Below are positions 1 to 64,000 of a DNA stretch of 64,000 nucleotides, in pieces. Made by a program: the position numbers and the translations under genes. The DNA comes from Spongiibacteraceae bacterium (GTDB taxonomy: Bacteria > Pseudomonadota > Gammaproteobacteria > Pseudomonadales > Dasaniaceae): positions 1 through 64,000 of the forward strand of contig JAUXHA010000004.1 in the NCBI GenBank assembly GCA_030621845.1. Reading direction: 5' to 3'. The notes beneath the pieces were generated by a model, which had not been told where the DNA came from, ran no database searches, and saw only the letters and a list, made by a program, of their open reading frames with translations. How positions within the stretch are numbered: position 1 is the stretch's first letter; the number at the start of each line of letters is the position of its first letter.

Positions 1-355
1 ACATCAACTATTTTTTATCCTTACGAACGATCCACAACAAGCTGGGAACTTTCTATATTATTGTTTTTCTTTTTTAGAAATTCATCATAATTTTTTCCTG
101 ATGTATTTCCAATCGCTTCAAATCTATTTAACTCATCGGAATCTTTATTGTTTTTAATTATTCTTAACTGTTCATTTTATTTACTTTTGCATAACCCACT
201 CCAACAAAATCAAATCCTCAGAAATTGAATTTTCTATTTTACACTCCAGATAATCTCTAATTATCTTCATGGACTACTTATTTCAGTGTTTATCTATCAA
301 AACATTTAATTACTGTTATTTAGTGTTTTTAATAGTAAAGTATTATCAATACGTA
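1..355. other. AT-rich intergenic stretch
   Basis: This stretch lies downstream of the last gene of the assembly-line operon and is visibly richer in A and T than the neighbouring genes. Apart from the possible broken ORF described separately, I see no intact gene and no convincing hairpin with a U-tract, so the end of the operon transcript cannot be placed. Confidence 0.5.
21..270 (-). pseudogene. possible broken small gene
   Basis: On the minus strand an ATG at 270 opens 29 codons that begin MKIIRDYLECKIENSISED and stop at 181. In another frame, from 176 down to a stop at 21, 51 codons stay open and contain DSDELNRFEAIGNTSG, which reads like real protein despite the very AT-rich DNA. The two pieces would make a protein of about 80 residues if a frameshift near 174-185 were undone. 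No family is recognised and no clear Shine-Dalgarno precedes the ATG. It lies downstream of and in the same direction as the NRPS/PKS operon. Chance open frames are a real alternative. Confidence 0.25.
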
Positions 356-1240
356 TCAAATATGTTTATCTGACAGGATCGTCAACCATGACGAAAGGCT
401 TCTGATTATTTCTGCCTGATGTAGTGGATTGGTAACAATATGGTCAGAAGAAACAAGATGACTCACTGTTAATTTATTGCCGAAATCAACATCACTAAAG
501 CTATCCATGTATTGCGATTTGTAATTATACTCCTCCATCCCTCCTGTGAAGATGACATAATTTTCCACTCCTCTAGAAAAAATATTTTTAAGTCCGTCAG
601 CCACTTGCTTTCGTGGCGGAAATTCACGAGCATAATCCGCTTCTTCATAAAACTCATCATTAATACCAATATCCCCCTCGGTATCGTTATTTTTCGCCGC
701 GCCAGTAATAAACTTCACCAGGCGATTTCCACTACTAAGCCATCTTTCAAATATAAAAAATCTCGATGCATAATAATGAAAATAATATCTTGCAGTGCGA
801 TAGCAGTATGGATCAATTTGTGCGATTCCAACTACTCTAACGTCATCAAGCGCCGTTAGATATGAAGCATCTGCTCCAGAACAAAGTCCATACAAAACAA
901 ATTTTTTCACTCCACGTTTTTTTTGCAAATAATCCATCACTTCCGTAGCTTCTTTCACCACAGACTCTTCGAATGATTCAGTTCCTCTCCTCGATTCACT
1001 GTCACCAATGCCGGAAAAATCAAATCGAATCGACAGATTACCCGAATTGGAAAATGCTCTTGCCAACCTCACCGACAAGCGGCATGAACCTATGTGGTGC
1101 ATTACTCCAGAGTTAAAAATCAATACCGCTGGCCGCTCTGGATTGAAATTTTCAGGTTCAGATATAACTCCAATCAAAGGAACTGGCTTACCAATTCGAA
1201 CCGCCCGCTCTTTAACAAAGTTTTTGCCACTATCGATCAC
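356..1240 (-). CDS. alpha/beta-hydrolase, exosortase-A hydrolase-1-like
   Basis: This 294-residue protein has an alpha/beta-hydrolase core: an early strand with PAVLIFNSG, the FDFSGIGDSE strand-turn, and a nucleophile elbow GLCSG at residues 118-122. Cys120 therefore sits where serine is usual. The pattern resembles the type 1 hydrolase of exosortase A/PEP-CTERM loci, where a GLC elbow is also found (recalled, not searched). A late SSDH could supply the catalytic histidine. It starts with GTG at 1240, preceded by AGAGGG at a 7-base gap, 40 bases after the second hydrolase. As the last gene of the NRPS/PKS operon it may act in chain release or acyl transfer, but its substrate is unknown. Confidence 0.65.
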   Translation of the reverse strand: MIDSGKNFVKERAVRIGKPVPLIGVISEPENFNPERPAVLIFNSGVMHHIGSCRLSVRLARAFSNSGNLSIRFDFSGIGDSESRRGTESFEESVVKEATEVMDYLQKKRGVKKFVLYGLCSGADASYLTALDDVRVVGIAQIDPYCYRTARYYFHYYASRFFIFERWLSSGNRLVKFITGAAKNNDTEGDIGINDEFYEEADYAREFPPRKQVADGLKNIFSRGVENYVIFTGGMEEYNYKSQYMDSFSDVDFGNKLTVSHLVSSDHIVTNPLHQAEIIRSLSSWLTILSDKHI

Positions 1241-1280
1241 TAAAAAACCCTCTACGCTGACTAAACCGCCAAAACAAGTA

Positions 1281-2042
1281 TCAATCCATCCAGGCTACAA
1301 TCGCCTGAATAATTGGCTGTGGAAAAAGAATCCCCCCAAAATCATCAACAAAATTCCAGTCATGTGGCGCGGCCGTTAACTTACTTTCAAAACCTTTGTG
1401 CTTAGACCAAGTATTTTCCACAAGTTTAAATGACTCATCTTCATGTGACACCGCCTGATAAATTCTTGGTATTGACATGGGATCCATTTTCAACAAACTT
1501 AATTCGTCAAGGCTTGTTAAGAAGCGTTTTGGCAAAGGAAATCCATTGAAATTCAAGCATCCAGTTTCGTCTTCAAAATTTCTAGAGCATTCAGAAGCTA
1601 TTTCACCCCTTAGCTCTGCAATATAATCCTGGCCAGACAAAATTGGATCCCAAATAATTAAACGGCTAATATCCTTTCGTCCTATACAACTCGCTGCTGC
1701 AATCAATGCGCCTAAACGAAGTCCAATTACCGCTATCTTGTTCACTCCAGACATATCACGCAGTTCATCAATAGCCACAGCGACATCATCCTCCCAATCT
1801 TGAGCTTCAACAGTATTCATATCCAAGGCTGAATCCCCAGTTCCTCGATAGTCAAACCTGAGAACATGAAACCCTTTTTTTGCCAATGACATTGCCATTT
1901 GACGTAACGCTCGATGAGAACGCATACTTTCCTGCCCAAAAGGACTACAAAGCACCACACCTTCATTTTTTGACGCGTTGGATGCCGGGTAATAAACTCC
2001 GTATAGCGGTTCTTTAGAATTTCCGAAGAAAAATGCATTCAC
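1281..2042 (-). CDS. alpha/beta-hydrolase-fold protein, exosortase-A hydrolase-2-like
   Basis: This 253-residue alpha/beta-hydrolase-fold protein has the oxyanion strand VLCSPFGQE, the FDYRGTGDS turn and an elbow GLRLG at residues 107-111. Arg109 replaces the nucleophile, so a normal serine-hydrolase mechanism is not possible. The GLRLGA elbow is also typical of the type 2 hydrolase of exosortase A systems (from memory), so the substitution is probably a family trait rather than decay. It starts with GTG at 2042, four bases past the PKS stop, with AGGA inside the PKS 3' end as ribosome site, so translation is probably coupled. It may be a binding or scaffolding partner of the Cys-type hydrolase next to it. 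Confidence 0.65.
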   Translation of the reverse strand: MNAFFFGNSKEPLYGVYYPASNASKNEGVVLCSPFGQESMRSHRALRQMAMSLAKKGFHVLRFDYRGTGDSALDMNTVEAQDWEDDVAVAIDELRDMSGVNKIAVIGLRLGALIAAASCIGRKDISRLIIWDPILSGQDYIAELRGEIASECSRNFEDETGCLNFNGFPLPKRFLTSLDELSLLKMDPMSIPRIYQAVSHEDESFKLVENTWSKHKGFESKLTAAPHDWNFVDDFGGILFPQPIIQAIVAWMD

Positions 2043-2045
2043 AAG

Positions 2046-5000
2046 TCATTTCCTGCCAAATAATTTTTTCATAATACCATTAGATGAATTAACTTTTACG
2101 TCCTGCTCTAATGCATGTTGATTTTGTTCCGTATGATTAACGGTATCTGCATCATTGCATTCTGTATCAATCTCGCTAGCGATTTGTTCCAGCGTATGCA
2201 TAACCATCGTTGGCTGAGACAATCGCACACCAAATTTTTTATCTACTTTAACAATGATTCGAATAGATAATAGTGAGTGGCCACCAATATCAAAGAAATT
2301 TTCGTTAAGCCCTACCCTATCTACCCCCAGCACATCTTGCCATATCTCAGCTAATTGCTTTTCTGTTTTCGTACTCGGCTCAACAAATTTATCTTCTGGC
2401 CTAAGTGGGTCTTGTAATTTTTCCCTATCAACTTCACCCTGCTCGTCTCTTGGAACTTCATCAATCTCAATAAATTGTTGTGGTACTTTCTCATTAGACA
2501 ATAAGGATTTACTGTATTTTCTCAGATCACTGACTGTCACATGCTGGTAATCATCTGGATAATAATAAGCCATTAATCTGCGGCCACCACTTTCATCGAG
2601 AAAAGACCTGACAAATACCTGCTCTACCGCTTGATGTCCTAATAAACATTGTTCTATTTCAACAATATCTATATCTGAATCCGGGTCATGGATATCCTCC
2701 CTGATATAACTCGCTTTTGTATTTTCTTTCCGAATATCAGCCGGGGACTCTAATTGACTCCTCCATAGTGACGTGTCAACAGAAGAAACAATCCACTGAG
2801 TTCGTCCTGACTGTGACATTATCCGGTCAAAAGCCTCAACCCCCTCTTCTGGCAAAATCGCTTGTGACAGGATACTTGCCAGGCTGCCTTGTTGATTGTC
2901 TATATTCGCTTCAACAATGCCAGTGCGGGCCCCCTCATTCGCCGCAAAATCAACAGCAACCTTTTTCATAGTAAAACCATTAATCTCTACAATAGCTTTC
3001 CCTGTCTCATCTAATAGGGTCACATCAAATACAGCAAAATCGTCCACTGATTGATCGCTTACGCGGACATAACTGAGAAAAGAACGTGGCATAACATCAT
3101 GTATAAGCACTTTTTGATATGCCACTGGCACATAAAAATCATCTTCTTTTGAAAAACCATCTATCAGAAATTGAACACCACCAGTGGCCATATCTAATAA
3201 TGCTGGATGTAATCCATAGTGCTCTAGATCACCTGCATACTCTTCCGGAAGCACAATGTCTAACAAGGCTTCTTTCCCTCCCCACTGAATGCCACTAATG
3301 CAAGCCCAGCGCGGGCCAAAATTCATAAAAGTCTGATCAAGAAATTTTCCCTGAGTTAATGCAGTCTTCGTACAGCGCTTTCGTATAGCGCTTAAATCAA
3401 TAATATTGGCTTTACTATTAGTGATTCGCTTTGCATTAGCTACTGCATGAGGAAAACCTTCATCATCTGAATAAACTGTCAAATATGCCTGTTGTCCCTT
3501 ATCTTTAATTTCAATATGCATAGATTTGTTAACGTCGTCGGATACCTGCAAGGCAGTAAAAAATTGTATCGAAGAAAGCTCTATGGCAGAATTCTTTAAA
3601 TGACTTATTCCAGACCCAAGACAATACTGTAAAAATACCGCACGGAAGAGCTCAATAAAACCCGTCCCAGGTATAAGCGCACCACCATTCTTAACGCGAT
3701 GCTCAGATAACATCCACTGCCCATCAACAGTTAATCTGGTACTAAATAATTTTCTATTTTTTTCAAGATCAGTGTAATAGTCTAGCGCGGGGTGAGTTAT
3801 TGCATGTCTTTCAGCATTGATATCCACGCCATCATTCAGAGACAGCTGTTGTTGCGCAGCCATACCCACATCACGCCAGGCATTCCAATTAATAGCCAAT
3901 GACTCACCATTTTCACGAGTAGCACGCTCTTTAGAAAAAGCATCCAAAAAGGCATTAGCCGCGGAGTAGTCGATCTGTCCAGGCAAGCCAAGATAAGAAG
4001 CAACTGAAGAAAATACGATAAAGAAATCAAGACTATGTTGAGAAAAAATACTATCGAGTATTAATGCACCTTTAACTTTCGCATCGATGAGTCTTTGTGC
4101 CGATTGAGGTGTTTTAAGCAATATTAACTGATCGTCCATTGACCCTGCCGCATGAATTACCCCATCAACCGGCCCACAATCCTTGATTGCACTCTCGATC
4201 GCACTGCGACTACGTTCATAATCAGTAACATCCGCAGCGAGTACCACAACCTTTGCTCCCAATTTCTCAATTTTTTCCACCGCCAGAATTTTATTCGCCG
4301 TACTATCACTGGCCACATGCGTCTCCAGCCAATTTTTCCATACCGATCTGTCGGGCAAACCCTGCCGACCCTGTAAAATAATATATCCCGCGCCATTTTC
4401 AGCCAGGTAATGAGCAATTGTTAAACCTACACCACCAAGACCTCCACTAATAAAATATACTCCTCCATCTCGCAGCCAGGTCTTTTTTCTCGTATTTTTT
4501 TCCAACGGCTCTGACTCAATACGTCGAATTAAGCGATCGCTTCCCCGATAAGCGACCATAAGATCATCACCAGCTGAGCTCACCTCATTGACTATTTGCC
4601 TGGCGATTCTACCTAGGTCATTATTTTTAAATATCGCCGGAGAAACATCTATTGATTGTGTTTTTACATGGGGAGATTCATGTGGCAATACTGATACAGG
4701 ACCTATCAATAAAGACTTTTCCGGACAACTTTTATTGCCGATGGCATGCATGTCAGAAGACACTACCGTTAAGCGAATACTATCCTCCATTTCGCTCAAC
4801 ACTTTACTTAGATTAAACAAACCCCAAAAATAACTATTGGCACACGTCTCATAGTCATCAAGTCGTGCCATAGATGAATCTGGATAACGGCTCGCCTCAG
4901 TCACCGGCCATAGATAAATAATGTGCTGAGGCATTCGTTTCCCAGCATCCAGAGATTGCATCAGGCTTTCAAATTGCTCTAGATTATTCGTTGCAAGACG

Positions 5001-7946
5001 ATAGCTGCCATCATGGAGACTTTCGAATTTATTACCGGGTTTAACCCGAATAATCTTCGATGTTTTCTCCATCTGCTCAATAATTATCTGCGCAAGACCG
5101 ATTTCATCTTCGAAGATCAACCATGTCTGATCCAACTCTTCGATTAATTTTGGGGCGGCACTTTGCGCCCAATTATATTGAGCAAACCACTCACTTATAT
5201 CTGCACGTTTTTTCAAATCACCTGTTATTGTCTGCGCAGCCATCGGTATAGAAGTACCTGGGTCAACCCAATACGCTTTGCGCTCAAAGGGGTATCCGGG
5301 CAAAGCTATTCGCTGTCGCCGCTCATTCTCCCACAAACGACGCCAATCAAGCTCAATGCCTGAAGTCCAAATTCTTCCAAAAGCTCGCAAAGCGCATTCA
5401 ACATCAGAGTACGTTTCACTGGCATGCCGCATAGTATTAAATGTTGCCTGAGCTCTTAAGCTCCCTGCCTGCGATAAATTTGTTAATGCCCGACCTGGCC
5501 CGACCTCCACCAATACACGGTTATCATCTGACAACACTGTTGCAATATTTTCAGAAAATCTCACTGTGTTACGTAAATGTTCAACCCAATAATCCGGGCT
5601 TGTTGCCTCATCTTCTGTGATCCAGGTACCGGTTAAATTTGAAGTAAAAGGTACTTCTGGAGCAGAGAAATTTATTGACTGGCAAAAATCACGAAATTCA
5701 TCCAGAACAGAATCCAGCATTGCGGAATGTGCCGCCACATTAATACGCACGCGTGTGCAATCAATATCCTGATCTTCCAAGCTCTTTTGTAATTTCTCAA
5801 TACCCTCAACAGGACCTGATGCTACACAGAGATCATCGGCGTTCACTGCAGCGATATCCAGATTTTCTGGCATAATAGCGCGCGCTTTTTTTTCAGGAAG
5901 TGAAATGCTCAGCATCGCCCCTGAATCAATTTTCTCAAACAACTCCCCGCGCAATCGCACCAGACTCATCGCATCATTAAGGCTAATCACTCCTGACAAA
6001 CAAGCCGCAGTGTATTCACCCATTGAATGACCAACAAATGCTACTGGCTCAACTCCCCAGAACAACATTTGCTTTGCCAAAGCATATTCTGTTGCAAATA
6101 AAGAAGGTAGTGTTATTGACGGACACTCCAGGGTTTTCGATGCTATCTCAAGCGCCTCTTTTGCAAATACCAGCGATTTTATTTCCTCAGCGCTCACCCG
6201 CTCAAGGCATGCCAGACAGTCATCAAACGCCTGACGATAAACTTGTTCTTTTTCGTAGAGCTCGGCACCCATTCCTGCATACTGGGCACCACCTCCGGGA
6301 AACATAAATACTAATGAAGGTTGGCGATCCTCTGCCTTATCTTCCGCCACTCGCCTGGCATCACCGCCTTCAAGTAAGAATATTGCATCTTCACGATTGC
6401 CCACTGCAAGTACCCGACGATGACTATAAGCACGCCGGCCTAGCTGCAAAGTATAAGCAACATCAGCTAACTCCAGATCATTTTGCGCACGTATCACTGC
6501 AGCCAGATTTCGGCATGCGGTATTTAATGCCGTTTCTGTTTTCGCCGATATCACCAATAATTGTTTGTTAAGTCGACTGGACGTTTTAGCCTCTGGCTCA
6601 GGTGCCTGATCAAGAATGATATGCGCATTGGTTCCGCCTGCACCTAATGCGGTTATACCCGCCAGCCTTTTGCCATTCTCTTTCTGCCAATCCACCAATT
6701 TGTCATTGATTATAAAAGGGCTATCGTCGATCTCCATGTCCGGGTTGGGTGAAGTGTAATTAATACTCGGCGGTAACTGCTTATGCTGCAACGACAAGAT
6801 AACTTTAATAATCGCTGCCGCACCCGCTGCCTCACCCAAATGACCGATATTCGATTTTACCGATCCCAAGCGACAATAACTGCGCTTATCCGTTGCCTCA
6901 CGGTATACCTGGTTCAATGCTTCAAATTCGATCGGATCCCCAATCAGGGTGCCTGTTCCATGCGCCTCAATATAAGAAACATCTTCGGCATCGACACCAC
7001 TGACTTCCAAGGCTTCAGCGACGGCTCCCGCCTGTCCTTCAACGCCGGGCGCTAAATAACCCACTTTCTGCGCACCATCATTATTTATCGCTGATCCACG
7101 AATCAGCGCATAAATGCTATCGCCATCTTCTTTGGCATCATCAAGACGCCTCAATACAATAGCCCCCGCACCACTGCCGAAGACGGTTCCGGCAGATTTG
7201 GCATCGAATGGGCGACAGTGGCCGTCGGGCGACATTATTTCACCGTCTCGATAGAGATAACCGCGGCCCTGCGGAAGCAATACGGTGGAACCACCCACAA
7301 TAGCCGTATCGCATTCACCGCCCAGTAAACTCTGCACCGCCATATGTACGGCGACCAGGGAAGATGAACAAGCAGTCTGGATATTTAAACTGGGGCCTCT
7401 CAGGTCAAGTTCATAGGAAAGACGTGTTGCCAGGAAGTTCATATCGTTACCGGTATGACGCACCAGAAACTCACCCATCTCCTCGATCAATTGCGGGTTA
7501 GTATTGAGGTTGTCCATCCAATATTGGCTGGCACCCGAGCTTGCAAATACTCCCACTGTTCCTTCCGAATCATAGCCAGTATGACCCGCATGCTCTAAGG
7601 ACTGATAAGCCACCTCCAGAAATATCCGGTGGGCGGGATCTGTCACCGCCGCATCCTGAGGGCTAAAGCCCCAAAATTTAGCATCGAAACGGTCAAAGCC
7701 TTTCAGCAACGGTTGTGCGCGAACATAATTGGGATCGGCGAGTACAGCGGGGTCTTCACCAGCAGCAAGCAGTTGCTCATCGGTAAAGTTTTCAACGGAT
7801 TCGACACCCTCACGAAGATTATGCCAATATTCGTTAATATTTTCCGCGCCAGGCAAGTGACAAGCCATACCCACTATCGCAATAGTGGAGCCGTCATCCT
7901 CTTCTATATTTTCGTGGTCGTTCATAGTGTCAATTACCAATGCCAC
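2046..7946 (-). CDS. type I polyketide synthase, KS-AT-KR-DH-(A-lid)-ACP
   Basis: This is a single-module PKS of 1966 residues. The ketosynthase covers about 20-450, with Cys193 in TACSSS, His329 in EAHGTG and His369 in SNIGHLG. The acyltransferase (about 545-870) has Ser641 in GHSMGE and AAHS at 738-741 at the extender-choice position. A structural segment precedes the ketoreductase (about 1160-1360: GGLGGVG, Ser1314, Tyr1327, Asn1331; the MDD at 1270-1272 suggests a B-type reductase). The dehydratase-like region follows the reductase (His1416, Pro1426, Asp1585). Residues 1755-1850 are an adenylation C-terminal lid in which the invariant lysine is Glu1838, and a carrier with Ser1891 ends the chain. 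There is no thioesterase. It starts with GTG at 7946; ATG at 7925 is possible. The gene lies 44 bases after the NRPS and probably extends its product once. Confidence 0.9.
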   Translation of the reverse strand: MALVIDTMNDHENIEEDDGSTIAIVGMACHLPGAENINEYWHNLREGVESVENFTDEQLLAAGEDPAVLADPNYVRAQPLLKGFDRFDAKFWGFSPQDAAVTDPAHRIFLEVAYQSLEHAGHTGYDSEGTVGVFASSGASQYWMDNLNTNPQLIEEMGEFLVRHTGNDMNFLATRLSYELDLRGPSLNIQTACSSSLVAVHMAVQSLLGGECDTAIVGGSTVLLPQGRGYLYRDGEIMSPDGHCRPFDAKSAGTVFGSGAGAIVLRRLDDAKEDGDSIYALIRGSAINNDGAQKVGYLAPGVEGQAGAVAEALEVSGVDAEDVSYIEAHGTGTLIGDPIEFEALNQVYREATDKRSYCRLGSVKSNIGHLGEAAGAAAIIKVILSLQHKQLPPSINYTSPNPDMEIDDSPFIINDKLVDWQKENGKRLAGITALGAGGTNAHIILDQAPEPEAKTSSRLNKQLLVISAKTETALNTACRNLAAVIRAQNDLELADVAYTLQLGRRAYSHRRVLAVGNREDAIFLLEGGDARRVAEDKAEDRQPSLVFMFPGGGAQYAGMGAELYEKEQVYRQAFDDCLACLERVSAEEIKSLVFAKEALEIASKTLECPSITLPSLFATEYALAKQMLFWGVEPVAFVGHSMGEYTAACLSGVISLNDAMSLVRLRGELFEKIDSGAMLSISLPEKKARAIMPENLDIAAVNADDLCVASGPVEGIEKLQKSLEDQDIDCTRVRINVAAHSAMLDSVLDEFRDFCQSINFSAPEVPFTSNLTGTWITEDEATSPDYWVEHLRNTVRFSENIATVLSDDNRVLVEVGPGRALTNLSQAGSLRAQATFNTMRHASETYSDVECALRAFGRIWTSGIELDWRRLWENERRQRIALPGYPFERKAYWVDPGTSIPMAAQTITGDLKKRADISEWFAQYNWAQSAAPKLIEELDQTWLIFEDEIGLAQIIIEQMEKTSKIIRVKPGNKFESLHDGSYRLATNNLEQFESLMQSLDAGKRMPQHIIYLWPVTEASRYPDSSMARLDDYETCANSYFWGLFNLSKVLSEMEDSIRLTVVSSDMHAIGNKSCPEKSLLIGPVSVLPHESPHVKTQSIDVSPAIFKNNDLGRIARQIVNEVSSAGDDLMVAYRGSDRLIRRIESEPLEKNTRKKTWLRDGGVYFISGGLGGVGLTIAHYLAENGAGYIILQGRQGLPDRSVWKNWLETHVASDSTANKILAVEKIEKLGAKVVVLAADVTDYERSRSAIESAIKDCGPVDGVIHAAGSMDDQLILLKTPQSAQRLIDAKVKGALILDSIFSQHSLDFFIVFSSVASYLGLPGQIDYSAANAFLDAFSKERATRENGESLAINWNAWRDVGMAAQQQLSLNDGVDINAERHAITHPALDYYTDLEKNRKLFSTRLTVDGQWMLSEHRVKNGGALIPGTGFIELFRAVFLQYCLGSGISHLKNSAIELSSIQFFTALQVSDDVNKSMHIEIKDKGQQAYLTVYSDDEGFPHAVANAKRITNSKANIIDLSAIRKRCTKTALTQGKFLDQTFMNFGPRWACISGIQWGGKEALLDIVLPEEYAGDLEHYGLHPALLDMATGGVQFLIDGFSKEDDFYVPVAYQKVLIHDVMPRSFLSYVRVSDQSVDDFAVFDVTLLDETGKAIVEINGFTMKKVAVDFAANEGARTGIVEANIDNQQGSLASILSQAILPEEGVEAFDRIMSQSGRTQWIVSSVDTSLWRSQLESPADIRKENTKASYIREDIHDPDSDIDIVEIEQCLLGHQAVEQVFVRSFLDESGGRRLMAYYYPDDYQHVTVSDLRKYSKSLLSNEKVPQQFIEIDEVPRDEQGEVDREKLQDPLRPEDKFVEPSTKTEKQLAEIWQDVLGVDRVGLNENFFDIGGHSLLSIRIIVKVDKKFGVRLSQPTMVMHTLEQIASEIDTECNDADTVNHTEQNQHALEQDVKVNSSNGIMKKLFGRK

Positions 7947-7990
7947 TTATTAAAAATTAAACTTACTCTGCTGCAACAATCGCAAGTCGT

Positions 7991-10900
7991 TTATCGTCGC
8001 CGGCTTGCCAATCGTTTTTTCCTGTTCGCCTGCGCCAGCTTGCGCTTTTCGCCTCGCTTCTGGCCTTTATCCATACCCTGCTTACTATCAGCATTGCCAC
8101 TTAAATGTTCCGCCAATGAAGCAATGGTTGGGTAGCGATACATACTAACCAGAGAAACCTTTCTATCCAATCTCTGGCTCAAGCGATTATTCGCCTGAAC
8201 AATTAATAAGGAGTTTGCGCCGATATCGGTAAAATTATCCCTTGTTCCAATCTTCTCAAGGTTTAACATTTCCTGTAATACCGAGGCTATTGTCTGCTCA
8301 ATATCACCTTCTGGTTCAACAAAGGCTTCCTTTACATCTCTTCGACGTTTATCCGGTTTAGGTAATGCCTTGCGATCAATTTTTCCATTTGGCGTCAAAG
8401 GCAGCGCTTTGAGCACCATGTATTCGCTAGGCACCATAAATTCAGGTAATTGTTCACGCAGTAATTCTTTTAACTTTTCGGCCAGAAGATAATCGTCACT
8501 ATGCGGGATTGGCTCGAAAGTATAATCACTCAAGTTATCATGCTGCTTTACTACAGCCAGACTTAACTTGGCATGGTTAACTGAAGGAATAAAATAAGCA
8601 TCATAGCAATCAATTTTACCGGACTTCGCCCAACTGAGCTGGATACTCCAACTTGAATCCAGCTGGTATACTTGCTCAGGATCAATGCCCATTATCCCAC
8701 GACGTTCTATTTCGGCATGTAAATCGGATACTGTAGCAATGCTCCCTGATGACTCCATTAATTTATGGGCATAGATATGGCCATCAACGCGAGAGTTGAT
8801 AATATCGCGCATGACAAAACAACTTGACTGTTTTTCCAGGCAGTCTTTAACTGCTGAAAGGGATTCTTCCGCAACTAATACATTAAAATCAGCGTCGGAT
8901 AAAACGTCACCGACCTCACCCGTCCCGAGACAGACATCATATCTGAACATAGACATTTCATTATGATGCGTGCCACGCTTCAATTGCACATCAACATGGG
9001 TAATTTCTGGAATTTCTTTTTCAAGAGATAAGAAGAAATCAGCATCAATTACCAGCTCGGATTCATTTTCACGATGCTCTTTTATTCTGTTCTGAAGTCC
9101 AGCAAGAGACATGCTTGCCGGCGCTTTTGTCAATTCAAGCGAGTGATGAAAACTTTCCATAAGAGGTAAACTTCTAACGTCACCAACAAATACTCTTCCG
9201 TTATCAGCCATCAAAGTGAATAGACTTTTTAATACTTTAAGCAGATAATCAGCCGAAGGAAAATATTGCACTACTGAATTAATAATAATTAGATCAAACG
9301 GCTCCGCATCAACTAATGAGAAACTGTCGGCCTCGCCCTGTACCAGCTGAACATTATTCCAGGCAAGTGTTGTAAGCTGTTGCTGTATCGAAGCCAATGC
9401 ATGCTCGGAGAAATCAACACCCACATAGGTCTCACAATGCTGAGCAACACGATACAAAATCATGCCAGTACCACAACCTATTTCCAGCACCCGCTTCGGC
9501 TTAAGTGCCAATATGCGCTCAACACTTGCCGTCACCCATTCAAACATATCCTCTTTTGGATGCTGTTCTCCAGTGTAACTGTTTAACCAACCTGAAATAT
9601 TTAAAGTAGGATCATCACCCGCTACTTCCTGCTCCCCGCCCTGAGTGTAAGTGCCCGCCTGATAGGTTTCATTCCAGATGGTCTGCCAATAATCCGTCGA
9701 TGTGTTAGTACCAGTAGTCGGCAGCACACCTTTTTCAGTAGGGCAGGAAACAATATAAGCAACCAGACCTTGCGCACCATCTTCAACATCGGGAACAGTA
9801 ACAACGCAGTCTTTCACCGCATTGTTAGCACAGATTAGTGATTCAATTTCACCGAGTTCAATACGATAACCTCGTAACTTAACCTGGTGATCCAGACGCC
9901 CCAAATATTCTATATCGCCATTTTTACGGTATTTAACCAAGTCACCTGTTCGATAAATTCGCGCATCAGCATCGTCATTAAAATCATTGGAAATAAATCT
10001 TTCTGCGGTCAATTCAGGACGATCAAGATAACCTCGAACAACACCCGCTCCGCCAATGCATAACTCGCCAGGGACGCCAATAGGACTTAGCTGTAATGCA
10101 CTATCAAGTACATAGATATCCGTATTCGCAATCGGCCGCCCAATACTCAATTCACGAGGATCATCGGGAACCGGGCTGGAAGTGGACCAAATGGTTGTTT
10201 CAGTCGGGCCATAGACGTTGATAAGGTCACCCGATAATGATTGCTTCAACAAACCAGCAAGGTCAATCGGCAATGCCTCTCCACCCAGTAGCACTTTCTG
10301 CAGTGAGCACATCGCTGTAAATGTAGCCGGGTCGGCCGACAAAATTCGCGCCATTGACGGCGTACACTGGAAATGCGTAACTTTATGCTTTTGGATTTGA
10401 GCGGCAACAGAGAAGTCCTGCCCCTTCATTTTATCAGGCGAATCTGCTTGTGGATTAGATAGCTCTCTCAATTTATTCAGCTGAGTGAGGCTATCTAAAA
10501 CCAGATCATCATCGACGCCAAAATCAACCAAACAGGCAATCTCATCAACTCCAGCACTCTTAAGCTGATCAATTAACGGTAGGCAACTCGCAGGCGTCCC
10601 AAAGATACCGGCAGTTTCAAAATAGCGATCGAAAGCATGATCCAGCAATGCATCCAGATCCTCTTCGGTTAACGCATCAGCATCGAAGCTCGGATCCTGG
10701 GCAGCACTTTTCGAGGGTTGACGGAAAGCAGGAAATGCCCACGGCGCAATTTTTACCAGATCAAAGGAGGTTTTGAGGTACTGGCAGAACGGCTCCCGAA
10801 CAATTTCACGAACCTCCTCCACATCGGCTCCCACAAAGGTATGAACCATCACAGATACATTGCCATCACCTTGATGTCCATTCTTTCTTCTTCCCTCACG

Positions 10901-13900
10901 GTAAGCGACAATTTTTTCTTTAATTTCTTCGATACTTTGCCCAAGAAGATTAGTAAGAATATTAAATCCACCCTCGCCTGCTTGACGAAAGCTGTCAACA
11001 TTGCCAGCCGTGGTAATCCATATCGGCGGTTCTTCCTGTATCGGCGCCGGATAGACTCTCGCCGTAAAGGGCTCTCCCTGACCATTGGTCATGGTTATTT
11101 CGTTGCCAGCCCAAAGCTCACGGACTTTTTCAATATTGTCATACATGATCTGCTTACGATTTTCATAATTTTCCGGCAATAGGGAAAAATCATTAGCATG
11201 CCAACCAGATGCAAATGAAAAGCCTACCCGACCACCGGAGATATTATCCACTACCGACCACTCTTCAACCACACGCACCGGATTATGCAGTGGTAAAACA
11301 ATGCTTCCCGCTCGAATAGCAATTGTCGATGTCACCGCTGCAATTGCTGCACTGGTGACTGATGGATTGGGGTAAAGCCCCCCGAATAAGTGAAAGTGAC
11401 GCTCTGGCGTCCAAATACATGAAAAACCATTGGCATCGGCAAATTTAGCACCGTCAATCAGTAATTTGTAACGGTTGTTATTGCTAGAAGGCCCCGCATC
11501 GCTTGAAAAATAAAACAGACCGACATTAAGCTTTCGCTGTACGGTCGAAACTGCATCCTGAGCCAGTGTTCGTGCATCTTCCTCTTGAATAACAACTTTA
11601 AATCCCCGGCTTAATGTCCAAAATATTTCCAATACAGAAATATCAAAGGAAATACTGGTAACCGCCAACCAAACCCCCGGACTGCCTTGATAGTTCAGCG
11701 TGTCATCCATACCGGTAAAGAAATTCATCACATTTCTGTGCTCAATCATCACCCCTTTTGGCCGACCCGTTGAACCAGAGGTGTAGATCACGTAAGCCAG
11801 ATTAGCTGGGCCGACACTACACTCAAGTTGATGAACTGATTCTGCCAATGATGCGTCACTCAACAACTGATCGACACAGACAACTTTGGCCGAGTTTACC
11901 GGCAACTCAGCTTGTAAATTAGAGTGAGTTAACAAAATGCTCAAATTGGCATCGTCAATCATCAAAGCAATACGATCCCTCGGATAAGCGGGATCTAACG
12001 GTACATAAGCGGCCCCGGACTTGAGGATACCCAATAATCCAACCATCATATCTATTGAGCGATCGATAAAAATACCGATAGGCATATCCGGCTGTGCACC
12101 TTCCGCTTGAAGACGAAGTGCAACTTTATTGGCACGCAACTCAAGTTCAAAATAAGTTATTTCTATATTTCGACATACCAGCGCAATAGCATCAGGGCGT
12201 TGCAAGGCCTGTTCTTCAAATAACTGATGAATGCAATGATCGTTATCATAGGGCTTTTGGGTTTGATTCCACTCATTCAGGAGTTGGTGATTTTCCTGCT
12301 CAGAAATCATCACGATATTAGCCAAACTTAGTTCAAAATCCTCAATTACATTTTTAATAAATATTTTAAAAGATTCTGTAATCAGGGAAACATTATCTCC
12401 AGACAACAATTCAGAGTTATATCGCCATTGATATTGATTACTGTTTTTTTGTACCGCAAGATTAAGCGCATCGCCAGGCAAGGCATCATCTGAAAAGGAG
12501 CTTTCAAACAGCGATATTGAGACTGACAATTCAGGCCTTGCTATCGCAGGATTCCTGGCATACAGGTCAAGAGCATAAAGCCCATTTTTCCTCATAACAC
12601 ATAATGATTCAGTAATCTCGCCAATAATCAAACGCATACTTTGTGCAGTATCTATTGACGCACTGAAAGGTACGCGAGTGGCGAACAACTTACTTAGATC
12701 AAACGAAACTTCCACTCCATCAGCGTTATCTATGCCAAGATCAAAAAATTCTAAATCGCCGATTCGCCTCAAAAAGCAGTAATATGCAGCTATAACGAAA
12801 TCAGAAAAATCCATATCAGGAAAGGTCACCGCAACCTGCTCAACGCTGCTGTTTAAAAACTCCGATGAAATTATCTTGTAGCATTCAGACGCTTGCGGAT
12901 TTTTAATCTGCTGGGTAAATAGAAAAGGTTCGCTATGCGACAGACGATCCTGCCAATACTTTTCTTTTCGACCAAAGCGATGATCCACATCATCAATGTT
13001 TTTCCGTTCAGCCTCACTCAGGGACGCCAGGACATCCCCAATGTGCAAATCATGTCTGGCCAGTAATTGATCCGCTTCGATCGGCGCAGCATCAATTGTC
13101 ATCAATGATTTTAACGCGATCACACTGCTCCCGGTGACGACATCTATGCTATTACGACTCAGGCTACAAATAGTACCGGGCGCTGTCGATTCAACCTGCG
13201 CTTTAATTTCAACTTCAGCAACCAGGTAATAATGACCAGCAATCAATACTTTCGGCATACCAATCGGATTGGGGTCGGGCTGAAAACTAAATGCCCTCAC
13301 CTGTGCTTCAAGTTCTTCTGCCGACAAACTCCAGTCAATAATGGCTGCAGCATTCGGTCGTTTGGAAGCGAGATAAGATGAACGCTGGTTTAAATCCTGT
13401 GGCTTTCGCGTTTCCCGGCCATCAGCCAACTCATCAATTAATTCGGTAAAAGTCTCGCTGCCTTTTTGGAAGCATTTAACATTCAGGCTAAAAGCCGTCT
13501 CATCCGAATCAATCGGGAACTCAATTTGTTTAAGAATCTTTCCGGCATCGAATTGCTCCGTCATCTCATGCCAGGTCACACCAAAGCTTTGCTCTCTGTT
13601 TGCGATTGCCCAGGAAGTAACATGCAAACCGGCATAACGCGGTAAAGGCGCATCATGAAAATTGATTGCCATTTTTTTGGGTAACTTCAGGACGGCATCT
13701 GGCACTTTGTTTGGATTGATAATACTAAACAGGAAGTCGAACTCCCACTGCTCGAGAAAAGCCTGTTGATCTTCCGCTGTATTTATATTGGGAATGTCAT
13801 GTTTGACGGCCCATTCACGCACATCCATATTATCGGACACTATGCCAAAAATTTTATGCCCAATATCGAGAAGTTGCTGCGCGCAATCCAGCGTCAATTT

Positions 13901-13945
13901 TCCCTGGCCAATAATGCAACAACTAAAAAACTTCCCAGAACCCAT
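7991..13945 (-). CDS. NRPS: formyltransferase, C-lobe, A (monooxygenase and methyltransferase inserted), PCP
   Basis: This 1984-residue protein begins with a formyltransferase domain (5-250). Its Asn95, His97 and Asp133 have the spacing of the Met-tRNA formyltransferase catalytic triad. A condensation-like stretch (325-560) keeps the C-lobe but has no HHxxxDG. The adenylation domain starts near 570 (A3 YTSGSTGRPKG at 721, A4 FDISVLEIF at 767). It is interrupted at about 803-1163 by a luciferase-like flavin monooxygenase of the MupA/Atu3671 type, resumes through A5-A8 (1180-1400), is interrupted again by a methyltransferase (about 1418-1690, VLEIGCGTG), and closes with the lid lysine Lys1855 and a carrier (Ser1912). 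The specificity residues read D-I-L-Q-L-G-V-I-W-K, one change from the glycine code I remember. It is the first gene of the operon and probably the initiating module. Confidence 0.9.
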   Translation of the reverse strand: MGSGKFFSCCIIGQGKLTLDCAQQLLDIGHKIFGIVSDNMDVREWAVKHDIPNINTAEDQQAFLEQWEFDFLFSIINPNKVPDAVLKLPKKMAINFHDAPLPRYAGLHVTSWAIANREQSFGVTWHEMTEQFDAGKILKQIEFPIDSDETAFSLNVKCFQKGSETFTELIDELADGRETRKPQDLNQRSSYLASKRPNAAAIIDWSLSAEELEAQVRAFSFQPDPNPIGMPKVLIAGHYYLVAEVEIKAQVESTAPGTICSLSRNSIDVVTGSSVIALKSLMTIDAAPIEADQLLARHDLHIGDVLASLSEAERKNIDDVDHRFGRKEKYWQDRLSHSEPFLFTQQIKNPQASECYKIISSEFLNSSVEQVAVTFPDMDFSDFVIAAYYCFLRRIGDLEFFDLGIDNADGVEVSFDLSKLFATRVPFSASIDTAQSMRLIIGEITESLCVMRKNGLYALDLYARNPAIARPELSVSISLFESSFSDDALPGDALNLAVQKNSNQYQWRYNSELLSGDNVSLITESFKIFIKNVIEDFELSLANIVMISEQENHQLLNEWNQTQKPYDNDHCIHQLFEEQALQRPDAIALVCRNIEITYFELELRANKVALRLQAEGAQPDMPIGIFIDRSIDMMVGLLGILKSGAAYVPLDPAYPRDRIALMIDDANLSILLTHSNLQAELPVNSAKVVCVDQLLSDASLAESVHQLECSVGPANLAYVIYTSGSTGRPKGVMIEHRNVMNFFTGMDDTLNYQGSPGVWLAVTSISFDISVLEIFWTLSRGFKVVIQEEDARTLAQDAVSTVQRKLNVGLFYFSSDAGPSSNNNRYKLLIDGAKFADANGFSCIWTPERHFHLFGGLYPNPSVTSAAIAAVTSTIAIRAGSIVLPLHNPVRVVEEWSVVDNISGGRVGFSFASGWHANDFSLLPENYENRKQIMYDNIEKVRELWAGNEITMTNGQGEPFTARVYPAPIQEEPPIWITTAGNVDSFRQAGEGGFNILTNLLGQSIEEIKEKIVAYREGRRKNGHQGDGNVSVMVHTFVGADVEEVREIVREPFCQYLKTSFDLVKIAPWAFPAFRQPSKSAAQDPSFDADALTEEDLDALLDHAFDRYFETAGIFGTPASCLPLIDQLKSAGVDEIACLVDFGVDDDLVLDSLTQLNKLRELSNPQADSPDKMKGQDFSVAAQIQKHKVTHFQCTPSMARILSADPATFTAMCSLQKVLLGGEALPIDLAGLLKQSLSGDLINVYGPTETTIWSTSSPVPDDPRELSIGRPIANTDIYVLDSALQLSPIGVPGELCIGGAGVVRGYLDRPELTAERFISNDFNDDADARIYRTGDLVKYRKNGDIEYLGRLDHQVKLRGYRIELGEIESLICANNAVKDCVVTVPDVEDGAQGLVAYIVSCPTEKGVLPTTGTNTSTDYWQTIWNETYQAGTYTQGGEQEVAGDDPTLNISGWLNSYTGEQHPKEDMFEWVTASVERILALKPKRVLEIGCGTGMILYRVAQHCETYVGVDFSEHALASIQQQLTTLAWNNVQLVQGEADSFSLVDAEPFDLIIINSVVQYFPSADYLLKVLKSLFTLMADNGRVFVGDVRSLPLMESFHHSLELTKAPASMSLAGLQNRIKEHRENESELVIDADFFLSLEKEIPEITHVDVQLKRGTHHNEMSMFRYDVCLGTGEVGDVLSDADFNVLVAEESLSAVKDCLEKQSSCFVMRDIINSRVDGHIYAHKLMESSGSIATVSDLHAEIERRGIMGIDPEQVYQLDSSWSIQLSWAKSGKIDCYDAYFIPSVNHAKLSLAVVKQHDNLSDYTFEPIPHSDDYLLAEKLKELLREQLPEFMVPSEYMVLKALPLTPNGKIDRKALPKPDKRRRDVKEAFVEPEGDIEQTIASVLQEMLNLEKIGTRDNFTDIGANSLLIVQANNRLSQRLDRKVSLVSMYRYPTIASLAEHLSGNADSKQGMDKGQKRGEKRKLAQANRKKRLASRRR

Positions 13946-14473
13946 TTACTTTCCCAGTATTTATCATCAAGTAAGGTTTAAACCCTAATTCATTATTTCT
14001 CTGTGCCAAATCCTTTGGTGTAGGCTACCCGGTACTAAATCCAGTATTTCCTTCAAATAAGCAAAACCGCAGCAGGAAAAGCCAGCGCGTAGAATAAGAT
14101 GATGTTGTTTGAATGTGCGCAGAGAATGGTGACTTTTCCATATGAATCTTACCTTGCAGCCCTCGATTAACACCAGCAGGCTTCCCTTTTAAATCATATT
14201 CGCCAAACAAGCCGATATGGGTAGAAAATAACCAAATTTCATTTCATCATTAGCTCGATGACAAGACCATCGACAATGACAATATGACTCATAAAACCTC
14301 AATACCTAGCCCTATAGTATCGTCATAATCATGGGAAAATTCCAGCTCTGGCAACGTTAATAATGCGCTCAAAACGGTGGCTTATGTGAATACTGGGCTG
14401 CATGACTCACTGACAGCCCGTAACAGCTCCGGTATACTTCCGAGCTTTCGGCGTCAGGCACAAGAAGAAGCTT
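13946..14473. other. divergent intergenic region, NRPS / glycan cluster
   Basis: These 528 bases separate two divergent operons. The plus-strand promoter is described separately. A weaker minus-strand candidate is TTGGCA at about 14004-14009 upstream of the NRPS, but I see no good -10 element for it. Two overlapping minus-strand open frames of about 60 codons between 13985 and 14210 resemble no known family and lack ribosome sites. A regulatory role for the rest is possible but unsupported. Confidence 0.4.
14410..14438 (+). promoter_or_regulatory. sigma-70 promoter for glycan cluster
   Basis: CTGACA at 14410-14415 and TATACT at 14433-14438 are separated by 17 bases, close to the consensus -35/-10 pair. 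The start point would be near 14445, about 30 bases before the GT2 gene. Confidence 0.6.
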
Positions 14474-15607
14474 ATGGATGTGGTTTTTTTGCTAGCAATT
14501 ATTGGTGTGGTGTATAGCTACGCCTTGTATCCACTGATATTACGCGCACTGCCTGCACGGCATTGCGCCCAGGCTTCTCCCCCTGAATCCTGGCCCTTGA
14601 TTAGCCTGATTATCACTGCCCACAATGAGCAGGCACGGATCATAGAAAAGCTTGAAAATTCACTCATTATTGATTATCCGGCGCACATGCTGGAAATTAT
14701 CATCGCCTCAGACTGCTCTACAGACAACACTGACAGTATCGTAGAAAGCTATGCTGGCAAGGGGGCTTTTCTGGTACGGGCCGATCAGCATTTAGGCAAA
14801 GAATACGCACAACAATGCGCAATTAATCAGAGCCGTGGCGAAATTATTATCTTTTCTGACGTGGCAACCGACATCCCCAAGGATGCGATCAAAAAAATGG
14901 TCGCTTATTTTAGTGATCCACTGGTCGGGGCAGTTTCCAGTGAAGATCGATTCATCAGTGTTGACGGCAAGGTTGTGGGTGAGAGCGCCTATGTGCGCTA
15001 TGAGATGTGGCTTCGCGCCCTGGAGTCTCACTATGCCGGCCTGGTCGGTTTAAGCGGGTCATTTTTTGCCGCCCGCCGCGAAATTGCTACCCGGCACTGG
15101 GACACTCAATCCCCCAGCGATTTCAATACTGCTCTTCAAAGCGCCCGAGCCGGCTATATCGCCATATCCTGCCCGGACGTACATGGCTATTACAAGGACA
15201 TCAAAGACGAAAAAAAGGAGTATAGTCGTAAGGTACGTACCGTAATCCGCGGCATCACCGCCATCGCCCGTCATACAGAAGTCCTTAATCCGGTAAAATT
15301 CGGCCTGTTTTCATTCCAGGTCTGGAGTCATAAAATATTTCGCTGGGCAGTACCCTGGTTTTTATTAGCCGCCGCGCTAAGCAATCTGGCATTAATCGGT
15401 GACGGTTGGCTTTACCATGTCGCTGGAATAGCCCAACTACTGCTTTACGGAATGGCAATAGCCGGCTGGCTTTCCTCCAAATTGCGACAAAACATATTGA
15501 TTCGTATCATATTCTTCTTTATGCAAGTCAATATCGCTATTGCCCATGCCACCATCAAGTATTTTACCGGAACACGAATGACCGTGTGGGCACCCTCAGC
15601 AAGGTGA
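14474..15607 (+). CDS. membrane glycosyltransferase family 2
   Basis: This 377-residue GT2 enzyme has an N-terminal membrane segment (about 2-25), then the GT-A nucleotide-binding fold starting at LISLIITAHNEQARI. SDCSTDNTD and FSDVATD supply the donor and metal site, and SSEDRF probably holds the catalytic acid. Three hydrophobic segments lie near the C-terminus (about 285-365). The layout matches processive or exopolysaccharide GT2 proteins that add a sugar at the cytoplasmic membrane. It is the first gene of the glycan cluster, with a good promoter 30-60 bases upstream and an AAGAAG-type ribosome site. The DegT gene follows after 6 bases. Sugar donor and acceptor cannot be told from sequence. 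Confidence 0.85.
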   Translation: MDVVFLLAIIGVVYSYALYPLILRALPARHCAQASPPESWPLISLIITAHNEQARIIEKLENSLIIDYPAHMLEIIIASDCSTDNTDSIVESYAGKGAFLVRADQHLGKEYAQQCAINQSRGEIIIFSDVATDIPKDAIKKMVAYFSDPLVGAVSSEDRFISVDGKVVGESAYVRYEMWLRALESHYAGLVGLSGSFFAARREIATRHWDTQSPSDFNTALQSARAGYIAISCPDVHGYYKDIKDEKKEYSRKVRTVIRGITAIARHTEVLNPVKFGLFSFQVWSHKIFRWAVPWFLLAAALSNLALIGDGWLYHVAGIAQLLLYGMAIAGWLSSKLRQNILIRIIFFFMQVNIAIAHATIKYFTGTRMTVWAPSAR

Positions 15608-15613
15608 GCAAAT

Positions 15614-16768
15614 ATGTTCCATCGCATTGCCCCCGTCGGCAACCCTATTAGTTGGCGTCATTCCAGCCCACCACCCACGCTGGTCGCCAGGGAAGAGCGT
15701 TGCCTGCTATTAAATTCCGGTACAGCTGCGCTGGCCGCCGCTCTGGAAATAGCCAGTGAATACGCAAACCTCCCCAAACCTGAAGTTATTATGCCAGGCT
15801 ACGCTTGCCCCGACATAATAAGCGCCGCTGTTTTCGCTGGCCTAACACCGGTTTTGGTAGATATTACGCCACAGCACCCTTATATGTCCCTGCAAGAAAT
15901 TAGCGCCGTAATCAATCACAATACCGTTGCCATTCTCGCGCTAAATTTTTTAGGTATCCCTGAGCGAATAGAGAACATACGGCAACTGATCGGCGAAAAA
16001 AAAATAGTTCTTATAGAAGACAGTGCCCAGTGGTTTCCCGATACCAACCCGGTATCATCCAGTTTTTCAACCGATATGGTGGTACTGAGTTTCGGTAAGG
16101 GGAAACCGGTCAGCCTACCAGGTGGCGGCGCACTGTTGATTAGAAATAGCGAACTCAACAATCATATTAAAACCTACTCCAGCGAAAAGTTGAGTTTCTT
16201 TGACAGACTCAAACTGCGTGCAATACCGCCTCTTTATAACTGTTTGATCTCACCTTTACTGTACTGGTTATTAGAATCCATGCCGGGTAGTAAGCTCGGA
16301 GAAACCCACTATGACGTGCTAGATGATATTTCAACAATGAATAGTATCCAGGGTAAGCATCTCGCTGAAAACATTCGCCGCTACCAGCAGCGCGACCAGA
16401 CAACACAGCTAGCAATAAAGGAGGTACTCGACACCTTCCCCGAAAAAGTTTATGACCTTCCCTCCCACTGCAACAGCTATAACGGTCAACGCCTGTTACG
16501 TTATCCTGTACTACTACCCACAGCAGCCAGCCGTGAAACAGTCCTCGCAGAACTGATTAACGCTGGCGCCGGCGCCTCCCCCTTTTATCCCTCAGTACTA
16601 CCCTCTATTACAGGCGTTGCCGAACACGTCGTTTGCCACTCTGCGCTTCCCCACGCCACAGACTTTGCCGCTCGTCTTATTACATTACCAACCCACACGA
16701 ACGTAACAAACAGGCATATTTTCGCCCTGAAATCTGCACTTAAAGACAGCCAGGGGCAACCAGCTTAG
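15614..16768 (+). CDS. DegT/DnrJ/EryC1/StrS-family aminotransferase
   Basis: This 384-residue PLP enzyme shows LNSGTAALAAAL near residue 33 (phosphate cup), EDSAQ at 135-139 (aspartate pairing with the PLP nitrogen) and SFGKGK at 159-164. Lys164 is the likely Schiff-base lysine, in the S-F-x-x-x-K register of DegT enzymes. These enzymes typically make amino sugars by transamination of nucleotide-linked keto sugars, which fits a glycan cluster. It follows the GT2 gene after 6 bases and is very probably co-transcribed. The sequence is somewhat divergent from typical sugar aminotransferases, so another role (or a non-catalytic one) is possible. Confidence 0.8.
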   Translation: MFHRIAPVGNPISWRHSSPPPTLVAREERCLLLNSGTAALAAALEIASEYANLPKPEVIMPGYACPDIISAAVFAGLTPVLVDITPQHPYMSLQEISAVINHNTVAILALNFLGIPERIENIRQLIGEKKIVLIEDSAQWFPDTNPVSSSFSTDMVVLSFGKGKPVSLPGGGALLIRNSELNNHIKTYSSEKLSFFDRLKLRAIPPLYNCLISPLLYWLLESMPGSKLGETHYDVLDDISTMNSIQGKHLAENIRRYQQRDQTTQLAIKEVLDTFPEKVYDLPSHCNSYNGQRLLRYPVLLPTAASRETVLAELINAGAGASPFYPSVLPSITGVAEHVVCHSALPHATDFAARLITLPTHTNVTNRHIFALKSALKDSQGQPA

Positions 16769-16884
16769 CCATAAAGTGAATTAGCCCACATATTCACCCA
16801 ACTTAACTGTTCCTCACTATCCTCTGCGAATAATATAGAACTGCTTTCCAGGAGAATTACCGCGCCCAGCGAGGAGCCAATCAA

Positions 16885-17727
16885 ATGTCTATAGCATCAA
16901 AAATATTTGCCTGTTCAGTGCTCACCATAGCGAGCTTACTGGGCACAACTCCCGTTATGGCTGCCGAATGTGATAACTGGGAGTCCTTTCATCCTGAATG
17001 GATATGGTGTGATGGCTTTGAAAGCAATAGCGCGCTTAAAGACCGCTATGAAGACGTCAACACCACAGGACTGGCTCGTAGCACTGCTGACGCGGCTGAA
17101 GGGAGTGCCTCCTTGCGACAGACCTATACCACTGGGCAGATCGATGCCGGCTGGGTCATCAAAGTTAAGCCCGGAGGTTATCCTGAACATATATTCTACC
17201 GCTGGTATCATAAATTTGGGCCAGGCTACACCAGTTTTCCGCCAAAAATGGCTCGTTCAGGGTATCGCCCACGCAACGGATCATGGGTCGCCGTCTACAT
17301 GGTTCATAGCTGGGTCGACAACTCGCTTCCAAATCTGGATGTATTAGCCAACAACAGTAGCCAGGGGCCCTGGCTACCCATTGCCCGCAGCAATTTTGAC
17401 CTGAGCCAGAACCTGGACAAGTGGGTTAGCTATGAAGTGGAAGTTAAACTTAACACCCCGGGTCGCACGGATGGCCACTATCGCCTTTGGATTAACAATA
17501 TCCTCGCTATTGAGCGGAATAATGTCGACCTGCGAGGAAACACCGCTGACAAAATTAACGAGGTTATGCTTGATACCTACTGGAACGGGGGAGCGACAAG
17601 CAACCTGGTTCGCTACTATGACAACTTTGTTATCTCCACGCAGAAAATAGGTCCCATTGAGGACATTCCAGCACCAAATAGTCCACCGCTACCGCCCGGC
17701 AACCCCAGCGTAAAAAAACTTCCATAG
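16885..17727 (+). CDS. secreted concanavalin-like / polysaccharide-lyase-like protein
   Basis: This 280-residue protein has a clear signal peptide (residues 1-27, cleavage after VMAA) and a Cys pair in the short N-terminal CDNWESFHPEWIWCDGFES segment that could form a disulfide. The rest alternates beta strands with aromatic residues and ends with RYYDNFVIST, as in jelly-roll polysaccharide lyases and LamG-like domains. A proline-rich tail (PAPNSPPLPPGNPS) closes it. It would act outside the cytoplasmic membrane on the glycan of this cluster, trimming or binding it. GAGGAG lies 8 bases before the ATG. Catalytic residues cannot be assigned, so binding without cleavage is equally possible. Confidence 0.6.
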   Translation: MSIASKIFACSVLTIASLLGTTPVMAAECDNWESFHPEWIWCDGFESNSALKDRYEDVNTTGLARSTADAAEGSASLRQTYTTGQIDAGWVIKVKPGGYPEHIFYRWYHKFGPGYTSFPPKMARSGYRPRNGSWVAVYMVHSWVDNSLPNLDVLANNSSQGPWLPIARSNFDLSQNLDKWVSYEVEVKLNTPGRTDGHYRLWINNILAIERNNVDLRGNTADKINEVMLDTYWNGGATSNLVRYYDNFVISTQKIGPIEDIPAPNSPPLPPGNPSVKKLP

Positions 17728-17808
17728 TCTTCCCTAATATTCACATCGACTATTTATTTGATTTTTGTTAGTGTCGCAGCAATCAACTAACCAAAAGATA
17801 TAAAAACG

Positions 17809-18918
17809 ATGCGCAAGGTATTGCATTTACGCTCAACAGGAGAGCTATTGGGCGCGGAGCGCGTAATACTGGAATTAGCCAAATACCTGCCAAAATTCAA
17901 CTACCAGCCAATCATTGGCATACCCGTAGAAAAAAACCAGGCGCTGCCAGAATTTGTATCTGCAGCAAAACAACTGGGCTATGAGGTAGTCACCTTCCCA
18001 ATAAGCACCGCCTTCGACATTAGCGCAATTAAGGCTATTAAAAAATATGTTCAGGAAAACCAAATCGACATCATTCACAGTCATGGCTATCGTGAAGATT
18101 TTTATGCCATTTTTGCCCGCACCACGGCAAAACTGGTCGCCACCAATCACTTATGGAAGCGTACAAGTTTAAGGTTACGTTTGTATGCAGCCCTGGATGC
18201 ACGTCTTCTCAAGCGCTTCAATTCAATCATCGCAGTGTCGGAGCCGGTGCAGCAAGATATGCTGCAATGTAAAATACCAGCCGATAATATAAACGTAATT
18301 CCCAACGGTATCGATGCCGCTGCATTTAGCAAACAAGTTGACATTAGCGCAACAAGAAAGTCATTAAATATTCCGGAAGATGCCATTATCATCGGCACCT
18401 TAAGTAGCTTGAGCAAGGAAAAGGGCCTTGAGTACATCATCAAAGCCAGCGCAGAAACACTGCAGAAAATTACTAACATCCATCTTCTACTGGTAGGCGA
18501 CGGCCCTGAAAGAGAACAGCTGCAGGCACTGGTTCAGAAACTCTCCCTAAGCGACTCGGTAACTTTCGCTGGGCGACGCAGTGATATTAACGATGTCCTT
18601 GGCGCAATGGATATTTTTGCACTGCCCTCACTTAATGAAGGTTTACCCATGGCTTTACTGGAAGCCATGGCAAGCGAGAAAGCTGTTATTGCCACCCGTG
18701 TTGGCGATGTAGAAAAGGTAATAACTGCTGAAAGCGGCATAGTGATCGCACCGGCCAACGTAGCACAATTAAGCAGCGCCCTGATAAAACTCGCCAGCGA
18801 TCAATCCATCCGCAAAGAACTAGGCTATCAGGCAAAAATTCGTATTCAACAGAATTTCTCATCCCTGGCGATGGCCCGCGCTAATGCGGCCATTTACGAT
18901 AATGTATTAAACCACTGA
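17809..18918 (+). CDS. glycosyltransferase family 4
   Basis: This 369-residue GT-B enzyme has an N-terminal acceptor lobe with the GAERVILELA loop near residue 16. The C-terminal donor lobe has IGTLSSLSKEKGLEYII and the E-x7-E element in NEGLPMALLEA, as in retaining GT4 enzymes that use nucleotide-sugar donors. It has no signal peptide or membrane segment, so it is a peripheral cytoplasmic enzyme of glycan assembly. It lies 81 bases after the lyase-like gene, and a second GT4 gene follows after 11 bases. The sugar transferred is unknown. Confidence 0.88.
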   Translation: MRKVLHLRSTGELLGAERVILELAKYLPKFNYQPIIGIPVEKNQALPEFVSAAKQLGYEVVTFPISTAFDISAIKAIKKYVQENQIDIIHSHGYREDFYAIFARTTAKLVATNHLWKRTSLRLRLYAALDARLLKRFNSIIAVSEPVQQDMLQCKIPADNINVIPNGIDAAAFSKQVDISATRKSLNIPEDAIIIGTLSSLSKEKGLEYIIKASAETLQKITNIHLLLVGDGPEREQLQALVQKLSLSDSVTFAGRRSDINDVLGAMDIFALPSLNEGLPMALLEAMASEKAVIATRVGDVEKVITAESGIVIAPANVAQLSSALIKLASDQSIRKELGYQAKIRIQQNFSSLAMARANAAIYDNVLNH

Positions 18919-18929
18919 AGAATATAAAC

Positions 18930-20039
18930 GTGAGAATCGGACTGGTCATTGATACTTTCAACATAGGCGGCGCTGAATCAATGGTTTTTGAAATAGCCCG
19001 CCTATTAAAAACAAACGGTGACACACCTGTTTTACTCCATTTTGGTAGCGGTTATATCAAGGAATTCGCTAAGCTTAACGATATAGAAAGCCATACCAGT
19101 CCAAATCGACAATACTATAAAAAATCCTATTTACTACCGTTATTTGCCCTCCGTACAAAAAAGTTTATCCGCAAACTTAATCTGGACTGTTTGCACTCTC
19201 ATCTATTCGGTCCAATTATAGCGTTTGCCCCACTGGCATGGCTTATTCGATTACCACATGTTGGCACATTACACGATGTCTATATGATCGAAGATGCGCC
19301 CAGAAGAATTTTATTAATAAAATTTGCGGCAATACTCAAAACACAACTTGTAGCCGTATCCAAACCAATGAGAGCATTTTATCAAAGAGCTGCAAATTTT
19401 TCCGAGGATAAAATTGCATACATTCCAAATGCCACCCCAAAAAATAAGCAGTTACAGCAGCGGGCATCCATCAGGAAACAATTACAACTGAAAGATACCG
19501 ATACAGCAGTATTCACCGTAGGGCGACTGGTTAGCTTGAAGCGCTTTGACATACTGATTAACGCCATGGCTTATATCAAGGAAAATTCTGCAATTAAAAC
19601 CTTTATTGTCGGAGCTGGCCCAGAAAAAATGGTTCTGCAACAGCTGATAAATAAACTCAACATCCCTGATCGCGTTATGTTGTTAGGTGAGAGAAACGAT
19701 GTCTACGAGTTACTGGCAGCAGCGGACATATTCACACTGACATCGGAAACTGAAGGCATGTCAAAAAGCATTCTCGAAGCACTTGCCAGCAATCTACCCG
19801 TCATCGCCACCGATGTTGGCGGCAATCAGGATCTCGTGCACCACGATGATAATGGGTACTTAATCAACGACCACTCGCCGGAAACATTGTCCCTGTATAT
19901 CGAGAAATTAGCTCAAGACAAAACACTAAGATTGGAAATGGGAAAAAATAGCCAGCTATTATTAGAACAGGAATACAATCCCGAGCTATTCTTACTTCGC
20001 CATTTGAACATCTACAAAAAGGTCACCAACAAAAAATAG
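18930..20039 (+). CDS. glycosyltransferase family 4
   Basis: This second 369-residue GT4 enzyme starts with GTG. Its N-lobe opens IGLVIDTFNIGGAESMV, with the glycine-rich loop of GT4 proteins. The donor lobe contains VGRLVSLKRFDILI and the E-x7-E motif in TEGMSKSILEA. It is similar in length and layout to the previous gene but clearly different in sequence, so it probably makes a different linkage rather than being a recent duplicate. The next glycosyltransferase starts only one base after its stop codon, which points to coupled translation. Confidence 0.88.
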   Translation: MRIGLVIDTFNIGGAESMVFEIARLLKTNGDTPVLLHFGSGYIKEFAKLNDIESHTSPNRQYYKKSYLLPLFALRTKKFIRKLNLDCLHSHLFGPIIAFAPLAWLIRLPHVGTLHDVYMIEDAPRRILLIKFAAILKTQLVAVSKPMRAFYQRAANFSEDKIAYIPNATPKNKQLQQRASIRKQLQLKDTDTAVFTVGRLVSLKRFDILINAMAYIKENSAIKTFIVGAGPEKMVLQQLINKLNIPDRVMLLGERNDVYELLAAADIFTLTSETEGMSKSILEALASNLPVIATDVGGNQDLVHHDDNGYLINDHSPETLSLYIEKLAQDKTLRLEMGKNSQLLLEQEYNPELFLLRHLNIYKKVTNKK

Positions 20040-20040
20040 T

Positions 20041-21285
20041 ATGAAAATTTTATGGCTCTCCCACCTTGTCCCCTACCCACCAAAAGCCGGCGTGCTTCTT
20101 CGCGCACACTATTTAATTAAAGAGCTTTCCAGGTATCATCAAGTAGATTTACTTGCGTTTAATCAGCGTCAACTGATTGAGCCCTATTTCGACTCGTACG
20201 AAGAAGGCTCCGCAATTGCCTTAAGTAAGATGCAGGAAATTTGTGGTCGCGTGAAATTTATAGACTGCCCAATGGATAAATCCGCTCACAGCAAAAAAAT
20301 CTGTGCCATTAAGAGCCTGGTCTCTTCTAAACCTTACAATATAAACTGGCTGACCGATCAAAAATTTGCTGACTATGTTAATCAGTGGCAGGGCGAGGAA
20401 TCTTATGATTTGATACATTGTGACACCATCAGCCTTGCCCCCTATGTGGCTGATATCAATAATTGCGTGCTAAGCCTGGATCATCACAATGTCGAATCAC
20501 ATATGTTGATTCGGCGCGCAGAACTAGAAGCCAACCCCCTTAAGAAGTTTTATTTTTGGCAAGAAGGCATTAGGCTGGAAGCATTTGAAAAAAAATACTG
20601 CTCCCGGTTTGACACCAACCTGTGTTGCTCGGAATTAGACTCTATTCGCTTTAGAGCGATATGCCCCGATGCCAGTTTCACCGAAATACCTAATGGCGTA
20701 GATACACAACTATTCACGCCGGGGAGTTGCGAGCAGGATCCAGCCACATTAATATTTATTGGCACACTGGACTGGTATCCGAACACCAGAGCTGTACGCT
20801 ATATCGCAAATGAGATCTGGCCAAGATTAAAACAGATCATCCCAAACGCTAAAATCAACATCATTGGATATGGTGCACCCGAAGACCTGCTTCAACTAAG
20901 TAATCAGGACAGTAATTTTAATGTATTGGGCTACGTAGACGATCTTAAACCGTACCTTGACACCGCCACCCTGTATATTTGCCCTATTGACGATGGTGGG
21001 GGAACCAAGCTAAAAATTCTTGATGCGTTCTCTGCCGGGAAGGCTGTTGTTGCGCACGAAGTGGCCTGCGAAGGATTACAAGTAGAGCACGGAAAACAAG
21101 CTCTGCTAGCGAGTGATGCCGATAGCTATATCGAAAACATTATTACACTCATAGAGAATAAAAATCTGCGCGAGGAGATACAAAAAAATGCTCGGAAACA
21201 CGTTGAAGAGTCCTTCTCTTTTAGTTCGATCGGACTCCGGCTATCCCAACATTTTTCTAAATTGCACGCCGACAAAAAGAAATAA
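20041..21285 (+). CDS. glycosyltransferase family 4, PEP-CTERM/EPS type
   Basis: This 414-residue GT4 enzyme begins MKILWLSHLVPYPPKAG, an opening typical of sugar transferases found in exosortase/PEP-CTERM and related EPS loci (from memory). The donor lobe contains FIGTLDWYPNTRAVRY and the acidic PIDDGGGTKLKILDAFSAGK segment in place of a standard E-x7-E. It is cytoplasmic and probably adds a sugar to a lipid-linked intermediate. The gene starts one base after the previous GT and ends 14 bases from the end of the convergent beta-helix gene. No exosortase gene occurs in the window, so the link to that system rests on resemblance alone. Confidence 0.85.
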   Translation: MKILWLSHLVPYPPKAGVLLRAHYLIKELSRYHQVDLLAFNQRQLIEPYFDSYEEGSAIALSKMQEICGRVKFIDCPMDKSAHSKKICAIKSLVSSKPYNINWLTDQKFADYVNQWQGEESYDLIHCDTISLAPYVADINNCVLSLDHHNVESHMLIRRAELEANPLKKFYFWQEGIRLEAFEKKYCSRFDTNLCCSELDSIRFRAICPDASFTEIPNGVDTQLFTPGSCEQDPATLIFIGTLDWYPNTRAVRYIANEIWPRLKQIIPNAKINIIGYGAPEDLLQLSNQDSNFNVLGYVDDLKPYLDTATLYICPIDDGGGTKLKILDAFSAGKAVVAHEVACEGLQVEHGKQALLASDADSYIENIITLIENKNLREEIQKNARKHVEESFSFSSIGLRLSQHFSKLHADKKK

Positions 21286-21299
21286 TCAGCAGATAAAAA

Positions 21300-23135
21300 T
21301 TACGCCCTGGGCACAACGTTCACACTCGGATCATTCATTTTTTTTATTGGGGCTTTTTGATCCGGCAAGGTAATCTCTGACAAAGAACCGGAAGGCCCTA
21401 TAAGTTCATACCCAGTTAAGTAAATTCCCTTGTTGGAGCCACCTACGCCCGTTCCCAGACAGGGTGAACCGGCCTGTAAACTATAGTCGCCTGTAGATGG
21501 ACTGGTAAACCTGGGGTTACTATTAACATCATGCGCTGCGAACTTTCCACCCGACGCCGAGCTTACCTGGCCAGAATTTGAATATTGCTTACCTAAATAG
21601 TAGTAACCACCTGAATTGTAGGTATGGTTGTAATCTGCAAATTCCAATACATTTTTATTTGAATTGGAGTTATTACCCTTCGACTCATAGTTAACCCAAA
21701 TTCTGTCTGAATTATACATAATGTTATTAAATATCTGCCAGTTGTAGGTATCCTGAAGCCAAAATACACCATTGCCACTTCTACCCGCACTATCAAAAAC
21801 ATTGTTACTGACAAACTGCTTACCGGATGCGCCGGCAGCATTACCCCGATCATAAATGGCGTAGTAGGTTGTCAGATTTTTAAATACATTAGCTTGTATG
21901 ATTGCATAATTTTGATGATTGGAGGATGAGCCATAGCCATAATCCAGGCCAATACCGCAATCATGTAAATAACAGAATCTCACAACAGGTGATACCGATC
22001 CGGCATTAGGACGCTTGAAGTAACAGGCCGGGCCAGCATTTGATGACTCACAGCGATTAAGTGAGAAATTTGTTGAATCATAATAGAGACACAAACCACC
22101 CGCATTCTGGTTGGTATTACTGCCATTTACCTGAATGTTATTGGAGGCACAGCGCCACATTCTCAAGCCATCGACATGCTGCCCACAAAATGCCGCCGTA
22201 TTACTGGAACCATTTATATTATTAAAGGTACAGAGCTCAATATTGATACCTGTACTCTTTCCTTTCCAGTTCATTATTCCGCCATTCTCACAATACTGTG
22301 CTGAACTACTGTTGAGATTGGTAAAATCTATCTTCCTGAATGTCATCCAGTTCATGCCACCGGCAGCATAAAACCCTATAGAGGTTACACCGCTACCATC
22401 AATCCTTAATTTATTCCCTGGCCATGCCTGGATAAATACTCTATTGCCCTCATTGTTTCTACCCGCTGGGGTTTTAATACAGTTAGCCGTACCACCACCG
22501 CCATTAGGGTTCGCGGTATTAGTTCCATCAGGAACTACCGTGCCTTTACCATAGATATATCGTTTTGATCCCACATTGGCAATTGCATCATAGATGTTAT
22601 TGTACGGACTCGATGTAGTACCTGAACCATTTGACCCGGCCTGGGCATCAAAGAATACTGCAGAATTATTGGCCGCAGTAGTCCCATCATCAATAACACC
22701 ATAAGCCCTGGTGTAACTGCCATTATGAAGCGTCAAGCCGCCTGTAGGGTTAGATAACTGCGCAACAACCCGGTGATCTCCAGCTACTGTTTTACCCGGC
22801 ACATCAACCGTAAACGACTTTATATCCGCCTCACCATCGGCCCAGGATAGAATTCCGCTAGCCGCGCTATGGCTATCGCCACTGGTTGAGAAACTGACAC
22901 TCACCGACCCTGAAGTCCCGTGCGTTCTACATACAAAGAAAGTATGGGTACCGACAGAATTCAGCTCTGAATAGTCCATATAAAAGCCAACACGACCCGG
23001 TCCAGACAAATTTATCCTAAGCGGCGTGATCAATTGCGTCGAGTTAGCACTTTGTGCAAAGGATGGGTTGAATTTAAGTAACGTCGTGGAGCCCACGGTT
23101 GCCGTCAGGGCCTTCATAAATAATCTTCTATCCAT
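21300..23135 (-). CDS. Tat-exported right-handed beta-helix protein with Calx-beta-like domain
   Basis: This 611-residue protein has a twin-arginine signal (DRRLFMKAL near the start, hydrophobic stretch, AQS). Residues about 40-160 look like a Calx-beta or related immunoglobulin-like domain. From about 180 on, short Asn- and Gly-rich repeats with regular spacing form a right-handed parallel beta-helix like pectate lyases and chondroitinase B. It would be exported folded and act on a glycan in the periplasm or outside as a lyase, epimerase or binder. ATG at 23135 is preferred over TTG at 23156. It is the only minus-strand gene in this cluster and faces the next gene with a 78-base gap. Confidence 0.7.
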   Translation of the reverse strand: MDRRLFMKALTATVGSTTLLKFNPSFAQSANSTQLITPLRINLSGPGRVGFYMDYSELNSVGTHTFFVCRTHGTSGSVSVSFSTSGDSHSAASGILSWADGEADIKSFTVDVPGKTVAGDHRVVAQLSNPTGGLTLHNGSYTRAYGVIDDGTTAANNSAVFFDAQAGSNGSGTTSSPYNNIYDAIANVGSKRYIYGKGTVVPDGTNTANPNGGGGTANCIKTPAGRNNEGNRVFIQAWPGNKLRIDGSGVTSIGFYAAGGMNWMTFRKIDFTNLNSSSAQYCENGGIMNWKGKSTGINIELCTFNNINGSSNTAAFCGQHVDGLRMWRCASNNIQVNGSNTNQNAGGLCLYYDSTNFSLNRCESSNAGPACYFKRPNAGSVSPVVRFCYLHDCGIGLDYGYGSSSNHQNYAIIQANVFKNLTTYYAIYDRGNAAGASGKQFVSNNVFDSAGRSGNGVFWLQDTYNWQIFNNIMYNSDRIWVNYESKGNNSNSNKNVLEFADYNHTYNSGGYYYLGKQYSNSGQVSSASGGKFAAHDVNSNPRFTSPSTGDYSLQAGSPCLGTGVGGSNKGIYLTGYELIGPSGSLSEITLPDQKAPIKKMNDPSVNVVPRA

Positions 23136-23213
23136 TTTCAACACTCTTGTTGTCAAACTAATGAATATAATTTATCAAGGGGATTTGGCTAATACAAGAT
23201 TTCCTGCCCATAA

Positions 23214-24419
23214 ATGTGCATTCTTAAGCAATCTCTTCTAAAATTGCAGATTGAATCACAACTTCCGAGACAGCCTCAATCAACCGGTACAACTTTAAAG
23301 GGCATTGGCTTGTTTTCCCCAAAGATTAAAGCGTTCACATTATACCCCACTTATTTTGCCCGGCACTACTCACACTTCCTTGCTGGCATCATTCAATACA
23401 GCAGTGAATATAACATAAGGTTATATTTTACAGGCCTTGGTGGCGAAATAAGCAATATGCAGGACCTCACCGGGGCCTCTTTCCTTCGCTGCGAGCTTCA
23501 TTCCGGGGAAATACTCGATATCTGCTTTGATATGGGCGACTGGCCAGAAATCGCCTCCATAGCGGCCCTGGACGCCTGTGATATTTATGTCAAAAGAAGC
23601 CTTTCTTACCAGCACCTCAGCACCCTGCCAGAACAATACAAAGCCAAAATAGTACCCTATGGATTTTATTTTGCCTGCTCACAGGAAAGCCTGGGCATGG
23701 AATTTAAAGCCGCCAGAGCGTACTGGCTGGACCGACTTGCCAGCGGCGCCAGTAATGGCTACATGGCCAGTATCTTCCTGGCCAGATGGATTGCGCGAGC
23801 CCTGTTTAAACGCAAGCCTTTATTTATACCGCTTTCATCACTGGAGGCGATTAACGGCGGGGAAAATACCGTCTTTTACCATGCCAGAATCTGGAATCCG
23901 GTACACCATAGAACACACGCTTCAAAGACAATCGAAGCGCTTAATAACACCAGGATGAACCTGGTAAGAACATTAAAAGAAGGCTTGGGAGAAAAATTTA
24001 TAGGTGGAATAACACCATCAGAATACGCCTCGAGAATATGCCCGGAATTAATTACACCCCACGGAAGTGACAGTGCCTCATATATGAAACTACTCTCTCA
24101 ATCAAAAATTGTCATTACCGAAGAGGGCTTACATGGGTCAACAGGATCACGACTTGGCGAATACTTTGCAGCCAATCGCTGTGTTGTCAGCGAGGCACTT
24201 TACTACGAAGTTCCAAATCAACCCATCAATGGAAAACATTGGCATGTCTATAATAGTGTTTCTGAATGCCTTGAGATATGCCAGAGACTTATTGAAGACC
24301 CAATACTGATTGAGGAAACCATCCAAAATATAAGCTCATTTTATAACGAATACAGCAGCCCACAACGTACTATATTTCATCTTCTGGAAGACAAGGTCAG
24401 TAAAGAGCAATCTAAATAA
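23214..24419 (+). CDS. putative glycosyltransferase-like protein (exostosin-like C-terminus)
   Basis: No family could be named with confidence for this 401-residue protein. It has no signal peptide. The C-terminal third (KIVITEEGLHGSTGSRLGEYFAAN, then a CVVSEAL strand) resembles the donor-binding lobe of GT-B and exostosin-type glycosyltransferases, and an FYHARIWNP element lies in the middle. The first 30 residues look unlike protein core, and the ATG has no good ribosome site, so the true start may be later. Its place between a glycan-active exported protein and a GNAT gene fits a sugar transferase. The gene ends 15 bases before the GNAT gene. Confidence 0.45.
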   Translation: MCILKQSLLKLQIESQLPRQPQSTGTTLKGIGLFSPKIKAFTLYPTYFARHYSHFLAGIIQYSSEYNIRLYFTGLGGEISNMQDLTGASFLRCELHSGEILDICFDMGDWPEIASIAALDACDIYVKRSLSYQHLSTLPEQYKAKIVPYGFYFACSQESLGMEFKAARAYWLDRLASGASNGYMASIFLARWIARALFKRKPLFIPLSSLEAINGGENTVFYHARIWNPVHHRTHASKTIEALNNTRMNLVRTLKEGLGEKFIGGITPSEYASRICPELITPHGSDSASYMKLLSQSKIVITEEGLHGSTGSRLGEYFAANRCVVSEALYYEVPNQPINGKHWHVYNSVSECLEICQRLIEDPILIEETIQNISSFYNEYSSPQRTIFHLLEDKVSKEQSK

Positions 24420-24434
24420 CTTCCTGAGGAAGCA

Positions 24435-25259
24435 ATGCACAATACAAAAAAACATCAAGTAATAATACAAGAATGTATTCTGGAATCGGCACGTGATGCT
24501 GCCATTCTTATGGGCTTACTAAACAAAAATATTGAAGAAGAAGTGTATGCTGAAAAAACTGTTAACAATAATAAGTTCACCGTATCAAAAAAGGAACTAA
24601 AAAACAGAGCTGCTCGACTGGATATTATTTACATAGACCAAATACCCATAGGCTCAGTAGTCCTCGTTGAAATCAGCCATAAACTCTACCACATGGCCGG
24701 GATGTACATAAAAGAAAGTTATAGAGGGAAAAACCTTAAAGATAAATTAAATACAGCCCCTGAAACTGACCCACATCAAAAGCCATCTATTTTTTTACTG
24801 GAAAATCTAATAAAGGACCTGCTGGATCAAGATTATCAAATGACACTGGAAGTGATGAATTATAATCGCGGAGCCTGCGAACTCTATGAAACCAGATTCT
24901 TTACTGGCGATAAAAATAAAACCGAGCTTGGCTTGGAATTAATGACAAAAGATAACATCTTATCTTATTCGAAATACCGGAAAAAAAATATTGGCAAGTG
25001 GCACAATATCGGTGAAGAAAACCAGGAAAAAAGATGGGGAATACAATGGGAAAACGTACCTGACTATAAGAATACGACCCGCTGGTCAATTAACCGGATT
25101 TACTTGTTGGCCGCGCCAGGAGACTCTTTCCTTCTTTCTGACAAGTCAAAAATATCGAAAAAAAGAAAGGTAGAACTATTTTTACACATTCTATTCTCCA
25201 GACAATGGTTAGCCTATCTAAACTATAGATTAACCAATATTATTGCCAGGCGCAGCTAA
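24435..25259 (+). CDS. GNAT-family acetyltransferase-like protein
   Basis: This 274-residue protein carries a GNAT fold over about residues 8-175. GSVVLVEISHKLYHMAGMYI gives the central strands, SYRGKNLKDKL is an acyl-CoA pyrophosphate-loop-like segment, and NRGACELYE is the C-terminal GNAT signature. About 100 further residues, rich in Trp, Tyr and Arg, match nothing I know and may bind the acceptor. GNAT enzymes here would acylate an amino sugar, for example the product of the DegT aminotransferase. It is probably co-transcribed with the preceding gene; GAGGAAG lies just before the ATG. The codon use is AT-rich compared with the first half of the cluster. Confidence 0.6.
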   Translation: MHNTKKHQVIIQECILESARDAAILMGLLNKNIEEEVYAEKTVNNNKFTVSKKELKNRAARLDIIYIDQIPIGSVVLVEISHKLYHMAGMYIKESYRGKNLKDKLNTAPETDPHQKPSIFLLENLIKDLLDQDYQMTLEVMNYNRGACELYETRFFTGDKNKTELGLELMTKDNILSYSKYRKKNIGKWHNIGEENQEKRWGIQWENVPDYKNTTRWSINRIYLLAAPGDSFLLSDKSKISKKRKVELFLHILFSRQWLAYLNYRLTNIIARRS

Positions 25260-25430
25260 CAACGGTCGCCATGAAAGGGCTTGATAATCAAGCTTTGTAC
25301 ATTATTACAGTTTTTAATTGTATAAAACTGATAAGATTTCGATGATAATCGCCACCAATAGCACTATTACAATCAATATTGAGCGAAATGTTTTCATCCC
25401 CGCGCTCTCTAAACCTTATATAGAAGATTT

Positions 25431-26237
25431 ATGGATAAAGATAAAGCACAGGAATTTTTCAAACACGAAGTCAGTGATTATAAATCAGAGCATTATGGAT
25501 CAGGCTACCGAACCTTCATGTCAGTCCGGCAAGAGGCATTCCTAGATGACATTGATAAGCTCAACTTACCAGCGGCCAGCATAGCCCTGGATGCCGGATG
25601 TGGCCCCGGGCTACTCACCAAAGAATTATTTGATCGGGGGCTAAACATGTACTGCCTGGATACTTCAGGCGCAATGTTAAATCTTGCAAAAAGCCAATAT
25701 ACCGAACAGGACTCCCCCCTACCAGAGTTCACCCAGGGTAACATTGAGTCCATTCCCTTTGATGAAAATCACTTTAACCTGCTGGTAAGCGCCGGTGTCA
25801 TTGAATACCTTAAAACTGACGATACCGCTCTTAGCGAGTTCCACAGAGTCTTAAAAAAAGACGGCTTTCTTATTTTATCAGTTACTAATAGCCTTTCGCC
25901 CATTGGTATTCTTGAGGGGCTGATCGAATGGATAAAACGCAATGATTTTACGCGCGGACTATGCAATCAACTACTGTCGGCCATGGGGCGCACCCCGGTA
26001 AGGGCCAGGGAATTTGAAGTAAGAAAACACCACCCTGCAAACTTCGATAAGGCGATAGAAAGAAACGGATTCAGCATAATAAAATCCGGATACTTTTACA
26101 TGCTACCTTGGCCTCACCCCTTTGACAGAATATTCCCCAATGCCAGCTCCCTTCTCGGGAATAAAATCGAATCTATCAGTAACTCCCGGTTTGGTTGGCT
26201 TTCTGAAGGCTATTATGTCGTCGCAGAGAAAAAATAA
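25431..26237 (+). CDS. class I SAM-dependent methyltransferase
   Basis: This 268-residue protein has the SAM-binding motif LDAGCGPGL near residue 49, the acidic strand end CLDTSGAML and the later SAGVIEYL and SVTNSLSP strands of class I (Methyltransf_11/25-like) enzymes. It is cytoplasmic. The lack of a transit signal and its location suggest methylation of a sugar, lipid or quinone-like acceptor related to the glycan cluster. A 171-base gap separates it from the GNAT gene, so it may have its own promoter; none is clear. It converges on the minus-strand TIM-barrel gene 178 bases away. Confidence 0.8.
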   Translation: MDKDKAQEFFKHEVSDYKSEHYGSGYRTFMSVRQEAFLDDIDKLNLPAASIALDAGCGPGLLTKELFDRGLNMYCLDTSGAMLNLAKSQYTEQDSPLPEFTQGNIESIPFDENHFNLLVSAGVIEYLKTDDTALSEFHRVLKKDGFLILSVTNSLSPIGILEGLIEWIKRNDFTRGLCNQLLSAMGRTPVRAREFEVRKHHPANFDKAIERNGFSIIKSGYFYMLPWPHPFDRIFPNASSLLGNKIESISNSRFGWLSEGYYVVAEKK

Positions 26238-26414
26238 ATGAACTTTCGAATTACCCAAACATTGTAATTTCATTGTTTCTCTGCTGAAAGATTCAATTAT
26301 ATAAATTTCATCTGCAATAAATTCCTTTAATTGAATATAGCGAGCATTCAGCCCCTACAGCAGCGGTAATAATTATAGCGGGCGACTGTGGCTTTCCAAA
26401 TGCTTAGTAACAAG

Positions 26415-27392
26415 TTAATAGTTGCCGGCAGTCAGTTCTCGATACGCCTGCATCACGACTGCTGCCGCTTGAATAGGCTTAGTGCGATTAAGCTGCAGAG
26501 AGAACACCTCCAAGCCCACCGTCGGCTGAGCCCCCACCGCATCCAACGCGTGAAGTAATTGCTTTAACGGCATCTCGCCCTGCCCTGGCAATAAGCGAGC
26601 AGCTATAGTTTCAGCCATCAATGCATTAGCACCTGCCCTGTAAGGCCCCGCACTGGCGGTAGTTTTAAAAAACTGTTTGCTACCCATGACCTTAAAACCA
26701 TCACGCAAATTACTGATCATTAATCTGGCAAGGGATAGCTTATCCTTAAAGCCCAGTGCGACGGACTGTAATGGCGAGTCACTCACTTGAATACCGGTAA
26801 TTAACTGCGCCTGCTCCGGCACCAGTGCTGTGATGGCAGCAATAGCATCGTTGCCATCACTGTGAAAAAAATGCCAAAAGTCCAACATTAAACCAGCATT
26901 GCCCTGACCAGAACCATCCACCACCTTTAGAGCACTGTCTAAATCACCAATTGCCGTCCAGGGTAGAAACTCAAAATTGACACGCAGTTGATAGGCGGAA
27001 GCCCGCTGGCAAACTCTGGCGTACTTCTCGGTCACTTCATTAATAGACATAGCAGGTACAAACGCCGGCGACACATTAATAGAGCGGGCATTGAGGCCAC
27101 CGGCGATTTCATAAATCAGATGCTCCGATGGACTGGCATCCTCACCAAACCAGTCCATCAGTGGGTCGACCTCATCCATGGCGATATTATGCTCCGCCAG
27201 GATAGCCTGCATATTTTCAAGGCTAAGCTTTTCTTTGCGCCTGGCCTGTAAATATTGCTGAGGGGACAGTGATATAGCATCAAAACCTGCCTGCTTAGCC
27301 GCACTGACGCGTTGGCGAAATGTCGCATTGAGTATCGTACCAGCGCTCAGTAGCAAACGACTGCTGGCAAGTGGAGGGGTTACTGTATTCAT
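26415..27392 (-). CDS. xylose-isomerase-like TIM-barrel protein
   Basis: This protein of about 325 residues belongs to the sugar phosphate isomerase/epimerase (AP endonuclease 2-like) TIM-barrel superfamily: GFDAISLSPQQY, VNFEFLPW, LMLDFWHFF and TGIQVSDSP lie where barrel strands and metal ligands are expected, and GLEVF closes it. Members isomerise or epimerise sugars, or cleave 3-keto-glycosides. ATG at 27392 is preferred, since the 18 extra residues from 27446 look non-native. It is divergently transcribed from a TetR gene across inverted repeats, so it is likely that regulator's target. Confidence 0.75.
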   Translation of the reverse strand: MNTVTPPLASSRLLLSAGTILNATFRQRVSAAKQAGFDAISLSPQQYLQARRKEKLSLENMQAILAEHNIAMDEVDPLMDWFGEDASPSEHLIYEIAGGLNARSINVSPAFVPAMSINEVTEKYARVCQRASAYQLRVNFEFLPWTAIGDLDSALKVVDGSGQGNAGLMLDFWHFFHSDGNDAIAAITALVPEQAQLITGIQVSDSPLQSVALGFKDKLSLARLMISNLRDGFKVMGSKQFFKTTASAGPYRAGANALMAETIAARLLPGQGEMPLKQLLHALDAVGAQPTVGLEVFSLQLNRTKPIQAAAVVMQAYRELTAGNY

Positions 27393-27473
27393 AAGGTGTA
27401 GTCTACGCTTTGTTCGGCTCAGCCAATTGCTTTGGAGGACCAACATGCTAGCAGCCGTACAGCCAACATCTCA

Positions 27474-27534
27474 AGTAAAAATGAGTTTTTTTATAGTTTT
27501 ATCTCATTTTTTATCATAAAATAAGATTTTTACT
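27474..27534. promoter_or_regulatory. nested inverted repeats between isomerase and TetR genes
   Basis: AAAAATGAG at 27477-27485 pairs with CTCATTTTT at 27503-27511, and AGTAAAAAT at 27474-27482 pairs with ATTTTTACT at 27526-27534. All arms match perfectly. They fill the short divergent gap and are candidate operators for the adjacent TetR-type regulator. Confidence 0.5.
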
Positions 27535-27537
27535 GTA

Positions 27538-28140
27538 TTGTCATCAAATATGGTTAACAAACAAAGCAAATCCTCCTCAACACTGGAATGCATTCTATTG
27601 GCCGCTATTCACTGCTATGGATTGTACGGTGTGGATGAGACATCACTCGAACAAGTGGCCAAACAGGCGGGGGTCAGTCGCTCGACTATCTATCGTCACG
27701 CTAAAAACCGTCGTGAATTACTCAACAAAGTACTGTTGCGCGATGCCGACCATGCGTTAACCGAGCTCGAAGCTGCCTTGCGCTATCAAGAAAGCTTAGA
27801 GAGTGTGGTGCTGGAAAGCATTTTGTTTTTAATGCGACGCCGTAACAACTACGAGATGCAACATATTTTGTACGGCGACAGCGAACAAGTCAGCCAGGGT
27901 AACGGCTTGTCATTGGAGCTGCTTTGCCTGCTCGCGACTAACACACTACAAGGTCATTTTGAAAAAGCCGTCGCGGCCCATAAATTACCCGACCGACTCA
28001 CGCTGGCAATGCTTGCAGACTGGGTGAGCCGCATCACCTTATCACTGCACAGCCAGCCCTCTGTATACACCGAATCTGAAGCGTCACTGCGCGAATACTT
28101 AACAATTATGCTGAGCCCGATATTTAGACGCCAAGCTTAA
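27538..28140 (+). CDS. TetR/AcrR-family transcriptional regulator
   Basis: This 200-residue one-component regulator has an N-terminal helix-turn-helix (TSLEQVAKQAGVSRSTIYRH at about 35-55), followed by a helical ligand-binding domain with no recognisable subgroup features. As listed it starts at TTG (27538); ATG at 27550 gives a protein four residues shorter and equally plausible. It probably represses itself and the divergent TIM-barrel isomerase through the inverted repeats upstream, and perhaps the two SDR genes that follow in the same direction. The effector is unknown; TetR proteins beside SDR and SRPBCC genes often sense lipids or hydrophobic compounds. Confidence 0.85.
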   Translation: MSSNMVNKQSKSSSTLECILLAAIHCYGLYGVDETSLEQVAKQAGVSRSTIYRHAKNRRELLNKVLLRDADHALTELEAALRYQESLESVVLESILFLMRRRNNYEMQHILYGDSEQVSQGNGLSLELLCLLATNTLQGHFEKAVAAHKLPDRLTLAMLADWVSRITLSLHSQPSVYTESEASLREYLTIMLSPIFRRQA

Positions 28141-28185
28141 ACTTATACTCAACCCGCCCCTGTGCGGATAATAAGAGCGACATTA

Positions 28186-29001
28186 ATGATGAAAAAAATC
28201 ACTGCATTTCAAAATAAAACCGTCATTGTTACCGGTGGCGCTGCAGGTATTGGCCGTGCGGTGTGCGAAGCTTTTGCCCAGTGTGGCGCCCATGTTTACG
28301 CGGCCGATATTAATGAACAAGGCCTGCAAGCTTTAACCTCACAATCATTTCCCGGTTCAATTACCACTATCAAAATGGATGTCAGCCAGGCGGTAGACTT
28401 TCAAACAGCTATTGACCAGGTTGTTGCCGAGCATGGTGCTCTGGATATTTTAGTCAACAACGCCGGCATCGCCGTAGCCGGTGATTTTCATGACACCACT
28501 ATGGCCGAGCTCGAGAAGATCATTAACATCAATCTCTGGAGCGTTATTCACGGTACCAAACTCGCGTATTCACAGATGATCAAGCAAGGCCGCGGCCATA
28601 TTGCCAATGTGTCGTCATCGGGTGGTTTAATGCCTGTACCCAAGCAAACCATGTATTCCGCCATCAAGCATGCAGTAACCGGCTTTAGCCATTCACTGCG
28701 CGAAGAAGCGGCCCTGCGCGGCGTAGAGGTCAGTGCAATATTCCCGGGCATGGTGCAATCAGATCTGTGGGATAACGCTATTAACGTTAAAGATTATAAT
28801 ATGAAAAAGGTTATGCAGGGCACCGGCCTAAAACCCATCTCTGCACAGGAAGCAGCCCAGTATATTTTAGAAGGGATTGCCGGCAACAAGCGCTCAATTA
28901 TTTTCCCGCGAATCAACCGCATCATTGTCCGCCTGTATCAACTATTTCCTAACATCATGGCGAAAGTGGTCGTGGCGCCTCTGGCAAAGGCGTCCAAATA
29001 A
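28186..29001 (+). CDS. short-chain dehydrogenase/reductase
   Basis: This classical SDR of about 271 residues has the cofactor motif TGGAAGIG near the N-terminus, the NNAG motif (LVNNAGIAVAG), the catalytic serine in VSSSGG and the Tyr-x-x-x-Lys pair in YSAIK. AADIN after the second strand suggests NAD(H) preference. It oxidises or reduces an alcohol or ketone, plausibly on a lipid or steroid-like substrate. ATG at 28186 is preferred over the upstream GTG at 28162. Its TAA overlaps the ATG of the next SDR (TAATG), so the two are translationally coupled. Confidence 0.85.
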   Translation: MMKKITAFQNKTVIVTGGAAGIGRAVCEAFAQCGAHVYAADINEQGLQALTSQSFPGSITTIKMDVSQAVDFQTAIDQVVAEHGALDILVNNAGIAVAGDFHDTTMAELEKIININLWSVIHGTKLAYSQMIKQGRGHIANVSSSGGLMPVPKQTMYSAIKHAVTGFSHSLREEAALRGVEVSAIFPGMVQSDLWDNAINVKDYNMKKVMQGTGLKPISAQEAAQYILEGIAGNKRSIIFPRINRIIVRLYQLFPNIMAKVVVAPLAKASK

Positions 29002-29975
29002 TGTCAATCCGAACGCTATTACGCAAACCGTTCACTAATACTTGCTTTGCCGAGCCTCGCGACCTCTCAGGAAAAAAGATCATCGTCACCGGCGCCTCAA
29101 CAAATTCACTGGGTTATGAAACCGCCAGGCAATTAGCCAACTGGGGGGCAACGGTTATAGTCACTAGCCGGACAAACACCGACAAGATAATCAGTACCCT
29201 CAAAAAATCGCTACTCGAGAATGGTGTTGACGCCAACATTGACGGCCACCCACTGGATTTAGCTGATTCAAAATCTGTCGGGCAGTTCACTAACTGGTAT
29301 CACCAGCGGCACGGGGATCGCCTCGATGTACTGATCAATAATGCCGGCATTCACCTGGATTTACTCTCCAGGTGGAAGCAAGCTAAACTTAGCACCGATG
29401 GTCATGAAATCCAGTGGCGCACCAACTACCTTGGCAGCGTCCAGCTCACTCATAATTTATTACCGCTATTAAAAAAAACCGGCCAACGCTATGGCGACGC
29501 CAGAGTCGTCAATGTGGTATCACAACTCCACAGTCGTGCCAGCAACGAAATCCTTTTTGACAGCAGTCGCAGCTACGAATCCTGGCAAGCTTACGGTCTG
29601 TCAAAGCTGGGGCTGATTCACTTTAGCAACGAGCTAAATCGACGTTTTTCCCAGTCCGACAATCTGCAAAGCTACAGCCTGCATCCTGGCAGCCCCTACG
29701 GCACTTACACCAATGTTGCGGACAAAGGGTTTGAAGGTCACGCTATCATAGGCGCGCTGCGTACCCTGGGAGCACCAATTGAAAAACTCTTTATGACCAG
29801 TGCCGCTGAAGGTGCGCAAACCCAAATTCATTGCGCCATCGCCAGTGCAGCCATCGGCGGCCACTATTACGTCAATTGCCAAGTGGCTAAGCCCACAAAA
29901 GACGCAGAGGATCAAACCGCCGCCGCACGATTATGGCAAGAAACCAATGCATGGCTAGACAAGTTATCCGCCTAA
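29001..29975 (+). CDS. short-chain dehydrogenase, retinol-dehydrogenase-like
   Basis: This second SDR of 324 residues has TGASTNSLGYETA at the cofactor site, VTSRTN after the second strand (the arginine points to NADP), LINNAGIH, and a catalytic YGLSK. A longer loop and C-terminus resemble the WW-oxidoreductase/retinol-dehydrogenase-like branch that acts on bulky hydrophobic alcohols. It is coupled to the previous SDR by a one-base overlap. A C-terminal segment (YYVNCQVAKPTKDAEDQ) is also typical of that branch. The substrate is unknown. Confidence 0.85.
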   Translation: MSIRTLLRKPFTNTCFAEPRDLSGKKIIVTGASTNSLGYETARQLANWGATVIVTSRTNTDKIISTLKKSLLENGVDANIDGHPLDLADSKSVGQFTNWYHQRHGDRLDVLINNAGIHLDLLSRWKQAKLSTDGHEIQWRTNYLGSVQLTHNLLPLLKKTGQRYGDARVVNVVSQLHSRASNEILFDSSRSYESWQAYGLSKLGLIHFSNELNRRFSQSDNLQSYSLHPGSPYGTYTNVADKGFEGHAIIGALRTLGAPIEKLFMTSAAEGAQTQIHCAIASAAIGGHYYVNCQVAKPTKDAEDQTAAARLWQETNAWLDKLSA

Positions 29976-30015
29976 TCCCCCCTATATAAGCACCAGTTAA
30001 TAACGGACTTATCCT

Positions 30016-30495
30016 ATGTTTTTCTCACACTCCAGCATTGTTCATCAGGAAGTTATCGAACTCTCCGCCACAGCAGAGCAAGTACGTGAATACATCATGA
30101 CCCCAGAGCGAATATTGGATTACTATCCCACAGCTATTGATGGCGGGGTTATCGAAGCAGGGGCCAGTATTTATTGTCGCGGAAAAACGGGGGTGTCGTT
30201 ATTAGAAGTGATCCCGGAACACAGCAGCGATCAATTATTGGTGATTAAAGTGACTACCGCCACCAAAATTAAACCACCCTTCACCAAAGAGCGAATCAAA
30301 AAAGCTACTTTTTTCACTATGATTGAGCACTGGAAAATAGAATCATGCGGGGATGGAACAACACTTACCAAGACCTGGCGGAATATAAAAAAATCTAAAT
30401 TCAAATTACTGCCAATGGGCCTGATCGTTCGTAGCAGCGCAAAAAAAGAGACTGCACAATTGAAAGCGGCGTGGGATAAAGAAGCGTTAAAATAA
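30016..30495 (+). CDS. SRPBCC/polyketide-cyclase-like protein
   Basis: This 159-residue protein has the START/SRPBCC helix-grip pattern: EVIELSATAEQVREYIMTPERI at the N-terminus, a central sheet with EHWKIESCGDGTTLTKTW, and a long C-terminal helix (LKAAWDKEALK). Members bind hydrophobic ligands in a deep cavity. It lies 40 bases after the SDR pair in the same direction and probably belongs to the same unit, which suggests binding or presentation of their substrate. No catalytic residues can be assigned. Confidence 0.7.
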   Translation: MFFSHSSIVHQEVIELSATAEQVREYIMTPERILDYYPTAIDGGVIEAGASIYCRGKTGVSLLEVIPEHSSDQLLVIKVTTATKIKPPFTKERIKKATFFTMIEHWKIESCGDGTTLTKTWRNIKKSKFKLLPMGLIVRSSAKKETAQLKAAWDKEALK

Positions 30496-30792
30496 GCGTA
30501 AAAATTAAGATTACAATATTCCAAAAGGATACATTCGCTATTGATAAGTGGATGTTGCACGCCTTTATCCACGCCAAATAACTGAATTTTTCTGTTCTCA
30601 GATTTACCCCGAGATATAAATAGAATAAAATACAAAAGTGAACAGGGATCAGAGTACAGTTAAACATAATGCCTGATCCAATTTTTACTCACAGCGTTTC
30701 CAGTGTGCACCTACATTGACAGTGATTGAATTTCACGAAGCATGGAAAATCGATAAGAATTTTTCTCGTTCACGACTCCAAGGAGCCGAGCA

Positions 30793-32664
30793 ATGACAAT
30801 TCGCCGCCATACTTTAATAGTATTCTGTCTACCACTTTTAATTTCAACCTTTTCCCAAGCACAACAGCTCACCCCAAACAACGCCGAAAAAAAATTACTC
30901 TGGGGTGACACACATCTGCACACCTATCTGTCTCTTGATGCCTATCTGAATAAGAATTTCTCCATCGGCCCCGGCACCGCCTACCGCTTTGCCAAAGGTC
31001 TTGCGGTGGCTCACCCGGTTACCAATACTCCGGTACAACTGGAAACGCCACTGGATTTCCTCGTAGTCGCCGATCATGCTGAAAACCTCGGTGCTTTTAA
31101 ACGTGTTATTGAAGGAAATGCGCCTACTGAAGGCTTATCAATAGCCGGTAAAATGAAACTCTGGTTTTTCGGCCATTTATTTCGTTACTTTGCTAACAGT
31201 GACAATGGACTTGAGAAGCTCAGTAAACTGTATAAGCCAAAATCCATGGATGTGGTTGAAGCCGCTAAATACACCGATAGCTCACCCCTCCCCAATATTG
31301 AACGCATGCAAGCTGATGCCTGGCTGGAAACTATTAATGCCGCTGATGAACATAACGACCCTGGAAACTTCACCGCGTTTATTGGCTGGGAGTGGACATC
31401 AATACCCGCAGGTGCAAATCTCCATCGCGTTATTTTCACCAGCAGTAATGCGGAGGTTGCCCGCGAGTTTCAGCCATTTTCGTCCAACCACAGTAACTAC
31501 CCGGAAGATTTGTGGCGCTTTCTTGATGCAAGCTCACAGCAAACCGGTGCAGATTTCATTGCCATCCCCCACAACTCCAATGTCTCCCGTGGCTTCATGT
31601 TTCCAACGGAAAAAACTTTGCGAAATGCTCCCATCAATCAGCAGTGGATCGAGCTCAGGGCACGCTGGGAAAACGTTGTTGAAATAACCCAAATCAAGGG
31701 TGATTCAGAAACGGACCCGACCCTGTCACCGGCAGATCCTTTCGCGGACTTTGAATCTTACCCTTACTACCTTATCCCCGTCCCTGATCGCTATCAGCCA
31801 GACAAAGCCAGTTTTGTTCGGTCAGCCCTTCGTACTGGCCTGGCTTTGGAAAACCGTTATGGCCAAAACCCCTATAAATTTGGGCTAATTGGCTCAACAG
31901 ACTCCCATAGCGGCTTGGCGACCGCTGAAGAAGCTAACTTCTGGAGCAAGTACGCCAAAGATGCCTTACCAGGTAACAAGCTCAAACCCTTCGGTGAGAT
32001 TGAAAACTACGCTTGGCAAATATCGGCTTCCGGTCTGGCTGGCGTGTGGGCCGAGGAAAACACCCGCGAAGCGATTTTTGCAGCCTTCAAACGTCGCGAA
32101 GTCTATGCCACCACTGGCCCGCGTATAGCAGTGCGAATTTACGGTGGCAGCGACTTTAAGCCTGGCGATGAAAACAACCTCAACATCGCTCAATTATCCA
32201 CTTCGGCTGTGCCTATGGGGGGCGAGCTTAACAGCTTAAATAAAGCACCGTCCTTCGTAATTCAAGCAGCCAAAGACCCAAAAAGCGCCCATCTCGAGCG
32301 CATACAGATGGTAAAAGGCTGGCTTGATGGCACAGAAACGTTTGAAAAGGTTTACGACGTAGTTTGGGCTGGCGATCGCAACCCCGATGCCAACGGGCAA
32401 GTGCCGAAAGTTGCAGACAACGTTGATCCAAAAACCGGAAACTACACTAATGAGCACGGAGCAAGCACGCTTGCTGCCGTCTGGATTGATCCCGACTTCA
32501 ACCCTGAGCAACCGGCATTTTACTACGTTCGGGTATTGGAAATACCCACGCCAAGACACTCCACACTTGACGCCATAGCCATGAACATAAACGTTGAAGA
32601 AACAGGAAAGCCGGTTTCCCTGCAGGAGCGAGCGTATACCTCGCCGATATATTATTCGCCTTAA
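30793..32664 (+). CDS. DUF3604 secreted metallohydrolase-like protein
   Basis: This 623-residue protein has a signal peptide (residues 1-24). A metal-site motif GDTHLHTYLSLDA follows at 38-50, VADHAENLG a little later, and GSTDSHSG further on, as in the PHP-like DUF3604 family. Predicted metal ligands are the His and Asp residues of these motifs. The family is common in marine Gammaproteobacteria and its reaction is not firmly established; a periplasmic phosphoesterase- or lactonase-like activity is a guess. AAGGAG lies 7 bases before the ATG. A homologue lies at 35047-37152 on the other strand. A preceding 297-base gap holds TTGACA at 30716-30721 but no matching -10. Confidence 0.8.
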   Translation: MTIRRHTLIVFCLPLLISTFSQAQQLTPNNAEKKLLWGDTHLHTYLSLDAYLNKNFSIGPGTAYRFAKGLAVAHPVTNTPVQLETPLDFLVVADHAENLGAFKRVIEGNAPTEGLSIAGKMKLWFFGHLFRYFANSDNGLEKLSKLYKPKSMDVVEAAKYTDSSPLPNIERMQADAWLETINAADEHNDPGNFTAFIGWEWTSIPAGANLHRVIFTSSNAEVAREFQPFSSNHSNYPEDLWRFLDASSQQTGADFIAIPHNSNVSRGFMFPTEKTLRNAPINQQWIELRARWENVVEITQIKGDSETDPTLSPADPFADFESYPYYLIPVPDRYQPDKASFVRSALRTGLALENRYGQNPYKFGLIGSTDSHSGLATAEEANFWSKYAKDALPGNKLKPFGEIENYAWQISASGLAGVWAEENTREAIFAAFKRREVYATTGPRIAVRIYGGSDFKPGDENNLNIAQLSTSAVPMGGELNSLNKAPSFVIQAAKDPKSAHLERIQMVKGWLDGTETFEKVYDVVWAGDRNPDANGQVPKVADNVDPKTGNYTNEHGASTLAAVWIDPDFNPEQPAFYYVRVLEIPTPRHSTLDAIAMNINVEETGKPVSLQERAYTSPIYYSP

Positions 32665-32803
32665 TATACGGTGAAGTACGATGTACGCTGTGGGTCTTGC
32701 GGAAAATTTTTAGCCACATGCCTACGGTGTTTTTTGTATCTGTTATCACAGCTTTACTGCTATTGTGTGAACTCACTACCTATACGTGCAAAAGGATAGC
32801 GCC

Positions 32804-34924
32804 ATGAGCTCCACCTTCCCACACCTCAGCCAAGCCGGCTCTATCGGCAAGCTGGCTCTCAAAAACCGTATGTTGGTCGCTGCCATGGGTGTTAACCTGG
32901 CCGAGGAAGATGGTAGCTGCGGCGAACAAATCATCGCCTACCACGAGCGGCAAGCACAGGGCGGAGCTGGCTTAATTATTCTCGGTGTGAGCGGTGTGGC
33001 CTGGCCTGCCGGGGGCAACCTGCCGCGACAAATTGCTATCTCCGAGGACCGCCATATACCCGGCTTGCAAGCACTGGCAGACGCCGTGCATAAACACGGC
33101 ACCAGAGTAGCCGCACAAATTCACCACGGCGGCCTGGTTGCAGTTCAGGACGCAAAAGAAGGTCGACCGATCTGGGTACCTTCCATGCCCCCCAAGGGCC
33201 ACAGCGATTTGGGCAACAGTATGCTAATGGAAGAAATGATGGCCTTCCACGACCCCGATGCCCCACCCCCGCAATTGCACCAGATGACCGGGGAGGATAT
33301 TGACTGGCTGGTCAATAAATTTGCCGAGGCCGCAGCGCGGGCGCAAAAAGCCGGTCTTGATGCGGTAGAAATTCACGGCGGCCACGGCTATATCATTTCT
33401 GAGTTTATTTCGCCGGCCATGAACCAGCGCAGCGATGAGTACGGTGGCAGCCTGGAAAACCGCGCACGCCTGTTACTGGAGATTATCGCAGCGGTGCGTG
33501 AGGCCGTGGGTCCGGACTTCCCAATTTGGGCCAAGCTGGACTCCATGGAATACGGCCGCGCCGAAGGCATCACCCTGGCCGATGCCAAGGCAGTAGCAAA
33601 AATGGCCGAGGCCGCGGGTGTCGATGCCATTGCCGTCACCAGTTATCACGACGCCAACAAAGGTGCCTTGCACTCAGAGTCGAACATTCCACATACGCCA
33701 GACCATATGGTGGCCAACGCCAGGGAAATTAAACAATGCCTCTCCATCCCGGTAATTACTGCCGGTCGCATCGAACCCGCCTCCGCTGAAAAGCATATTG
33801 CCAAAGGCCATTTTGACTTCCTCGCCATGGGCCGAAAAATTCTCGCCGACCCCGACCTACCTAATAAAGTGGTGGCCGGCACACCGGAGCAGATTCGTCC
33901 CTGCATTTATTGTTATTGCTGTGTCAGCCAGATTTACGTACTAAAATCCGTGAAGTGCGCAGTTAACCCGGAGACGGCCCGGGAAAAAGAACGCGCACTG
34001 ATCGCCACTGACAAACCACGTCATATCGCCGTAGTCGGCGGCGGCCCCGGCGGCATGGAAGCCGCCAGACGCCTCGCCATCCGCGGTTTTCAAGTCACCC
34101 TGATCGAAGCCAGCAATCGCCTCGGCGGCACCCTGCAATTTGCAGCCATTCCCTACGAACCCAATCAGCGCCTGTTAAAATGGCTGCGCTTGCAAATTCA
34201 GCAATCGACAGTCAATGTACAGCTGAACACCACGGCCACACCACAATACCTGAAAGCGCTGGCTGTTGATGAGGTGATAATCGCTACCGGCGCGCAACGC
34301 CTAATGCCCGATATCCCCGGCGCCGATCAGGACTTTGTTTTCAGTGGCGATGAAATGCGCTCGCTGGTGATGGCAGAAAATAATCCGGCCCTGAAACGAA
34401 AAACCAGTGCACTGACCCGAGCCCTGATCTCGATAGCGGCCATGACCGGAGTCACCAGCCAGCAGGAGCTGGTTCGCCTGGCGTCCAAAGTCTGGTTACC
34501 CCTGGGCAAGCGCATCACCATTATCGGCGCTGAATTGGTCGGTCTGGAACTGGCCGAATTCCTTGCCGAGCGCGGCCGAATAGTCACCATCATTGATAGC
34601 TCGCCCGAAGCCGGTAAGGGGCTGTTTTTAGTGCGTCGTATGCGCTTGCTTGATGAGCTCAATCACCTCGGCGTCACGCTGATCAACAACGCCGCTGATA
34701 TCGCTATCGGCAAACAAGCGGTCAGTTATACCAACCCTCGAGGCCAGTGCCGCAGTATCGATGCCAACCATATCATCGTTGCCCAGGGCGCAACGGCTAA
34801 TATGGGCCTGGCCGAAGAATTAACGGCGACCGGACTGAAGGTACATACGATCGGGGATTGTACCGGCGTGAGTTATATAGAGGGTGCCATTGAAGACGCC
34901 GCCAAATTGGCAATAGCGTTTTAA
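32804..34924 (+). CDS. 2,4-dienoyl-CoA reductase-like FMN/Fe-S/FAD oxidoreductase
   Basis: This protein of about 706 residues has an N-terminal Old Yellow Enzyme barrel (LKNRMLVAAMG, IHGGHGYIISEFISPAMNQR, AITAGRIEP-like phosphate site), then a cysteine cluster near residues 366-385 (CIYCYCC, then CAVNP) for a 4Fe-4S centre. A FAD/NAD(P)H domain follows, starting VVGGGPGGMEAARR. This is the architecture of bacterial dienoyl-CoA reductase and trimethylamine dehydrogenase-like enzymes, which reduce C=C bonds of fatty-acyl, enone or steroid-ring substrates. ATG at 32804 is preferred because AAGGA stands 8 bases upstream; the GTG at 32786 is an alternative. The substrate is unknown. Confidence 0.85.
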   Translation: MSSTFPHLSQAGSIGKLALKNRMLVAAMGVNLAEEDGSCGEQIIAYHERQAQGGAGLIILGVSGVAWPAGGNLPRQIAISEDRHIPGLQALADAVHKHGTRVAAQIHHGGLVAVQDAKEGRPIWVPSMPPKGHSDLGNSMLMEEMMAFHDPDAPPPQLHQMTGEDIDWLVNKFAEAAARAQKAGLDAVEIHGGHGYIISEFISPAMNQRSDEYGGSLENRARLLLEIIAAVREAVGPDFPIWAKLDSMEYGRAEGITLADAKAVAKMAEAAGVDAIAVTSYHDANKGALHSESNIPHTPDHMVANAREIKQCLSIPVITAGRIEPASAEKHIAKGHFDFLAMGRKILADPDLPNKVVAGTPEQIRPCIYCYCCVSQIYVLKSVKCAVNPETAREKERALIATDKPRHIAVVGGGPGGMEAARRLAIRGFQVTLIEASNRLGGTLQFAAIPYEPNQRLLKWLRLQIQQSTVNVQLNTTATPQYLKALAVDEVIIATGAQRLMPDIPGADQDFVFSGDEMRSLVMAENNPALKRKTSALTRALISIAAMTGVTSQQELVRLASKVWLPLGKRITIIGAELVGLELAEFLAERGRIVTIIDSSPEAGKGLFLVRRMRLLDELNHLGVTLINNAADIAIGKQAVSYTNPRGQCRSIDANHIIVAQGATANMGLAEELTATGLKVHTIGDCTGVSYIEGAIEDAAKLAIAF

Positions 34925-35046
34925 TTCCCGAGCCGCCGTGGATTTATTTCGAATCAATCATTGCGCCGTTAAAAACTCGCTAGCACAGGCATCAACATAG
35001 CGATGTCAGCAACCCCCTCCTGCCGCCGAGCCAGACGATTAGCCAT

Positions 35047-37152
35047 CTAGCGATAGTCGACAAAAATAGGTGATGACCACGCTCTGGGTTCCGCTTCCGC
35101 CAGGCAGTTATTATCGCGGCTGGCTTCCTTGCCAATGCAGTAACGGCGTTTAACACACACACCCTGTTCGTCATACTCACAACCGAAGGGGTCGCCATTA
35201 ATCAACTGTTGCGGTTCCTGTATTGCACGTACGTAATAGAGGGCATCGCGGGCATCAGTGCTAAATTCAGTATCTTCAAACTCAATCACACAGCCATTGC
35301 CATCAGCCGGGCAGCTAAACACGCGCCAGTTATCATCTACCAGTGCAACAACGGCCTCATCGGGTGAGACCTGCGGCTTGATTTTAACCACCTCGATACG
35401 TGTAATCGCCTTGCGTTTATCGGTTGGATTATAACATTCACTCGCGCAGAGGAATTGCATGCGATCAACACCCAATACTCGCTCCGACGATGTTGGACAA
35501 CCGGGTTTTTGTTCAAAAGCGCCCAATGCTGTGACACGGAAACGGGGCACCGCCGACATTTTCACCTCACTACCCATCACCGCCTTCCCCCCAGGGCCAT
35601 TGAGCAGGTCAAACCACAACAGTATTCGCTCACCGGAGGTGGCATAAGTATTTCTGCTATTCAGCCCCTGCCAGATGGCATCACGATCACGCCCTTCAGC
35701 ATGTACAGCTACCAGCCCACCCGTATAGTAGAAACCACCCTTCTCCGGAGCAGCATTGATAAAACGCGCCAGCATACTGTCTTCACCCACTTCCTTGGTA
35801 TCAGTATAACGAATACGATCAGTCTCTTTATAACCCGTGCCGGGACTTGCCTGGTGATTATCGCTAGAGCCTATCAAGCCAAAGCGGCCCCGCTTGGGGT
35901 TGCCATTTTCATCAAAACCCAGTGCCAGGTTATATTGCGCCGATTGTCTGGGAACGTAATCAAAAGCGGGCTGAAAAGCATTGCCAAGTTGGCCACAACC
36001 CTGCCATTGCTCGGCGCCAAAATCACGCATAGCGCGACGACCGGCACTATCACCCTGCTCCAGAAAACGGCCAACTGCTTCTTCCACCTTTTGATTACAC
36101 ACCACAGCATCGGGCTCATCACAGCTAGCCCGAATCAACTGCCCGGCCACATGACAACATGGCGTAAAATTTTCTGTCGGCAAAGGGCAAAACACTTCCC
36201 CCGAGCCTTTCACACCAAACCGTTGAAAGTCGGCATAACGTTCAGAGTTGCCGTGCCCGGAGTAAACTTCCAGCAGTTTCTGGTAACGCTGGTCATGCTG
36301 ATCGAGCTGATTTTTAAAATCTGCCTTGGCAGGATTGGTCGTTCCCCAGGACAAACCGTGGGGAATCACCAGGCTATCAAAGCCCCATTCATCCAGTTTT
36401 CGGTAAAGTACCTTTGGTGTCAGGGCCACCTCACGACAGTCATCAGGCAACTGATCGGCAACAATGCCCTCAGCGCAGATGGGCACATTACTACTTTCAT
36501 GAGTGGCGTAATTAAACCCTGACATAGCCTCAATGCCCCCCATTAAACTCATTACACCTTTAACTACAGAGGGCACTTGCTCAATGGGGTAACTTTCCTG
36601 CGAGGCAATAGGGCGACTAGGCACCTGCCCCGGCTCCGAATTCAGAAATATGACATTCTTGTGACCGTAGTGTTGCTCGGGATCACTCGTGTTTCTATTG
36701 GACCATTCCCAACCAACAAAGGCCACCATGTCTGGATTGGCGGGATCACCAGCTTTTTCATTACACTGACGGATACTTGCCAGTGTATCCTGCCAGACAC
36801 GGGGCGACAGCCCTTCGGCGTGGTCGTTAATACTCCAGAAATCCAGCGCCGAACAATAACGAGCAAAATCACAGGCATCCGCTGGGGTAAACACGCCGCC
36901 ATTTTTTACCAGCGGCGAATTGAAAATAGCCGCGTCGAGGGAATAATTGCTATGTACGTGCAGGTCGCCAAACAAAACCTGCTGGTCTTCCGCAGCGGGA
37001 GTACCTACACGCTCACGCGGCCCATCGGCCACGTCTGCCGATGACCAGGGCTTGCCGTTCCAGCCAACCCCCAAACCATAGAGAACAAGAATCACCAAAA
37101 ACAAACTCAAAATCAGCATTGCGAAAATGCGTTTCAAACTGAATCTCGCCAT
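35047..37152 (-). CDS. DUF3604 protein, membrane-anchored
   Basis: This 701-residue paralogue of the 30793 gene has one N-terminal membrane segment (about 10-28) instead of a cleavable signal, then GDLHVHSNYSLDA at 62-74, NDHAEGL and GSSDNHQ metal-site motifs, and a cysteine-rich insert (about 230-380, several Cys pairs) that suggests an oxidised extracytoplasmic location. It is the last gene of the long minus-strand catabolic block, about 230 bases after ThuA. Its two-domain length and the paralogue pair imply related but different substrates. No reaction is assigned. Confidence 0.8.
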   Translation of the reverse strand: MARFSLKRIFAMLILSLFLVILVLYGLGVGWNGKPWSSADVADGPRERVGTPAAEDQQVLFGDLHVHSNYSLDAAIFNSPLVKNGGVFTPADACDFARYCSALDFWSINDHAEGLSPRVWQDTLASIRQCNEKAGDPANPDMVAFVGWEWSNRNTSDPEQHYGHKNVIFLNSEPGQVPSRPIASQESYPIEQVPSVVKGVMSLMGGIEAMSGFNYATHESSNVPICAEGIVADQLPDDCREVALTPKVLYRKLDEWGFDSLVIPHGLSWGTTNPAKADFKNQLDQHDQRYQKLLEVYSGHGNSERYADFQRFGVKGSGEVFCPLPTENFTPCCHVAGQLIRASCDEPDAVVCNQKVEEAVGRFLEQGDSAGRRAMRDFGAEQWQGCGQLGNAFQPAFDYVPRQSAQYNLALGFDENGNPKRGRFGLIGSSDNHQASPGTGYKETDRIRYTDTKEVGEDSMLARFINAAPEKGGFYYTGGLVAVHAEGRDRDAIWQGLNSRNTYATSGERILLWFDLLNGPGGKAVMGSEVKMSAVPRFRVTALGAFEQKPGCPTSSERVLGVDRMQFLCASECYNPTDKRKAITRIEVVKIKPQVSPDEAVVALVDDNWRVFSCPADGNGCVIEFEDTEFSTDARDALYYVRAIQEPQQLINGDPFGCEYDEQGVCVKRRYCIGKEASRDNNCLAEAEPRAWSSPIFVDYR

Positions 37153-37383
37153 ATTGATACCTTCGTATAATTCATCACGGAATATCGTGGCTGTTTTATT
37201 TACGGTGAAAATCTACCCTAAACGGGCCTTCACCGCTCTATCCAGCATTCCCAACGGCAGGCAGGCTGCTGTAATCTATTGCACTCTGAAAAACCTTACC
37301 TCCCGAAGCAGCTGCTTTTGCAATTACCTTTGTCATATTGCTTCACCTTTTAAACTATCTGCCTGTACCTATACGATGAGCGG

Positions 37384-38238
37384 CTATTCGTTCTCCAGTC
37401 GACCCGCCCAAATAATCGCTTGTTCAAGTATGAGCTGAATCCGCTGGTCCTCAAAGGCCTGGGGCTGATGCCCTAATGCCAAATAAAAAACGCGTCCGTC
37501 GCCCACGGTATGGCTCCAGATCACCGGGTGATCCTCGCCCATCGGCCACCAATTGGGGTCGTAGGTTTTTTCATCCACCGTTGCCAGCACAGTAGCCCCC
37601 TGTAATCGCGGGCTATGTTCAAAACTGTACCATTCCTCTTCCAGCTCCCAATACTCAGGCAAGTGCCGCATCGCCGGATGGTCGGCTCCCTCAGTATGCA
37701 CCGTAGCGGTTTGAAACTGTGGCCACATGGAGTGCATGGTAAAGTTCGCGCGAATTACTTTACTGACGTACCAATCCCAGTCGGCATGGGAGCCATCGCC
37801 GGCGGCATGAATACCGAGATAAGCTCCGCCACCTTCCAGGTAGCGCTCAAAGGCTGCCTGCTGGGCTGATAATAATACCGGGCCAGTGGCACTGTTCCAG
37901 ACCACCACATCAAACAACGCCAATTGCTCATCATTAAATACCGCGCTACTTTCGGTGACATAAACAGTCCAGCCACGACTGTCTTCCAGACGCTTAAACC
38001 AGGTATTAGCGGCATCGATGGCTTCGAAGTGACGAAAACCGTTAGTCTTGGAAAACACAAGAATGGAGGGGCGATTAAAATCCCCGGCCAGTTCAGGACG
38101 CTCAGTTTCAAAAACCGGTTCAGCAAACATTTGCGGCTGCTGCTGTTTCTGTTTGTAGATAAAGGAAGCGATCAATCCTGCCACTACCAGCGCCACAATC
38201 AGCAGAACAATTAACGTGTATTTAAAAACTTTTTTCAT
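37384..38238 (-). CDS. ThuA-domain protein, membrane-anchored
   Basis: This 284-residue protein has an N-terminal membrane anchor (about 8-27) and a ThuA-like glutamine-amidotransferase-fold domain: FSKTNGFRH near 59, DVVVWNSATGPV, GGAYLGIHAAGDG and PVIWSHTVGDGRVFY near the C-terminus. In known systems ThuA works with a Gfo/Idh-type ThuB on trehalose through 3-keto intermediates. The present copy is on the periplasmic side and shares an operon with a GMC dehydrogenase and its small subunit, which fits a role on 3-keto sugars or glycosides. Catalytic residues are not established in this family. Confidence 0.75.
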   Translation of the reverse strand: MKKVFKYTLIVLLIVALVVAGLIASFIYKQKQQQPQMFAEPVFETERPELAGDFNRPSILVFSKTNGFRHFEAIDAANTWFKRLEDSRGWTVYVTESSAVFNDEQLALFDVVVWNSATGPVLLSAQQAAFERYLEGGGAYLGIHAAGDGSHADWDWYVSKVIRANFTMHSMWPQFQTATVHTEGADHPAMRHLPEYWELEEEWYSFEHSPRLQGATVLATVDEKTYDPNWWPMGEDHPVIWSHTVGDGRVFYLALGHQPQAFEDQRIQLILEQAIIWAGRLENE

Positions 38239-38281
38239 TTCGGCGGTCCACTCTATGAGTTACTCATTTAAGGTCAGGGGC

Positions 38282-38575
38282 TCAAGCAATGCCATCTTTT
38301 TTCAGTGCCCGCTTCAATAAAAAAGCCATCAACAAGGAAATTACTGCCAACCAGAACAGTGCCGGCTCATAGGGCATCATGCCTCGCATCCAGGCCATTC
38401 CGCGCAGGAAATTACAGTTGCCGCCCATGGAATAAATACAGTTCACCGAACCCATCAAACTCTCGCCAGTCTGCTTGGCAAGGAAGGAATACATCAACCC
38501 CCACCAGGCCAGTGAAATAATGCTAATCAGGACTCCGATCGTCATAAATATGTTTGCCAACTTTTTAGTTTTCAT
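38282..38575 (-). CDS. small two-span membrane protein
   Basis: This 97-residue protein has two predicted membrane segments (about 5-27 and 68-84) flanking a loop with CIYSMGGNC, a Cys pair that could be oxidised outside. It starts at 38575, where AAGGAGG precedes the ATG by 8 bases; the longer reading from 38596 has no such site. It sits between the GMC dehydrogenase and ThuA in one co-directional run. No family is recognised. A role as membrane anchor or electron-transfer partner for the GMC/small-subunit dehydrogenase is possible, but it has no CxxCH haem motif. Confidence 0.65.
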   Translation of the reverse strand: MKTKKLANIFMTIGVLISIISLAWWGLMYSFLAKQTGESLMGSVNCIYSMGGNCNFLRGMAWMRGMMPYEPALFWLAVISLLMAFLLKRALKKDGIA

Positions 38576-38616
38576 CGTACATACCTCCTTAGACAATAGG
38601 ATAAGAGCAAGAGTAC

Positions 38617-40314
38617 TTAAACCCGCCCTTCCCGTAATTGCTTGACCGCATAATCCGCTGCACGTGCGGTCAATGCCATATAGGTTATCGATGGATTAAC
38701 ACAGGATGATGAAGTCATCGCTGAGCCATCGGTGACAAAGAGATTGGGGATATCGTGGGCCTGATTCCAGGCATTGAGCACCGACTCAGCTGGGTCATGC
38801 CCCATACGCGCCGTACCCATTTCGTGGATGGCGTCCCCCGGCCCCCCGTCGGAAATGAAACTGGTAATATTGGTGACGCCCATACCTTTGAGCATTTCCT
38901 CGCCTTGCATAGCAATATCCTTGCGCATCTTATGCTCATTATCGCGAAAGCGAGCATCAAACCGTACCTGCGGGATACCGTAACGGTCTTTCTTCGTATC
39001 ATCCAGCATCATACGGTTATTGGCATTGGGCAATTGCTCACCAAAGCCGCCGGCAAAGGCGACCCAGGGACCCGGCGCACGCATGGCTGCTTTAAAGCGC
39101 GCACCGAAACCCGGCACCTGGCCGGAAAACATTTTCCAGTCCATACGCATGGCCGCGGTCTGGTAACCATAACCGCGGATAAAATCCCGGCCTTCATCCT
39201 GGCCGTTGAGATTCCTGAAACGGGGGATATAACAACCGCTAGGGCGATGGCCATAGGGATATTTGTCCATAAAGCCAGGAACGATGCCAAAGGCACCAGT
39301 GCCGTGGGTGTGATCCATCAGATAGCGACCCACAGCCCCGCTGCGATTGGCCAGACCATTGGGGAATGCCTCGGAGCGTGAGTTCAACAAAATTTGGGCA
39401 CTAGCAACCGTGGAGGCGCAGAGGAACACCAGTTTAGCAGTATAGGTGGTTTTCTCCATAGTTTGGGCATCGATCACCCGCACGCCGCTAATGCGTTTTA
39501 GTTCGGGGTCATAATCCAGTCCCTCCACCACGCTGTCAGCCCGGATAGTTAGGTTGCCAGTTTTTTTCGCTGCAGGCAGGGTTGAACTTAAACTGCTGAA
39601 GTAGGCGCCCGCCGAACAACCTCGATGGCAGGGGCCACAGTAATGGCAGGCACCGCGGCCATTCTTTGGCTCGGTCTGGACCGCACAACGACCAATGGTT
39701 AAGGTTCTATCGGGGTGAGACTTCGCCAGTCGTTTTTTCATTTCCCTCTCTACTACATTCATTTCCATCGGCTTCTGGAATTCACCATCGGGTAAATGTG
39801 GCAACCCCAACTTTTCACCACTGACGCCAGCAAATTCCTCGACATAGGAATACCAGGGAGCAATATCCTTGTAGCGAATCGGCCAGTCGATACCATGACC
39901 GTCTTTTTTATTGGCCTCGAAGTCCAGGTCGCTCCAGCGATACACCTGCCTGCCCCAGATGATGGAACGACCACCTAGTACGTCCGCACGTTTCCACTCA
40001 AAAGGCTTTTCCTTATCGTAGACATAGGGATTTTTTTTATCGTTATTAAAAAAATGTCGGCTAGTCTCGTCAAAAGCGTAAACATCACTCTGGATCGGAT
40101 ACTCTTCCTTATATAACTCGCGAAGTGGCTTACCACCGTAGGGGATTTCCCAAGAGGGCTTGTGCTCACCGGTATAATCCTTGCCATGTTCGATAGGGCG
40201 ACCACGTTCCAGCACCAGCACCTTCAGGCCTTTTTCACTTAACTCTTTAGCTGCCCAACCACCGGAAATACCGGAGCCCACAACGATGGCATCAAACTGT
40301 TCACTTGTTTTCAT
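38617..40314 (-). CDS. GMC-family FAD oxidoreductase (sugar/glycoside dehydrogenase type)
   Basis: This 565-residue enzyme has the FAD-binding motif VVGSGISGGWAAKEL at its N-terminus, the GGRSIIWG GMC signature, and the active-site pair His498 (HEMGTARMG) and Asn540 (VNPSITYMAL). Four cysteines (223, 226, 229, 233) form a C-x2-C-x2-C-x3-C cluster, which suggests an iron-sulfur relay as in FAD-dependent sugar dehydrogenases. Such enzymes oxidise a sugar hydroxyl, including C3 of glycosides, and pass electrons to a membrane chain. It follows the small-subunit gene by 26 bases, with AGAGG 7 bases before its ATG. No cytochrome subunit lies in the window. Confidence 0.85.
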   Translation of the reverse strand: MKTSEQFDAIVVGSGISGGWAAKELSEKGLKVLVLERGRPIEHGKDYTGEHKPSWEIPYGGKPLRELYKEEYPIQSDVYAFDETSRHFFNNDKKNPYVYDKEKPFEWKRADVLGGRSIIWGRQVYRWSDLDFEANKKDGHGIDWPIRYKDIAPWYSYVEEFAGVSGEKLGLPHLPDGEFQKPMEMNVVEREMKKRLAKSHPDRTLTIGRCAVQTEPKNGRGACHYCGPCHRGCSAGAYFSSLSSTLPAAKKTGNLTIRADSVVEGLDYDPELKRISGVRVIDAQTMEKTTYTAKLVFLCASTVASAQILLNSRSEAFPNGLANRSGAVGRYLMDHTHGTGAFGIVPGFMDKYPYGHRPSGCYIPRFRNLNGQDEGRDFIRGYGYQTAAMRMDWKMFSGQVPGFGARFKAAMRAPGPWVAFAGGFGEQLPNANNRMMLDDTKKDRYGIPQVRFDARFRDNEHKMRKDIAMQGEEMLKGMGVTNITSFISDGGPGDAIHEMGTARMGHDPAESVLNAWNQAHDIPNLFVTDGSAMTSSSCVNPSITYMALTARAADYAVKQLREGRV

Positions 40315-40340
40315 ACTGCAACCTCTTGCCAGTTGTTACG

Positions 40341-40931
40341 TCAATAGGACCACTGTTTGCCAATTTCGGAATAGTCAAAATCACCGTCATACTGCATGGG
40401 CATCGGGTTATAGCTCAACTCTTCGGTGGCACCTTTTTCCGAGGTGTAATAACCCAGTACAGTTAATTCTTTTAACTTGGTAAAGAAAGGCTTCTGTTCA
40501 TCTTCTTCCCGGCTCATAAACTGCGCAGCTTCGCCTTTATATTCCAGGCTGTCTTTCTCTGCCTGCTCCAGCGCCGCGGTCTGTTCCGTCCCGGAACAAT
40601 CGACAAAGCCCTTGCCGAACTGTTGCTGGCAATATTGATCCAGCGACACCAAGCCTTGCAAAAAAATCGCTCGCTCAGTATCGGTATACCAATCCGCTGC
40701 CATCATTTCGATAAAATTGGGCACCCCGGCATCAATTGCCCCGGGGGTATCAGTACGAGGAATAATTAACTCCGCGGCGATTTTCACTATTCCTTTGCCA
40801 TTGCTGTCGAATACTTGTCGAGTAGCAATACGACTCGAATTGACCCCGGCCAGTACCGCGGATGTTAATGAACTTGATAAGCTGCCACCTAACAATATGG
40901 CAGTGCGTTTGATTAATTCTCTACGATTCAT
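40341..40931 (-). CDS. gluconate 2-dehydrogenase subunit 3-family protein
   Basis: This 196-residue small subunit carries a twin-arginine signal (NRRELIKR, hydrophobic stretch ending at about residue 29) and the DTPGAIDAGVPNFIEMMAADWY signature region of the gluconate 2-dehydrogenase subunit 3 family. These proteins export and support a GMC flavoprotein subunit, which lacks a signal of its own and is carried across by Tat. That fits the GMC gene immediately downstream. A GGAGG ribosome site sits 8 bases before the ATG. The pair would form a periplasmic membrane-associated dehydrogenase. Confidence 0.85.
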   Translation of the reverse strand: MNRRELIKRTAILLGGSLSSSLTSAVLAGVNSSRIATRQVFDSNGKGIVKIAAELIIPRTDTPGAIDAGVPNFIEMMAADWYTDTERAIFLQGLVSLDQYCQQQFGKGFVDCSGTEQTAALEQAEKDSLEYKGEAAQFMSREEDEQKPFFTKLKELTVLGYYTSEKGATEELSYNPMPMQYDGDFDYSEIGKQWSY

Positions 40932-40984
40932 CTTTAGTTCCTCCCGGTCATGACATTACCGCCAAAACCACTTAGTAAAACCCC

Positions 40985-42463
40985 TTAACGAATAGACTCT
41001 TCCGGCAGTTCCGCCTTGATACCCTGGTCGATTGGCATTTGGTCTGGTGTGGCCCCGCTGTTTATTAGTAGCGCCGTCAAATTAGCACGCATGATATTTA
41101 ACTGCCCGGCGTGCTGTTTGTCATCCACCAGATTAGTCAGCTCCAGCGGATCGTTTACCACATTGTAAAGTTCTTCCTTGTGGCGCAATGGCCCACCATC
41201 GCCGTGAGGATACTGCATATATTTCCAATCCCCGGTACGAATACCACGTACATTAGGGGTATAGGGAAATTCCTTTTCGTAGTTGTATTCATAGAGCCAA
41301 CTGTCGCGCCACTGGTCGCTAGCGCCGCTGGCGATGCCAACCCAGGACAGCCCCTGGGCGCCGGGTAATTCACCGGCTCCGGTTAACTCCATTAAGCTTG
41401 GTGCCAGGTCCAGGCTCAGCACCTGTTGCTCAACCACCGTACCCGCCTTGAAACGACCGGGGTAGCGAACCACCATCGGCACTCGCACACTGGCTTCATG
41501 CATGGTGCGCTTGTCGATCATGCCGTGTTCACCGATCAAAAAACCGTTATCGGAACTAAACACGATAATAGTGTTGTCAAGCACAGCAAGTTTTTTCAAC
41601 TCGGTATAAATTCGGCCAACACTATCATCCACTGAATTAATAGTAGCTGTGTAATGGCGGGCAAAGCGTTCAAAATCACTTATTGCTTCGGGACGGGTAT
41701 CCGGATAATTTTTACGAAAGCCATACAGCGGGCCATAGATTCCGTGCCAGGTTGGCAAACGCTCTTTCACCCAATCGGGTTTACCCTCTAACTGAAACGC
41801 GCTGTCGGGATAAGGCACAGCCACGTTGTCATAGAGATGTTCGTATTTCGGCTCTGGAATAAACGGCCCATGCGGAGCTTTGTGTCCTAACACCAGAGCA
41901 AAGGGTTTATTGGGATCACGCTGCGCCAGCCAGTCAATCGCCATATCAGTCACCACATGGCTGTAATAACCGGCGATAGTTTTACGCTCGCCATCGACAT
42001 TAAATGTAGTGTCATAGTACTTACCCTGCCCCTTATGACTCACCCAGTAATCGTAACCCGGGCGCCGTGAGTCATCGGCCTCACCCATATGCCATTTGCC
42101 GATATAAGCCGTCTGGTAACCCGCCCTCTGCAAAGCCATGGGAAAACTTTCTAATGCCCTCGGGTAATCGGTGAAATTATCGCGCACACCATGGGTATGG
42201 GCATAGGTTCCGGAAAGAAATGAGGCCCGACTCGGTGAACATAGCGACGAGGTCACAAACATATTATTGAAGCGCACACCTTCTTCGGCCAAACGATCAA
42301 TGTTCGGCGTTTCTATTCCGAGGAAAGATTGCTGGTGATAACCCACTGCATCCCCACGCTGGTCATCAGTGAGAATAAACAGCACATTGGGTCGCTCAGT
42401 GAGTTTCCCAAACGTCATACTGCTTAACAGCGATAGCATAGTTGCCAGCAAAATAGTCTTCAT
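40985..42463 (-). CDS. secreted type I sulfatase (Cys-type)
   Basis: This 492-residue sulfatase has a signal peptide (about 1-19), the calcium-binding LTDDQRGDAVG near residue 31 and the formylglycine site CSPSR with Cys75. Later the KAPHGPF and DNGFLIGEHGM segments add further active-site residues. The start at 42463 is supported by AGGAG 8 bases upstream; a longer reading from 42505 is less likely. It would act in the periplasm or outside, removing sulfate esters from a glycan or glycoside. It follows glucokinase by 34 bases in the same direction. No formylglycine-generating enzyme or anSME is encoded in the window. Confidence 0.9.
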   Translation of the reverse strand: MKTILLATMLSLLSSMTFGKLTERPNVLFILTDDQRGDAVGYHQQSFLGIETPNIDRLAEEGVRFNNMFVTSSLCSPSRASFLSGTYAHTHGVRDNFTDYPRALESFPMALQRAGYQTAYIGKWHMGEADDSRRPGYDYWVSHKGQGKYYDTTFNVDGERKTIAGYYSHVVTDMAIDWLAQRDPNKPFALVLGHKAPHGPFIPEPKYEHLYDNVAVPYPDSAFQLEGKPDWVKERLPTWHGIYGPLYGFRKNYPDTRPEAISDFERFARHYTATINSVDDSVGRIYTELKKLAVLDNTIIVFSSDNGFLIGEHGMIDKRTMHEASVRVPMVVRYPGRFKAGTVVEQQVLSLDLAPSLMELTGAGELPGAQGLSWVGIASGASDQWRDSWLYEYNYEKEFPYTPNVRGIRTGDWKYMQYPHGDGGPLRHKEELYNVVNDPLELTNLVDDKQHAGQLNIMRANLTALLINSGATPDQMPIDQGIKAELPEESIR

Positions 42464-42497
42464 CGTTCTCTCTCCTGCGCAACCTCGTTTAATAAGC

Positions 42498-43460
42498 CTA
42501 TGCATTATTTTTTAAAGCCTGTACACAACCGCTCAATCCCGGGTAAGGCGCCTGCACAATCGCCAGTGGGATTTTTTCGCAGTAGGCGGAGAAGCGTCCC
42601 TTCAATTCGAAACGCCGCCGAAAGTTTTCCTCGTCGAGAAATTTCACAAAAAAGTTTTCTTCACTAAGGAATTTTTTAATATGCTCGAGCATTCCCCCCG
42701 AGAGATAGACGCCACCTTCTGCCCCCATCATCAGAGCGACTTCACCGGCCACCGAGGCAAGAATTGAAAAGAAATCAAACATCGCCTGACAGCAGCAGCT
42801 GTCGCCAGCCAGCGCCCCTGCCGTCACTTGTTCCGGCGACATTTCACCTGGCTCGCCCTCGAGACAGCTATTAGCCCAGTACAAATTGGACAAGCCCATA
42901 CCGGATAACAGCCGCTCAACAGAAACCCTGTCAAAGCGTCGCCACAATACCTCCAGCAAAGCTACTTCCCGTTCATCAATCGGCGCGAAAGCTAAATGCC
43001 CCGCTTCGGAAGGCAGCGGTTGGCCCCCGGGCATCAACGCCGATACACCCAGACCAGTACCAGGACCCAGCACCGCCTTGACCTTTTTCCCCTCGGGTCG
43101 CGGAGAGCCAATCCAGTGAAAGTCCTCTTCCTTGAAGGCATCCAGCGCCAGTACCTGGGCGCTAAAGTCATTGATGATCTGCAAGGGAATTCCCAGGCTT
43201 TGTTGCAAGGAAGAGCAACTGAACTGCCAGTGGTTATTAGGCAAATCAATCCAGTCCGATTCAACCGGTCCTGCCACCGCCGCACACACACCCTGCACCT
43301 GGCTCAGCGCCTCCGCCTCAATGTAGGCCTTAAAGGCCTGCTCAACCGTGGCGAAATCCGAACAGTGAAATACCCCAATAGCTTCCAGCTCACCGCTGTC
43401 GATGTCCACCTGGGCGAAACGGGCATGGGTGCCACCAATGTCGGCTACAAGATGCATCAT
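42498..43460 (-). CDS. glk: glucokinase (Glk family)
   Basis: This protein of about 320 residues begins with HLVADIGGTHARFAQVD, the phosphate-1 loop of the bacterial glucokinase family, and later shows AGPVESDWIDLPNNHW, INDFSAQVLAL with the catalytic aspartate, and GPGTGLGVS. It phosphorylates cytoplasmic glucose to glucose 6-phosphate with ATP. The ATG at 43460 overlaps the MFS stop codon (TGATG), so the kinase is coupled to the sugar transporter. Its place in this locus implies that free glucose, or a close analogue, is an end product of the pathway. Confidence 0.88.
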   Translation of the reverse strand: MMHLVADIGGTHARFAQVDIDSGELEAIGVFHCSDFATVEQAFKAYIEAEALSQVQGVCAAVAGPVESDWIDLPNNHWQFSCSSLQQSLGIPLQIINDFSAQVLALDAFKEEDFHWIGSPRPEGKKVKAVLGPGTGLGVSALMPGGQPLPSEAGHLAFAPIDEREVALLEVLWRRFDRVSVERLLSGMGLSNLYWANSCLEGEPGEMSPEQVTAGALAGDSCCCQAMFDFFSILASVAGEVALMMGAEGGVYLSGGMLEHIKKFLSEENFFVKFLDEENFRRRFELKGRFSAYCEKIPLAIVQAPYPGLSGCVQALKNNA

Positions 43461-44764
43461 CAAGCCCCGTCAGTAATCGGGGATGACTTGCGCGATCGAT
43501 CGACTAGCCAGATCAGGCCAAACACCGGCAATAATATTAACGGTGCCATAGCCACCGACTGGAAAGACTCTATCGAAGCGTAACGCAGCACGCTTGTCAT
43601 CGCCTCAGGCGGGAGCGCGGCCAACTGCTCAACACCGCCGGCCGCTTCAACCTTGGCCGCATCAAAAATAGCGCCCATTTTCGGCAACACAAACTGAATC
43701 GACATGCCGCCAGCAAATCCCATTAAACCCATCGCCAATGCGCCGCCTCGTGGAAAGCGCTCGGCGACAATGGCCAACATGGTCGGCCACATATAACAAA
43801 CACCAATACCCCATACCGTCGCCGTAGCAAAGGCACTCGCTGGCGAACTGGCAATACTTAAACCGTAGAGACCAAGGGCAGCAGCCACACAACTGAAAAA
43901 CATTAAACCCACCGGTGACAGTTTCTCGGCAATCGGACCGGCAAAGTGACGCATCACAAACATCAGCGCACTGACATAAACCAGCAATAAAATACCCTGC
44001 ATGCCCACCATATTTGACAAGGAGATATTGACCCACTGGCCGGGTGCCAATTCCGCCGCAGCGGTTAAATACATACACAGCCAGAACACCCAAAACATCG
44101 GACGCTTTAACAATTCAGCAAACATCTCGCCATAACTAACGCCGGAGGCGACCCGCTCGGTGACGGGAAACACCGAAGTCGCCACCAGCCAAGCCATGAT
44201 CAGGGCGGGGATCAATAACACCAGTACATTCAACTGCCAGGCCAGCCCCAGCGAGGTAATCGCCACACCAATCAAACCACCAACCACAATACCCGCGGGC
44301 CACCAGGCATGCAGGACATTCAGGCGATGGGTTTTTTGTTCCGGGTACAGTGCGGCAATCATCGGGTTGGAGGCCGCTTCCACGGCACCCCAACCCAGAC
44401 CGGTTAACAGCAAACTCAATAGTACAACCCGCTCCACGAGAACACTTACCGGTATCAGGGATGCCGCCAGCAAGCCGAGAGAACCAGCAATATAAGCACA
44501 GGCTGAAAATAATAAAATTTTCTTCATCCCGACCAGGTCCACCAGAACACTGCCGAACAACAGCGTCAGGGCAAAACCGGTAAAGGTTATTCCCAGCGCT
44601 TCACCCACCATAGCGGCGGAATTGGCCAGGTCGATCTCATTGTAAATATCAGTCTGTAAATCCGGCGCGATAGTGGCACGCACTGCAAAACCCAGACCAA
44701 TCATAAAAATCGACAAATTACCGACATAGTACAAACGTTTGCGATCCAGTCCTGCTGTGTTCAT
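43460..44764 (-). CDS. MFS sugar transporter
   Basis: This 434-residue protein has twelve likely membrane segments and the two-half layout of the major facilitator superfamily, with an intracellular loop after the second helix (SVLVDLVGMKKILL). It resembles FucP/GlcP-type sugar:proton or sodium symporters in overall layout, though I cannot point to a diagnostic substrate motif. Coupling to glucokinase (overlapping stop and start) and a 13-base gap to the TIM-barrel gene support uptake of a monosaccharide released in the periplasm. Confidence 0.8.
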   Translation of the reverse strand: MNTAGLDRKRLYYVGNLSIFMIGLGFAVRATIAPDLQTDIYNEIDLANSAAMVGEALGITFTGFALTLLFGSVLVDLVGMKKILLFSACAYIAGSLGLLAASLIPVSVLVERVVLLSLLLTGLGWGAVEAASNPMIAALYPEQKTHRLNVLHAWWPAGIVVGGLIGVAITSLGLAWQLNVLVLLIPALIMAWLVATSVFPVTERVASGVSYGEMFAELLKRPMFWVFWLCMYLTAAAELAPGQWVNISLSNMVGMQGILLLVYVSALMFVMRHFAGPIAEKLSPVGLMFFSCVAAALGLYGLSIASSPASAFATATVWGIGVCYMWPTMLAIVAERFPRGGALAMGLMGFAGGMSIQFVLPKMGAIFDAAKVEAAGGVEQLAALPPEAMTSVLRYASIESFQSVAMAPLILLPVFGLIWLVDRSRKSSPITDGA

Positions 44765-44776
44765 AGCGACCTCTCT

Positions 44777-45838
44777 TTATTCCAAACCGAGGATACGGCG
44801 ATTACTTGCCTCATCCACCCCGGTGCCAGCAAAGTCATCAAAGGCTCTGTCAGTGGTGCGAATAATGTGCTGCTCAATAAACGCCGCGCCCTCGGCGGCG
44901 CCATCTTCCGGATGCTTTAAACAGCACTCCCACTCCAGTACCACCCAACCTGCATAAGCGTATTTGGCAAACTGGCTGAAGATGGCACTGAAATCGACCT
45001 GACCGTCACCCAGTGAGCGGAAACGGCCAGGCCGATCTACCCAGTCCTGATAGCCTCCGTAGACGCCGGACTTACCATTAGGCCTGAACTCCGCATCCTT
45101 AACGTGAAACATCTTGATGCGCTCATGATAGAAATCGATGAACTGCACATAATCCAGCTGCTGTAATAAAAAGTGACTGGGGTCGTAGAGAATATGACAG
45201 CGTGGATGATTGCCAGTGGCCTCCAGAAAACGTTCGAAGCTGACGCCGTCATGCAGGTCCTCACCGGGATGAATTTCGTAACAGAGATCTACACCTGCTT
45301 CATCATAGGCATTGAGAATCGGTAACCAGCGATCGGCCAGCTCGGCAAAACCGGCTTCCACCAACCCCTCCGGGCGCTGGGGCCAGGGGTACATAGTGTG
45401 CCAGAGCAAGGCACCGGAAAAAGTCGCATGGGCATCGAGCCCCATATTCTGGCTGGCTTTGGCTGCCAGCAGTAATTGCTGCACTGCCCATTCCTGGCGC
45501 GCCCTGGGCTTGCCCCTCAAGGCAGCGGGAGCAAAGGTATCGAACTGCTCGTCATAGGCGGGATGTACCGCCACTAACTGGCCCTGAAGATGGGTGGACA
45601 ACTCACTAATTTCCACACCGTATTCGGCGCACTGCCCTGTTAATTCATCACAGTAGCTCTTACTCTCGGCGGCTTTTTCCAGGTCAATTAAAGCGGACTC
45701 CCAGCTCGGCAGCTGCACGCCTTTGTAGCCCAGGTCACCAGCCCACTGTGCGATAGCAGGTAGAGAATTAAATGGCGCCTGATCGCTGGCAAACTGGGCC
45801 AGGAATATCCCCGGCCCTTTCATTTTTGATGCTTTCAT
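44777..45838 (-). CDS. sugar phosphate isomerase/epimerase-family TIM-barrel protein
   Basis: This protein of about 353 residues has the xylose-isomerase-like TIM barrel with a complete set of metal ligands: CYEIHPGEDLHDG, LYDPSHF, FHVKDAEF and VVLEWEC carry the expected Glu, Asp, His and Glu. Relatives include sugar epimerases and enzymes that cleave 3-keto-glycosides. It pairs with the Gfo/Idh dehydrogenase just upstream (35-base gap), a combination known from C- and O-glycoside deglycosylation systems. Start at 45838 is chosen because the longer frame begins inside the neighbouring gene and shows no family-like sequence. Confidence 0.8.
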   Translation of the reverse strand: MKASKMKGPGIFLAQFASDQAPFNSLPAIAQWAGDLGYKGVQLPSWESALIDLEKAAESKSYCDELTGQCAEYGVEISELSTHLQGQLVAVHPAYDEQFDTFAPAALRGKPRARQEWAVQQLLLAAKASQNMGLDAHATFSGALLWHTMYPWPQRPEGLVEAGFAELADRWLPILNAYDEAGVDLCYEIHPGEDLHDGVSFERFLEATGNHPRCHILYDPSHFLLQQLDYVQFIDFYHERIKMFHVKDAEFRPNGKSGVYGGYQDWVDRPGRFRSLGDGQVDFSAIFSQFAKYAYAGWVVLEWECCLKHPEDGAAEGAAFIEQHIIRTTDRAFDDFAGTGVDEASNRRILGLE

Positions 45839-45872
45839 TTTTAATCCATTTTTTTCAAGATAAAACTCTTTC

Positions 45873-47039
45873 TCAGTGTTCGGCAAAGCGATGCCATTTC
45901 TGATCACTGGCACTGGCGCTAACCGCCAATTCAATAAAGGTCATGCCACGCACAGCCTCATCTATTCCCGGGCAATCGCTTGACGCTTCGGGGTTGCGAA
46001 TAGTCCCGGCAAAAGCCCGATAAATATTAGCGAAGGCTTCCAGGTAACCTTCCGGATGCCCCATCGGGATACGGGTATTGGCCGCCGCCATCTCGCCCAG
46101 GTAAGTGCCACCGGTGCGCAGTACTTCGGTGGGACGATCAGGCCACTTCAAGCACAGCGTGTTGGGTTCCTGCTGACACCATTCCAGCCCGCCCTTTTCG
46201 CCATAGACTTTAATCGTTAGAGCATTTTCTTCGCCGCTGCAAACCTGGCTGGCGGTAAGTACGCCCCTGGCCTGATTATTGAAACGTAATAAAATGGAGC
46301 CGTCATCATCCAGCGACCTGCCAGGCACCAATGAAGATAAGTCAGCGCAAAGTTCATCAATCTGTAAACCACTAATGTATTCGGCAAGGTTAGCGGCATG
46401 GACACCGATATCCCCGATACAACCACTGACCCCGGCGGTTTTTGGATCCAGTCGCCACTGAGCTTGCTTGTTAGACTCGTCCTGCTGGCGATCTGCCAGC
46501 CAGCCCTGGGTATATTCCACCAGCACCTTGCGGATTTCACCCAATTCCCCGGCCTGGATACGCTGGCGAGCTTCCTTCACCAGGGGATAACCGGTATAGG
46601 TATAAGTCAATCCATAGCACAAGCCAGAACCTTCCAGCAATGTGCGAAGTTGCAGCACTTCATCGAGGTTCAGGGTCGCCGGTTTATCGGACAAGATATG
46701 GAAGCCTGCCTCGATGGCAGCGCGGGCAATAGGAAAGTGATAGTCATTGGGCGTCACAATCACCACAAACTGCATCCGCTGGCTCGCCGGTAGCGCCGCC
46801 TCCCTGGTCATCATCGTCAGATAATCGGGGTAAATACGTTGCTCATTGAGCATCAATGCGCGTCCTGAGCGCAGGGAGCGTTTGGGATCGCTGCTGAAAG
46901 CACCACAAACCAGTTCAATTTCACCGTCCAGTGCCGCAGCCATACGATGAACTGCACCAATAAAAGCGCCCTCACCACCACCAACCATTCCCATCCTGAG
47001 TTTTTCCGCCCGGGGTTTATTTCCCTTGAGTGTATCCAT
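45873..47039 (-). CDS. Gfo/Idh/MocA-family oxidoreductase
   Basis: This protein of about 388 residues has an N-terminal Rossmann domain with [13 protein letters not shown], the VTPNDYHFP and SDKPATLN loops (Lys of the DKP motif probably catalytic) and the C-terminal domain with [13 protein letters not shown]. Such enzymes oxidise or reduce sugar hydroxyls, often at C3, using NAD(P). ATG at 47039, with AAGGA 8 bases upstream, is preferred to ATG at 47045. It starts 10 bases after the LacI gene and is followed by the TIM-barrel gene. It is likely to supply or consume a 3-keto sugar in the pathway. Confidence 0.88.
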
Positions 47040-47049
47040 TGTCATTTCC

Positions 47050-48072
47050 TTATTCTCCGGCGACCAGTGCCGCCGTCGACTGTCGTAGCACTAATTCATG
47101 GGGTAGCATTTCCCTGGCATTAGGAACATGGCGCTCATGCAATAAATCCAGCATCCGCTGCATCGCCACTTCCCCAATACGATTGCGGGGTTGTCGCACC
47201 GTAGTCAGGGGTGGATCACAATAGGCAGAGAACTTAATATCATCAAAACCCATCAAGGAAATATCACCCGGCACTGACAAACCCCTGGCCTTGATGCACT
47301 GCAGGGCACCAATCGCCATGGCGTCATTGGCGCAAAACACCGCTGTAGGTAAAGGGTCTTCGCTATTGAGTATTGCCGTCATCGCCTCGCGCCCCGCATC
47401 GAGACTAAAGTCACCGTTAAACACCAGTGAACGGGTATTACTAACCCCGACAGCCTTCATTGCCTGTCGATAACCCTTAATACGGTCAAGGCACAGGGGC
47501 GAATTCTCAGGCCCATTAATATAGGCAATACGCCGGTGTCCCAACGCTATTAAATAATCAACTGCTTCGCGAGCGGCGTTAAGATTGTCGATACACACTG
47601 TTGGCACCGGGATCATCCCGTCGTATTCACAAACCATAACAAAAGGTGGCCACTTGGGATCAATGCTCTTGCGGCCCGCCCGGTACTTAAACGGAATGGT
47701 TTTCCCCAATGAAATTATGCCATCGGCCTGGCGCTGTGCAACCAGTTCACCGTACTCCAGGGCACGCTCGGGTTTGTTTTGCATGTCCACCAATAAAATG
47801 CGGTAACCATTATCATGGGCCACGGACTCAATACTCTGAATGATATTGGAAAAAAAACTGTTGGTAATATCCGGTACCAGCACCACCACGGTATTAGTGC
47901 GACGGCGGCGGAAATTCCGCGCCAGCGTATTGGCCACATAACCACTCTGCTCCACCGCCTGCATCACTTTATTACGCGTAGTCTCGGCGACCTTATCCGG
48001 CTTCGACAGGGTACGCGATACGGTGGCGGTGGACACACCGGCCAGTCGCGCTACATCCTTAATTGATGTCAC
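47050..48072 (-). CDS. LacI-family transcriptional regulator
   Basis: This 340-residue repressor has the N-terminal helix-turn-helix and hinge (SIKDVARLAGVSTATVSRTL, then SGYVANTLARNF), followed by a periplasmic-binding-protein-like sensor domain for a sugar or sugar derivative. It starts with GTG that overlaps the stop codon of the upstream sulfatase gene (GTGA), so it is made with the catabolic enzymes. The two TGTAAACGTTTACA-type palindromes in front of the TonB receptor gene at 53551-53586 are its most likely operators, which makes it the local repressor of the block. Confidence 0.9.
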   Translation of the reverse strand: MTSIKDVARLAGVSTATVSRTLSKPDKVAETTRNKVMQAVEQSGYVANTLARNFRRRRTNTVVVLVPDITNSFFSNIIQSIESVAHDNGYRILLVDMQNKPERALEYGELVAQRQADGIISLGKTIPFKYRAGRKSIDPKWPPFVMVCEYDGMIPVPTVCIDNLNAAREAVDYLIALGHRRIAYINGPENSPLCLDRIKGYRQAMKAVGVSNTRSLVFNGDFSLDAGREAMTAILNSEDPLPTAVFCANDAMAIGALQCIKARGLSVPGDISLMGFDDIKFSAYCDPPLTTVRQPRNRIGEVAMQRMLDLLHERHVPNAREMLPHELVLRQSTAALVAGE

Positions 48073-49727
48073 GGCTTCACCACCTCGCTTTCCTCCCAGC
48101 CGTAACGCACTGCCTTGGCTTCTATGCCCTGCCCTGGCTTCAGGACCACAGGGCGGGTATAAACTTGCCAGTCACCCCCATCAATACGATAACCGATGGA
48201 AGCATGGGCTTCGCGATTCTCCATCCATACCCGACCTTCGCGAACACTGATGATCGGCGCGGGAGTTTGCGGCTGTTCACCCCCGGGATTGAAACGCTCT
48301 ACCATTACCACTTCCGGCTCATCACTCCAATCCTCAACCCGCTGCTGCCAACTCCCCAGCGCACCACGCAAGCGCGCCAACACCGATGCCATTGCCGGAT
48401 CAGCTGACAGATCATTGAGCTCATAGGGATCACTCCAGGTATCGAACAGACGCTCCTTTCCCGGTGGCATAAACCACAGCAGCTGCACTTCGTTGAGCTG
48501 CCCGGCGTCCTTAAGTACCCATAACTCACGCATCATTTCCATATTGTCACGATAGCTCAGCGGGTGCCCCCCCTCCTGCTGCGGGTACCAGCTGCGAATA
48601 TATTTATAGCGGTGATCGCGCACTGCCCGCTGGCGATCCTCAATGGCATCGATACGATCCCGTGAGGCGAAGATATACTCACGAGCTTCTAAGTCAGGGT
48701 TGCTAAAATCCCTGCCCTGTAAATAGGCCGGCGCCGGAACACCCGCTAAAGCCAACACCGTGGGCGCCAGGTCAACAAAGCTGATCAGGCGTTCATCCAG
48801 AGAACCCGGCACGACCCCATCGGGTCGATAAGCCTCTGGCCAGCGGATGATCATTGGCACTTTTATTCCGGCGTCATAGAGTTCGCGCTTGGCTCTGGGC
48901 AATCCATCGCCGTGATCGGTAGTCCAGATCACAATAGTGTTTTCAGCGAGTCCGTCTGCTTCCAATTGCGCCAGCAGTTCCGCGACCTGTCTATCCATAG
49001 CGGCAATATTATTATAGTGCCTGGCCATATCGCTACGTACCGTTGGCGTATCCGGGTAATAGGGCGGCACGATTATGCTGGCAGGATCAACCTCACTGCT
49101 AACCTCGGGCAAGTTCCTCCCCCAACTCCTTATCACCTGCATAGCAAAATGCATCGCGCTATTGGGCCAGTGTCCCAGTGGAAGAAATACTCCGCTCTCG
49201 TGGGTTACATCAAAATTCACCAGACCGTAAAAGGATTGGCCTGGTTGACGATTACGCCAGTGAGTATCACCGCCTTCATCACTCCAAATGGTAAAGGGGC
49301 CGCTGCCGTAGATGGGGCCACTGAACTGGTAATCGAGCTTATGATTGGTATACGTGTAATAGCCCGCCGCCCGCAACAACTCCGGATAAGCTTTAAGCTC
49401 AGCGGGAGGCACGGCCTTATAGGCTCCCGCAGGCCGCGTTGACGTCCGCATGTGCTGACCACCCCAGGAGATCTGGTGCATGCCAGTGATATGAGCAGCT
49501 CGACTGGGGGCACAGACACCCGCTGTGGTAAATGTGTTAGGGTAACGAACACCCTCCTTTGCCAATTGGTCGAGGTGGGGCGTCACGGCAACGGCATCGC
49601 CAAACGCGCCTACCCGATCACTCATATCCTCGGCCATTAAAACCAGGATGTTGGGCTGTCCACTGGCGGCTACGGCCGCATTAAGCAGGAAAAAATTGGC
49701 CCATAAATAGCTAATAATTTTGTTCAT
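48069..49727 (-). CDS. secreted type I sulfatase (Cys-type)
   Basis: This 552-residue sulfatase has an N-terminal export signal (about 1-22), MAEDMSDR near residue 31 for the metal, and the formylglycine site CAPSR with Cys72. TTDHGDGLPRAKRELYDAG holds later active-site residues. It resembles the heparan N-sulfatase-like branch (DHGDG, CAPSR) more than the arylsulfatase A branch; this is a judgement by eye. A C-terminal domain of about 100 residues looks beta-rich, perhaps for binding. The gene starts 5 bases after the previous sulfatase and its stop overlaps the LacI start. Confidence 0.88.
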   Translation of the reverse strand: MNKIISYLWANFFLLNAAVAASGQPNILVLMAEDMSDRVGAFGDAVAVTPHLDQLAKEGVRYPNTFTTAGVCAPSRAAHITGMHQISWGGQHMRTSTRPAGAYKAVPPAELKAYPELLRAAGYYTYTNHKLDYQFSGPIYGSGPFTIWSDEGGDTHWRNRQPGQSFYGLVNFDVTHESGVFLPLGHWPNSAMHFAMQVIRSWGRNLPEVSSEVDPASIIVPPYYPDTPTVRSDMARHYNNIAAMDRQVAELLAQLEADGLAENTIVIWTTDHGDGLPRAKRELYDAGIKVPMIIRWPEAYRPDGVVPGSLDERLISFVDLAPTVLALAGVPAPAYLQGRDFSNPDLEAREYIFASRDRIDAIEDRQRAVRDHRYKYIRSWYPQQEGGHPLSYRDNMEMMRELWVLKDAGQLNEVQLLWFMPPGKERLFDTWSDPYELNDLSADPAMASVLARLRGALGSWQQRVEDWSDEPEVVMVERFNPGGEQPQTPAPIISVREGRVWMENREAHASIGYRIDGGDWQVYTRPVVLKPGQGIEAKAVRYGWEESEVVKP

Positions 49728-49731
49728 AGAC

Positions 49732-51222
49732 TCAAACCTTTCTCAGGCGACGCACAGCGAGACGCAGTAAACGATAGCACGCGTAAAGTATCGCCACCAA
49801 AATAAGCAATAGCGGCAGACCAAGAATTAACAGCGGTTTTAGCAGTACCTCATAACCTTTTCGATCCGAGGCGGTGCCACGCATAATACGCTGGCGAATA
49901 TTTTCCCGGCCCAGCGAGGCTTCAAAGTCGGCAATCGCTTCACTCATGATCTGCACCCGCTCGGGGTACTGCTCAGCCAGGTTATTACTTTCATTGGGAT
50001 CTTCGGCGAGGTTAAACAATAATGTGCCGTGGGCGTAAAAACCCGCGTGCAGTATCCCCTCCAAAAAACGGGGATAGCCCTTGCGCGTCAATTTTAATTT
50101 CCAATCGCCATCGCGCAGGGCCACGGTATTGCTACCGCGACTACCCTGATAGAAAAACTGCTGGTCACTGCGAGCACCCGTGCCTTTCAATACCCCACTG
50201 ATATCGCGACCATCAATTACCCGATCACTGGGCAGGGTCACTCCCACCAGTGTCGAAAAAGTCGGAAACCAGTCCATCATCGTTGCCATTTTTGACTCGA
50301 CCCTACCTGGGGCAATGACCGCAGGCCAACTGGCAATAGTCGGCACGCGCTGACCACCTTCAAAGGCAGTGCCCTTGCCATCACGCAACTCGCCGGTACT
50401 GCCGCCATTATCCTGCAGTAGCAACCAGGGACCGTTATCACTGCTAAAAACCACCAGCGTATTTTCCCGCAGACCCAGCACCTCCAGTTCCTTGATAATC
50501 TCACCAGTACTCCAATCCAGCTCTTCCACTACATCACCGTAGAGACCGCCTTTCGATGTCCCCTCAAAATCAGGGGAGGCATAAATCGGCACGTGGGGCA
50601 TACTGTGAGCCAGGTAGAGAAAGAAATGCTGATCCCGATGGCGGCGAATAAAATCTATCGCCTTGCGGGTATAACGCTGGGTCAAGTAGTGCTGGTCAAT
50701 CTCTTCGTATAGCGGTTCACGGTTTTCATAGAAGAACAGATTACCCATATCGTTGCTAAAGGGCACACCGTAGAACTCATCAAAGCCCTGCTGCCATGGC
50801 ATGTAACGATCCTGGGAGCCGAGGTGCCATTTACCCACCATACCCGTACTATAACCGGCAATTTTCAATTGCTCGGCGATGGTAATCTCACTCGGATCCA
50901 TGCCATCAGGGCTGTCGTACATAAACACATGCTCGATGCCCAGACGTGCAGGATAGCGACCGGTGAGTAAAGCGCCACGCGCCGGTGAACACACAGAGGA
51001 AGCAGAATAAAATTCGGTGAATTTAATACCACTTTCCGCCAATTGGTCCAGGTTCGGTGTATGGATGGTGGTCGAGCCATAGCTACTTAAGTCACCATAG
51101 CCCAGATCATCGGCAAAGATGAATATAATATTGGGGCGCTCAGTCTGTGCTAGCACCGCTGAAAAGGGTAATAGCAACACCAGGCCCATCACCAAAGCAA
51201 TGACTCTTTGCGGCTTATGCAT
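49732..51222 (-). CDS. arylsulfatase-type sulfatase with C-terminal membrane anchor
   Basis: This protein of about 496 residues has a signal-like N-terminus (about 10-25), FADDLGYGDLSSYG for the metal, and the formylglycine site CSPAR with Cys78. The GKWHLGS and SSDNGPW elements follow as in arylsulfatase A-type enzymes. A long hydrophobic segment with an arginine-rich end (LLILGLPLLLILVAILYACY) anchors the C-terminus in the membrane, which is unusual next to three soluble relatives. ATG at 51222 is supported by GAGG 6 bases upstream. A hairpin separates it from the TonB receptor gene, so its expression may depend on read-through or its own promoter. Confidence 0.88.
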   Translation of the reverse strand: MHKPQRVIALVMGLVLLLPFSAVLAQTERPNIIFIFADDLGYGDLSSYGSTTIHTPNLDQLAESGIKFTEFYSASSVCSPARGALLTGRYPARLGIEHVFMYDSPDGMDPSEITIAEQLKIAGYSTGMVGKWHLGSQDRYMPWQQGFDEFYGVPFSNDMGNLFFYENREPLYEEIDQHYLTQRYTRKAIDFIRRHRDQHFFLYLAHSMPHVPIYASPDFEGTSKGGLYGDVVEELDWSTGEIIKELEVLGLRENTLVVFSSDNGPWLLLQDNGGSTGELRDGKGTAFEGGQRVPTIASWPAVIAPGRVESKMATMMDWFPTFSTLVGVTLPSDRVIDGRDISGVLKGTGARSDQQFFYQGSRGSNTVALRDGDWKLKLTRKGYPRFLEGILHAGFYAHGTLLFNLAEDPNESNNLAEQYPERVQIMSEAIADFEASLGRENIRQRIMRGTASDRKGYEVLLKPLLILGLPLLLILVAILYACYRLLRLAVRRLRKV

Positions 51223-51260
51223 GACTATCCTCAAACTCAGCAAGTGTACAGAAGAAAAAA

Positions 51261-51278
51261 GGTGACCCTGGGGCCACC
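51261..51278 (-). terminator. intrinsic terminator after TonB receptor gene
   Basis: Read on the minus strand, GGTGGCC and GGTCACC form a 7-pair stem (one G-U pair) around CCAG-type loop bases, followed by a run of six T. It lies just past the receptor stop codon and could end or attenuate the transcript before the sulfatase genes. A smaller hairpin (GCCT/AGGC) precedes it. Confidence 0.55.
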
Positions 51279-51296
51279 AAAAAAGGCCTCGAAGGC

Positions 51297-53483
51297 TTAG
51301 AACCAGTGATAGCGTACTTCCATACCATAAGTACGCTGTGATGTCTTGGGCACACTGTGGCTATAACCCCCCGGGTTAAACTGTTCGGGGTCAGAACCAA
51401 TACTGCTGGCATAGCGATGATCGGCCAGATTTTTAACAAAGCCGGTAATATCCCAATGTTGATCCAGGTCTTGCAATGTCAACGCAAAATCAAACACATG
51501 ATAGGCATCCTGCCTGGTGTACTTGTCCTGGGAGATATCCATTATCACGTCACCCTGGCCCTGATAGGCCAACTTGGCCACCATTTCAAAGGGCAAACTA
51601 CCCAGCTCAATGCTGTAATTCACGTTCAGGTTTGCCTTCCAATCCGGAGAAAAAGGCAGGTCTTTTCCAGACAGATCCTGGGACTGGTCCGGGCACTCAC
51701 CGCGATATTTCTGTCCAAAGGAACAGGGACCGTCTTTAAAATCCTCTATCGTGGCATCCACCAAGGCCAGGCCACCGAAGATCATTAAGTTGCGGGTAGC
51801 CAGCGCGGTAACGTCAATTTCAAATCCCTGTGAACGCACTTCACCAGCATTGGTCAGGAAAAAGGCTGTGTTGTCGCCATCGAGTATCATCGTCTGGCCC
51901 TGGAAATCGTCATAATCAGTACGGAACAGCGCGGCATTTACTATCAGGCGACGATCCAGCAATGTTGACTTCAAGCCTATTTCATAGGTAATCGAGGTTT
52001 CCGGATCAACCGAATCCAGCGGCGGCTGCGAGCCAAAAATCACATTATAGGCCTGCCCCTTGTAACCCTGGGCAATACTGGCATAGGTCATCGCCGAATC
52101 AGCAAAGTTCCACTCCAAAGCCACCTTGCCGGAGAGGTCCGTATCGTCACCATAATCTGAATACGGTGCCACAGGACCAGGAATAGGGCCTGTACGCCTA
52201 AAGGTGTAGTCGAGCTTATCGTAGGTATAACGGGCACCGACTATCGCGCTCAAGCTTTCGGTCAAATCAAAGGTAGTTTCACCGAAAGCGGCCAGGTTTG
52301 TCGTATCCACACTGAACGCAGCCACGCTGACAGTACCGACCACTTCGCGGGTAAAATCTCTGTCATTGGTCTGGTAGAACGCGTACAAACCCACTACATA
52401 GTGAAAGAAACCATCGGCCGGTGAAGCAATCCTCAATTCCTGACTATACTGGTCGATATCATTGCCGCCCCACTGGTCAAAACCAACCGGATTGGTGGGC
52501 CGCCCATCGTTATCCGTTCGAGCATCATTTTCATAGTGACGCATAGCGGATATAGAAGTCAGCGTGTAATCACCAAAACCCCAATTCAGATCCAGACTAT
52601 GACCATAAGCATCTACAGATTTTTTAATCTTACCATCAAGGTTAACATTATAGTTTTCCTTTGAAGCCACCACCGGCAACACTTCGGCGGCAACGGCGGC
52701 ATCAGTAACCAACCGCAGTGGACGCACCCTGTTACCATCATCCTCACGGGACACATCGCTGGTCCATTTCAAATCCAGCGCATCAGTAGGCTGCCAGCGG
52801 AATTTAATACGGCCAGTATCGCTATCCCCGCCGTTATAGGTATCGCCATCGTAAAAATTCTTGATAAAACCATCATCGCGAATACCACCATAAGTTAAGC
52901 GAAAACCCAGGGTATCGGTGATCGGTGCCGAGAAGGTTGCCCCAAAGCGATATTCATCTTCCTCAATCGCCGTCACGGTCAGATCCGCTTCCAGAGAGTC
53001 ACTGGGGTCTTTGGTAATAAAATGCACCACACCCGCCGAGGAATTCTTTCCGAACAGAGTACCCTGTGGGCCGCGCAATACCTCCACCCGCTCAATATCG
53101 ACCAACTGCATAAAGGACTGTTCCGAGCGCCCCAAAACCACACCGTCAACCATCGTTGAAACGCTCGGCTCAACGCCGGAGCTAAAGGCCTGGGTGCCTA
53201 TGCCGCGAATGGCAAAGGAAGTGCCTCCGCCCGAGGCAACGGTCAGGGAGGGCACCAACTTGGTCAACTCTACCGAATTGCGAATTTGCGCATCAATCAA
53301 TGCCGAACCCGAAACAGCGGTCACCGCCACGGACACATCCTGCAAGCTCTCTTCGCGCTTTCGTGCCGTCACCATCACTTCTTCAAGCTGTAAATCGGAT
53401 CGGTCTTCCTGGCCGTAAACCGTATTATTTCCACCCAACACTATGCTGGCAAGCGCCAGGCCCTTAACTGTTATCGATCTCAT
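51297..53483 (-). CDS. TonB-dependent outer-membrane receptor
   Basis: This protein of about 728 residues has a signal peptide, a plug domain opening LEEVMVTARKREESLQDV, with GPQGTLFGKNSSAG in the plug, and a beta-barrel ending in an aromatic residue (RYHWF). It resembles the Sphingomonas/Halieaceae-type receptors used to import organic substrates rather than a siderophore receptor, though iron uptake cannot be excluded. ATG at 53483 is preferred over GTG at 53495. It is the first gene of the minus-strand block and its promoter is overlapped by two LacI-type operators, so its expression is probably induced by the substrate. Confidence 0.9.
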   Translation of the reverse strand: MRSITVKGLALASIVLGGNNTVYGQEDRSDLQLEEVMVTARKREESLQDVSVAVTAVSGSALIDAQIRNSVELTKLVPSLTVASGGGTSFAIRGIGTQAFSSGVEPSVSTMVDGVVLGRSEQSFMQLVDIERVEVLRGPQGTLFGKNSSAGVVHFITKDPSDSLEADLTVTAIEEDEYRFGATFSAPITDTLGFRLTYGGIRDDGFIKNFYDGDTYNGGDSDTGRIKFRWQPTDALDLKWTSDVSREDDGNRVRPLRLVTDAAVAAEVLPVVASKENYNVNLDGKIKKSVDAYGHSLDLNWGFGDYTLTSISAMRHYENDARTDNDGRPTNPVGFDQWGGNDIDQYSQELRIASPADGFFHYVVGLYAFYQTNDRDFTREVVGTVSVAAFSVDTTNLAAFGETTFDLTESLSAIVGARYTYDKLDYTFRRTGPIPGPVAPYSDYGDDTDLSGKVALEWNFADSAMTYASIAQGYKGQAYNVIFGSQPPLDSVDPETSITYEIGLKSTLLDRRLIVNAALFRTDYDDFQGQTMILDGDNTAFFLTNAGEVRSQGFEIDVTALATRNLMIFGGLALVDATIEDFKDGPCSFGQKYRGECPDQSQDLSGKDLPFSPDWKANLNVNYSIELGSLPFEMVAKLAYQGQGDVIMDISQDKYTRQDAYHVFDFALTLQDLDQHWDITGFVKNLADHRYASSIGSDPEQFNPGGYSHSVPKTSQRTYGMEVRYHWF

Positions 53484-53550
53484 GCTACTCCCCACACTTT
53501 AATTATTTTTGTCACTGAATAGACCTGCGCCCAATTCATTCAGAGCACAA

Positions 53551-53586
53551 TGTAAACGTTTACACTATAAAATGCAAACGTTTACA
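53551..53586. promoter_or_regulatory. tandem LacI-type operators
   Basis: The perfect palindrome TGTAAACGTTTACA (53551-53564) and TGCAAACGTTTACA (53573-53586) share a central AACGTT core and stand 22 bases apart centre to centre, two helical turns. They are the clearest LacI-family sites in the window and overlap the receptor promoter. They could also affect the divergent P450 gene. Confidence 0.8.
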
Positions 53587-53592
53587 TTTCAC
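53564..53592 (-). promoter_or_regulatory. promoter of TonB receptor gene
   Basis: On the minus strand GTGAAA (53592-53587) and TATAGT (53569-53564) are separated by 17 bases. One operator fills the spacer and the other covers the start region, which is the expected arrangement for repression. Confidence 0.55.
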
Positions 53593-53779
53593 ACCAAAAC
53601 ACACTCATACCTACCCCGCCGACAGCCCGCCGAAATGGATAGGGCCAGCGACAAGCGTATGATCAACGCCACAGGTTTCAGCGGAATAGCTTTTTCGCAG
53701 CCGCCGCCTGTTGGTAGTTGCGAAAGCCGCCGACAAACATTAATAATGACCGGCATAGTCATAAAAATGGAGCCCGCCC

Positions 53780-54958
53780 ATGAATTCCATCTGCCCACTA
53801 CTACCGGAGATTGACTTCGCCTACGACGAACTGGCTAATCTCCACGAGGTGTTTGACCAGCTACGCCCCCACGGTCCGGTGGTGCCAGTGCAGTACCACG
53901 GCGGCCCAGCCTGGTTAATCAATTCTTTTGAGGCGTTAAAACAGGCTTTTTCAGACGAAGAACACTTTCAGTGCGCCACCGCTTACAAAATTCACTCCGA
54001 ACCCTCCATGGGTAAAACCATTCAAACCATGGCGGGAAACGAACATCGGGTCAATCGCGCCCTGGTCTCCAAGCCTTTTTTCCCCAAGCAAGTTCGCGGC
54101 CTGCTCGAGTCACAACTGGAACCCCAGGCGCTGCGGCTACTCGATGAATTGGACCAGCACAATCCCGTTGATTTGATTCAGGGATTCACCCGCCCCTATC
54201 CCTACACCATCATTACCCGCATGCTGGGCATGCCCACCTACCAGGATGACAAATTTCTGGAGTGGGCAATCAAATTGATCGACTACCCGTGGGACCCCGA
54301 AGGTGCACTAAAAGCACGGGCAGATTTCAGCGAATACCTAACGCCCATCATTCACCAGCGCCGCGAAAACCCTGGCGATGACATTTTATCAATTCTCGCC
54401 AGCGCCGAGTTTGAAGGACATCAACTCGACGACGAAGAAATCCTGTCTTTTTGCCGCTTACTGTTTCCGGCCGGCTCTGACACCACCTATAAAAATATGG
54501 GAAGTTTGTTCGCCGCGCTACTCAGCGACCCCGACATGATCACCCGCGCCAAGGGCAGTGATACCGACCGTGAAGCACTGGTAGAGGAGGGGCTTCGCTG
54601 GGAGCCGCCCACTGCACTGTTACCACGAATGTGCAGCAAAAATATTGAGCTTCACGGCGCATCCATCAAACAAGGCGACTGGGTTTTGTTTGGTATCAGT
54701 GCCGCCAATAGCGACCCGACAGTGTTTGAGCAACCGCGGCTTTTCAACCCCGATCGCAGCAACAAAAATATGGCCTTCGGTCACGGCGTACATTTTTGCC
54801 TGGGCTCACATCTGGCGCGCCGCGAGCTGGAAACTGCCATCAAAGTATTATTCGAGCGCTACCCGAATATTCGCTTGATAAAAGATAAACCCATTGAAAT
54901 CACCCAGGGAGTTATTCGCGGCCCCAAAGAACTCTGGGTAGAACTCAACCCGCAATAA
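53780..54958 (+). CDS. cytochrome P450
   Basis: This 392-residue soluble P450 has the I-helix oxygen-activation segment AGSDTT (231-236), the E-x-x-R pair Glu270/Arg273, and the haem-ligand loop FGHGVHFCLG with Cys340. It resembles bacterial class I enzymes that need a ferredoxin and reductase, which are not in the window. It hydroxylates an unknown hydrophobic substrate, such as a terpenoid, fatty acid or steroid. GGAG precedes the ATG by 6 bases. It is transcribed away from the TonB receptor gene, with the LacI-type operators about 195-230 bases upstream of its start. Confidence 0.9.
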   Translation: MNSICPLLPEIDFAYDELANLHEVFDQLRPHGPVVPVQYHGGPAWLINSFEALKQAFSDEEHFQCATAYKIHSEPSMGKTIQTMAGNEHRVNRALVSKPFFPKQVRGLLESQLEPQALRLLDELDQHNPVDLIQGFTRPYPYTIITRMLGMPTYQDDKFLEWAIKLIDYPWDPEGALKARADFSEYLTPIIHQRRENPGDDILSILASAEFEGHQLDDEEILSFCRLLFPAGSDTTYKNMGSLFAALLSDPDMITRAKGSDTDREALVEEGLRWEPPTALLPRMCSKNIELHGASIKQGDWVLFGISAANSDPTVFEQPRLFNPDRSNKNMAFGHGVHFCLGSHLARRELETAIKVLFERYPNIRLIKDKPIEITQGVIRGPKELWVELNPQ

Positions 54959-55075
54959 GCTAAATAACCATTAATTCAGCTCATTGCAACCCCATGAACA
55001 GTATAAAAAAGGGGCACGACCTGCCCGTAATTGGCACAATAGATTTACGACAATAGATTGAATCAAAAAAGAAAA

Positions 55076-55157
55076 GCAGGCCATGACGCCACCTCCCGGC
55101 CTGCGAGGCCTCAGTATACGGCACCCCAAAAAAAAGCCGCAACTGTGTTACGGCTTT
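55076..55157 (-). terminator. tandem intrinsic terminators
   Basis: On the minus strand AAAGCCG/CGGCTTT (55157-55133) is followed by a run of eight T, and a second hairpin with 7-base arms GCAGGCC/GGCCTGC (55104-55076) is followed by another T-rich tract. Both end transcription after the sulfatase gene and separate it from the convergent P450 gene. Confidence 0.65.
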
Positions 55158-55177
55158 CTTCTCTCTTCGCTCATGGC

Positions 55178-56872
55178 TTACATACCGGGCGTTTTCATCA
55201 TGAACAAAAACTCTTGCACAGCCGCCTTGGACTCTGGTCGCAGGTTATCAATACCCTTGTACGGCATGCCCGTAGCAGGCCCATCACTGGGGTATTTCTG
55301 CTTGCGAACCATGTGACGCTGTATCATCCGCACAAACTTGGCACCACCCCAGGCACCGACCTCGGTAGAGACAGGCCACTCCTCACGAGTATCACGAAAC
55401 AGGTCGTAAAAATTAGCAAGAATAGCGTTCTCCATGTTGCCGCCGGGAATGGCCAGTTTGTACTGCTCCTTGATTACGGCCTCCAGCGTATTGATGTTGT
55501 AGAGGAACACGTAATCGCGACGGCCATGAGTCTCTCCATTCAGCATCAATGCGGTCTGGTCAATACCATCAATAATGCGGTCCCGTGGAATTTCATCGGT
55601 GCCGCCGCCCAAACGCGCTATGGTGGTAAACAGATCGCTAACATGAACGATATCACCAGCGACCGAATCGCCCTCAATCATGCCGGGCCAGCGTACAAAC
55701 GCGTCGACGCGCACACCCCCTTCCGAGGTGTACCCCTTACCACCGCGAAAGATCATCGGCGTATAGCCAGACTGCGGTGAGTATTTGGTGAAGTGGCCGT
55801 TGTCGCCCATGATCACCACCAACGTGTTATCAGCCACACCCAGTGTTTCCATTTCAGTCATCAGCTCGCCGATCCACTGGTCGAGTAGTTTCATCTTCTC
55901 AACATAGATACCGCCATTGGCCGTAGTGTATTCATCGGTAGTCGTACGAGGGCCGGTCAAGGGATAGAGCGGCCAGTACTGCAGGAAGAAAGGCTTATTG
56001 GCCTTGGCCAACTTGCGCAACTGCTCCACGGTTTGCTTCTGGTAACGCAGGTTCATGGCATGGTATTTAGACTCATTCCAGCGCTCGCCGGCTTTCATTT
56101 CGACCTCGCGCACCGGCTTGTTACGGTAGCCCTCAACACCGGTGACCATCGCCGAAGCGTCCGTACGAAACCAGCGGTCCATGGTATAACGATCATCATA
56201 ATTATTATCGCCAATACCAATGCTGACTTCCTCATCCGCGGCATCGTCGTGGTAAATGGTTAGCTGGCCCTGCTGATGGATCGGAAAGGCAGCAAAATCG
56301 AAGCCCTGGTTATTGGGCCAGGCTTCTTCAATATCACCCATATGCCATTTTCCGATATGGTCCGTGTTATAGCCGGACTCAGAGAGAACCTCAGCCAGGG
56401 TAACTTCCTTACCGGCGAGGCCAAAGCCGGAAATATCAACGGCCGTGTTACCCATGCCATTGCGATGAGGCTGACGACCCGTCATGAAAGCTACCCGGGT
56501 TGGGGTGCAAGAGGGCTCGGTGTACATGCGAGCCAGCCGCATACCGTCGCGGGCAAATTGGTTGATGCTAGGCGTTTCATAACCGCGGATCACGTTGAGG
56601 GTTTTACTACCCAGGTCACCAAAGCCGATGTCATCAATCAGGATGTAGAAAATATTAGGCGGCTTACCGCCATTTTTTTCTTTAAATTCCGCCAGCTTCT
56701 GGTCTAGCGACTTGTCCTCGATGGCCCAGCGTTCGGCATTTTGCTTTTCCAGGATATAGTATTCCGCATCGTGCACAATATCCTTGGCATAGACCTGCCC
56801 CGACAGGATCAAGCCAGCGACTGCCACCAGTGGCAGGGACTGCTTGAGCGTAGCAATCAATGATTTAAACAT
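55178..56872 (-). CDS. secreted type I sulfatase (CTPTR)
   Basis: This 564-residue sulfatase has a signal peptide (about 1-29), LIDDIGFGDLGS near residue 78 and the formylglycine site CTPTR with Cys122, a less common but allowed CxPxR form. GKWHMGDIEEAW and MGDNGHFTKYS follow. The first 70 mature residues include an extra charged segment not seen in the three other sulfatases here. AAAGGA precedes the ATG by about 6 bases. It is the last gene of the run that starts at 61.3 kb and ends at tandem terminators. Confidence 0.88.
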   Translation of the reverse strand: MFKSLIATLKQSLPLVAVAGLILSGQVYAKDIVHDAEYYILEKQNAERWAIEDKSLDQKLAEFKEKNGGKPPNIFYILIDDIGFGDLGSKTLNVIRGYETPSINQFARDGMRLARMYTEPSCTPTRVAFMTGRQPHRNGMGNTAVDISGFGLAGKEVTLAEVLSESGYNTDHIGKWHMGDIEEAWPNNQGFDFAAFPIHQQGQLTIYHDDAADEEVSIGIGDNNYDDRYTMDRWFRTDASAMVTGVEGYRNKPVREVEMKAGERWNESKYHAMNLRYQKQTVEQLRKLAKANKPFFLQYWPLYPLTGPRTTTDEYTTANGGIYVEKMKLLDQWIGELMTEMETLGVADNTLVVIMGDNGHFTKYSPQSGYTPMIFRGGKGYTSEGGVRVDAFVRWPGMIEGDSVAGDIVHVSDLFTTIARLGGGTDEIPRDRIIDGIDQTALMLNGETHGRRDYVFLYNINTLEAVIKEQYKLAIPGGNMENAILANFYDLFRDTREEWPVSTEVGAWGGAKFVRMIQRHMVRKQKYPSDGPATGMPYKGIDNLRPESKAAVQEFLFMMKTPGM

Positions 56873-57100
56873 GTGATTTCCTTTACTTTTTTACTGTTTG
56901 ACAACCATATCCTTGAGACTGCCTCCGTAAAAAGAGCTTTAACAAGTCGCTTGAATTTACCGGTCAAGTTATATAATTTTAAGCCTTGCAAGTACATCGA
57001 AAATTCGTCACAGGGACTGCGGATCAAACCGTCACCACAAAGCCTGGTATTTGATGATACCCAGCGCTTCTGCAGCATGGTCCACCGCCTCCTCACACGC

Positions 57101-57781
57101 TTACTTCTTTTTCATTGCCAGCACTTTCTTATACAGTTCCGGCGTCAAACTAATAAAGATTCCCTCAGCCGTAGCGGTCAACACATCACCCGCCCATAAC
57201 TCACCCTGCAGAAAGTTCTTGCGCCCCTCAATGCGATCAACCCAGCCCTCAAAACGGAGCTCGGTGTCCAGCGGCGTCGGCTTGAGGTATTTAATCGTCA
57301 GGGTGCCGGTAAAACCGGGCTGCCCGGTGATCTTTTGCGCAATGCCCAGAAACTGGTCAAACAGCGCCGCCACAAAACCACCGTGCACAGAATTCGGTGG
57401 CCCCTCATACTGCCAACCCATATTGGCCCGGCCATAGGCTCTGTCGCCCTCCACCCAGACAATAATCGGCGCTGCAATAGGATTACTTTTACCGTCCAGC
57501 GGATTCAACTCGTAACCAAGGCTGCCACGGGTGCCGTATTTACCATCTTCAGCATCTTCAAAAGCCGAGCGACCATAGAGGTGCTTCGCCTTTTCCAATA
57601 CATCGGCCTGCGCGTTGATAGCAACGGCAATCGCTTCCAGCTCTGCGGCGGTGGTGGTGCAGGTAACCAGGTTTTCAATCAGCCGCCGAGTGGCATCTGA
57701 TACTTTTCGCTTGGCGGCCCATTCATCATCCAGTGGGTCTTTAATATCCGGGGAATCAAATGGATTGGAAATATCACTCAT
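57101..57781 (-). CDS. PaaI-type hotdog thioesterase
   Basis: This 226-residue protein contains a hotdog fold with NSVHGGFVAALFDQFLG (the HGG active-site motif of PaaI/4HBT thioesterases) at about residue 130 and GTLTIKYLKPTPLD as the following strands. The N-terminal 100 residues are helical and not typical. It would hydrolyse an acyl-CoA thioester. It follows the MaoC gene by 11 bases, which ties it to acyl-CoA turnover. Acyl-CoA thioesterases of this kind are frequent in marine gammaproteobacterial steroid and lipid loci, though the substrate is unknown. Confidence 0.8.
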   Translation of the reverse strand: MSDISNPFDSPDIKDPLDDEWAAKRKVSDATRRLIENLVTCTTTAAELEAIAVAINAQADVLEKAKHLYGRSAFEDAEDGKYGTRGSLGYELNPLDGKSNPIAAPIIVWVEGDRAYGRANMGWQYEGPPNSVHGGFVAALFDQFLGIAQKITGQPGFTGTLTIKYLKPTPLDTELRFEGWVDRIEGRKNFLQGELWAGDVLTATAEGIFISLTPELYKKVLAMKKK

Positions 57782-57792
57782 AATTTTAACCT

Positions 57793-58212
57793 TTAGTTCG
57801 GTAATGCAACTACAACTGTACCGGTAACATGATTGCCCATACTGTTGCGACCTATAACATCAACATCAATAAGGTTTTCTCCCCTCTCGATGCGCTTCGA
57901 TTTAACCGTTCCACTCAATAACATTTTATCGCCGGCATAATTGGGCACGCCCAGACGAATATTCACCCGCTTTAACTCACCCCCCGGGCCGGTCCAGTCT
58001 GTCACCAGTCGCCCCACCAGACCATTGGTAGTCAGGATATTCATAAAAATATCTTTTGACCCCAGCGCGATAGCCTGGTCGCGGTCATGATGTACATTCT
58101 GGTAATCCCGTGACGCTATCGCCGTGGCAATAATCAAGCCGGTACTGACATCAATTTCTATGCCGGGAAGTTCCAGCCCCTCTTGCACTTCACTAAACAA
58201 GACCCGATTCAC
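57793..58212 (-). CDS. MaoC-like hydratase, catalytic subunit
   Basis: This 139-residue hotdog protein carries RDYQNVHHDRDQA, the hydratase-2 motif with the Asp and His of (R)-specific enoyl-CoA hydratases, followed by DIFMNILTTNGLVGRL. The partner protein encoded one base upstream has a related fold with a tyrosine where the catalytic histidine is expected. The two are therefore likely to form a heteromeric enoyl-CoA hydratase like ChsH1/ChsH2 of cholesterol side-chain degradation. This is inference from the pairing and the motifs. Confidence 0.8.
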   Translation of the reverse strand: MNRVLFSEVQEGLELPGIEIDVSTGLIIATAIASRDYQNVHHDRDQAIALGSKDIFMNILTTNGLVGRLVTDWTGPGGELKRVNIRLGVPNYAGDKMLLSGTVKSKRIERGENLIDVDVIGRNSMGNHVTGTVVVALPN

Positions 58213-58213
58213 T

Positions 58214-58759
58214 CTATGCCTCCCCCGACGTTGACGGCGGATTAAAACGCAACAGGCGAAAACGCATCTCGGTCACTTTTTCATCGAGTTGATTAAAAAA
58301 GTTGTACAACTCAGTGGTGAAGTAACCCTCACCCAGCGCGGTTTGCTTTCTCTCGGAAACGGCTTCCAGCATGCTTGTTTGATAGAGCTCGTCACCGGGT
58401 TTTACTGCCTGTAAATAAACCTGGTCGCAGTTCACCGCGACCACTGATTCAAAGCCGCCTTCAGTAAGCAACGCATAATGACTGTCACAGCCCTCGGGCA
58501 GGCCCTGTGATCCCGGCGCCGCGCTACCGGTATAACCCGTCATGGTCCAGGCCTGGATCATCGTCGCCGGCGCAACGGTACCAGCATGCCTGGTCGTTGC
58601 CGCAAAGTCAGTATTGGTATAAAGCGGATTGCGGTCGCCCATGGCATCACACCAATGGCGTATCATCGGCTGGTTAACCGGATCCCAGCTTTTCACTGGC
58701 CCCACCACCACACCAATACACCGCTGCAAACGCCTTTCCAGTTCTTGCTGCTCCAACAT
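58214..58759 (-). CDS. MaoC N-terminal-like (FAS1-type) dehydratase subunit
   Basis: This protein of about 181 residues has a hotdog fold with the motif MGDRNPLYTN, in which Tyr stands at the hydratase-2 His position, so it is probably a non-catalytic partner. ATG at 58759 is preferred over TTG at 58777. It ends one base before the catalytic subunit gene, so the pair is translationally coupled. It would supply part of the acyl-CoA binding tunnel for a bulky substrate, as ChsH2 does for steroid side chains (analogy from memory). Confidence 0.75.
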   Translation of the reverse strand: MLEQQELERRLQRCIGVVVGPVKSWDPVNQPMIRHWCDAMGDRNPLYTNTDFAATTRHAGTVAPATMIQAWTMTGYTGSAAPGSQGLPEGCDSHYALLTEGGFESVVAVNCDQVYLQAVKPGDELYQTSMLEAVSERKQTALGEGYFTTELYNFFNQLDEKVTEMRFRLLRFNPPSTSGEA

Positions 58760-58849
58760 AACCCCACTCTTGATCAAGGAAGAAAATCTTCACCGCTACG
58801 CCGGAATAAAGCAATAACAAAAAATGACAAGCGGGTTACCATATAGTGA

Positions 58850-60223
58850 TCATAATAACAGATAGCAGAGCGTACTAATCACCAGGGCACCCATCAGGTT
58901 CAGGGCAAATCCTTCCCTCGCCATCTGCCGGGCAGTGATGTGACCGCTACCAAAGACTATACTATTGGGCGCCGTTGCCACCGGCAACATGAAGGCACAA
59001 CTGGCGCTAATGGCAGCGGGCACCATTAATAGGCGAGGATCAATACCCACCGCCATGGCCGCCGCCGCCAATACCGGCAGCAGCAATACGGTACTGGCCA
59101 TATTACTGGTGGTCTCGGTCATGAAGGTCACGCACAGGCACAATACCAGCATCATCCAGAATACCGGCCAATGCGCCAGCACCAGCATCCAGTCACCCAT
59201 CACCGTACTCAAACCGGAACTGACGAAGGCCTTGGCCAGGCAAATACCTCCGCCAAACAACAGTAAAATGCCCCAGGGAATAGTGGCAGCGGTATTCCAG
59301 TCCATCAGCCGCTCATTGTGTCCATTGGGCAGTACAAACAATAAAATAGCGGCAACCAGCGCCACGGAGGCATCATTGGCAGCGGGCAGGTTAAACCATT
59401 CACTCCAGCCACCGAAAGGCTCCTGCCGTGTTACCCAGGCCAGGGCGGTAAGTGCGAAGATCAACAACACACGTTTTTCCTCAGATCGCCACTGCCCGAC
59501 CTCCGGCAACTGAAAACCGCCGCGGTAACTCAGCGAGCGGGTTATCCACAAACCCGCCAGAGGGACCATCGCCACCACTACCGGTACGCCCCAACCCATC
59601 CATTGTAAAAAACTCACCTCTTTGCCCACGGTCTCTTCATAGACCTGCATAAACACCACATTCGGCGGCGTCCCCACCGGCGTACCAATACCCCCAATAC
59701 TGGCGGCGTAGGCAACCCCCAGCATCAATGGTACGGCCAGCGCTTTATCTTCGGCAGAATCGAGAATGGCAAGGGCGACCGGCAATAACATTAAGGTGGT
59801 CGCGGTATTGGAAATCCACATACTCAACAGCGCACTGGCGGCCATAAACCCCAGCACCAGCTGTCTACTGCTATGACCCCCAAACAGGCGAATCATATAC
59901 AGGGCGATACGCCGATGGGCGCCGCTGCGCTCCATCGCCTTGGAGAGCATAAAGCCACCCAGCATTAACAAAATCAGCGGACTGCCATAGGCCTGGGCAA
60001 CCTGGTTTTTATCCAGCACCCCGGTAATCTGAAACAGGGCAAAGGGAATGAGCGAGGTAGCGGGGATGGGAATAGGTTCAAATACCCACCACAGCACACA
60101 CCACAAGGCGACACCCGCGGTGATAGCGGCCGTTCCTTCCAGGCCCGCGCGATCCGCCAGCGTATAGACGATCACCGCCGCCACCGGACCCGCTATTAAC
60201 ATCCATTGTTTCAGTTGCAGCAT
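58850..60223 (-). CDS. DASS/SLC13-family anion:sodium symporter
   Basis: This 457-residue membrane protein has about 11-12 membrane segments and the repeated SNT-type motifs of the divalent anion:sodium symporter family (SNTATTLMLLPVALAI and TETTSNMASTVLLLPVL), which bind sodium and carboxylate or sulfate. It imports dicarboxylates, sulfate or a related anion. It starts 4 bases after the SMP-30-like gene and ends about 90 bases before the MaoC pair. Next to four sulfatases in this window, transport of sulfate or of a carboxylate product is plausible but unproven. Confidence 0.85.
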   Translation of the reverse strand: MLQLKQWMLIAGPVAAVIVYTLADRAGLEGTAAITAGVALWCVLWWVFEPIPIPATSLIPFALFQITGVLDKNQVAQAYGSPLILLMLGGFMLSKAMERSGAHRRIALYMIRLFGGHSSRQLVLGFMAASALLSMWISNTATTLMLLPVALAILDSAEDKALAVPLMLGVAYAASIGGIGTPVGTPPNVVFMQVYEETVGKEVSFLQWMGWGVPVVVAMVPLAGLWITRSLSYRGGFQLPEVGQWRSEEKRVLLIFALTALAWVTRQEPFGGWSEWFNLPAANDASVALVAAILLFVLPNGHNERLMDWNTAATIPWGILLLFGGGICLAKAFVSSGLSTVMGDWMLVLAHWPVFWMMLVLCLCVTFMTETTSNMASTVLLLPVLAAAAMAVGIDPRLLMVPAAISASCAFMLPVATAPNSIVFGSGHITARQMAREGFALNLMGALVISTLCYLLL

Positions 60224-60226
60224 CGC

Positions 60227-61291
60227 TCAGTGGCCCTCCGGGAGCTGGACCCGATAAAGTCTATCTCCGGCGAAGGAACCGAGGTAGAGCTTATCGGTGA
60301 TTTTCAACGCCACTGTTACTGCGCCCATCGGCGCCGATCCATCGTGAGAAAAAATCACTTCGGTGTCCATCGTCACCGGATCAACAGCGACGATACTGAA
60401 AGCAAGCGGGCAAAAACCTGCGGCACCCTGACTGCAAACAGCTAATTCAAAATCGATTTCACCGCGATGAGACGCCACCAGTAGGCGACCATCATCTGCC
60501 CACAGGCTATTATCCGGCGCGGCGACTTTTGCGCTGGTCAGCCACTTGCCGCTATCACGGTCAATTTTCCAAACCTCACCACGAATATACAAATTGACAA
60601 AAAGATAGCGGCCATCGGCTGAAATCTGGATACCATTGGGGAAAGCGCTTTCACTACCAGCCATCACGGTGACCGGTTGCCCCGGCTGCCACTGCCACAA
60701 GTGCCCCGACAGCTCACCACTGAGCGCCTTTTTCATCGATTCCGGATCATCTTTATTCATCATATTGGTGGCCAGGAAACCCCCTTCGGGCAAACCCACC
60801 ACATCATTCAAATACGCGGCGGGCGGCATCAACACACAACCCCGCCACTGCAATGAAGGCTTAACGGCACCGTCCTGCAGGGAAAAATATTCTATCGACT
60901 CACGACCGCCATGATTGACCACTAACAACTGCCACTGGCCATCGCTGCGACGCGACAGGTGAATACCATGGGGGGACAAACTGGCTCCCGGGCTACCCGG
61001 GCAATTATCACTGCCCCAGTCAGCGACACCTTCAGCGCCTGCTTGCGGATACAGCAATTCAGTCTGCCCCGTCTTGAGATCAAACAGCGCCACACCGCCT
61101 GTTCTCAGCACCGGCAAGCCGCCAAATTGACTCAACAGCAGATGACCGCCATCGGGGCTCAGCTCCAAATCCTCGGGAGCCTGTATTCCACAAAAGGGCG
61201 TAATATTCGCCACCGGCTCACACTCATTGGCGGCCAGGGCATTCAAAGAAAAAAACAGTGCCAGCAAAAGCCAGCATTGTATTAATTGCAT
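60227..61291 (-). CDS. secreted SMP-30/gluconolactonase-like beta-propeller
   Basis: This protein of about 354 residues has a signal peptide (1-20) and repeated blades such as PEDLELSPDGGHLLLSQFGG, FPNGIQISADGRYLFVN and SLWADDGRLLVASHRG, as in SMP-30/strictosidine-synthase-like propellers that act as lactonases or esterases with a central metal. It contains a few cysteines that fit an oxidising compartment. GGAGAG precedes the ATG at 61291. It is the first gene of this minus-strand run and is divergent from moaA. A lactonase step after sugar oxidation by the GMC enzyme would fit, but is a guess. Confidence 0.7.
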   Translation of the reverse strand: MQLIQCWLLLALFFSLNALAANECEPVANITPFCGIQAPEDLELSPDGGHLLLSQFGGLPVLRTGGVALFDLKTGQTELLYPQAGAEGVADWGSDNCPGSPGASLSPHGIHLSRRSDGQWQLLVVNHGGRESIEYFSLQDGAVKPSLQWRGCVLMPPAAYLNDVVGLPEGGFLATNMMNKDDPESMKKALSGELSGHLWQWQPGQPVTVMAGSESAFPNGIQISADGRYLFVNLYIRGEVWKIDRDSGKWLTSAKVAAPDNSLWADDGRLLVASHRGEIDFELAVCSQGAAGFCPLAFSIVAVDPVTMDTEVIFSHDGSAPMGAVTVALKITDKLYLGSFAGDRLYRVQLPEGH

Positions 61292-61396
61292 TCCGGTCTC
61301 TCCCATCCATTTCAGCGCTATCTTGCCATGATATAGCAGGGGTATACAGCCTGTTGTTGTGGAGCTTAACCGCCATCAAGAGTAAACTAACGGCTT

Positions 61397-62401
61397 ATGG
61401 ATAGAGCCAACCGCCCCCTGCTTGTCGACAAGTTTAATCGTCAGGTCAATTACGTCCGACTGTCAGTCACTGACCGTTGCGATTTTCGCTGTGTTTACTG
61501 CATGGCCGAAGAGATGACTTTTGTGCCCAGATCGGAAGTGCTCACGCTCGAGGAAATCAGTCTGCTTGGCAAAGCCTTTGTTAACCTGGGTGTTAACAAA
61601 ATTCGTCTCACCGGCGGTGAGCCGCTGGTTCGAAGAAATGTCATGTCACTGGTAAAAAATCTCGGTCAGCTTGAAGGGCTGGATGAACTGGTGCTCACCA
61701 CTAACGGCTCCCAACTGGAAAAGTATGCAGGGCAGCTTCACCGCTACGGTGTAAAACGAATTAACATCAGCCTCGACAGTCTCGACCCGGTTAAATTCAG
61801 GGAAATCACCCGCAGCGGCGACCTCTCCCGGGTACTGCGCGGAATTGACTGCGCCATCGCTGCCGGTTTTGAAAAAATAAAAATTAATGCGGTAATCCTC
61901 AACGGCCGTAATGAGCATGAAATTCTTGATCTGGTGAAATTTATTCGGCACAAAAACATTGATATCGCCTTTATTGAGGAGATGCCGCTGGGCAACATTA
62001 TCGAGCATAACCGCGCCCTGAGTTTTTGCTCCAACGATGAAATAAAAACCCTTATTGAGCAACATTACCCGCTCATCGACACCACTGAAAATACCGGCGG
62101 CCCCTCGCATTACTATCGCATGGAAGACAGCGTATCGCGCATTGGCTTTATTTCCCCCCACAGTCATAATTTTTGTCCTCTTTGTAATCGCGTCAGGGTG
62201 ACCGCCGAGGGTAGATTATTGCTTTGCCTGGGCAACGAGCACTCCATCGATTTACGCGCGATACTCAGGGCCAAGCCAGGGCAAATAAAACCGCTCGAAG
62301 AAGCCATTATCCAGGCCATGGATTTAAAGCCGGAACAACATCATTTTGATCTGGAACAACAACCCGACATTGTTCGCTTTATGAACATGACTGGCGGATA
62401 A
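61397..62401 (+). CDS. moaA: GTP 3',8-cyclase MoaA
   Basis: This 334-residue radical SAM enzyme has CDFRCVYC with Cys28, Cys32 and Cys35 for the SAM cluster, GGEPL for SAM binding, a second cluster with Cys260, Cys263 and Cys277, and the C-terminal Gly-Gly that is needed for activity. It carries out the first step of molybdenum cofactor synthesis, with MoaC. No other moa gene lies in the window. The gene is divergent from the SMP-30-like gene with a 105-base gap and has no strong ribosome site. Confidence 0.95.
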
Positions 62402-62418
62402 AGCACTGGCTGTACAGC

Positions 62419-62888
62419 ATGGATAAACTCGCACTGATCCGAAAACTACAACTGCAGCCCCATGTCGAAGGCGGTTACTACCGGCGCACCTATAACAGCC
62501 AACACAACAGCGGTGAACCACAACGTTCGCTGATGTCATCTATTTACTACCTGCTGACAGACGACAGCCCCATCGGTTATTTTCACCGCAATCAATCCGA
62601 CATCATTCATTACTGCATGCCGGCGAAGCATTGCGCTACTGGCTTATCGACCATGAGGGTCAACTCAGCAGCACACAACTTGGCCCCGGCGAAGATCAGC
62701 AACTGCAACTCATCGTCCCCGGCGGTTACTGGAAGGCAAGCCAGCTTGAACAGGGTGAATTTGGCCTGCTCTCTGAAGCGGTCACTCCCGGCTTCGATTT
62801 CGATGATATGCAGCTGGCCAAACTTGAACAAATGCAACAGGACTTCCCCGCGCTTATCGATAAAATCCAGCGCTTCATCAAGCCCTGA
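62419..62888 (+). pseudogene. DUF985 cupin gene with frameshift
   Basis: The first part (62419 to about 62616) encodes LQPHVEGGYYRRTY and HRNQSDIIHYC, the start of a DUF985 cupin. The reading frame then shifts by one base near 62614-62617, because the following residues HAGEALRYWLIDHEG to the stop at 62888 lie in another frame. Joining the two gives a normal DUF985 protein of about 155 residues with its metal-site histidines. A single missing C in the TACTGCATGCC stretch would explain it. It could be a true pseudogene or a sequencing error. Confidence 0.75.
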
Positions 62889-62932
62889 ATGGCTGTGATA
62901 CACTCCACCACAGTTATTCAACAGGACTTATC

Positions 62933-63862
62933 GTGACTGCCAACAATCCCCTATTGTCCTCGATTGAAATTATTCAGTCAGGCTTTGACGCACTGGGTTT
63001 TATCACCAGCGACCGCATTGCCACCGCCATCTACCTTGCCGCTCAATTGGGTAAACCAATTTTAGTGGAAGGTCCTCCCGGGGTCGGCAAAACCGAACTG
63101 GCGAAAACCGCGGCCAACTACCTGCAACTCGAATTAATTCGCCTGCAATGCTATGAAGGGCTCGATGAAGCCAAGGCACTATACGAGTGGAAATACGGTA
63201 AACAATTACTCTACACACAAGTCTTGAAAGAACAACTTGGCGACATCCTCAAGGGCGCTAAAGGGCTGGCTCAATCGGTAGAGCGCTTACATGATTTCGG
63301 CGACATTTTTTACTCGGAAGATTTTCTCGAGCCACGGCCACTGCTGAAAGCCATGAGCAACCCGAATGGCAGCGTCCTGCTAATTGATGAAATCGATAAA
63401 GCTGACTACGAATTTGAATCCATGCTGCTGGAAATTCTCTCTGACTATCAGGTCTCTGTACCGGAAATCGGCACCATAAAAGCTAAACAAAAACCACTGG
63501 TATTCCTTACCAGCAACAACAGCCGGGACATCAGTGATGCCTTAAAACGGCGCTGCCTGCATCTTTACATCCCCTTCCCTGACACCGTACTGGAACAACG
63601 CATTGTAAAAAGCCACCTCCCGAATATCAGCGAGCAACTGAATCAACAACTGGTCAGCTTCGTGCAATCACTGCGCGAGCTCGATTTAAAAAAATCCCCG
63701 GCCATCAGTGAAACCCTGGACTGGGCACAATCCCTGTTACTACTACACGCCGACACGCTCAGTCAGGATGTGGTAGAAAATACCTTGAACGTGCTGATCA
63801 AGTACCAGCAAGATATTGAGCTGGTCGAATCAGAACTGCGCAGCCTGTTGCGCAATCTCTAA
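62933..63862 (+). CDS. MoxR-family AAA+ ATPase
   Basis: This 309-residue ATPase has the Walker A loop GPPGVGKTE at 47-55, the Walker B segment LLIDEIDKAD near 145, and the sensor segment FLTSNNSRDISDALKRR. MoxR proteins act as chaperones that insert metal or cofactor, or mature a protein complex, together with a VWA protein. That partner starts on the next base after this stop. It begins with GTG at 62933, with AGGA 7 bases upstream. Confidence 0.92.
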   Translation: MTANNPLLSSIEIIQSGFDALGFITSDRIATAIYLAAQLGKPILVEGPPGVGKTELAKTAANYLQLELIRLQCYEGLDEAKALYEWKYGKQLLYTQVLKEQLGDILKGAKGLAQSVERLHDFGDIFYSEDFLEPRPLLKAMSNPNGSVLLIDEIDKADYEFESMLLEILSDYQVSVPEIGTIKAKQKPLVFLTSNNSRDISDALKRRCLHLYIPFPDTVLEQRIVKSHLPNISEQLNQQLVSFVQSLRELDLKKSPAISETLDWAQSLLLLHADTLSQDVVENTLNVLIKYQQDIELVESELRSLLRNL

Positions 63863-64000
63863 GTGGAAACCAAATTACTGGGATTTATCCAGGCGCTGCG
63901 CCATCACCAGGTTTATGTTTCCACCGCAGAAAGCCTTGACGCCATGCGCACACTGGCACTGCTTGGCTATGACAACCGCCCGCAATTAAAGCATGCCCTC
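63863..64000 (+). CDS. VWA/CoxE-like protein, N-terminal part
   Basis: A GTG right after the MoxR stop opens a frame that runs off the window. It reads ETKLLGFIQALRHHQVYVST, then AESLDAMRTLALLGYD, which resembles the start of CoxE-type von Willebrand A proteins that partner MoxR ATPases. Only 46 residues are visible. Confidence 0.65.
   Translation, partial: METKLLGFIQALRHHQVYVSTAESLDAMRTLALLGYDNRPQLKHAL

Follow-up and report, generated by a model that had tools for sequence, protein, structure and literature searches.

The stretch of DNA that we analysed (the window, 64,000 nucleotides) carries near its left end a short assembly line and, next to it, a cluster of glycosyltransferase genes. 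The genes of the line, NRPS-PKS-hydB-hydA, are separated by gaps of just 40, 3 and 44 bp (read from left to right) and were therefore taken as one operon (positions 356-13945, minus strand). The glycosyltransferase cluster (14474-26237) diverges from it, and the strandless region between the two (13946-14473) is exactly 528 bp long; both the coordinates and the gene content hold as in the first-pass annotation, which had described an NRPS/PKS/hydrolase operon and a glycan operon diverging from 528 bases. We found no sigma-54 site (PrsR/RpoN) in this gap or in its counterpart in another genome of the same family (G006), and the sigma-70-like matches in the gap were not above chance.

The first base of the window is at the same time the end of the contig (G000:C17, 64,224 bp), which stops 355 bp beyond hydA, and hence the operon may continue leftward past the contig end. 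G006 has further NRPS/PKS genes on the side that matches the left of the window. Positions 4163-29712 were found again, 99.8-99.9% identical, in a metagenome-assembled genome (MAG) of another family. Since the flank of the window matches the first family only, we rejected a horizontal transfer between the two families; the second contig (G091:C53) looks misbinned.

The NRPS (7991-13945, minus strand, as are all its domains) consists of a formyltransferase (FT) domain, a C-like remnant, an adenylation (A) domain that is interrupted twice, and a peptidyl carrier domain (8102-8293). The formyltransferase domain (13046-13945) has the catalytic Asn-His-Asp motif (INFHDAPLP, FDAGK) and precedes the first A domain, as in FT-initiated NRPSs. 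Between the N-terminal part of the A domain (A3-A4, 11522-12220) and its central part (A5-A8, 9746-10420) there is a luciferase-like FMN monooxygenase, MOx (10466-11521; residues 809-1160), which matches TIGR04020 (seco_metab_LLM) with 488 bits at a cut-off of 244. A SAM methyltransferase (9161-9496), missing in most relatives, is found between A8 and A9. The N-terminal and the later part together give the Stachelhaus code DILQLGVIWK, read by hand from the core motifs. This code is DILQLGLIWK-like, that is, of the glycine type, and we take it to stand for glycine. In every relative aligned (other NRPSs that contain MOx) it is kept as DILQ[LM]G[VM][IV]WK. A literature search for the code string found no paper containing it, and the best PDB match of the A domain is LgrA. 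A short formylated amino acid-ketide unit had been proposed earlier; the formyltransferase and a starter that is an amino acid are confirmed, and this amino acid is now read as glycine.

The second protein is a type I PKS (2046-7946, minus strand) with the domains KS-AT-KR-DH, a vestigial C-terminal subdomain of an A domain and an ACP, without ER and without TE. This domain set allows one ketide addition with ketoreduction and dehydration. Judging from the domains, glycine would be loaded, N-formylated and then alpha-hydroxylated by the embedded MOx; in myxothiazol and melithiazol a MOx inside the glycine A domain is responsible for C-alpha hydroxylation (PMC11342130). The formyl-glycyl starter may also be O- or N-methylated, or collapse to a glyoxylyl group, and one malonate extension with ketoreduction and dehydration would leave the chain as an enoyl thioester bound to the carrier of the PKS. 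The product varies between hosts, as the lines of Marinobacter contain a C-A-PCP dimodule.

The two remaining genes of the operon encode alpha/beta hydrolases that had been compared to those of exosortase/EPS loci. This likeness is real, though both proteins stay under the curated cut-offs: hydA (356-1240, minus strand) is related to hydr1_PEP (TIGR03100, 73.6 bits, cut-off 168) and hydB (1281-2042, minus strand) to hydr2_PEP (TIGR03101, 95.8 bits, cut-off 203). We therefore rejected them as full members of these two families, and they form a clade apart from the canonical hydr1. On the other hand, they are adjacent and carry the GLC.G and GLRLG elbows of hydr1/hydr2 pairs. In hydA the nucleophile elbow is GLCSG with Cys120 in the nucleophile position, and His267 is nearly invariant. 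The elbow of hydB, GLRLG, has neither of the catalytic residues Ser or Cys, so hydB is likely, by its motif, a partner or a non-catalytic subunit.

The genes of the glycan cluster encode, in this order, a GT2 glycosyltransferase (14474-15607), a DegT/DnrJ/EryC1 aminotransferase with the PLP lysine motif (15614-16768), a secreted polysaccharide-lyase-14-like protein (16885-17727), two GT4 glycosyltransferases (17809-18918 and 18930-20039), an stp1-like glycosyltransferase of the XrtA system (20041-21285; TIGR03087, 213 bits, cut-off 317), orf618, a glycosyltransferase-like protein, GTx (23214-24419), a GNAT-family acyltransferase (24435-25259, a weak match) and a SAM-dependent methyltransferase (25431-26237). 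All are on the plus strand except orf618, which is on the opposite strand. Homologues of the GT2 (51-73% identical) are located near exosortases in most of the order's other genomes that have one, which makes the GT2 of the window a marker of XrtA exopolysaccharide (EPS) loci; the DegT aminotransferase is paired with it across these loci. As for the XrtA system itself, the window genome encodes three PEP-CTERM signals that exceed the cut-off, together with two PrsK matches of 610 and 484 bits (cut-off 300). No match to exosortase A (PF09721) was found in this genome, a MAG that is 84% complete; the EpsB/Wza/Wzc core is not in the window, nor was EpsB_2 found in the MAG.

The hydB/hydA pair is the mark of a family of short assembly lines without a thioesterase domain. 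At least 13 genomes from at least five lineages, including Marinobacter, Oleiphilus, HTCC2143 and several MAGs, have such a line within an XrtA EPS locus. Of the 30 genomes with an exosortase that were searched, 13 have it no more than 40 kb from the line and on one contig with it, while random placement would give about 2% per genome (kinship is uncorrected in this comparison). In G006 the line is part of an XrtA locus in which PrsK, PrsR, PrsT, the XrtA deacetylase, FemAB, chain-length, export and EpsB_2 proteins all score above the curated NCBIfam cut-offs. Exosortase A is present in G006, Marinobacter and others, and the EpsB/Wza/Wzc core is present in the loci of G006 and Marinobacter. 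The assembly-line operon and the glycosyltransferase cluster could be mere neighbours on the contig with separate functions, and relatives of either half do occur without the other. We consider this improbable: in G006 the NRPS is head to head with GT2-DegT as it is in the window, in Marinobacter the hydrolase/NRPS operon stays beside GT2-DegT, and the exosortase distances make chance placement unlikely. The earlier idea that the assembly line is linked to a surface polysaccharide thus gains support, as the hydrolase pair is also common to XrtA loci.

While this part of the neighbourhood comparison speaks for a link to the polysaccharide, another part does not, since no glycan genes lie near the homologous lines of G097 and G031/G122, nor near the line in G124. 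These cases would fit a line that makes a diffusible small molecule (a signal, an antibiotic or a metallophore), placed in EPS loci by a shared role in biofilms, with hydA/hydB as a stand-alone off-loading thioesterase. Moreover, several of the FT-MOx lines have next to them a gene for a Tat-exported molybdopterin oxidoreductase, as if this enzyme worked on a released product. Still, we regard a diffusible product as rather unlikely. No self-resistance gene was found in the operon as far as it is visible or in the divergent cluster, and the absence of a thioesterase and an exporter, remarked on before, was seen again in this region; XrtA loci devoid of an assembly line share the hydrolase pair; and the position inside an EPS locus is kept across several lineages.

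The XrtA loci without an assembly line have a TIGR03098 ligase, a TIGR03099 decarboxylase and an ACP upstream of hydr2-hydr1, whose elbows are again GLRLG and GLC.G. For this reason the NRPS-PKS line seems, on the evidence of gene order and motifs, to take the place of the ligase-ACP unit. The GT2-DegT pair was seen in about 10 XrtA loci (about half of those read) where the stretch that was read shows no multidomain line. It is therefore no obligate partner of the line, and a product coupled specifically to a DegT-made amino sugar, as first suggested, is not supported. An exosortase is present in 30 of the 39 genomes checked, almost all of which have the hydrolase; what the line associates with is the XrtA system as a whole and not one glycan gene. 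This would also agree with a product that is joined, instead of to the polysaccharide, to some lipid or protein within the exosortase system, perhaps in the group that XrtA attaches to PEP-CTERM proteins; yet the amine of the N-formylated starter is blocked, canonical XrtA systems function without an NRPS and nothing points directly to such an acceptor, which makes this reading very improbable.

We give about even chances to the operon being a short line of the XrtA/PEP-CTERM exopolysaccharide programme that provides the polysaccharide with an acyl group. The missing exosortase and EpsB in an incomplete MAG count against it, as do the separate clade and the missed cut-offs of hydA/hydB, the product that varies between hosts, the lines away from glycan genes and the GT2-DegT pairs without a line. 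We infer that the product would be transferred to the glycan: hydA, with its Cys nucleophile, and hydB would lift the acyl chain from the PKS carrier and hand it on to a sugar, either in the polysaccharide or in its lipid-linked precursor, in parallel to the role that hydr1/hydr2 would have next to the ligase-decarboxylase-ACP unit in ordinary XrtA loci. More tentatively, and with less than even confidence, XrtA EPS loci may in general hold an interchangeable cassette for acyl delivery, in which hydr1/hydr2 (a Cys type and its Arg-elbow partner) move carrier-bound acyl groups to the polysaccharide. The supplier could then be a single ligase-ACP unit or a full NRPS/PKS line, and assembly-line chemistry (here a formyl-glycyl ketide) would be put directly on a surface polymer.

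In the literature we found no account of XrtA exopolysaccharide chemistry or of the role of the conserved ligase, decarboxylase, hydr1 and hydr2 genes, and a search for NRPS/PKS genes in XrtA loci, with subscription papers outside its coverage, found nothing relevant. Should assembly lines indeed feed this pair of hydrolases, the line would predict a defined acyl-carrier substrate, and the reaction of the pair becomes testable. In that case many NRPS/PKS clusters in Marinobacter and related marine bacteria, which presumably now pass for secondary-metabolite clusters, would be making polymer decorations and not free molecules.

Several known systems share parts of this arrangement. A monooxygenase inside a glycine-activating A domain is known from myxothiazol, melithiazol and some corallorazine-type NRPSs, but there the glycine module comes last or almost last in the line, whereas here it provides an N-formylated starter that is followed by a PKS (PMC11342130). 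Linear gramicidin synthetase LgrA likewise has an FT domain ahead of its first A domain; in contrast to it, the window NRPS has a glycine code, an embedded MOx and methyltransferase, no further NRPS module, and a PKS extension. WcbR and RkpA of capsular polysaccharide clusters are type I PKSs encoded together with genes for polysaccharide synthesis and export, although they belong to a different capsule system, whose description includes neither an NRPS nor a hydr pair (PMC3908369). Finally, compared to the canonical XrtA locus (TIGR03098, TIGR03099, ACP, TIGR03101, TIGR03100), the NRPS-PKS line stands in place of the ligase-decarboxylase-ACP unit and hydA/hydB branch as a clade of their own that scores under the cut-offs, whereas the hydrolase pair with its order and its GLRLG/GLC.G elbows, the carrier-bound acyl supply directly upstream of it, and the EPS neighbourhood with its glycosyltransferases are the same.

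The operon comprises hydA (356-1240), hydB (1281-2042), a PKS (2046-7946) and an NRPS (7991-13945), all on the minus strand and separated, in that order, by 40, 3 and 44 bp. Exactly 528 bp divide it from the divergent glycan cluster (14474 to 26237), which encodes a GT2, a DegT aminotransferase, a PL14-like protein, two GT4s, an stp1-like glycosyltransferase, a GT-like protein, a GNAT and a methyltransferase. The first-pass annotation was accurate in the coordinates, divergent gap and gene content of both clusters. The window takes in positions 1-64000 of a contig of 64,224 bp, from a MAG that is 84% complete; since the contig stops 355 bp past hydA, the downstream end of the operon is out of view. 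Inside the glycan cluster, on the opposite strand, the Tat-signal protein orf618 (21300-23156) has no match in Pfam or NCBIfam and looks like a beta-helix carbohydrate-active protein. The G+C content is about 0.43-0.45 at 1-30000 and 0.52-0.53 at 32000-64000, with a step near 28-32 kb; possibly the part with the NRPS and glycan genes is an island. Positions 30793-53500 hold a sugar-catabolism block (two DUF3604 proteins, ThuA, a GMC oxidoreductase, a sulfatase, glucokinase, MFS, GFO/IDH/MocA and LacI).

In the NRPS, a formyltransferase (FT) is followed by a remnant resembling a C domain (residues about 331-540, not matched by Pfam Condensation), a twice-interrupted adenylation (A) domain and a carrier. 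The A domain is interrupted between A4 and A5 by a TIGR04020 FMN monooxygenase (MOx; 488 bits, cut-off 244), and between A8 and A9 by a methyltransferase. Glycine is assigned as the putative substrate from the specificity residues, D-I-L-Q-L-G-V-I-W-K, by comparison with DILQLGLIWK, which we take to be a glycine code; a text search for this string found no paper. The pattern DILQ[LM]G[VM][IV]WK recurs in the other MOx-containing NRPSs aligned (ten further genomes), and the Asn-His-Asp residues are mostly kept in those with a complete FT. The PKS reads KS-AT-KR-DH-ACP, with active-site residues present (read by hand) and a vestigial C-terminal piece of an A domain before the ACP; it has neither ER nor TE. 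In myxothiazol and melithiazol, a MOx inside a glycine A domain hydroxylates the alpha carbon, after which the N-C bond breaks down and glyoxylate is left on the carrier (PMC11342130). Given this precedent and a predicted N-formyl glycine starter, the line would form an N-formyl alpha-hydroxy (or methoxy) glycyl unit, or a glyoxylyl unit, which would then be extended by one ketide and dehydrated.

The two hydrolases resemble hydr1_PEP (hydA) and hydr2_PEP (hydB) of exosortase A (XrtA) loci but do not reach the curated cut-offs (73.6 vs 168 and 95.8 vs 203 bits), and a midpoint-rooted tree with some long branches sets canonical hydr1 apart from NRPS-linked hydA as two groups. All of 30 hydA homologues have Cys120 (in GLCSG), and nearly all have His267. 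The nucleophile elbow of hydB is GLRLG, its Arg invariant among 25 homologues, and therefore offers no Ser or Cys nucleophile. The AlphaFold models are confident (pLDDT 86 for hydA, 93 for hydB), and that of hydA finds its matches among alpha/beta hydrolases, the best of which include lipases and feruloyl esterases.

In XrtA loci that have no assembly line (genomes G014, G044, G080, G087, G278 and similar), hydB-hydA, sometimes fused, are accompanied by an acyl ligase of about 530 aa, a protein of about 410 aa and, in most, an ORF of ACP size (81-91 aa). In G278 the ligase, the ~410-aa protein, hydB and hydA are TIGR03098, TIGR03099, TIGR03101 and TIGR03100, all above cut-off, while the small ORF matches no family and owes the name ACP to its size and place. 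Here too one elbow is GLRLG and the other, in most, GLC-D. Since ligase and ACP normally precede a hydrolase pair with like elbows, the NRPS/PKS carrier in the window seems to occupy the ligase-ACP place. Other XrtA loci (on contigs G038:C1, G001:C13, G007:C29 and G323:C2) contain A-domain or PKS proteins of other kinds (833-1930 aa) and no NRPS-type hydA, a hint that exopolysaccharide (EPS) loci hold additional types of assembly line.

The hydA alignment, used to scan genome contigs, gave 37 loci; hydB adjoins hydA in nearly all and NRPS/PKS genes lie alongside most. An exosortase was found in 30 of the 39 genomes checked, almost all of which carry such a hydA. In 13 genomes both lie on one contig at most 40 kb apart: G006, G098 (HTCC2143), G099 (Oleiphilus MAG), G100, G102, G104, G111 and six Marinobacter or Marinobacter-like genomes (G103, G105-G109). 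Random placement would bring them this close in about 2% of cases per genome; the probability calculated on that basis is too optimistic because the Marinobacter genomes are related, though the 13 still span at least five lineages. Across the order, 9 of 13 genomes with an NRPS-type hydA have an exosortase vs 115 of 378 others (p 0.005, ignoring kinship). Where at least 25 kb was read on one side of the locus, several XrtA-EPS core genes lie within 35 kb in 13 cases and within about 42 kb in one more, G096; G101, G110 and G123 show a single marker, and G097 none. In exosortase-bearing genomes, most of the other multi-module NRPS sites listed lie, on our reading, off the exosortase's stretch.

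G006, of the same family as the window MAG, has its NRPS head to head with GT2-DegT, as in the window, and exceeds the cut-offs of the curated PrsK, PrsR, PrsT, XrtA deacetylase, FemAB, chain-length, export and EpsB_2 models. Its GT2 homologue (L036, around 1311-2450) and PKS (L035, around 14125-14293) each appear to be split between two frames, so that the genes are broken or the assembly is in error. At G006:C5:727569-731000 (L035) and L045:9247-12359, two hydB/hydA pairs, adjacent or tail to tail and each with its own NRPS/PKS genes, suggest that the whole cassette was duplicated. The cassette also occurs in L068 (CAMAPQ010000053.1), a record whose title, Klebsiella pneumoniae, looks mistaken; it appears to be the genome G042, from the window's order.

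Of the order's 391 genomes, 29 have homologues of the window GT2 (E<1e-60), and most of these homologues have an exosortase on the same contig within about 30 kb. Neither exosortase nor EpsB was found in the incomplete window MAG. Because it does contain PrsK (610 bits) and three PEP-CTERM signals, the organism probably has an XrtA system, the rest of the locus being absent from the assembly. Window positions 4163-29712 recur, about 99.9% identical, in G091:C53 (L029/L030), a contig binned to a different family in this order; as the flank at 42.5-53.5 kb matches the first family only, that contig looks misbinned.

The first-pass annotation proposed that the line makes an acyl decoration for an amino sugar, and suggested looking for its conserved co-occurrence with GT and DegT genes. 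A multidomain A/PKS gene is present in about half of the GT2-DegT XrtA loci read at length vs 0 of 10 control XrtA loci without GT2 (p about 0.005, counted by hand). The line is therefore associated with the GT2-DegT subtype yet optional, and DegT does not depend on it. Homologous operons lying regularly apart from glycan genes were to count against the proposal, and some do lie apart: in G097, G031/G122 and G124, the stretches read around the related FT-MOx lines hold no glycan genes. Several FT-MOx lines adjoin a Tat-exported molybdopterin oxidoreductase (L033:15675-17855; L031, G031:C52:25680-27893; L050:6979-8964; G117:C5:8925-11078; Pfam MoCoBD in G009), which is absent from the window; this fits a released aldehyde-like product. 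Of the single explanations, attachment of the product to the polysaccharide ranks first, at roughly even chances, because the hydr2/hydr1 module is shared with XrtA loci. That the line belongs to the EPS programme is well supported and highly probable.

The assembly-line cluster is a variant form of the XrtA EPS locus. A literature search, which did not cover subscription papers, found no description of an NRPS/PKS line in such loci, and the nearest published precedent is the WcbR/RkpA type I PKS of capsule clusters (PMC3908369).

Follow-up and report, generated by a model that had tools for sequence, protein, structure and literature searches.

The DNA analysed here, a stretch of 64,000 nucleotides from a Spongiibacteraceae bacterium (the window), carries two palindromes in front of a gene for a TonB-dependent receptor. 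The sequence evidence supports the view that they are LacI-family operators placed over the predicted receptor promoter, and that the LacI protein encoded in the same block is their natural partner.

The palindrome pair and the predicted receptor promoter

53551–53564, no strand assigned: Operator 1, TGTAAACGTTTACA, a perfect 14-bp palindrome that covers the point where transcription of the receptor gene is predicted to start
53573–53586, no strand assigned: Operator 2, TGCAAACGTTTACA, a copy of TGTAAACGTTTACA matching at 13 of 14 positions, inside the -35/-10 spacer
53564–53592, minus strand: best promoter-like match for the receptor gene, GTGAAA-17 bp-TATAGT (9 of 12 positions, a consensus match only)

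A perfect palindrome and a 13-of-14 copy, one inside a -35/-10 spacer and the other over the start region, had been described in an earlier note made from the sequence alone, and this description is borne out: the sites lie where they were placed, their centres are 22 bp apart, and the arrangement fits the best minus-strand promoter match (53592–53564). The spacer of this match (53570–53586) holds Operator 2 entire, and Operator 1 overlaps the predicted -10 by its final base and spans the expected start. Operator 2 also extends to a 20-bp palindrome, AAATGCAAACGTTTACATTT (53570–53589), with one broken pair. The two centres lie about 74 and 96 bp upstream of the receptor ATG at 53483. LacI-family sites have a central CG and are found mostly 30–140 bp upstream of their genes, and the distance between tandem sites peaks at 22 bp, which Ravcheev et al. 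2014 read as cooperative binding of two dimers (PMC4052901). TGTAAACGTTTACA is indeed an even palindrome with a central CG, and the pair at 53551–53586 has precisely this peak spacing.

Single 14-bp palindromes are common, and since the window contains 2 of them against a mean of 4.4 in Markov simulations, a lone one carries little meaning. However, a perfect 14-bp palindrome accompanied within 60 bp by a copy differing in at most one base occurred in 0 of 60 simulated windows. That the sites are chance palindromes, or belong to an unrelated regulator, is scarcely credible when two copies stand 22 bp apart at a promoter, follow the LacI consensus with its central CG and are conserved beside LacI relatives. 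A scan of the 2.84-Mb genome, for which the earlier note had called, found these two as the only sites with one mismatch or fewer (0 with a reversed-pattern control; about 0.013 exact matches expected genome-wide). At 3 mismatches it returned 70 sites against 73 in the control, with no excess, and weaker matches therefore carry no signal.

We also screened 390 genomes of the order for palindromes of this kind in pairs 0–30 bp apart. Tandem pairs were present in six genomes from about four lineages, and every gap was 7, 8 or 9 bp; if gaps were evenly spread, such clustering over four lineages would arise with a probability of about 9e-5. Three of the six genomes form one lineage, in which the pair lies beside a LacI gene. 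In genomes L060, L061 and L062, all of one genus, palindromes 22 bp apart are found beside another LacI gene, opposite a separate gene row.

The suggestion that the P450 gene on the other side of the pair might share its control fared less well. The P450 gene begins 194 bp away from the nearest operator, with other plus-strand promoter-like sites closer by, and the nearest P450 relatives found (41–62% identical) have no such motif nearby. A plus-strand match, TTTACA-18-TACATT at 53559–53588, is built from the operators and would favour divergent promoter control of receptor and P450 by the pair, but it stems from the operators' own symmetry, and we consider such control unlikely.

The LacI repressor and its relatives

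47050–48072, minus strand: LacI-family repressor with a helix-turn-helix (HTH; 47929–48066) and a periplasmic-binding-protein-like domain, the proposed operator-binding protein

This protein scores over the cut-offs of PF00356 and PF13377 and is thus a member of the LacI family. CytR gives its best NCBIfam score; at 368 bits this is below the 436-bit cut-off, and identity with the CytR equivalog was rejected. CcpA and PurR are its closest solved structures by sequence. It differs from CytR- and CcpA-like proteins in its local gene setting, as opposed to nucleoside or global control. The proposal that the block's own repressor acts on the pair gains from two observations: 47050–48072 is the one LacI-type HTH gene detected in the genome (83.6% complete), and its relatives adjoin the same or a similar palindrome.

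All 8 related loci whose LacI protein reaches 42% identity had a site with at most 2 mismatches within about 1.5 kb; among 21 loci whose LacI genes are more distant, only 3 did (Fisher p 4e-5, for a grouping chosen after the data were seen). The closest LacI, about 70% identical in its N-terminal third, comes from a genome of the same family (G005), which retains the GMC, small-subunit, sulfatase, MFS, hydratase, Gfo and LacI genes as a cluster and has an exact TGTAAACGTTTACA just before the Gfo gene. Its lacI is disrupted by frame changes, likely a sequencing error because other genes of that locus have them too. In G081 and G024, TGTAACCGGTTACA precedes the Gfo-hydratase genes, the variant site before Gfo in G081 adjoining a divergent lacI; in G060 the variant TGTAAACGATTACA lies between lacI and divergent ThuA-GMC genes. 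A single-protein LacI scan of genome contigs gave only relatives at most 43% identical, of which one was useful, from Halobacillus, with TGTAATCGGTTACA near its LacI gene. Two further genomes, G008 and G004, carry the identical exact site near LacI genes (44–45% identical) with other neighbouring genes, and the motif is therefore common to related repressors and not unique to the orthologue. In the syntenic relatives sites are single or widely spaced, with no tandem pair among them, and no motif was found beside relatives of the TonB receptor (37–52% identical), some of which adjoin sulfatase or ThuA/GMC genes even without the operator.

This sharing of the motif by several LacI proteins in relatives, together with the incompleteness of the genome, raises the alternative that the sites, though LacI-family operators, belong to a different LacI protein, one missing from the assembly. 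We regard this as very unlikely: the block itself holds the sole LacI HTH gene found, and the exact site is present in the syntenic G005 cluster, whose LacI is the closest.

Given the observed sequence, spacing, genome uniqueness and conserved pairing with related repressors, the palindromes very probably constitute a tandem LacI-family operator, bound by the 47050–48072 repressor, that blocks the receptor promoter until a sugar inducer releases it. A repressor dimer would sit on each site, the two being 22 bp apart on one face of the helix and presumably cooperating, and RNA polymerase would be blocked at that promoter as long as they stayed bound. The inducing sugar, probably the glycoside taken up or a product of its breakdown, would release the repressor; transcription would then continue beyond the receptor gene, reading through a weak terminator to reach the sulfatase, repressor and sugar-enzyme genes.

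The gene row and a probable autoregulatory loop

51297–53483, minus strand: TonB-dependent receptor (PF00593, PF07715), likely ATG at 53483, preceded by GGGGAG
51255–51278, minus strand: terminator-like hairpin and T-run after the receptor stop, a proposed partial terminator (z -1.68 against shuffles)
49732–51222, minus strand: sulfatase with a C-S-P-A-R motif, likely ATG at 51222
48069–49727, minus strand: sulfatase with a C-A-P-S-R motif, overlapping the lacI start by 4 bases
45873–47045, minus strand: Gfo/Idh/MocA oxidoreductase, a proposed 3-keto-glucose reductase (putative step)
44777–45934, minus strand: TIM-barrel enzyme, 71% identical over 347 aa to 2-hydroxy-3-keto-glucal hydratase (PDB 8ro4)
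43460–44764, minus strand: MFS transporter
42498–43463, minus strand: glucokinase (TIGR00749, over cut-off)
40985–42505, minus strand: sulfatase with a C-S-P-S-R motif
40341–40931, minus strand: Gluconate 2-dehydrogenase subunit 3-like small subunit
38617–40314, minus strand: GMC oxidoreductase, a proposed glycoside 3-dehydrogenase (putative substrate)
37384–38238, minus strand: ThuA-domain protein, which may belong to the same row

Downstream of the receptor come, with small gaps or overlaps, two sulfatases, lacI, Gfo, the hydratase, the MFS transporter, glucokinase, a sulfatase and the GMC pair. A small minus-strand reading frame of about 97 aa (38283–38575; ATG near 38575, AGGAGG before it) separates the GMC gene from the ThuA gene. 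Downstream of the sugar block, two long DUF3604-like proteins are encoded (30793–32664 and 35047–37152), of which Pfam confirms only the second. Elsewhere in the window, 2046–13945 is taken up by two polyketide/peptide synthase-like genes of very large size (1966 and 1984 aa); the second has what by eye is a luciferase-like monooxygenase segment.

The earlier note had envisaged a closed loop, and this holds in part: lacI is in the same block, but between the receptor stop (51297) and the ATG at 51222 there is a hairpin, GGTGGCC-CCAG-GGTCACC, followed by six T, so that the loop needs read-through. As lacI is the fourth gene in the row, three genes downstream of the receptor, autoregulation of the repressor, though likely, would be indirect and depend on transcription passing this point. 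The hairpin may act as a partial terminator or internal attenuator that favours the receptor over the enzymes. Were it a complete terminator, the sites would control the receptor only, the sulfatase-LacI-enzyme row would have its own promoter and no autoregulatory loop would exist. We find this rather unlikely, for although the hairpin and T-run at 51278–51255 speak for it, the hairpin is only moderately stable relative to shuffles, only about 30 bp separate the T-run from the next ATG, and the gap from the receptor stop to that ATG contains no promoter-like match and no operator.

A predicted route for sulfated glucosides

The translations of the three sulfatases carry the C-x-P-x-R motif, which suggests sulfated substrates, and the hydratase, GMC dehydrogenase, Gfo protein and glucokinase suggest the breakdown of glucosides to glucose 6-phosphate. 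The row as a whole suggests glucoside uptake, desulfation and 3-keto-sugar breakdown to glucose: the desulfated glucoside would be oxidised at C3, cleaved, hydrated, reduced to glucose and phosphorylated. AtHYD has 2-hydroxy-3-keto-glucal hydratase activity, and its A. tumefaciens operon cleaves glycosides by oxidation, elimination, hydration and reduction (PMC10628242); the levoglucosan pathway of B. smithii is analogous (PMC7676230). The present row resembles the GlycDH-AtOGE-AtHYD-Gfo operon of A. tumefaciens (PMC10628242) and the B. smithii levoglucosan operon (PMC7676230) in having a hydratase-type TIM barrel beside Gfo, and its predicted 3-keto-glucal hydratase and Gfo reductase are in keeping with this oxidation-elimination-hydration-reduction scheme. 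In contrast to both operons, it includes sulfatases, a TonB receptor, an MFS transporter, glucokinase and a GMC-type dehydrogenase, and no dedicated beta-eliminase was identified in the row; another TIM barrel, at 26415–27446, matches distant structures only. We would put forward only tentatively, at rather less than even chances, the fuller picture of a TonB locus under LacI control that would use sulfated glucosides although its row has no identified glycoside hydrolase: the sulfatases strip the sulfate, the 3-keto route of oxidation, elimination, hydration and reduction leads to glucose, and the hairpin keeps receptor output high and that of the enzymes and repressor low.

The operator pair is real and its partner well supported, and since the 22-bp spacing and frequent autoregulation (72% of LacI-family cases) have already been reported (PMC4052901), the regulatory design is known: a textbook-style sugar switch, with no new mechanism. 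RafR of Enterobacteriales and ScrR of Burkholderiales, with tandem operators at 21–22 bp (PMC4052901), are the systems for comparison, sharing two central-CG palindromes 22 bp apart, the position upstream of sugar genes and a repressor in the locus. They differ in repressor group and targets, the first gene here being a TonB receptor and the row being rich in sulfatases, and a literature search on the combination of LacI, TonB receptor and sulfatase gave no match. The regulator-operator pair offers a clean, testable case for a sulfatase-rich locus, and in several genera it connects a LacI regulon with the 3-keto-sugar hydratase cluster.
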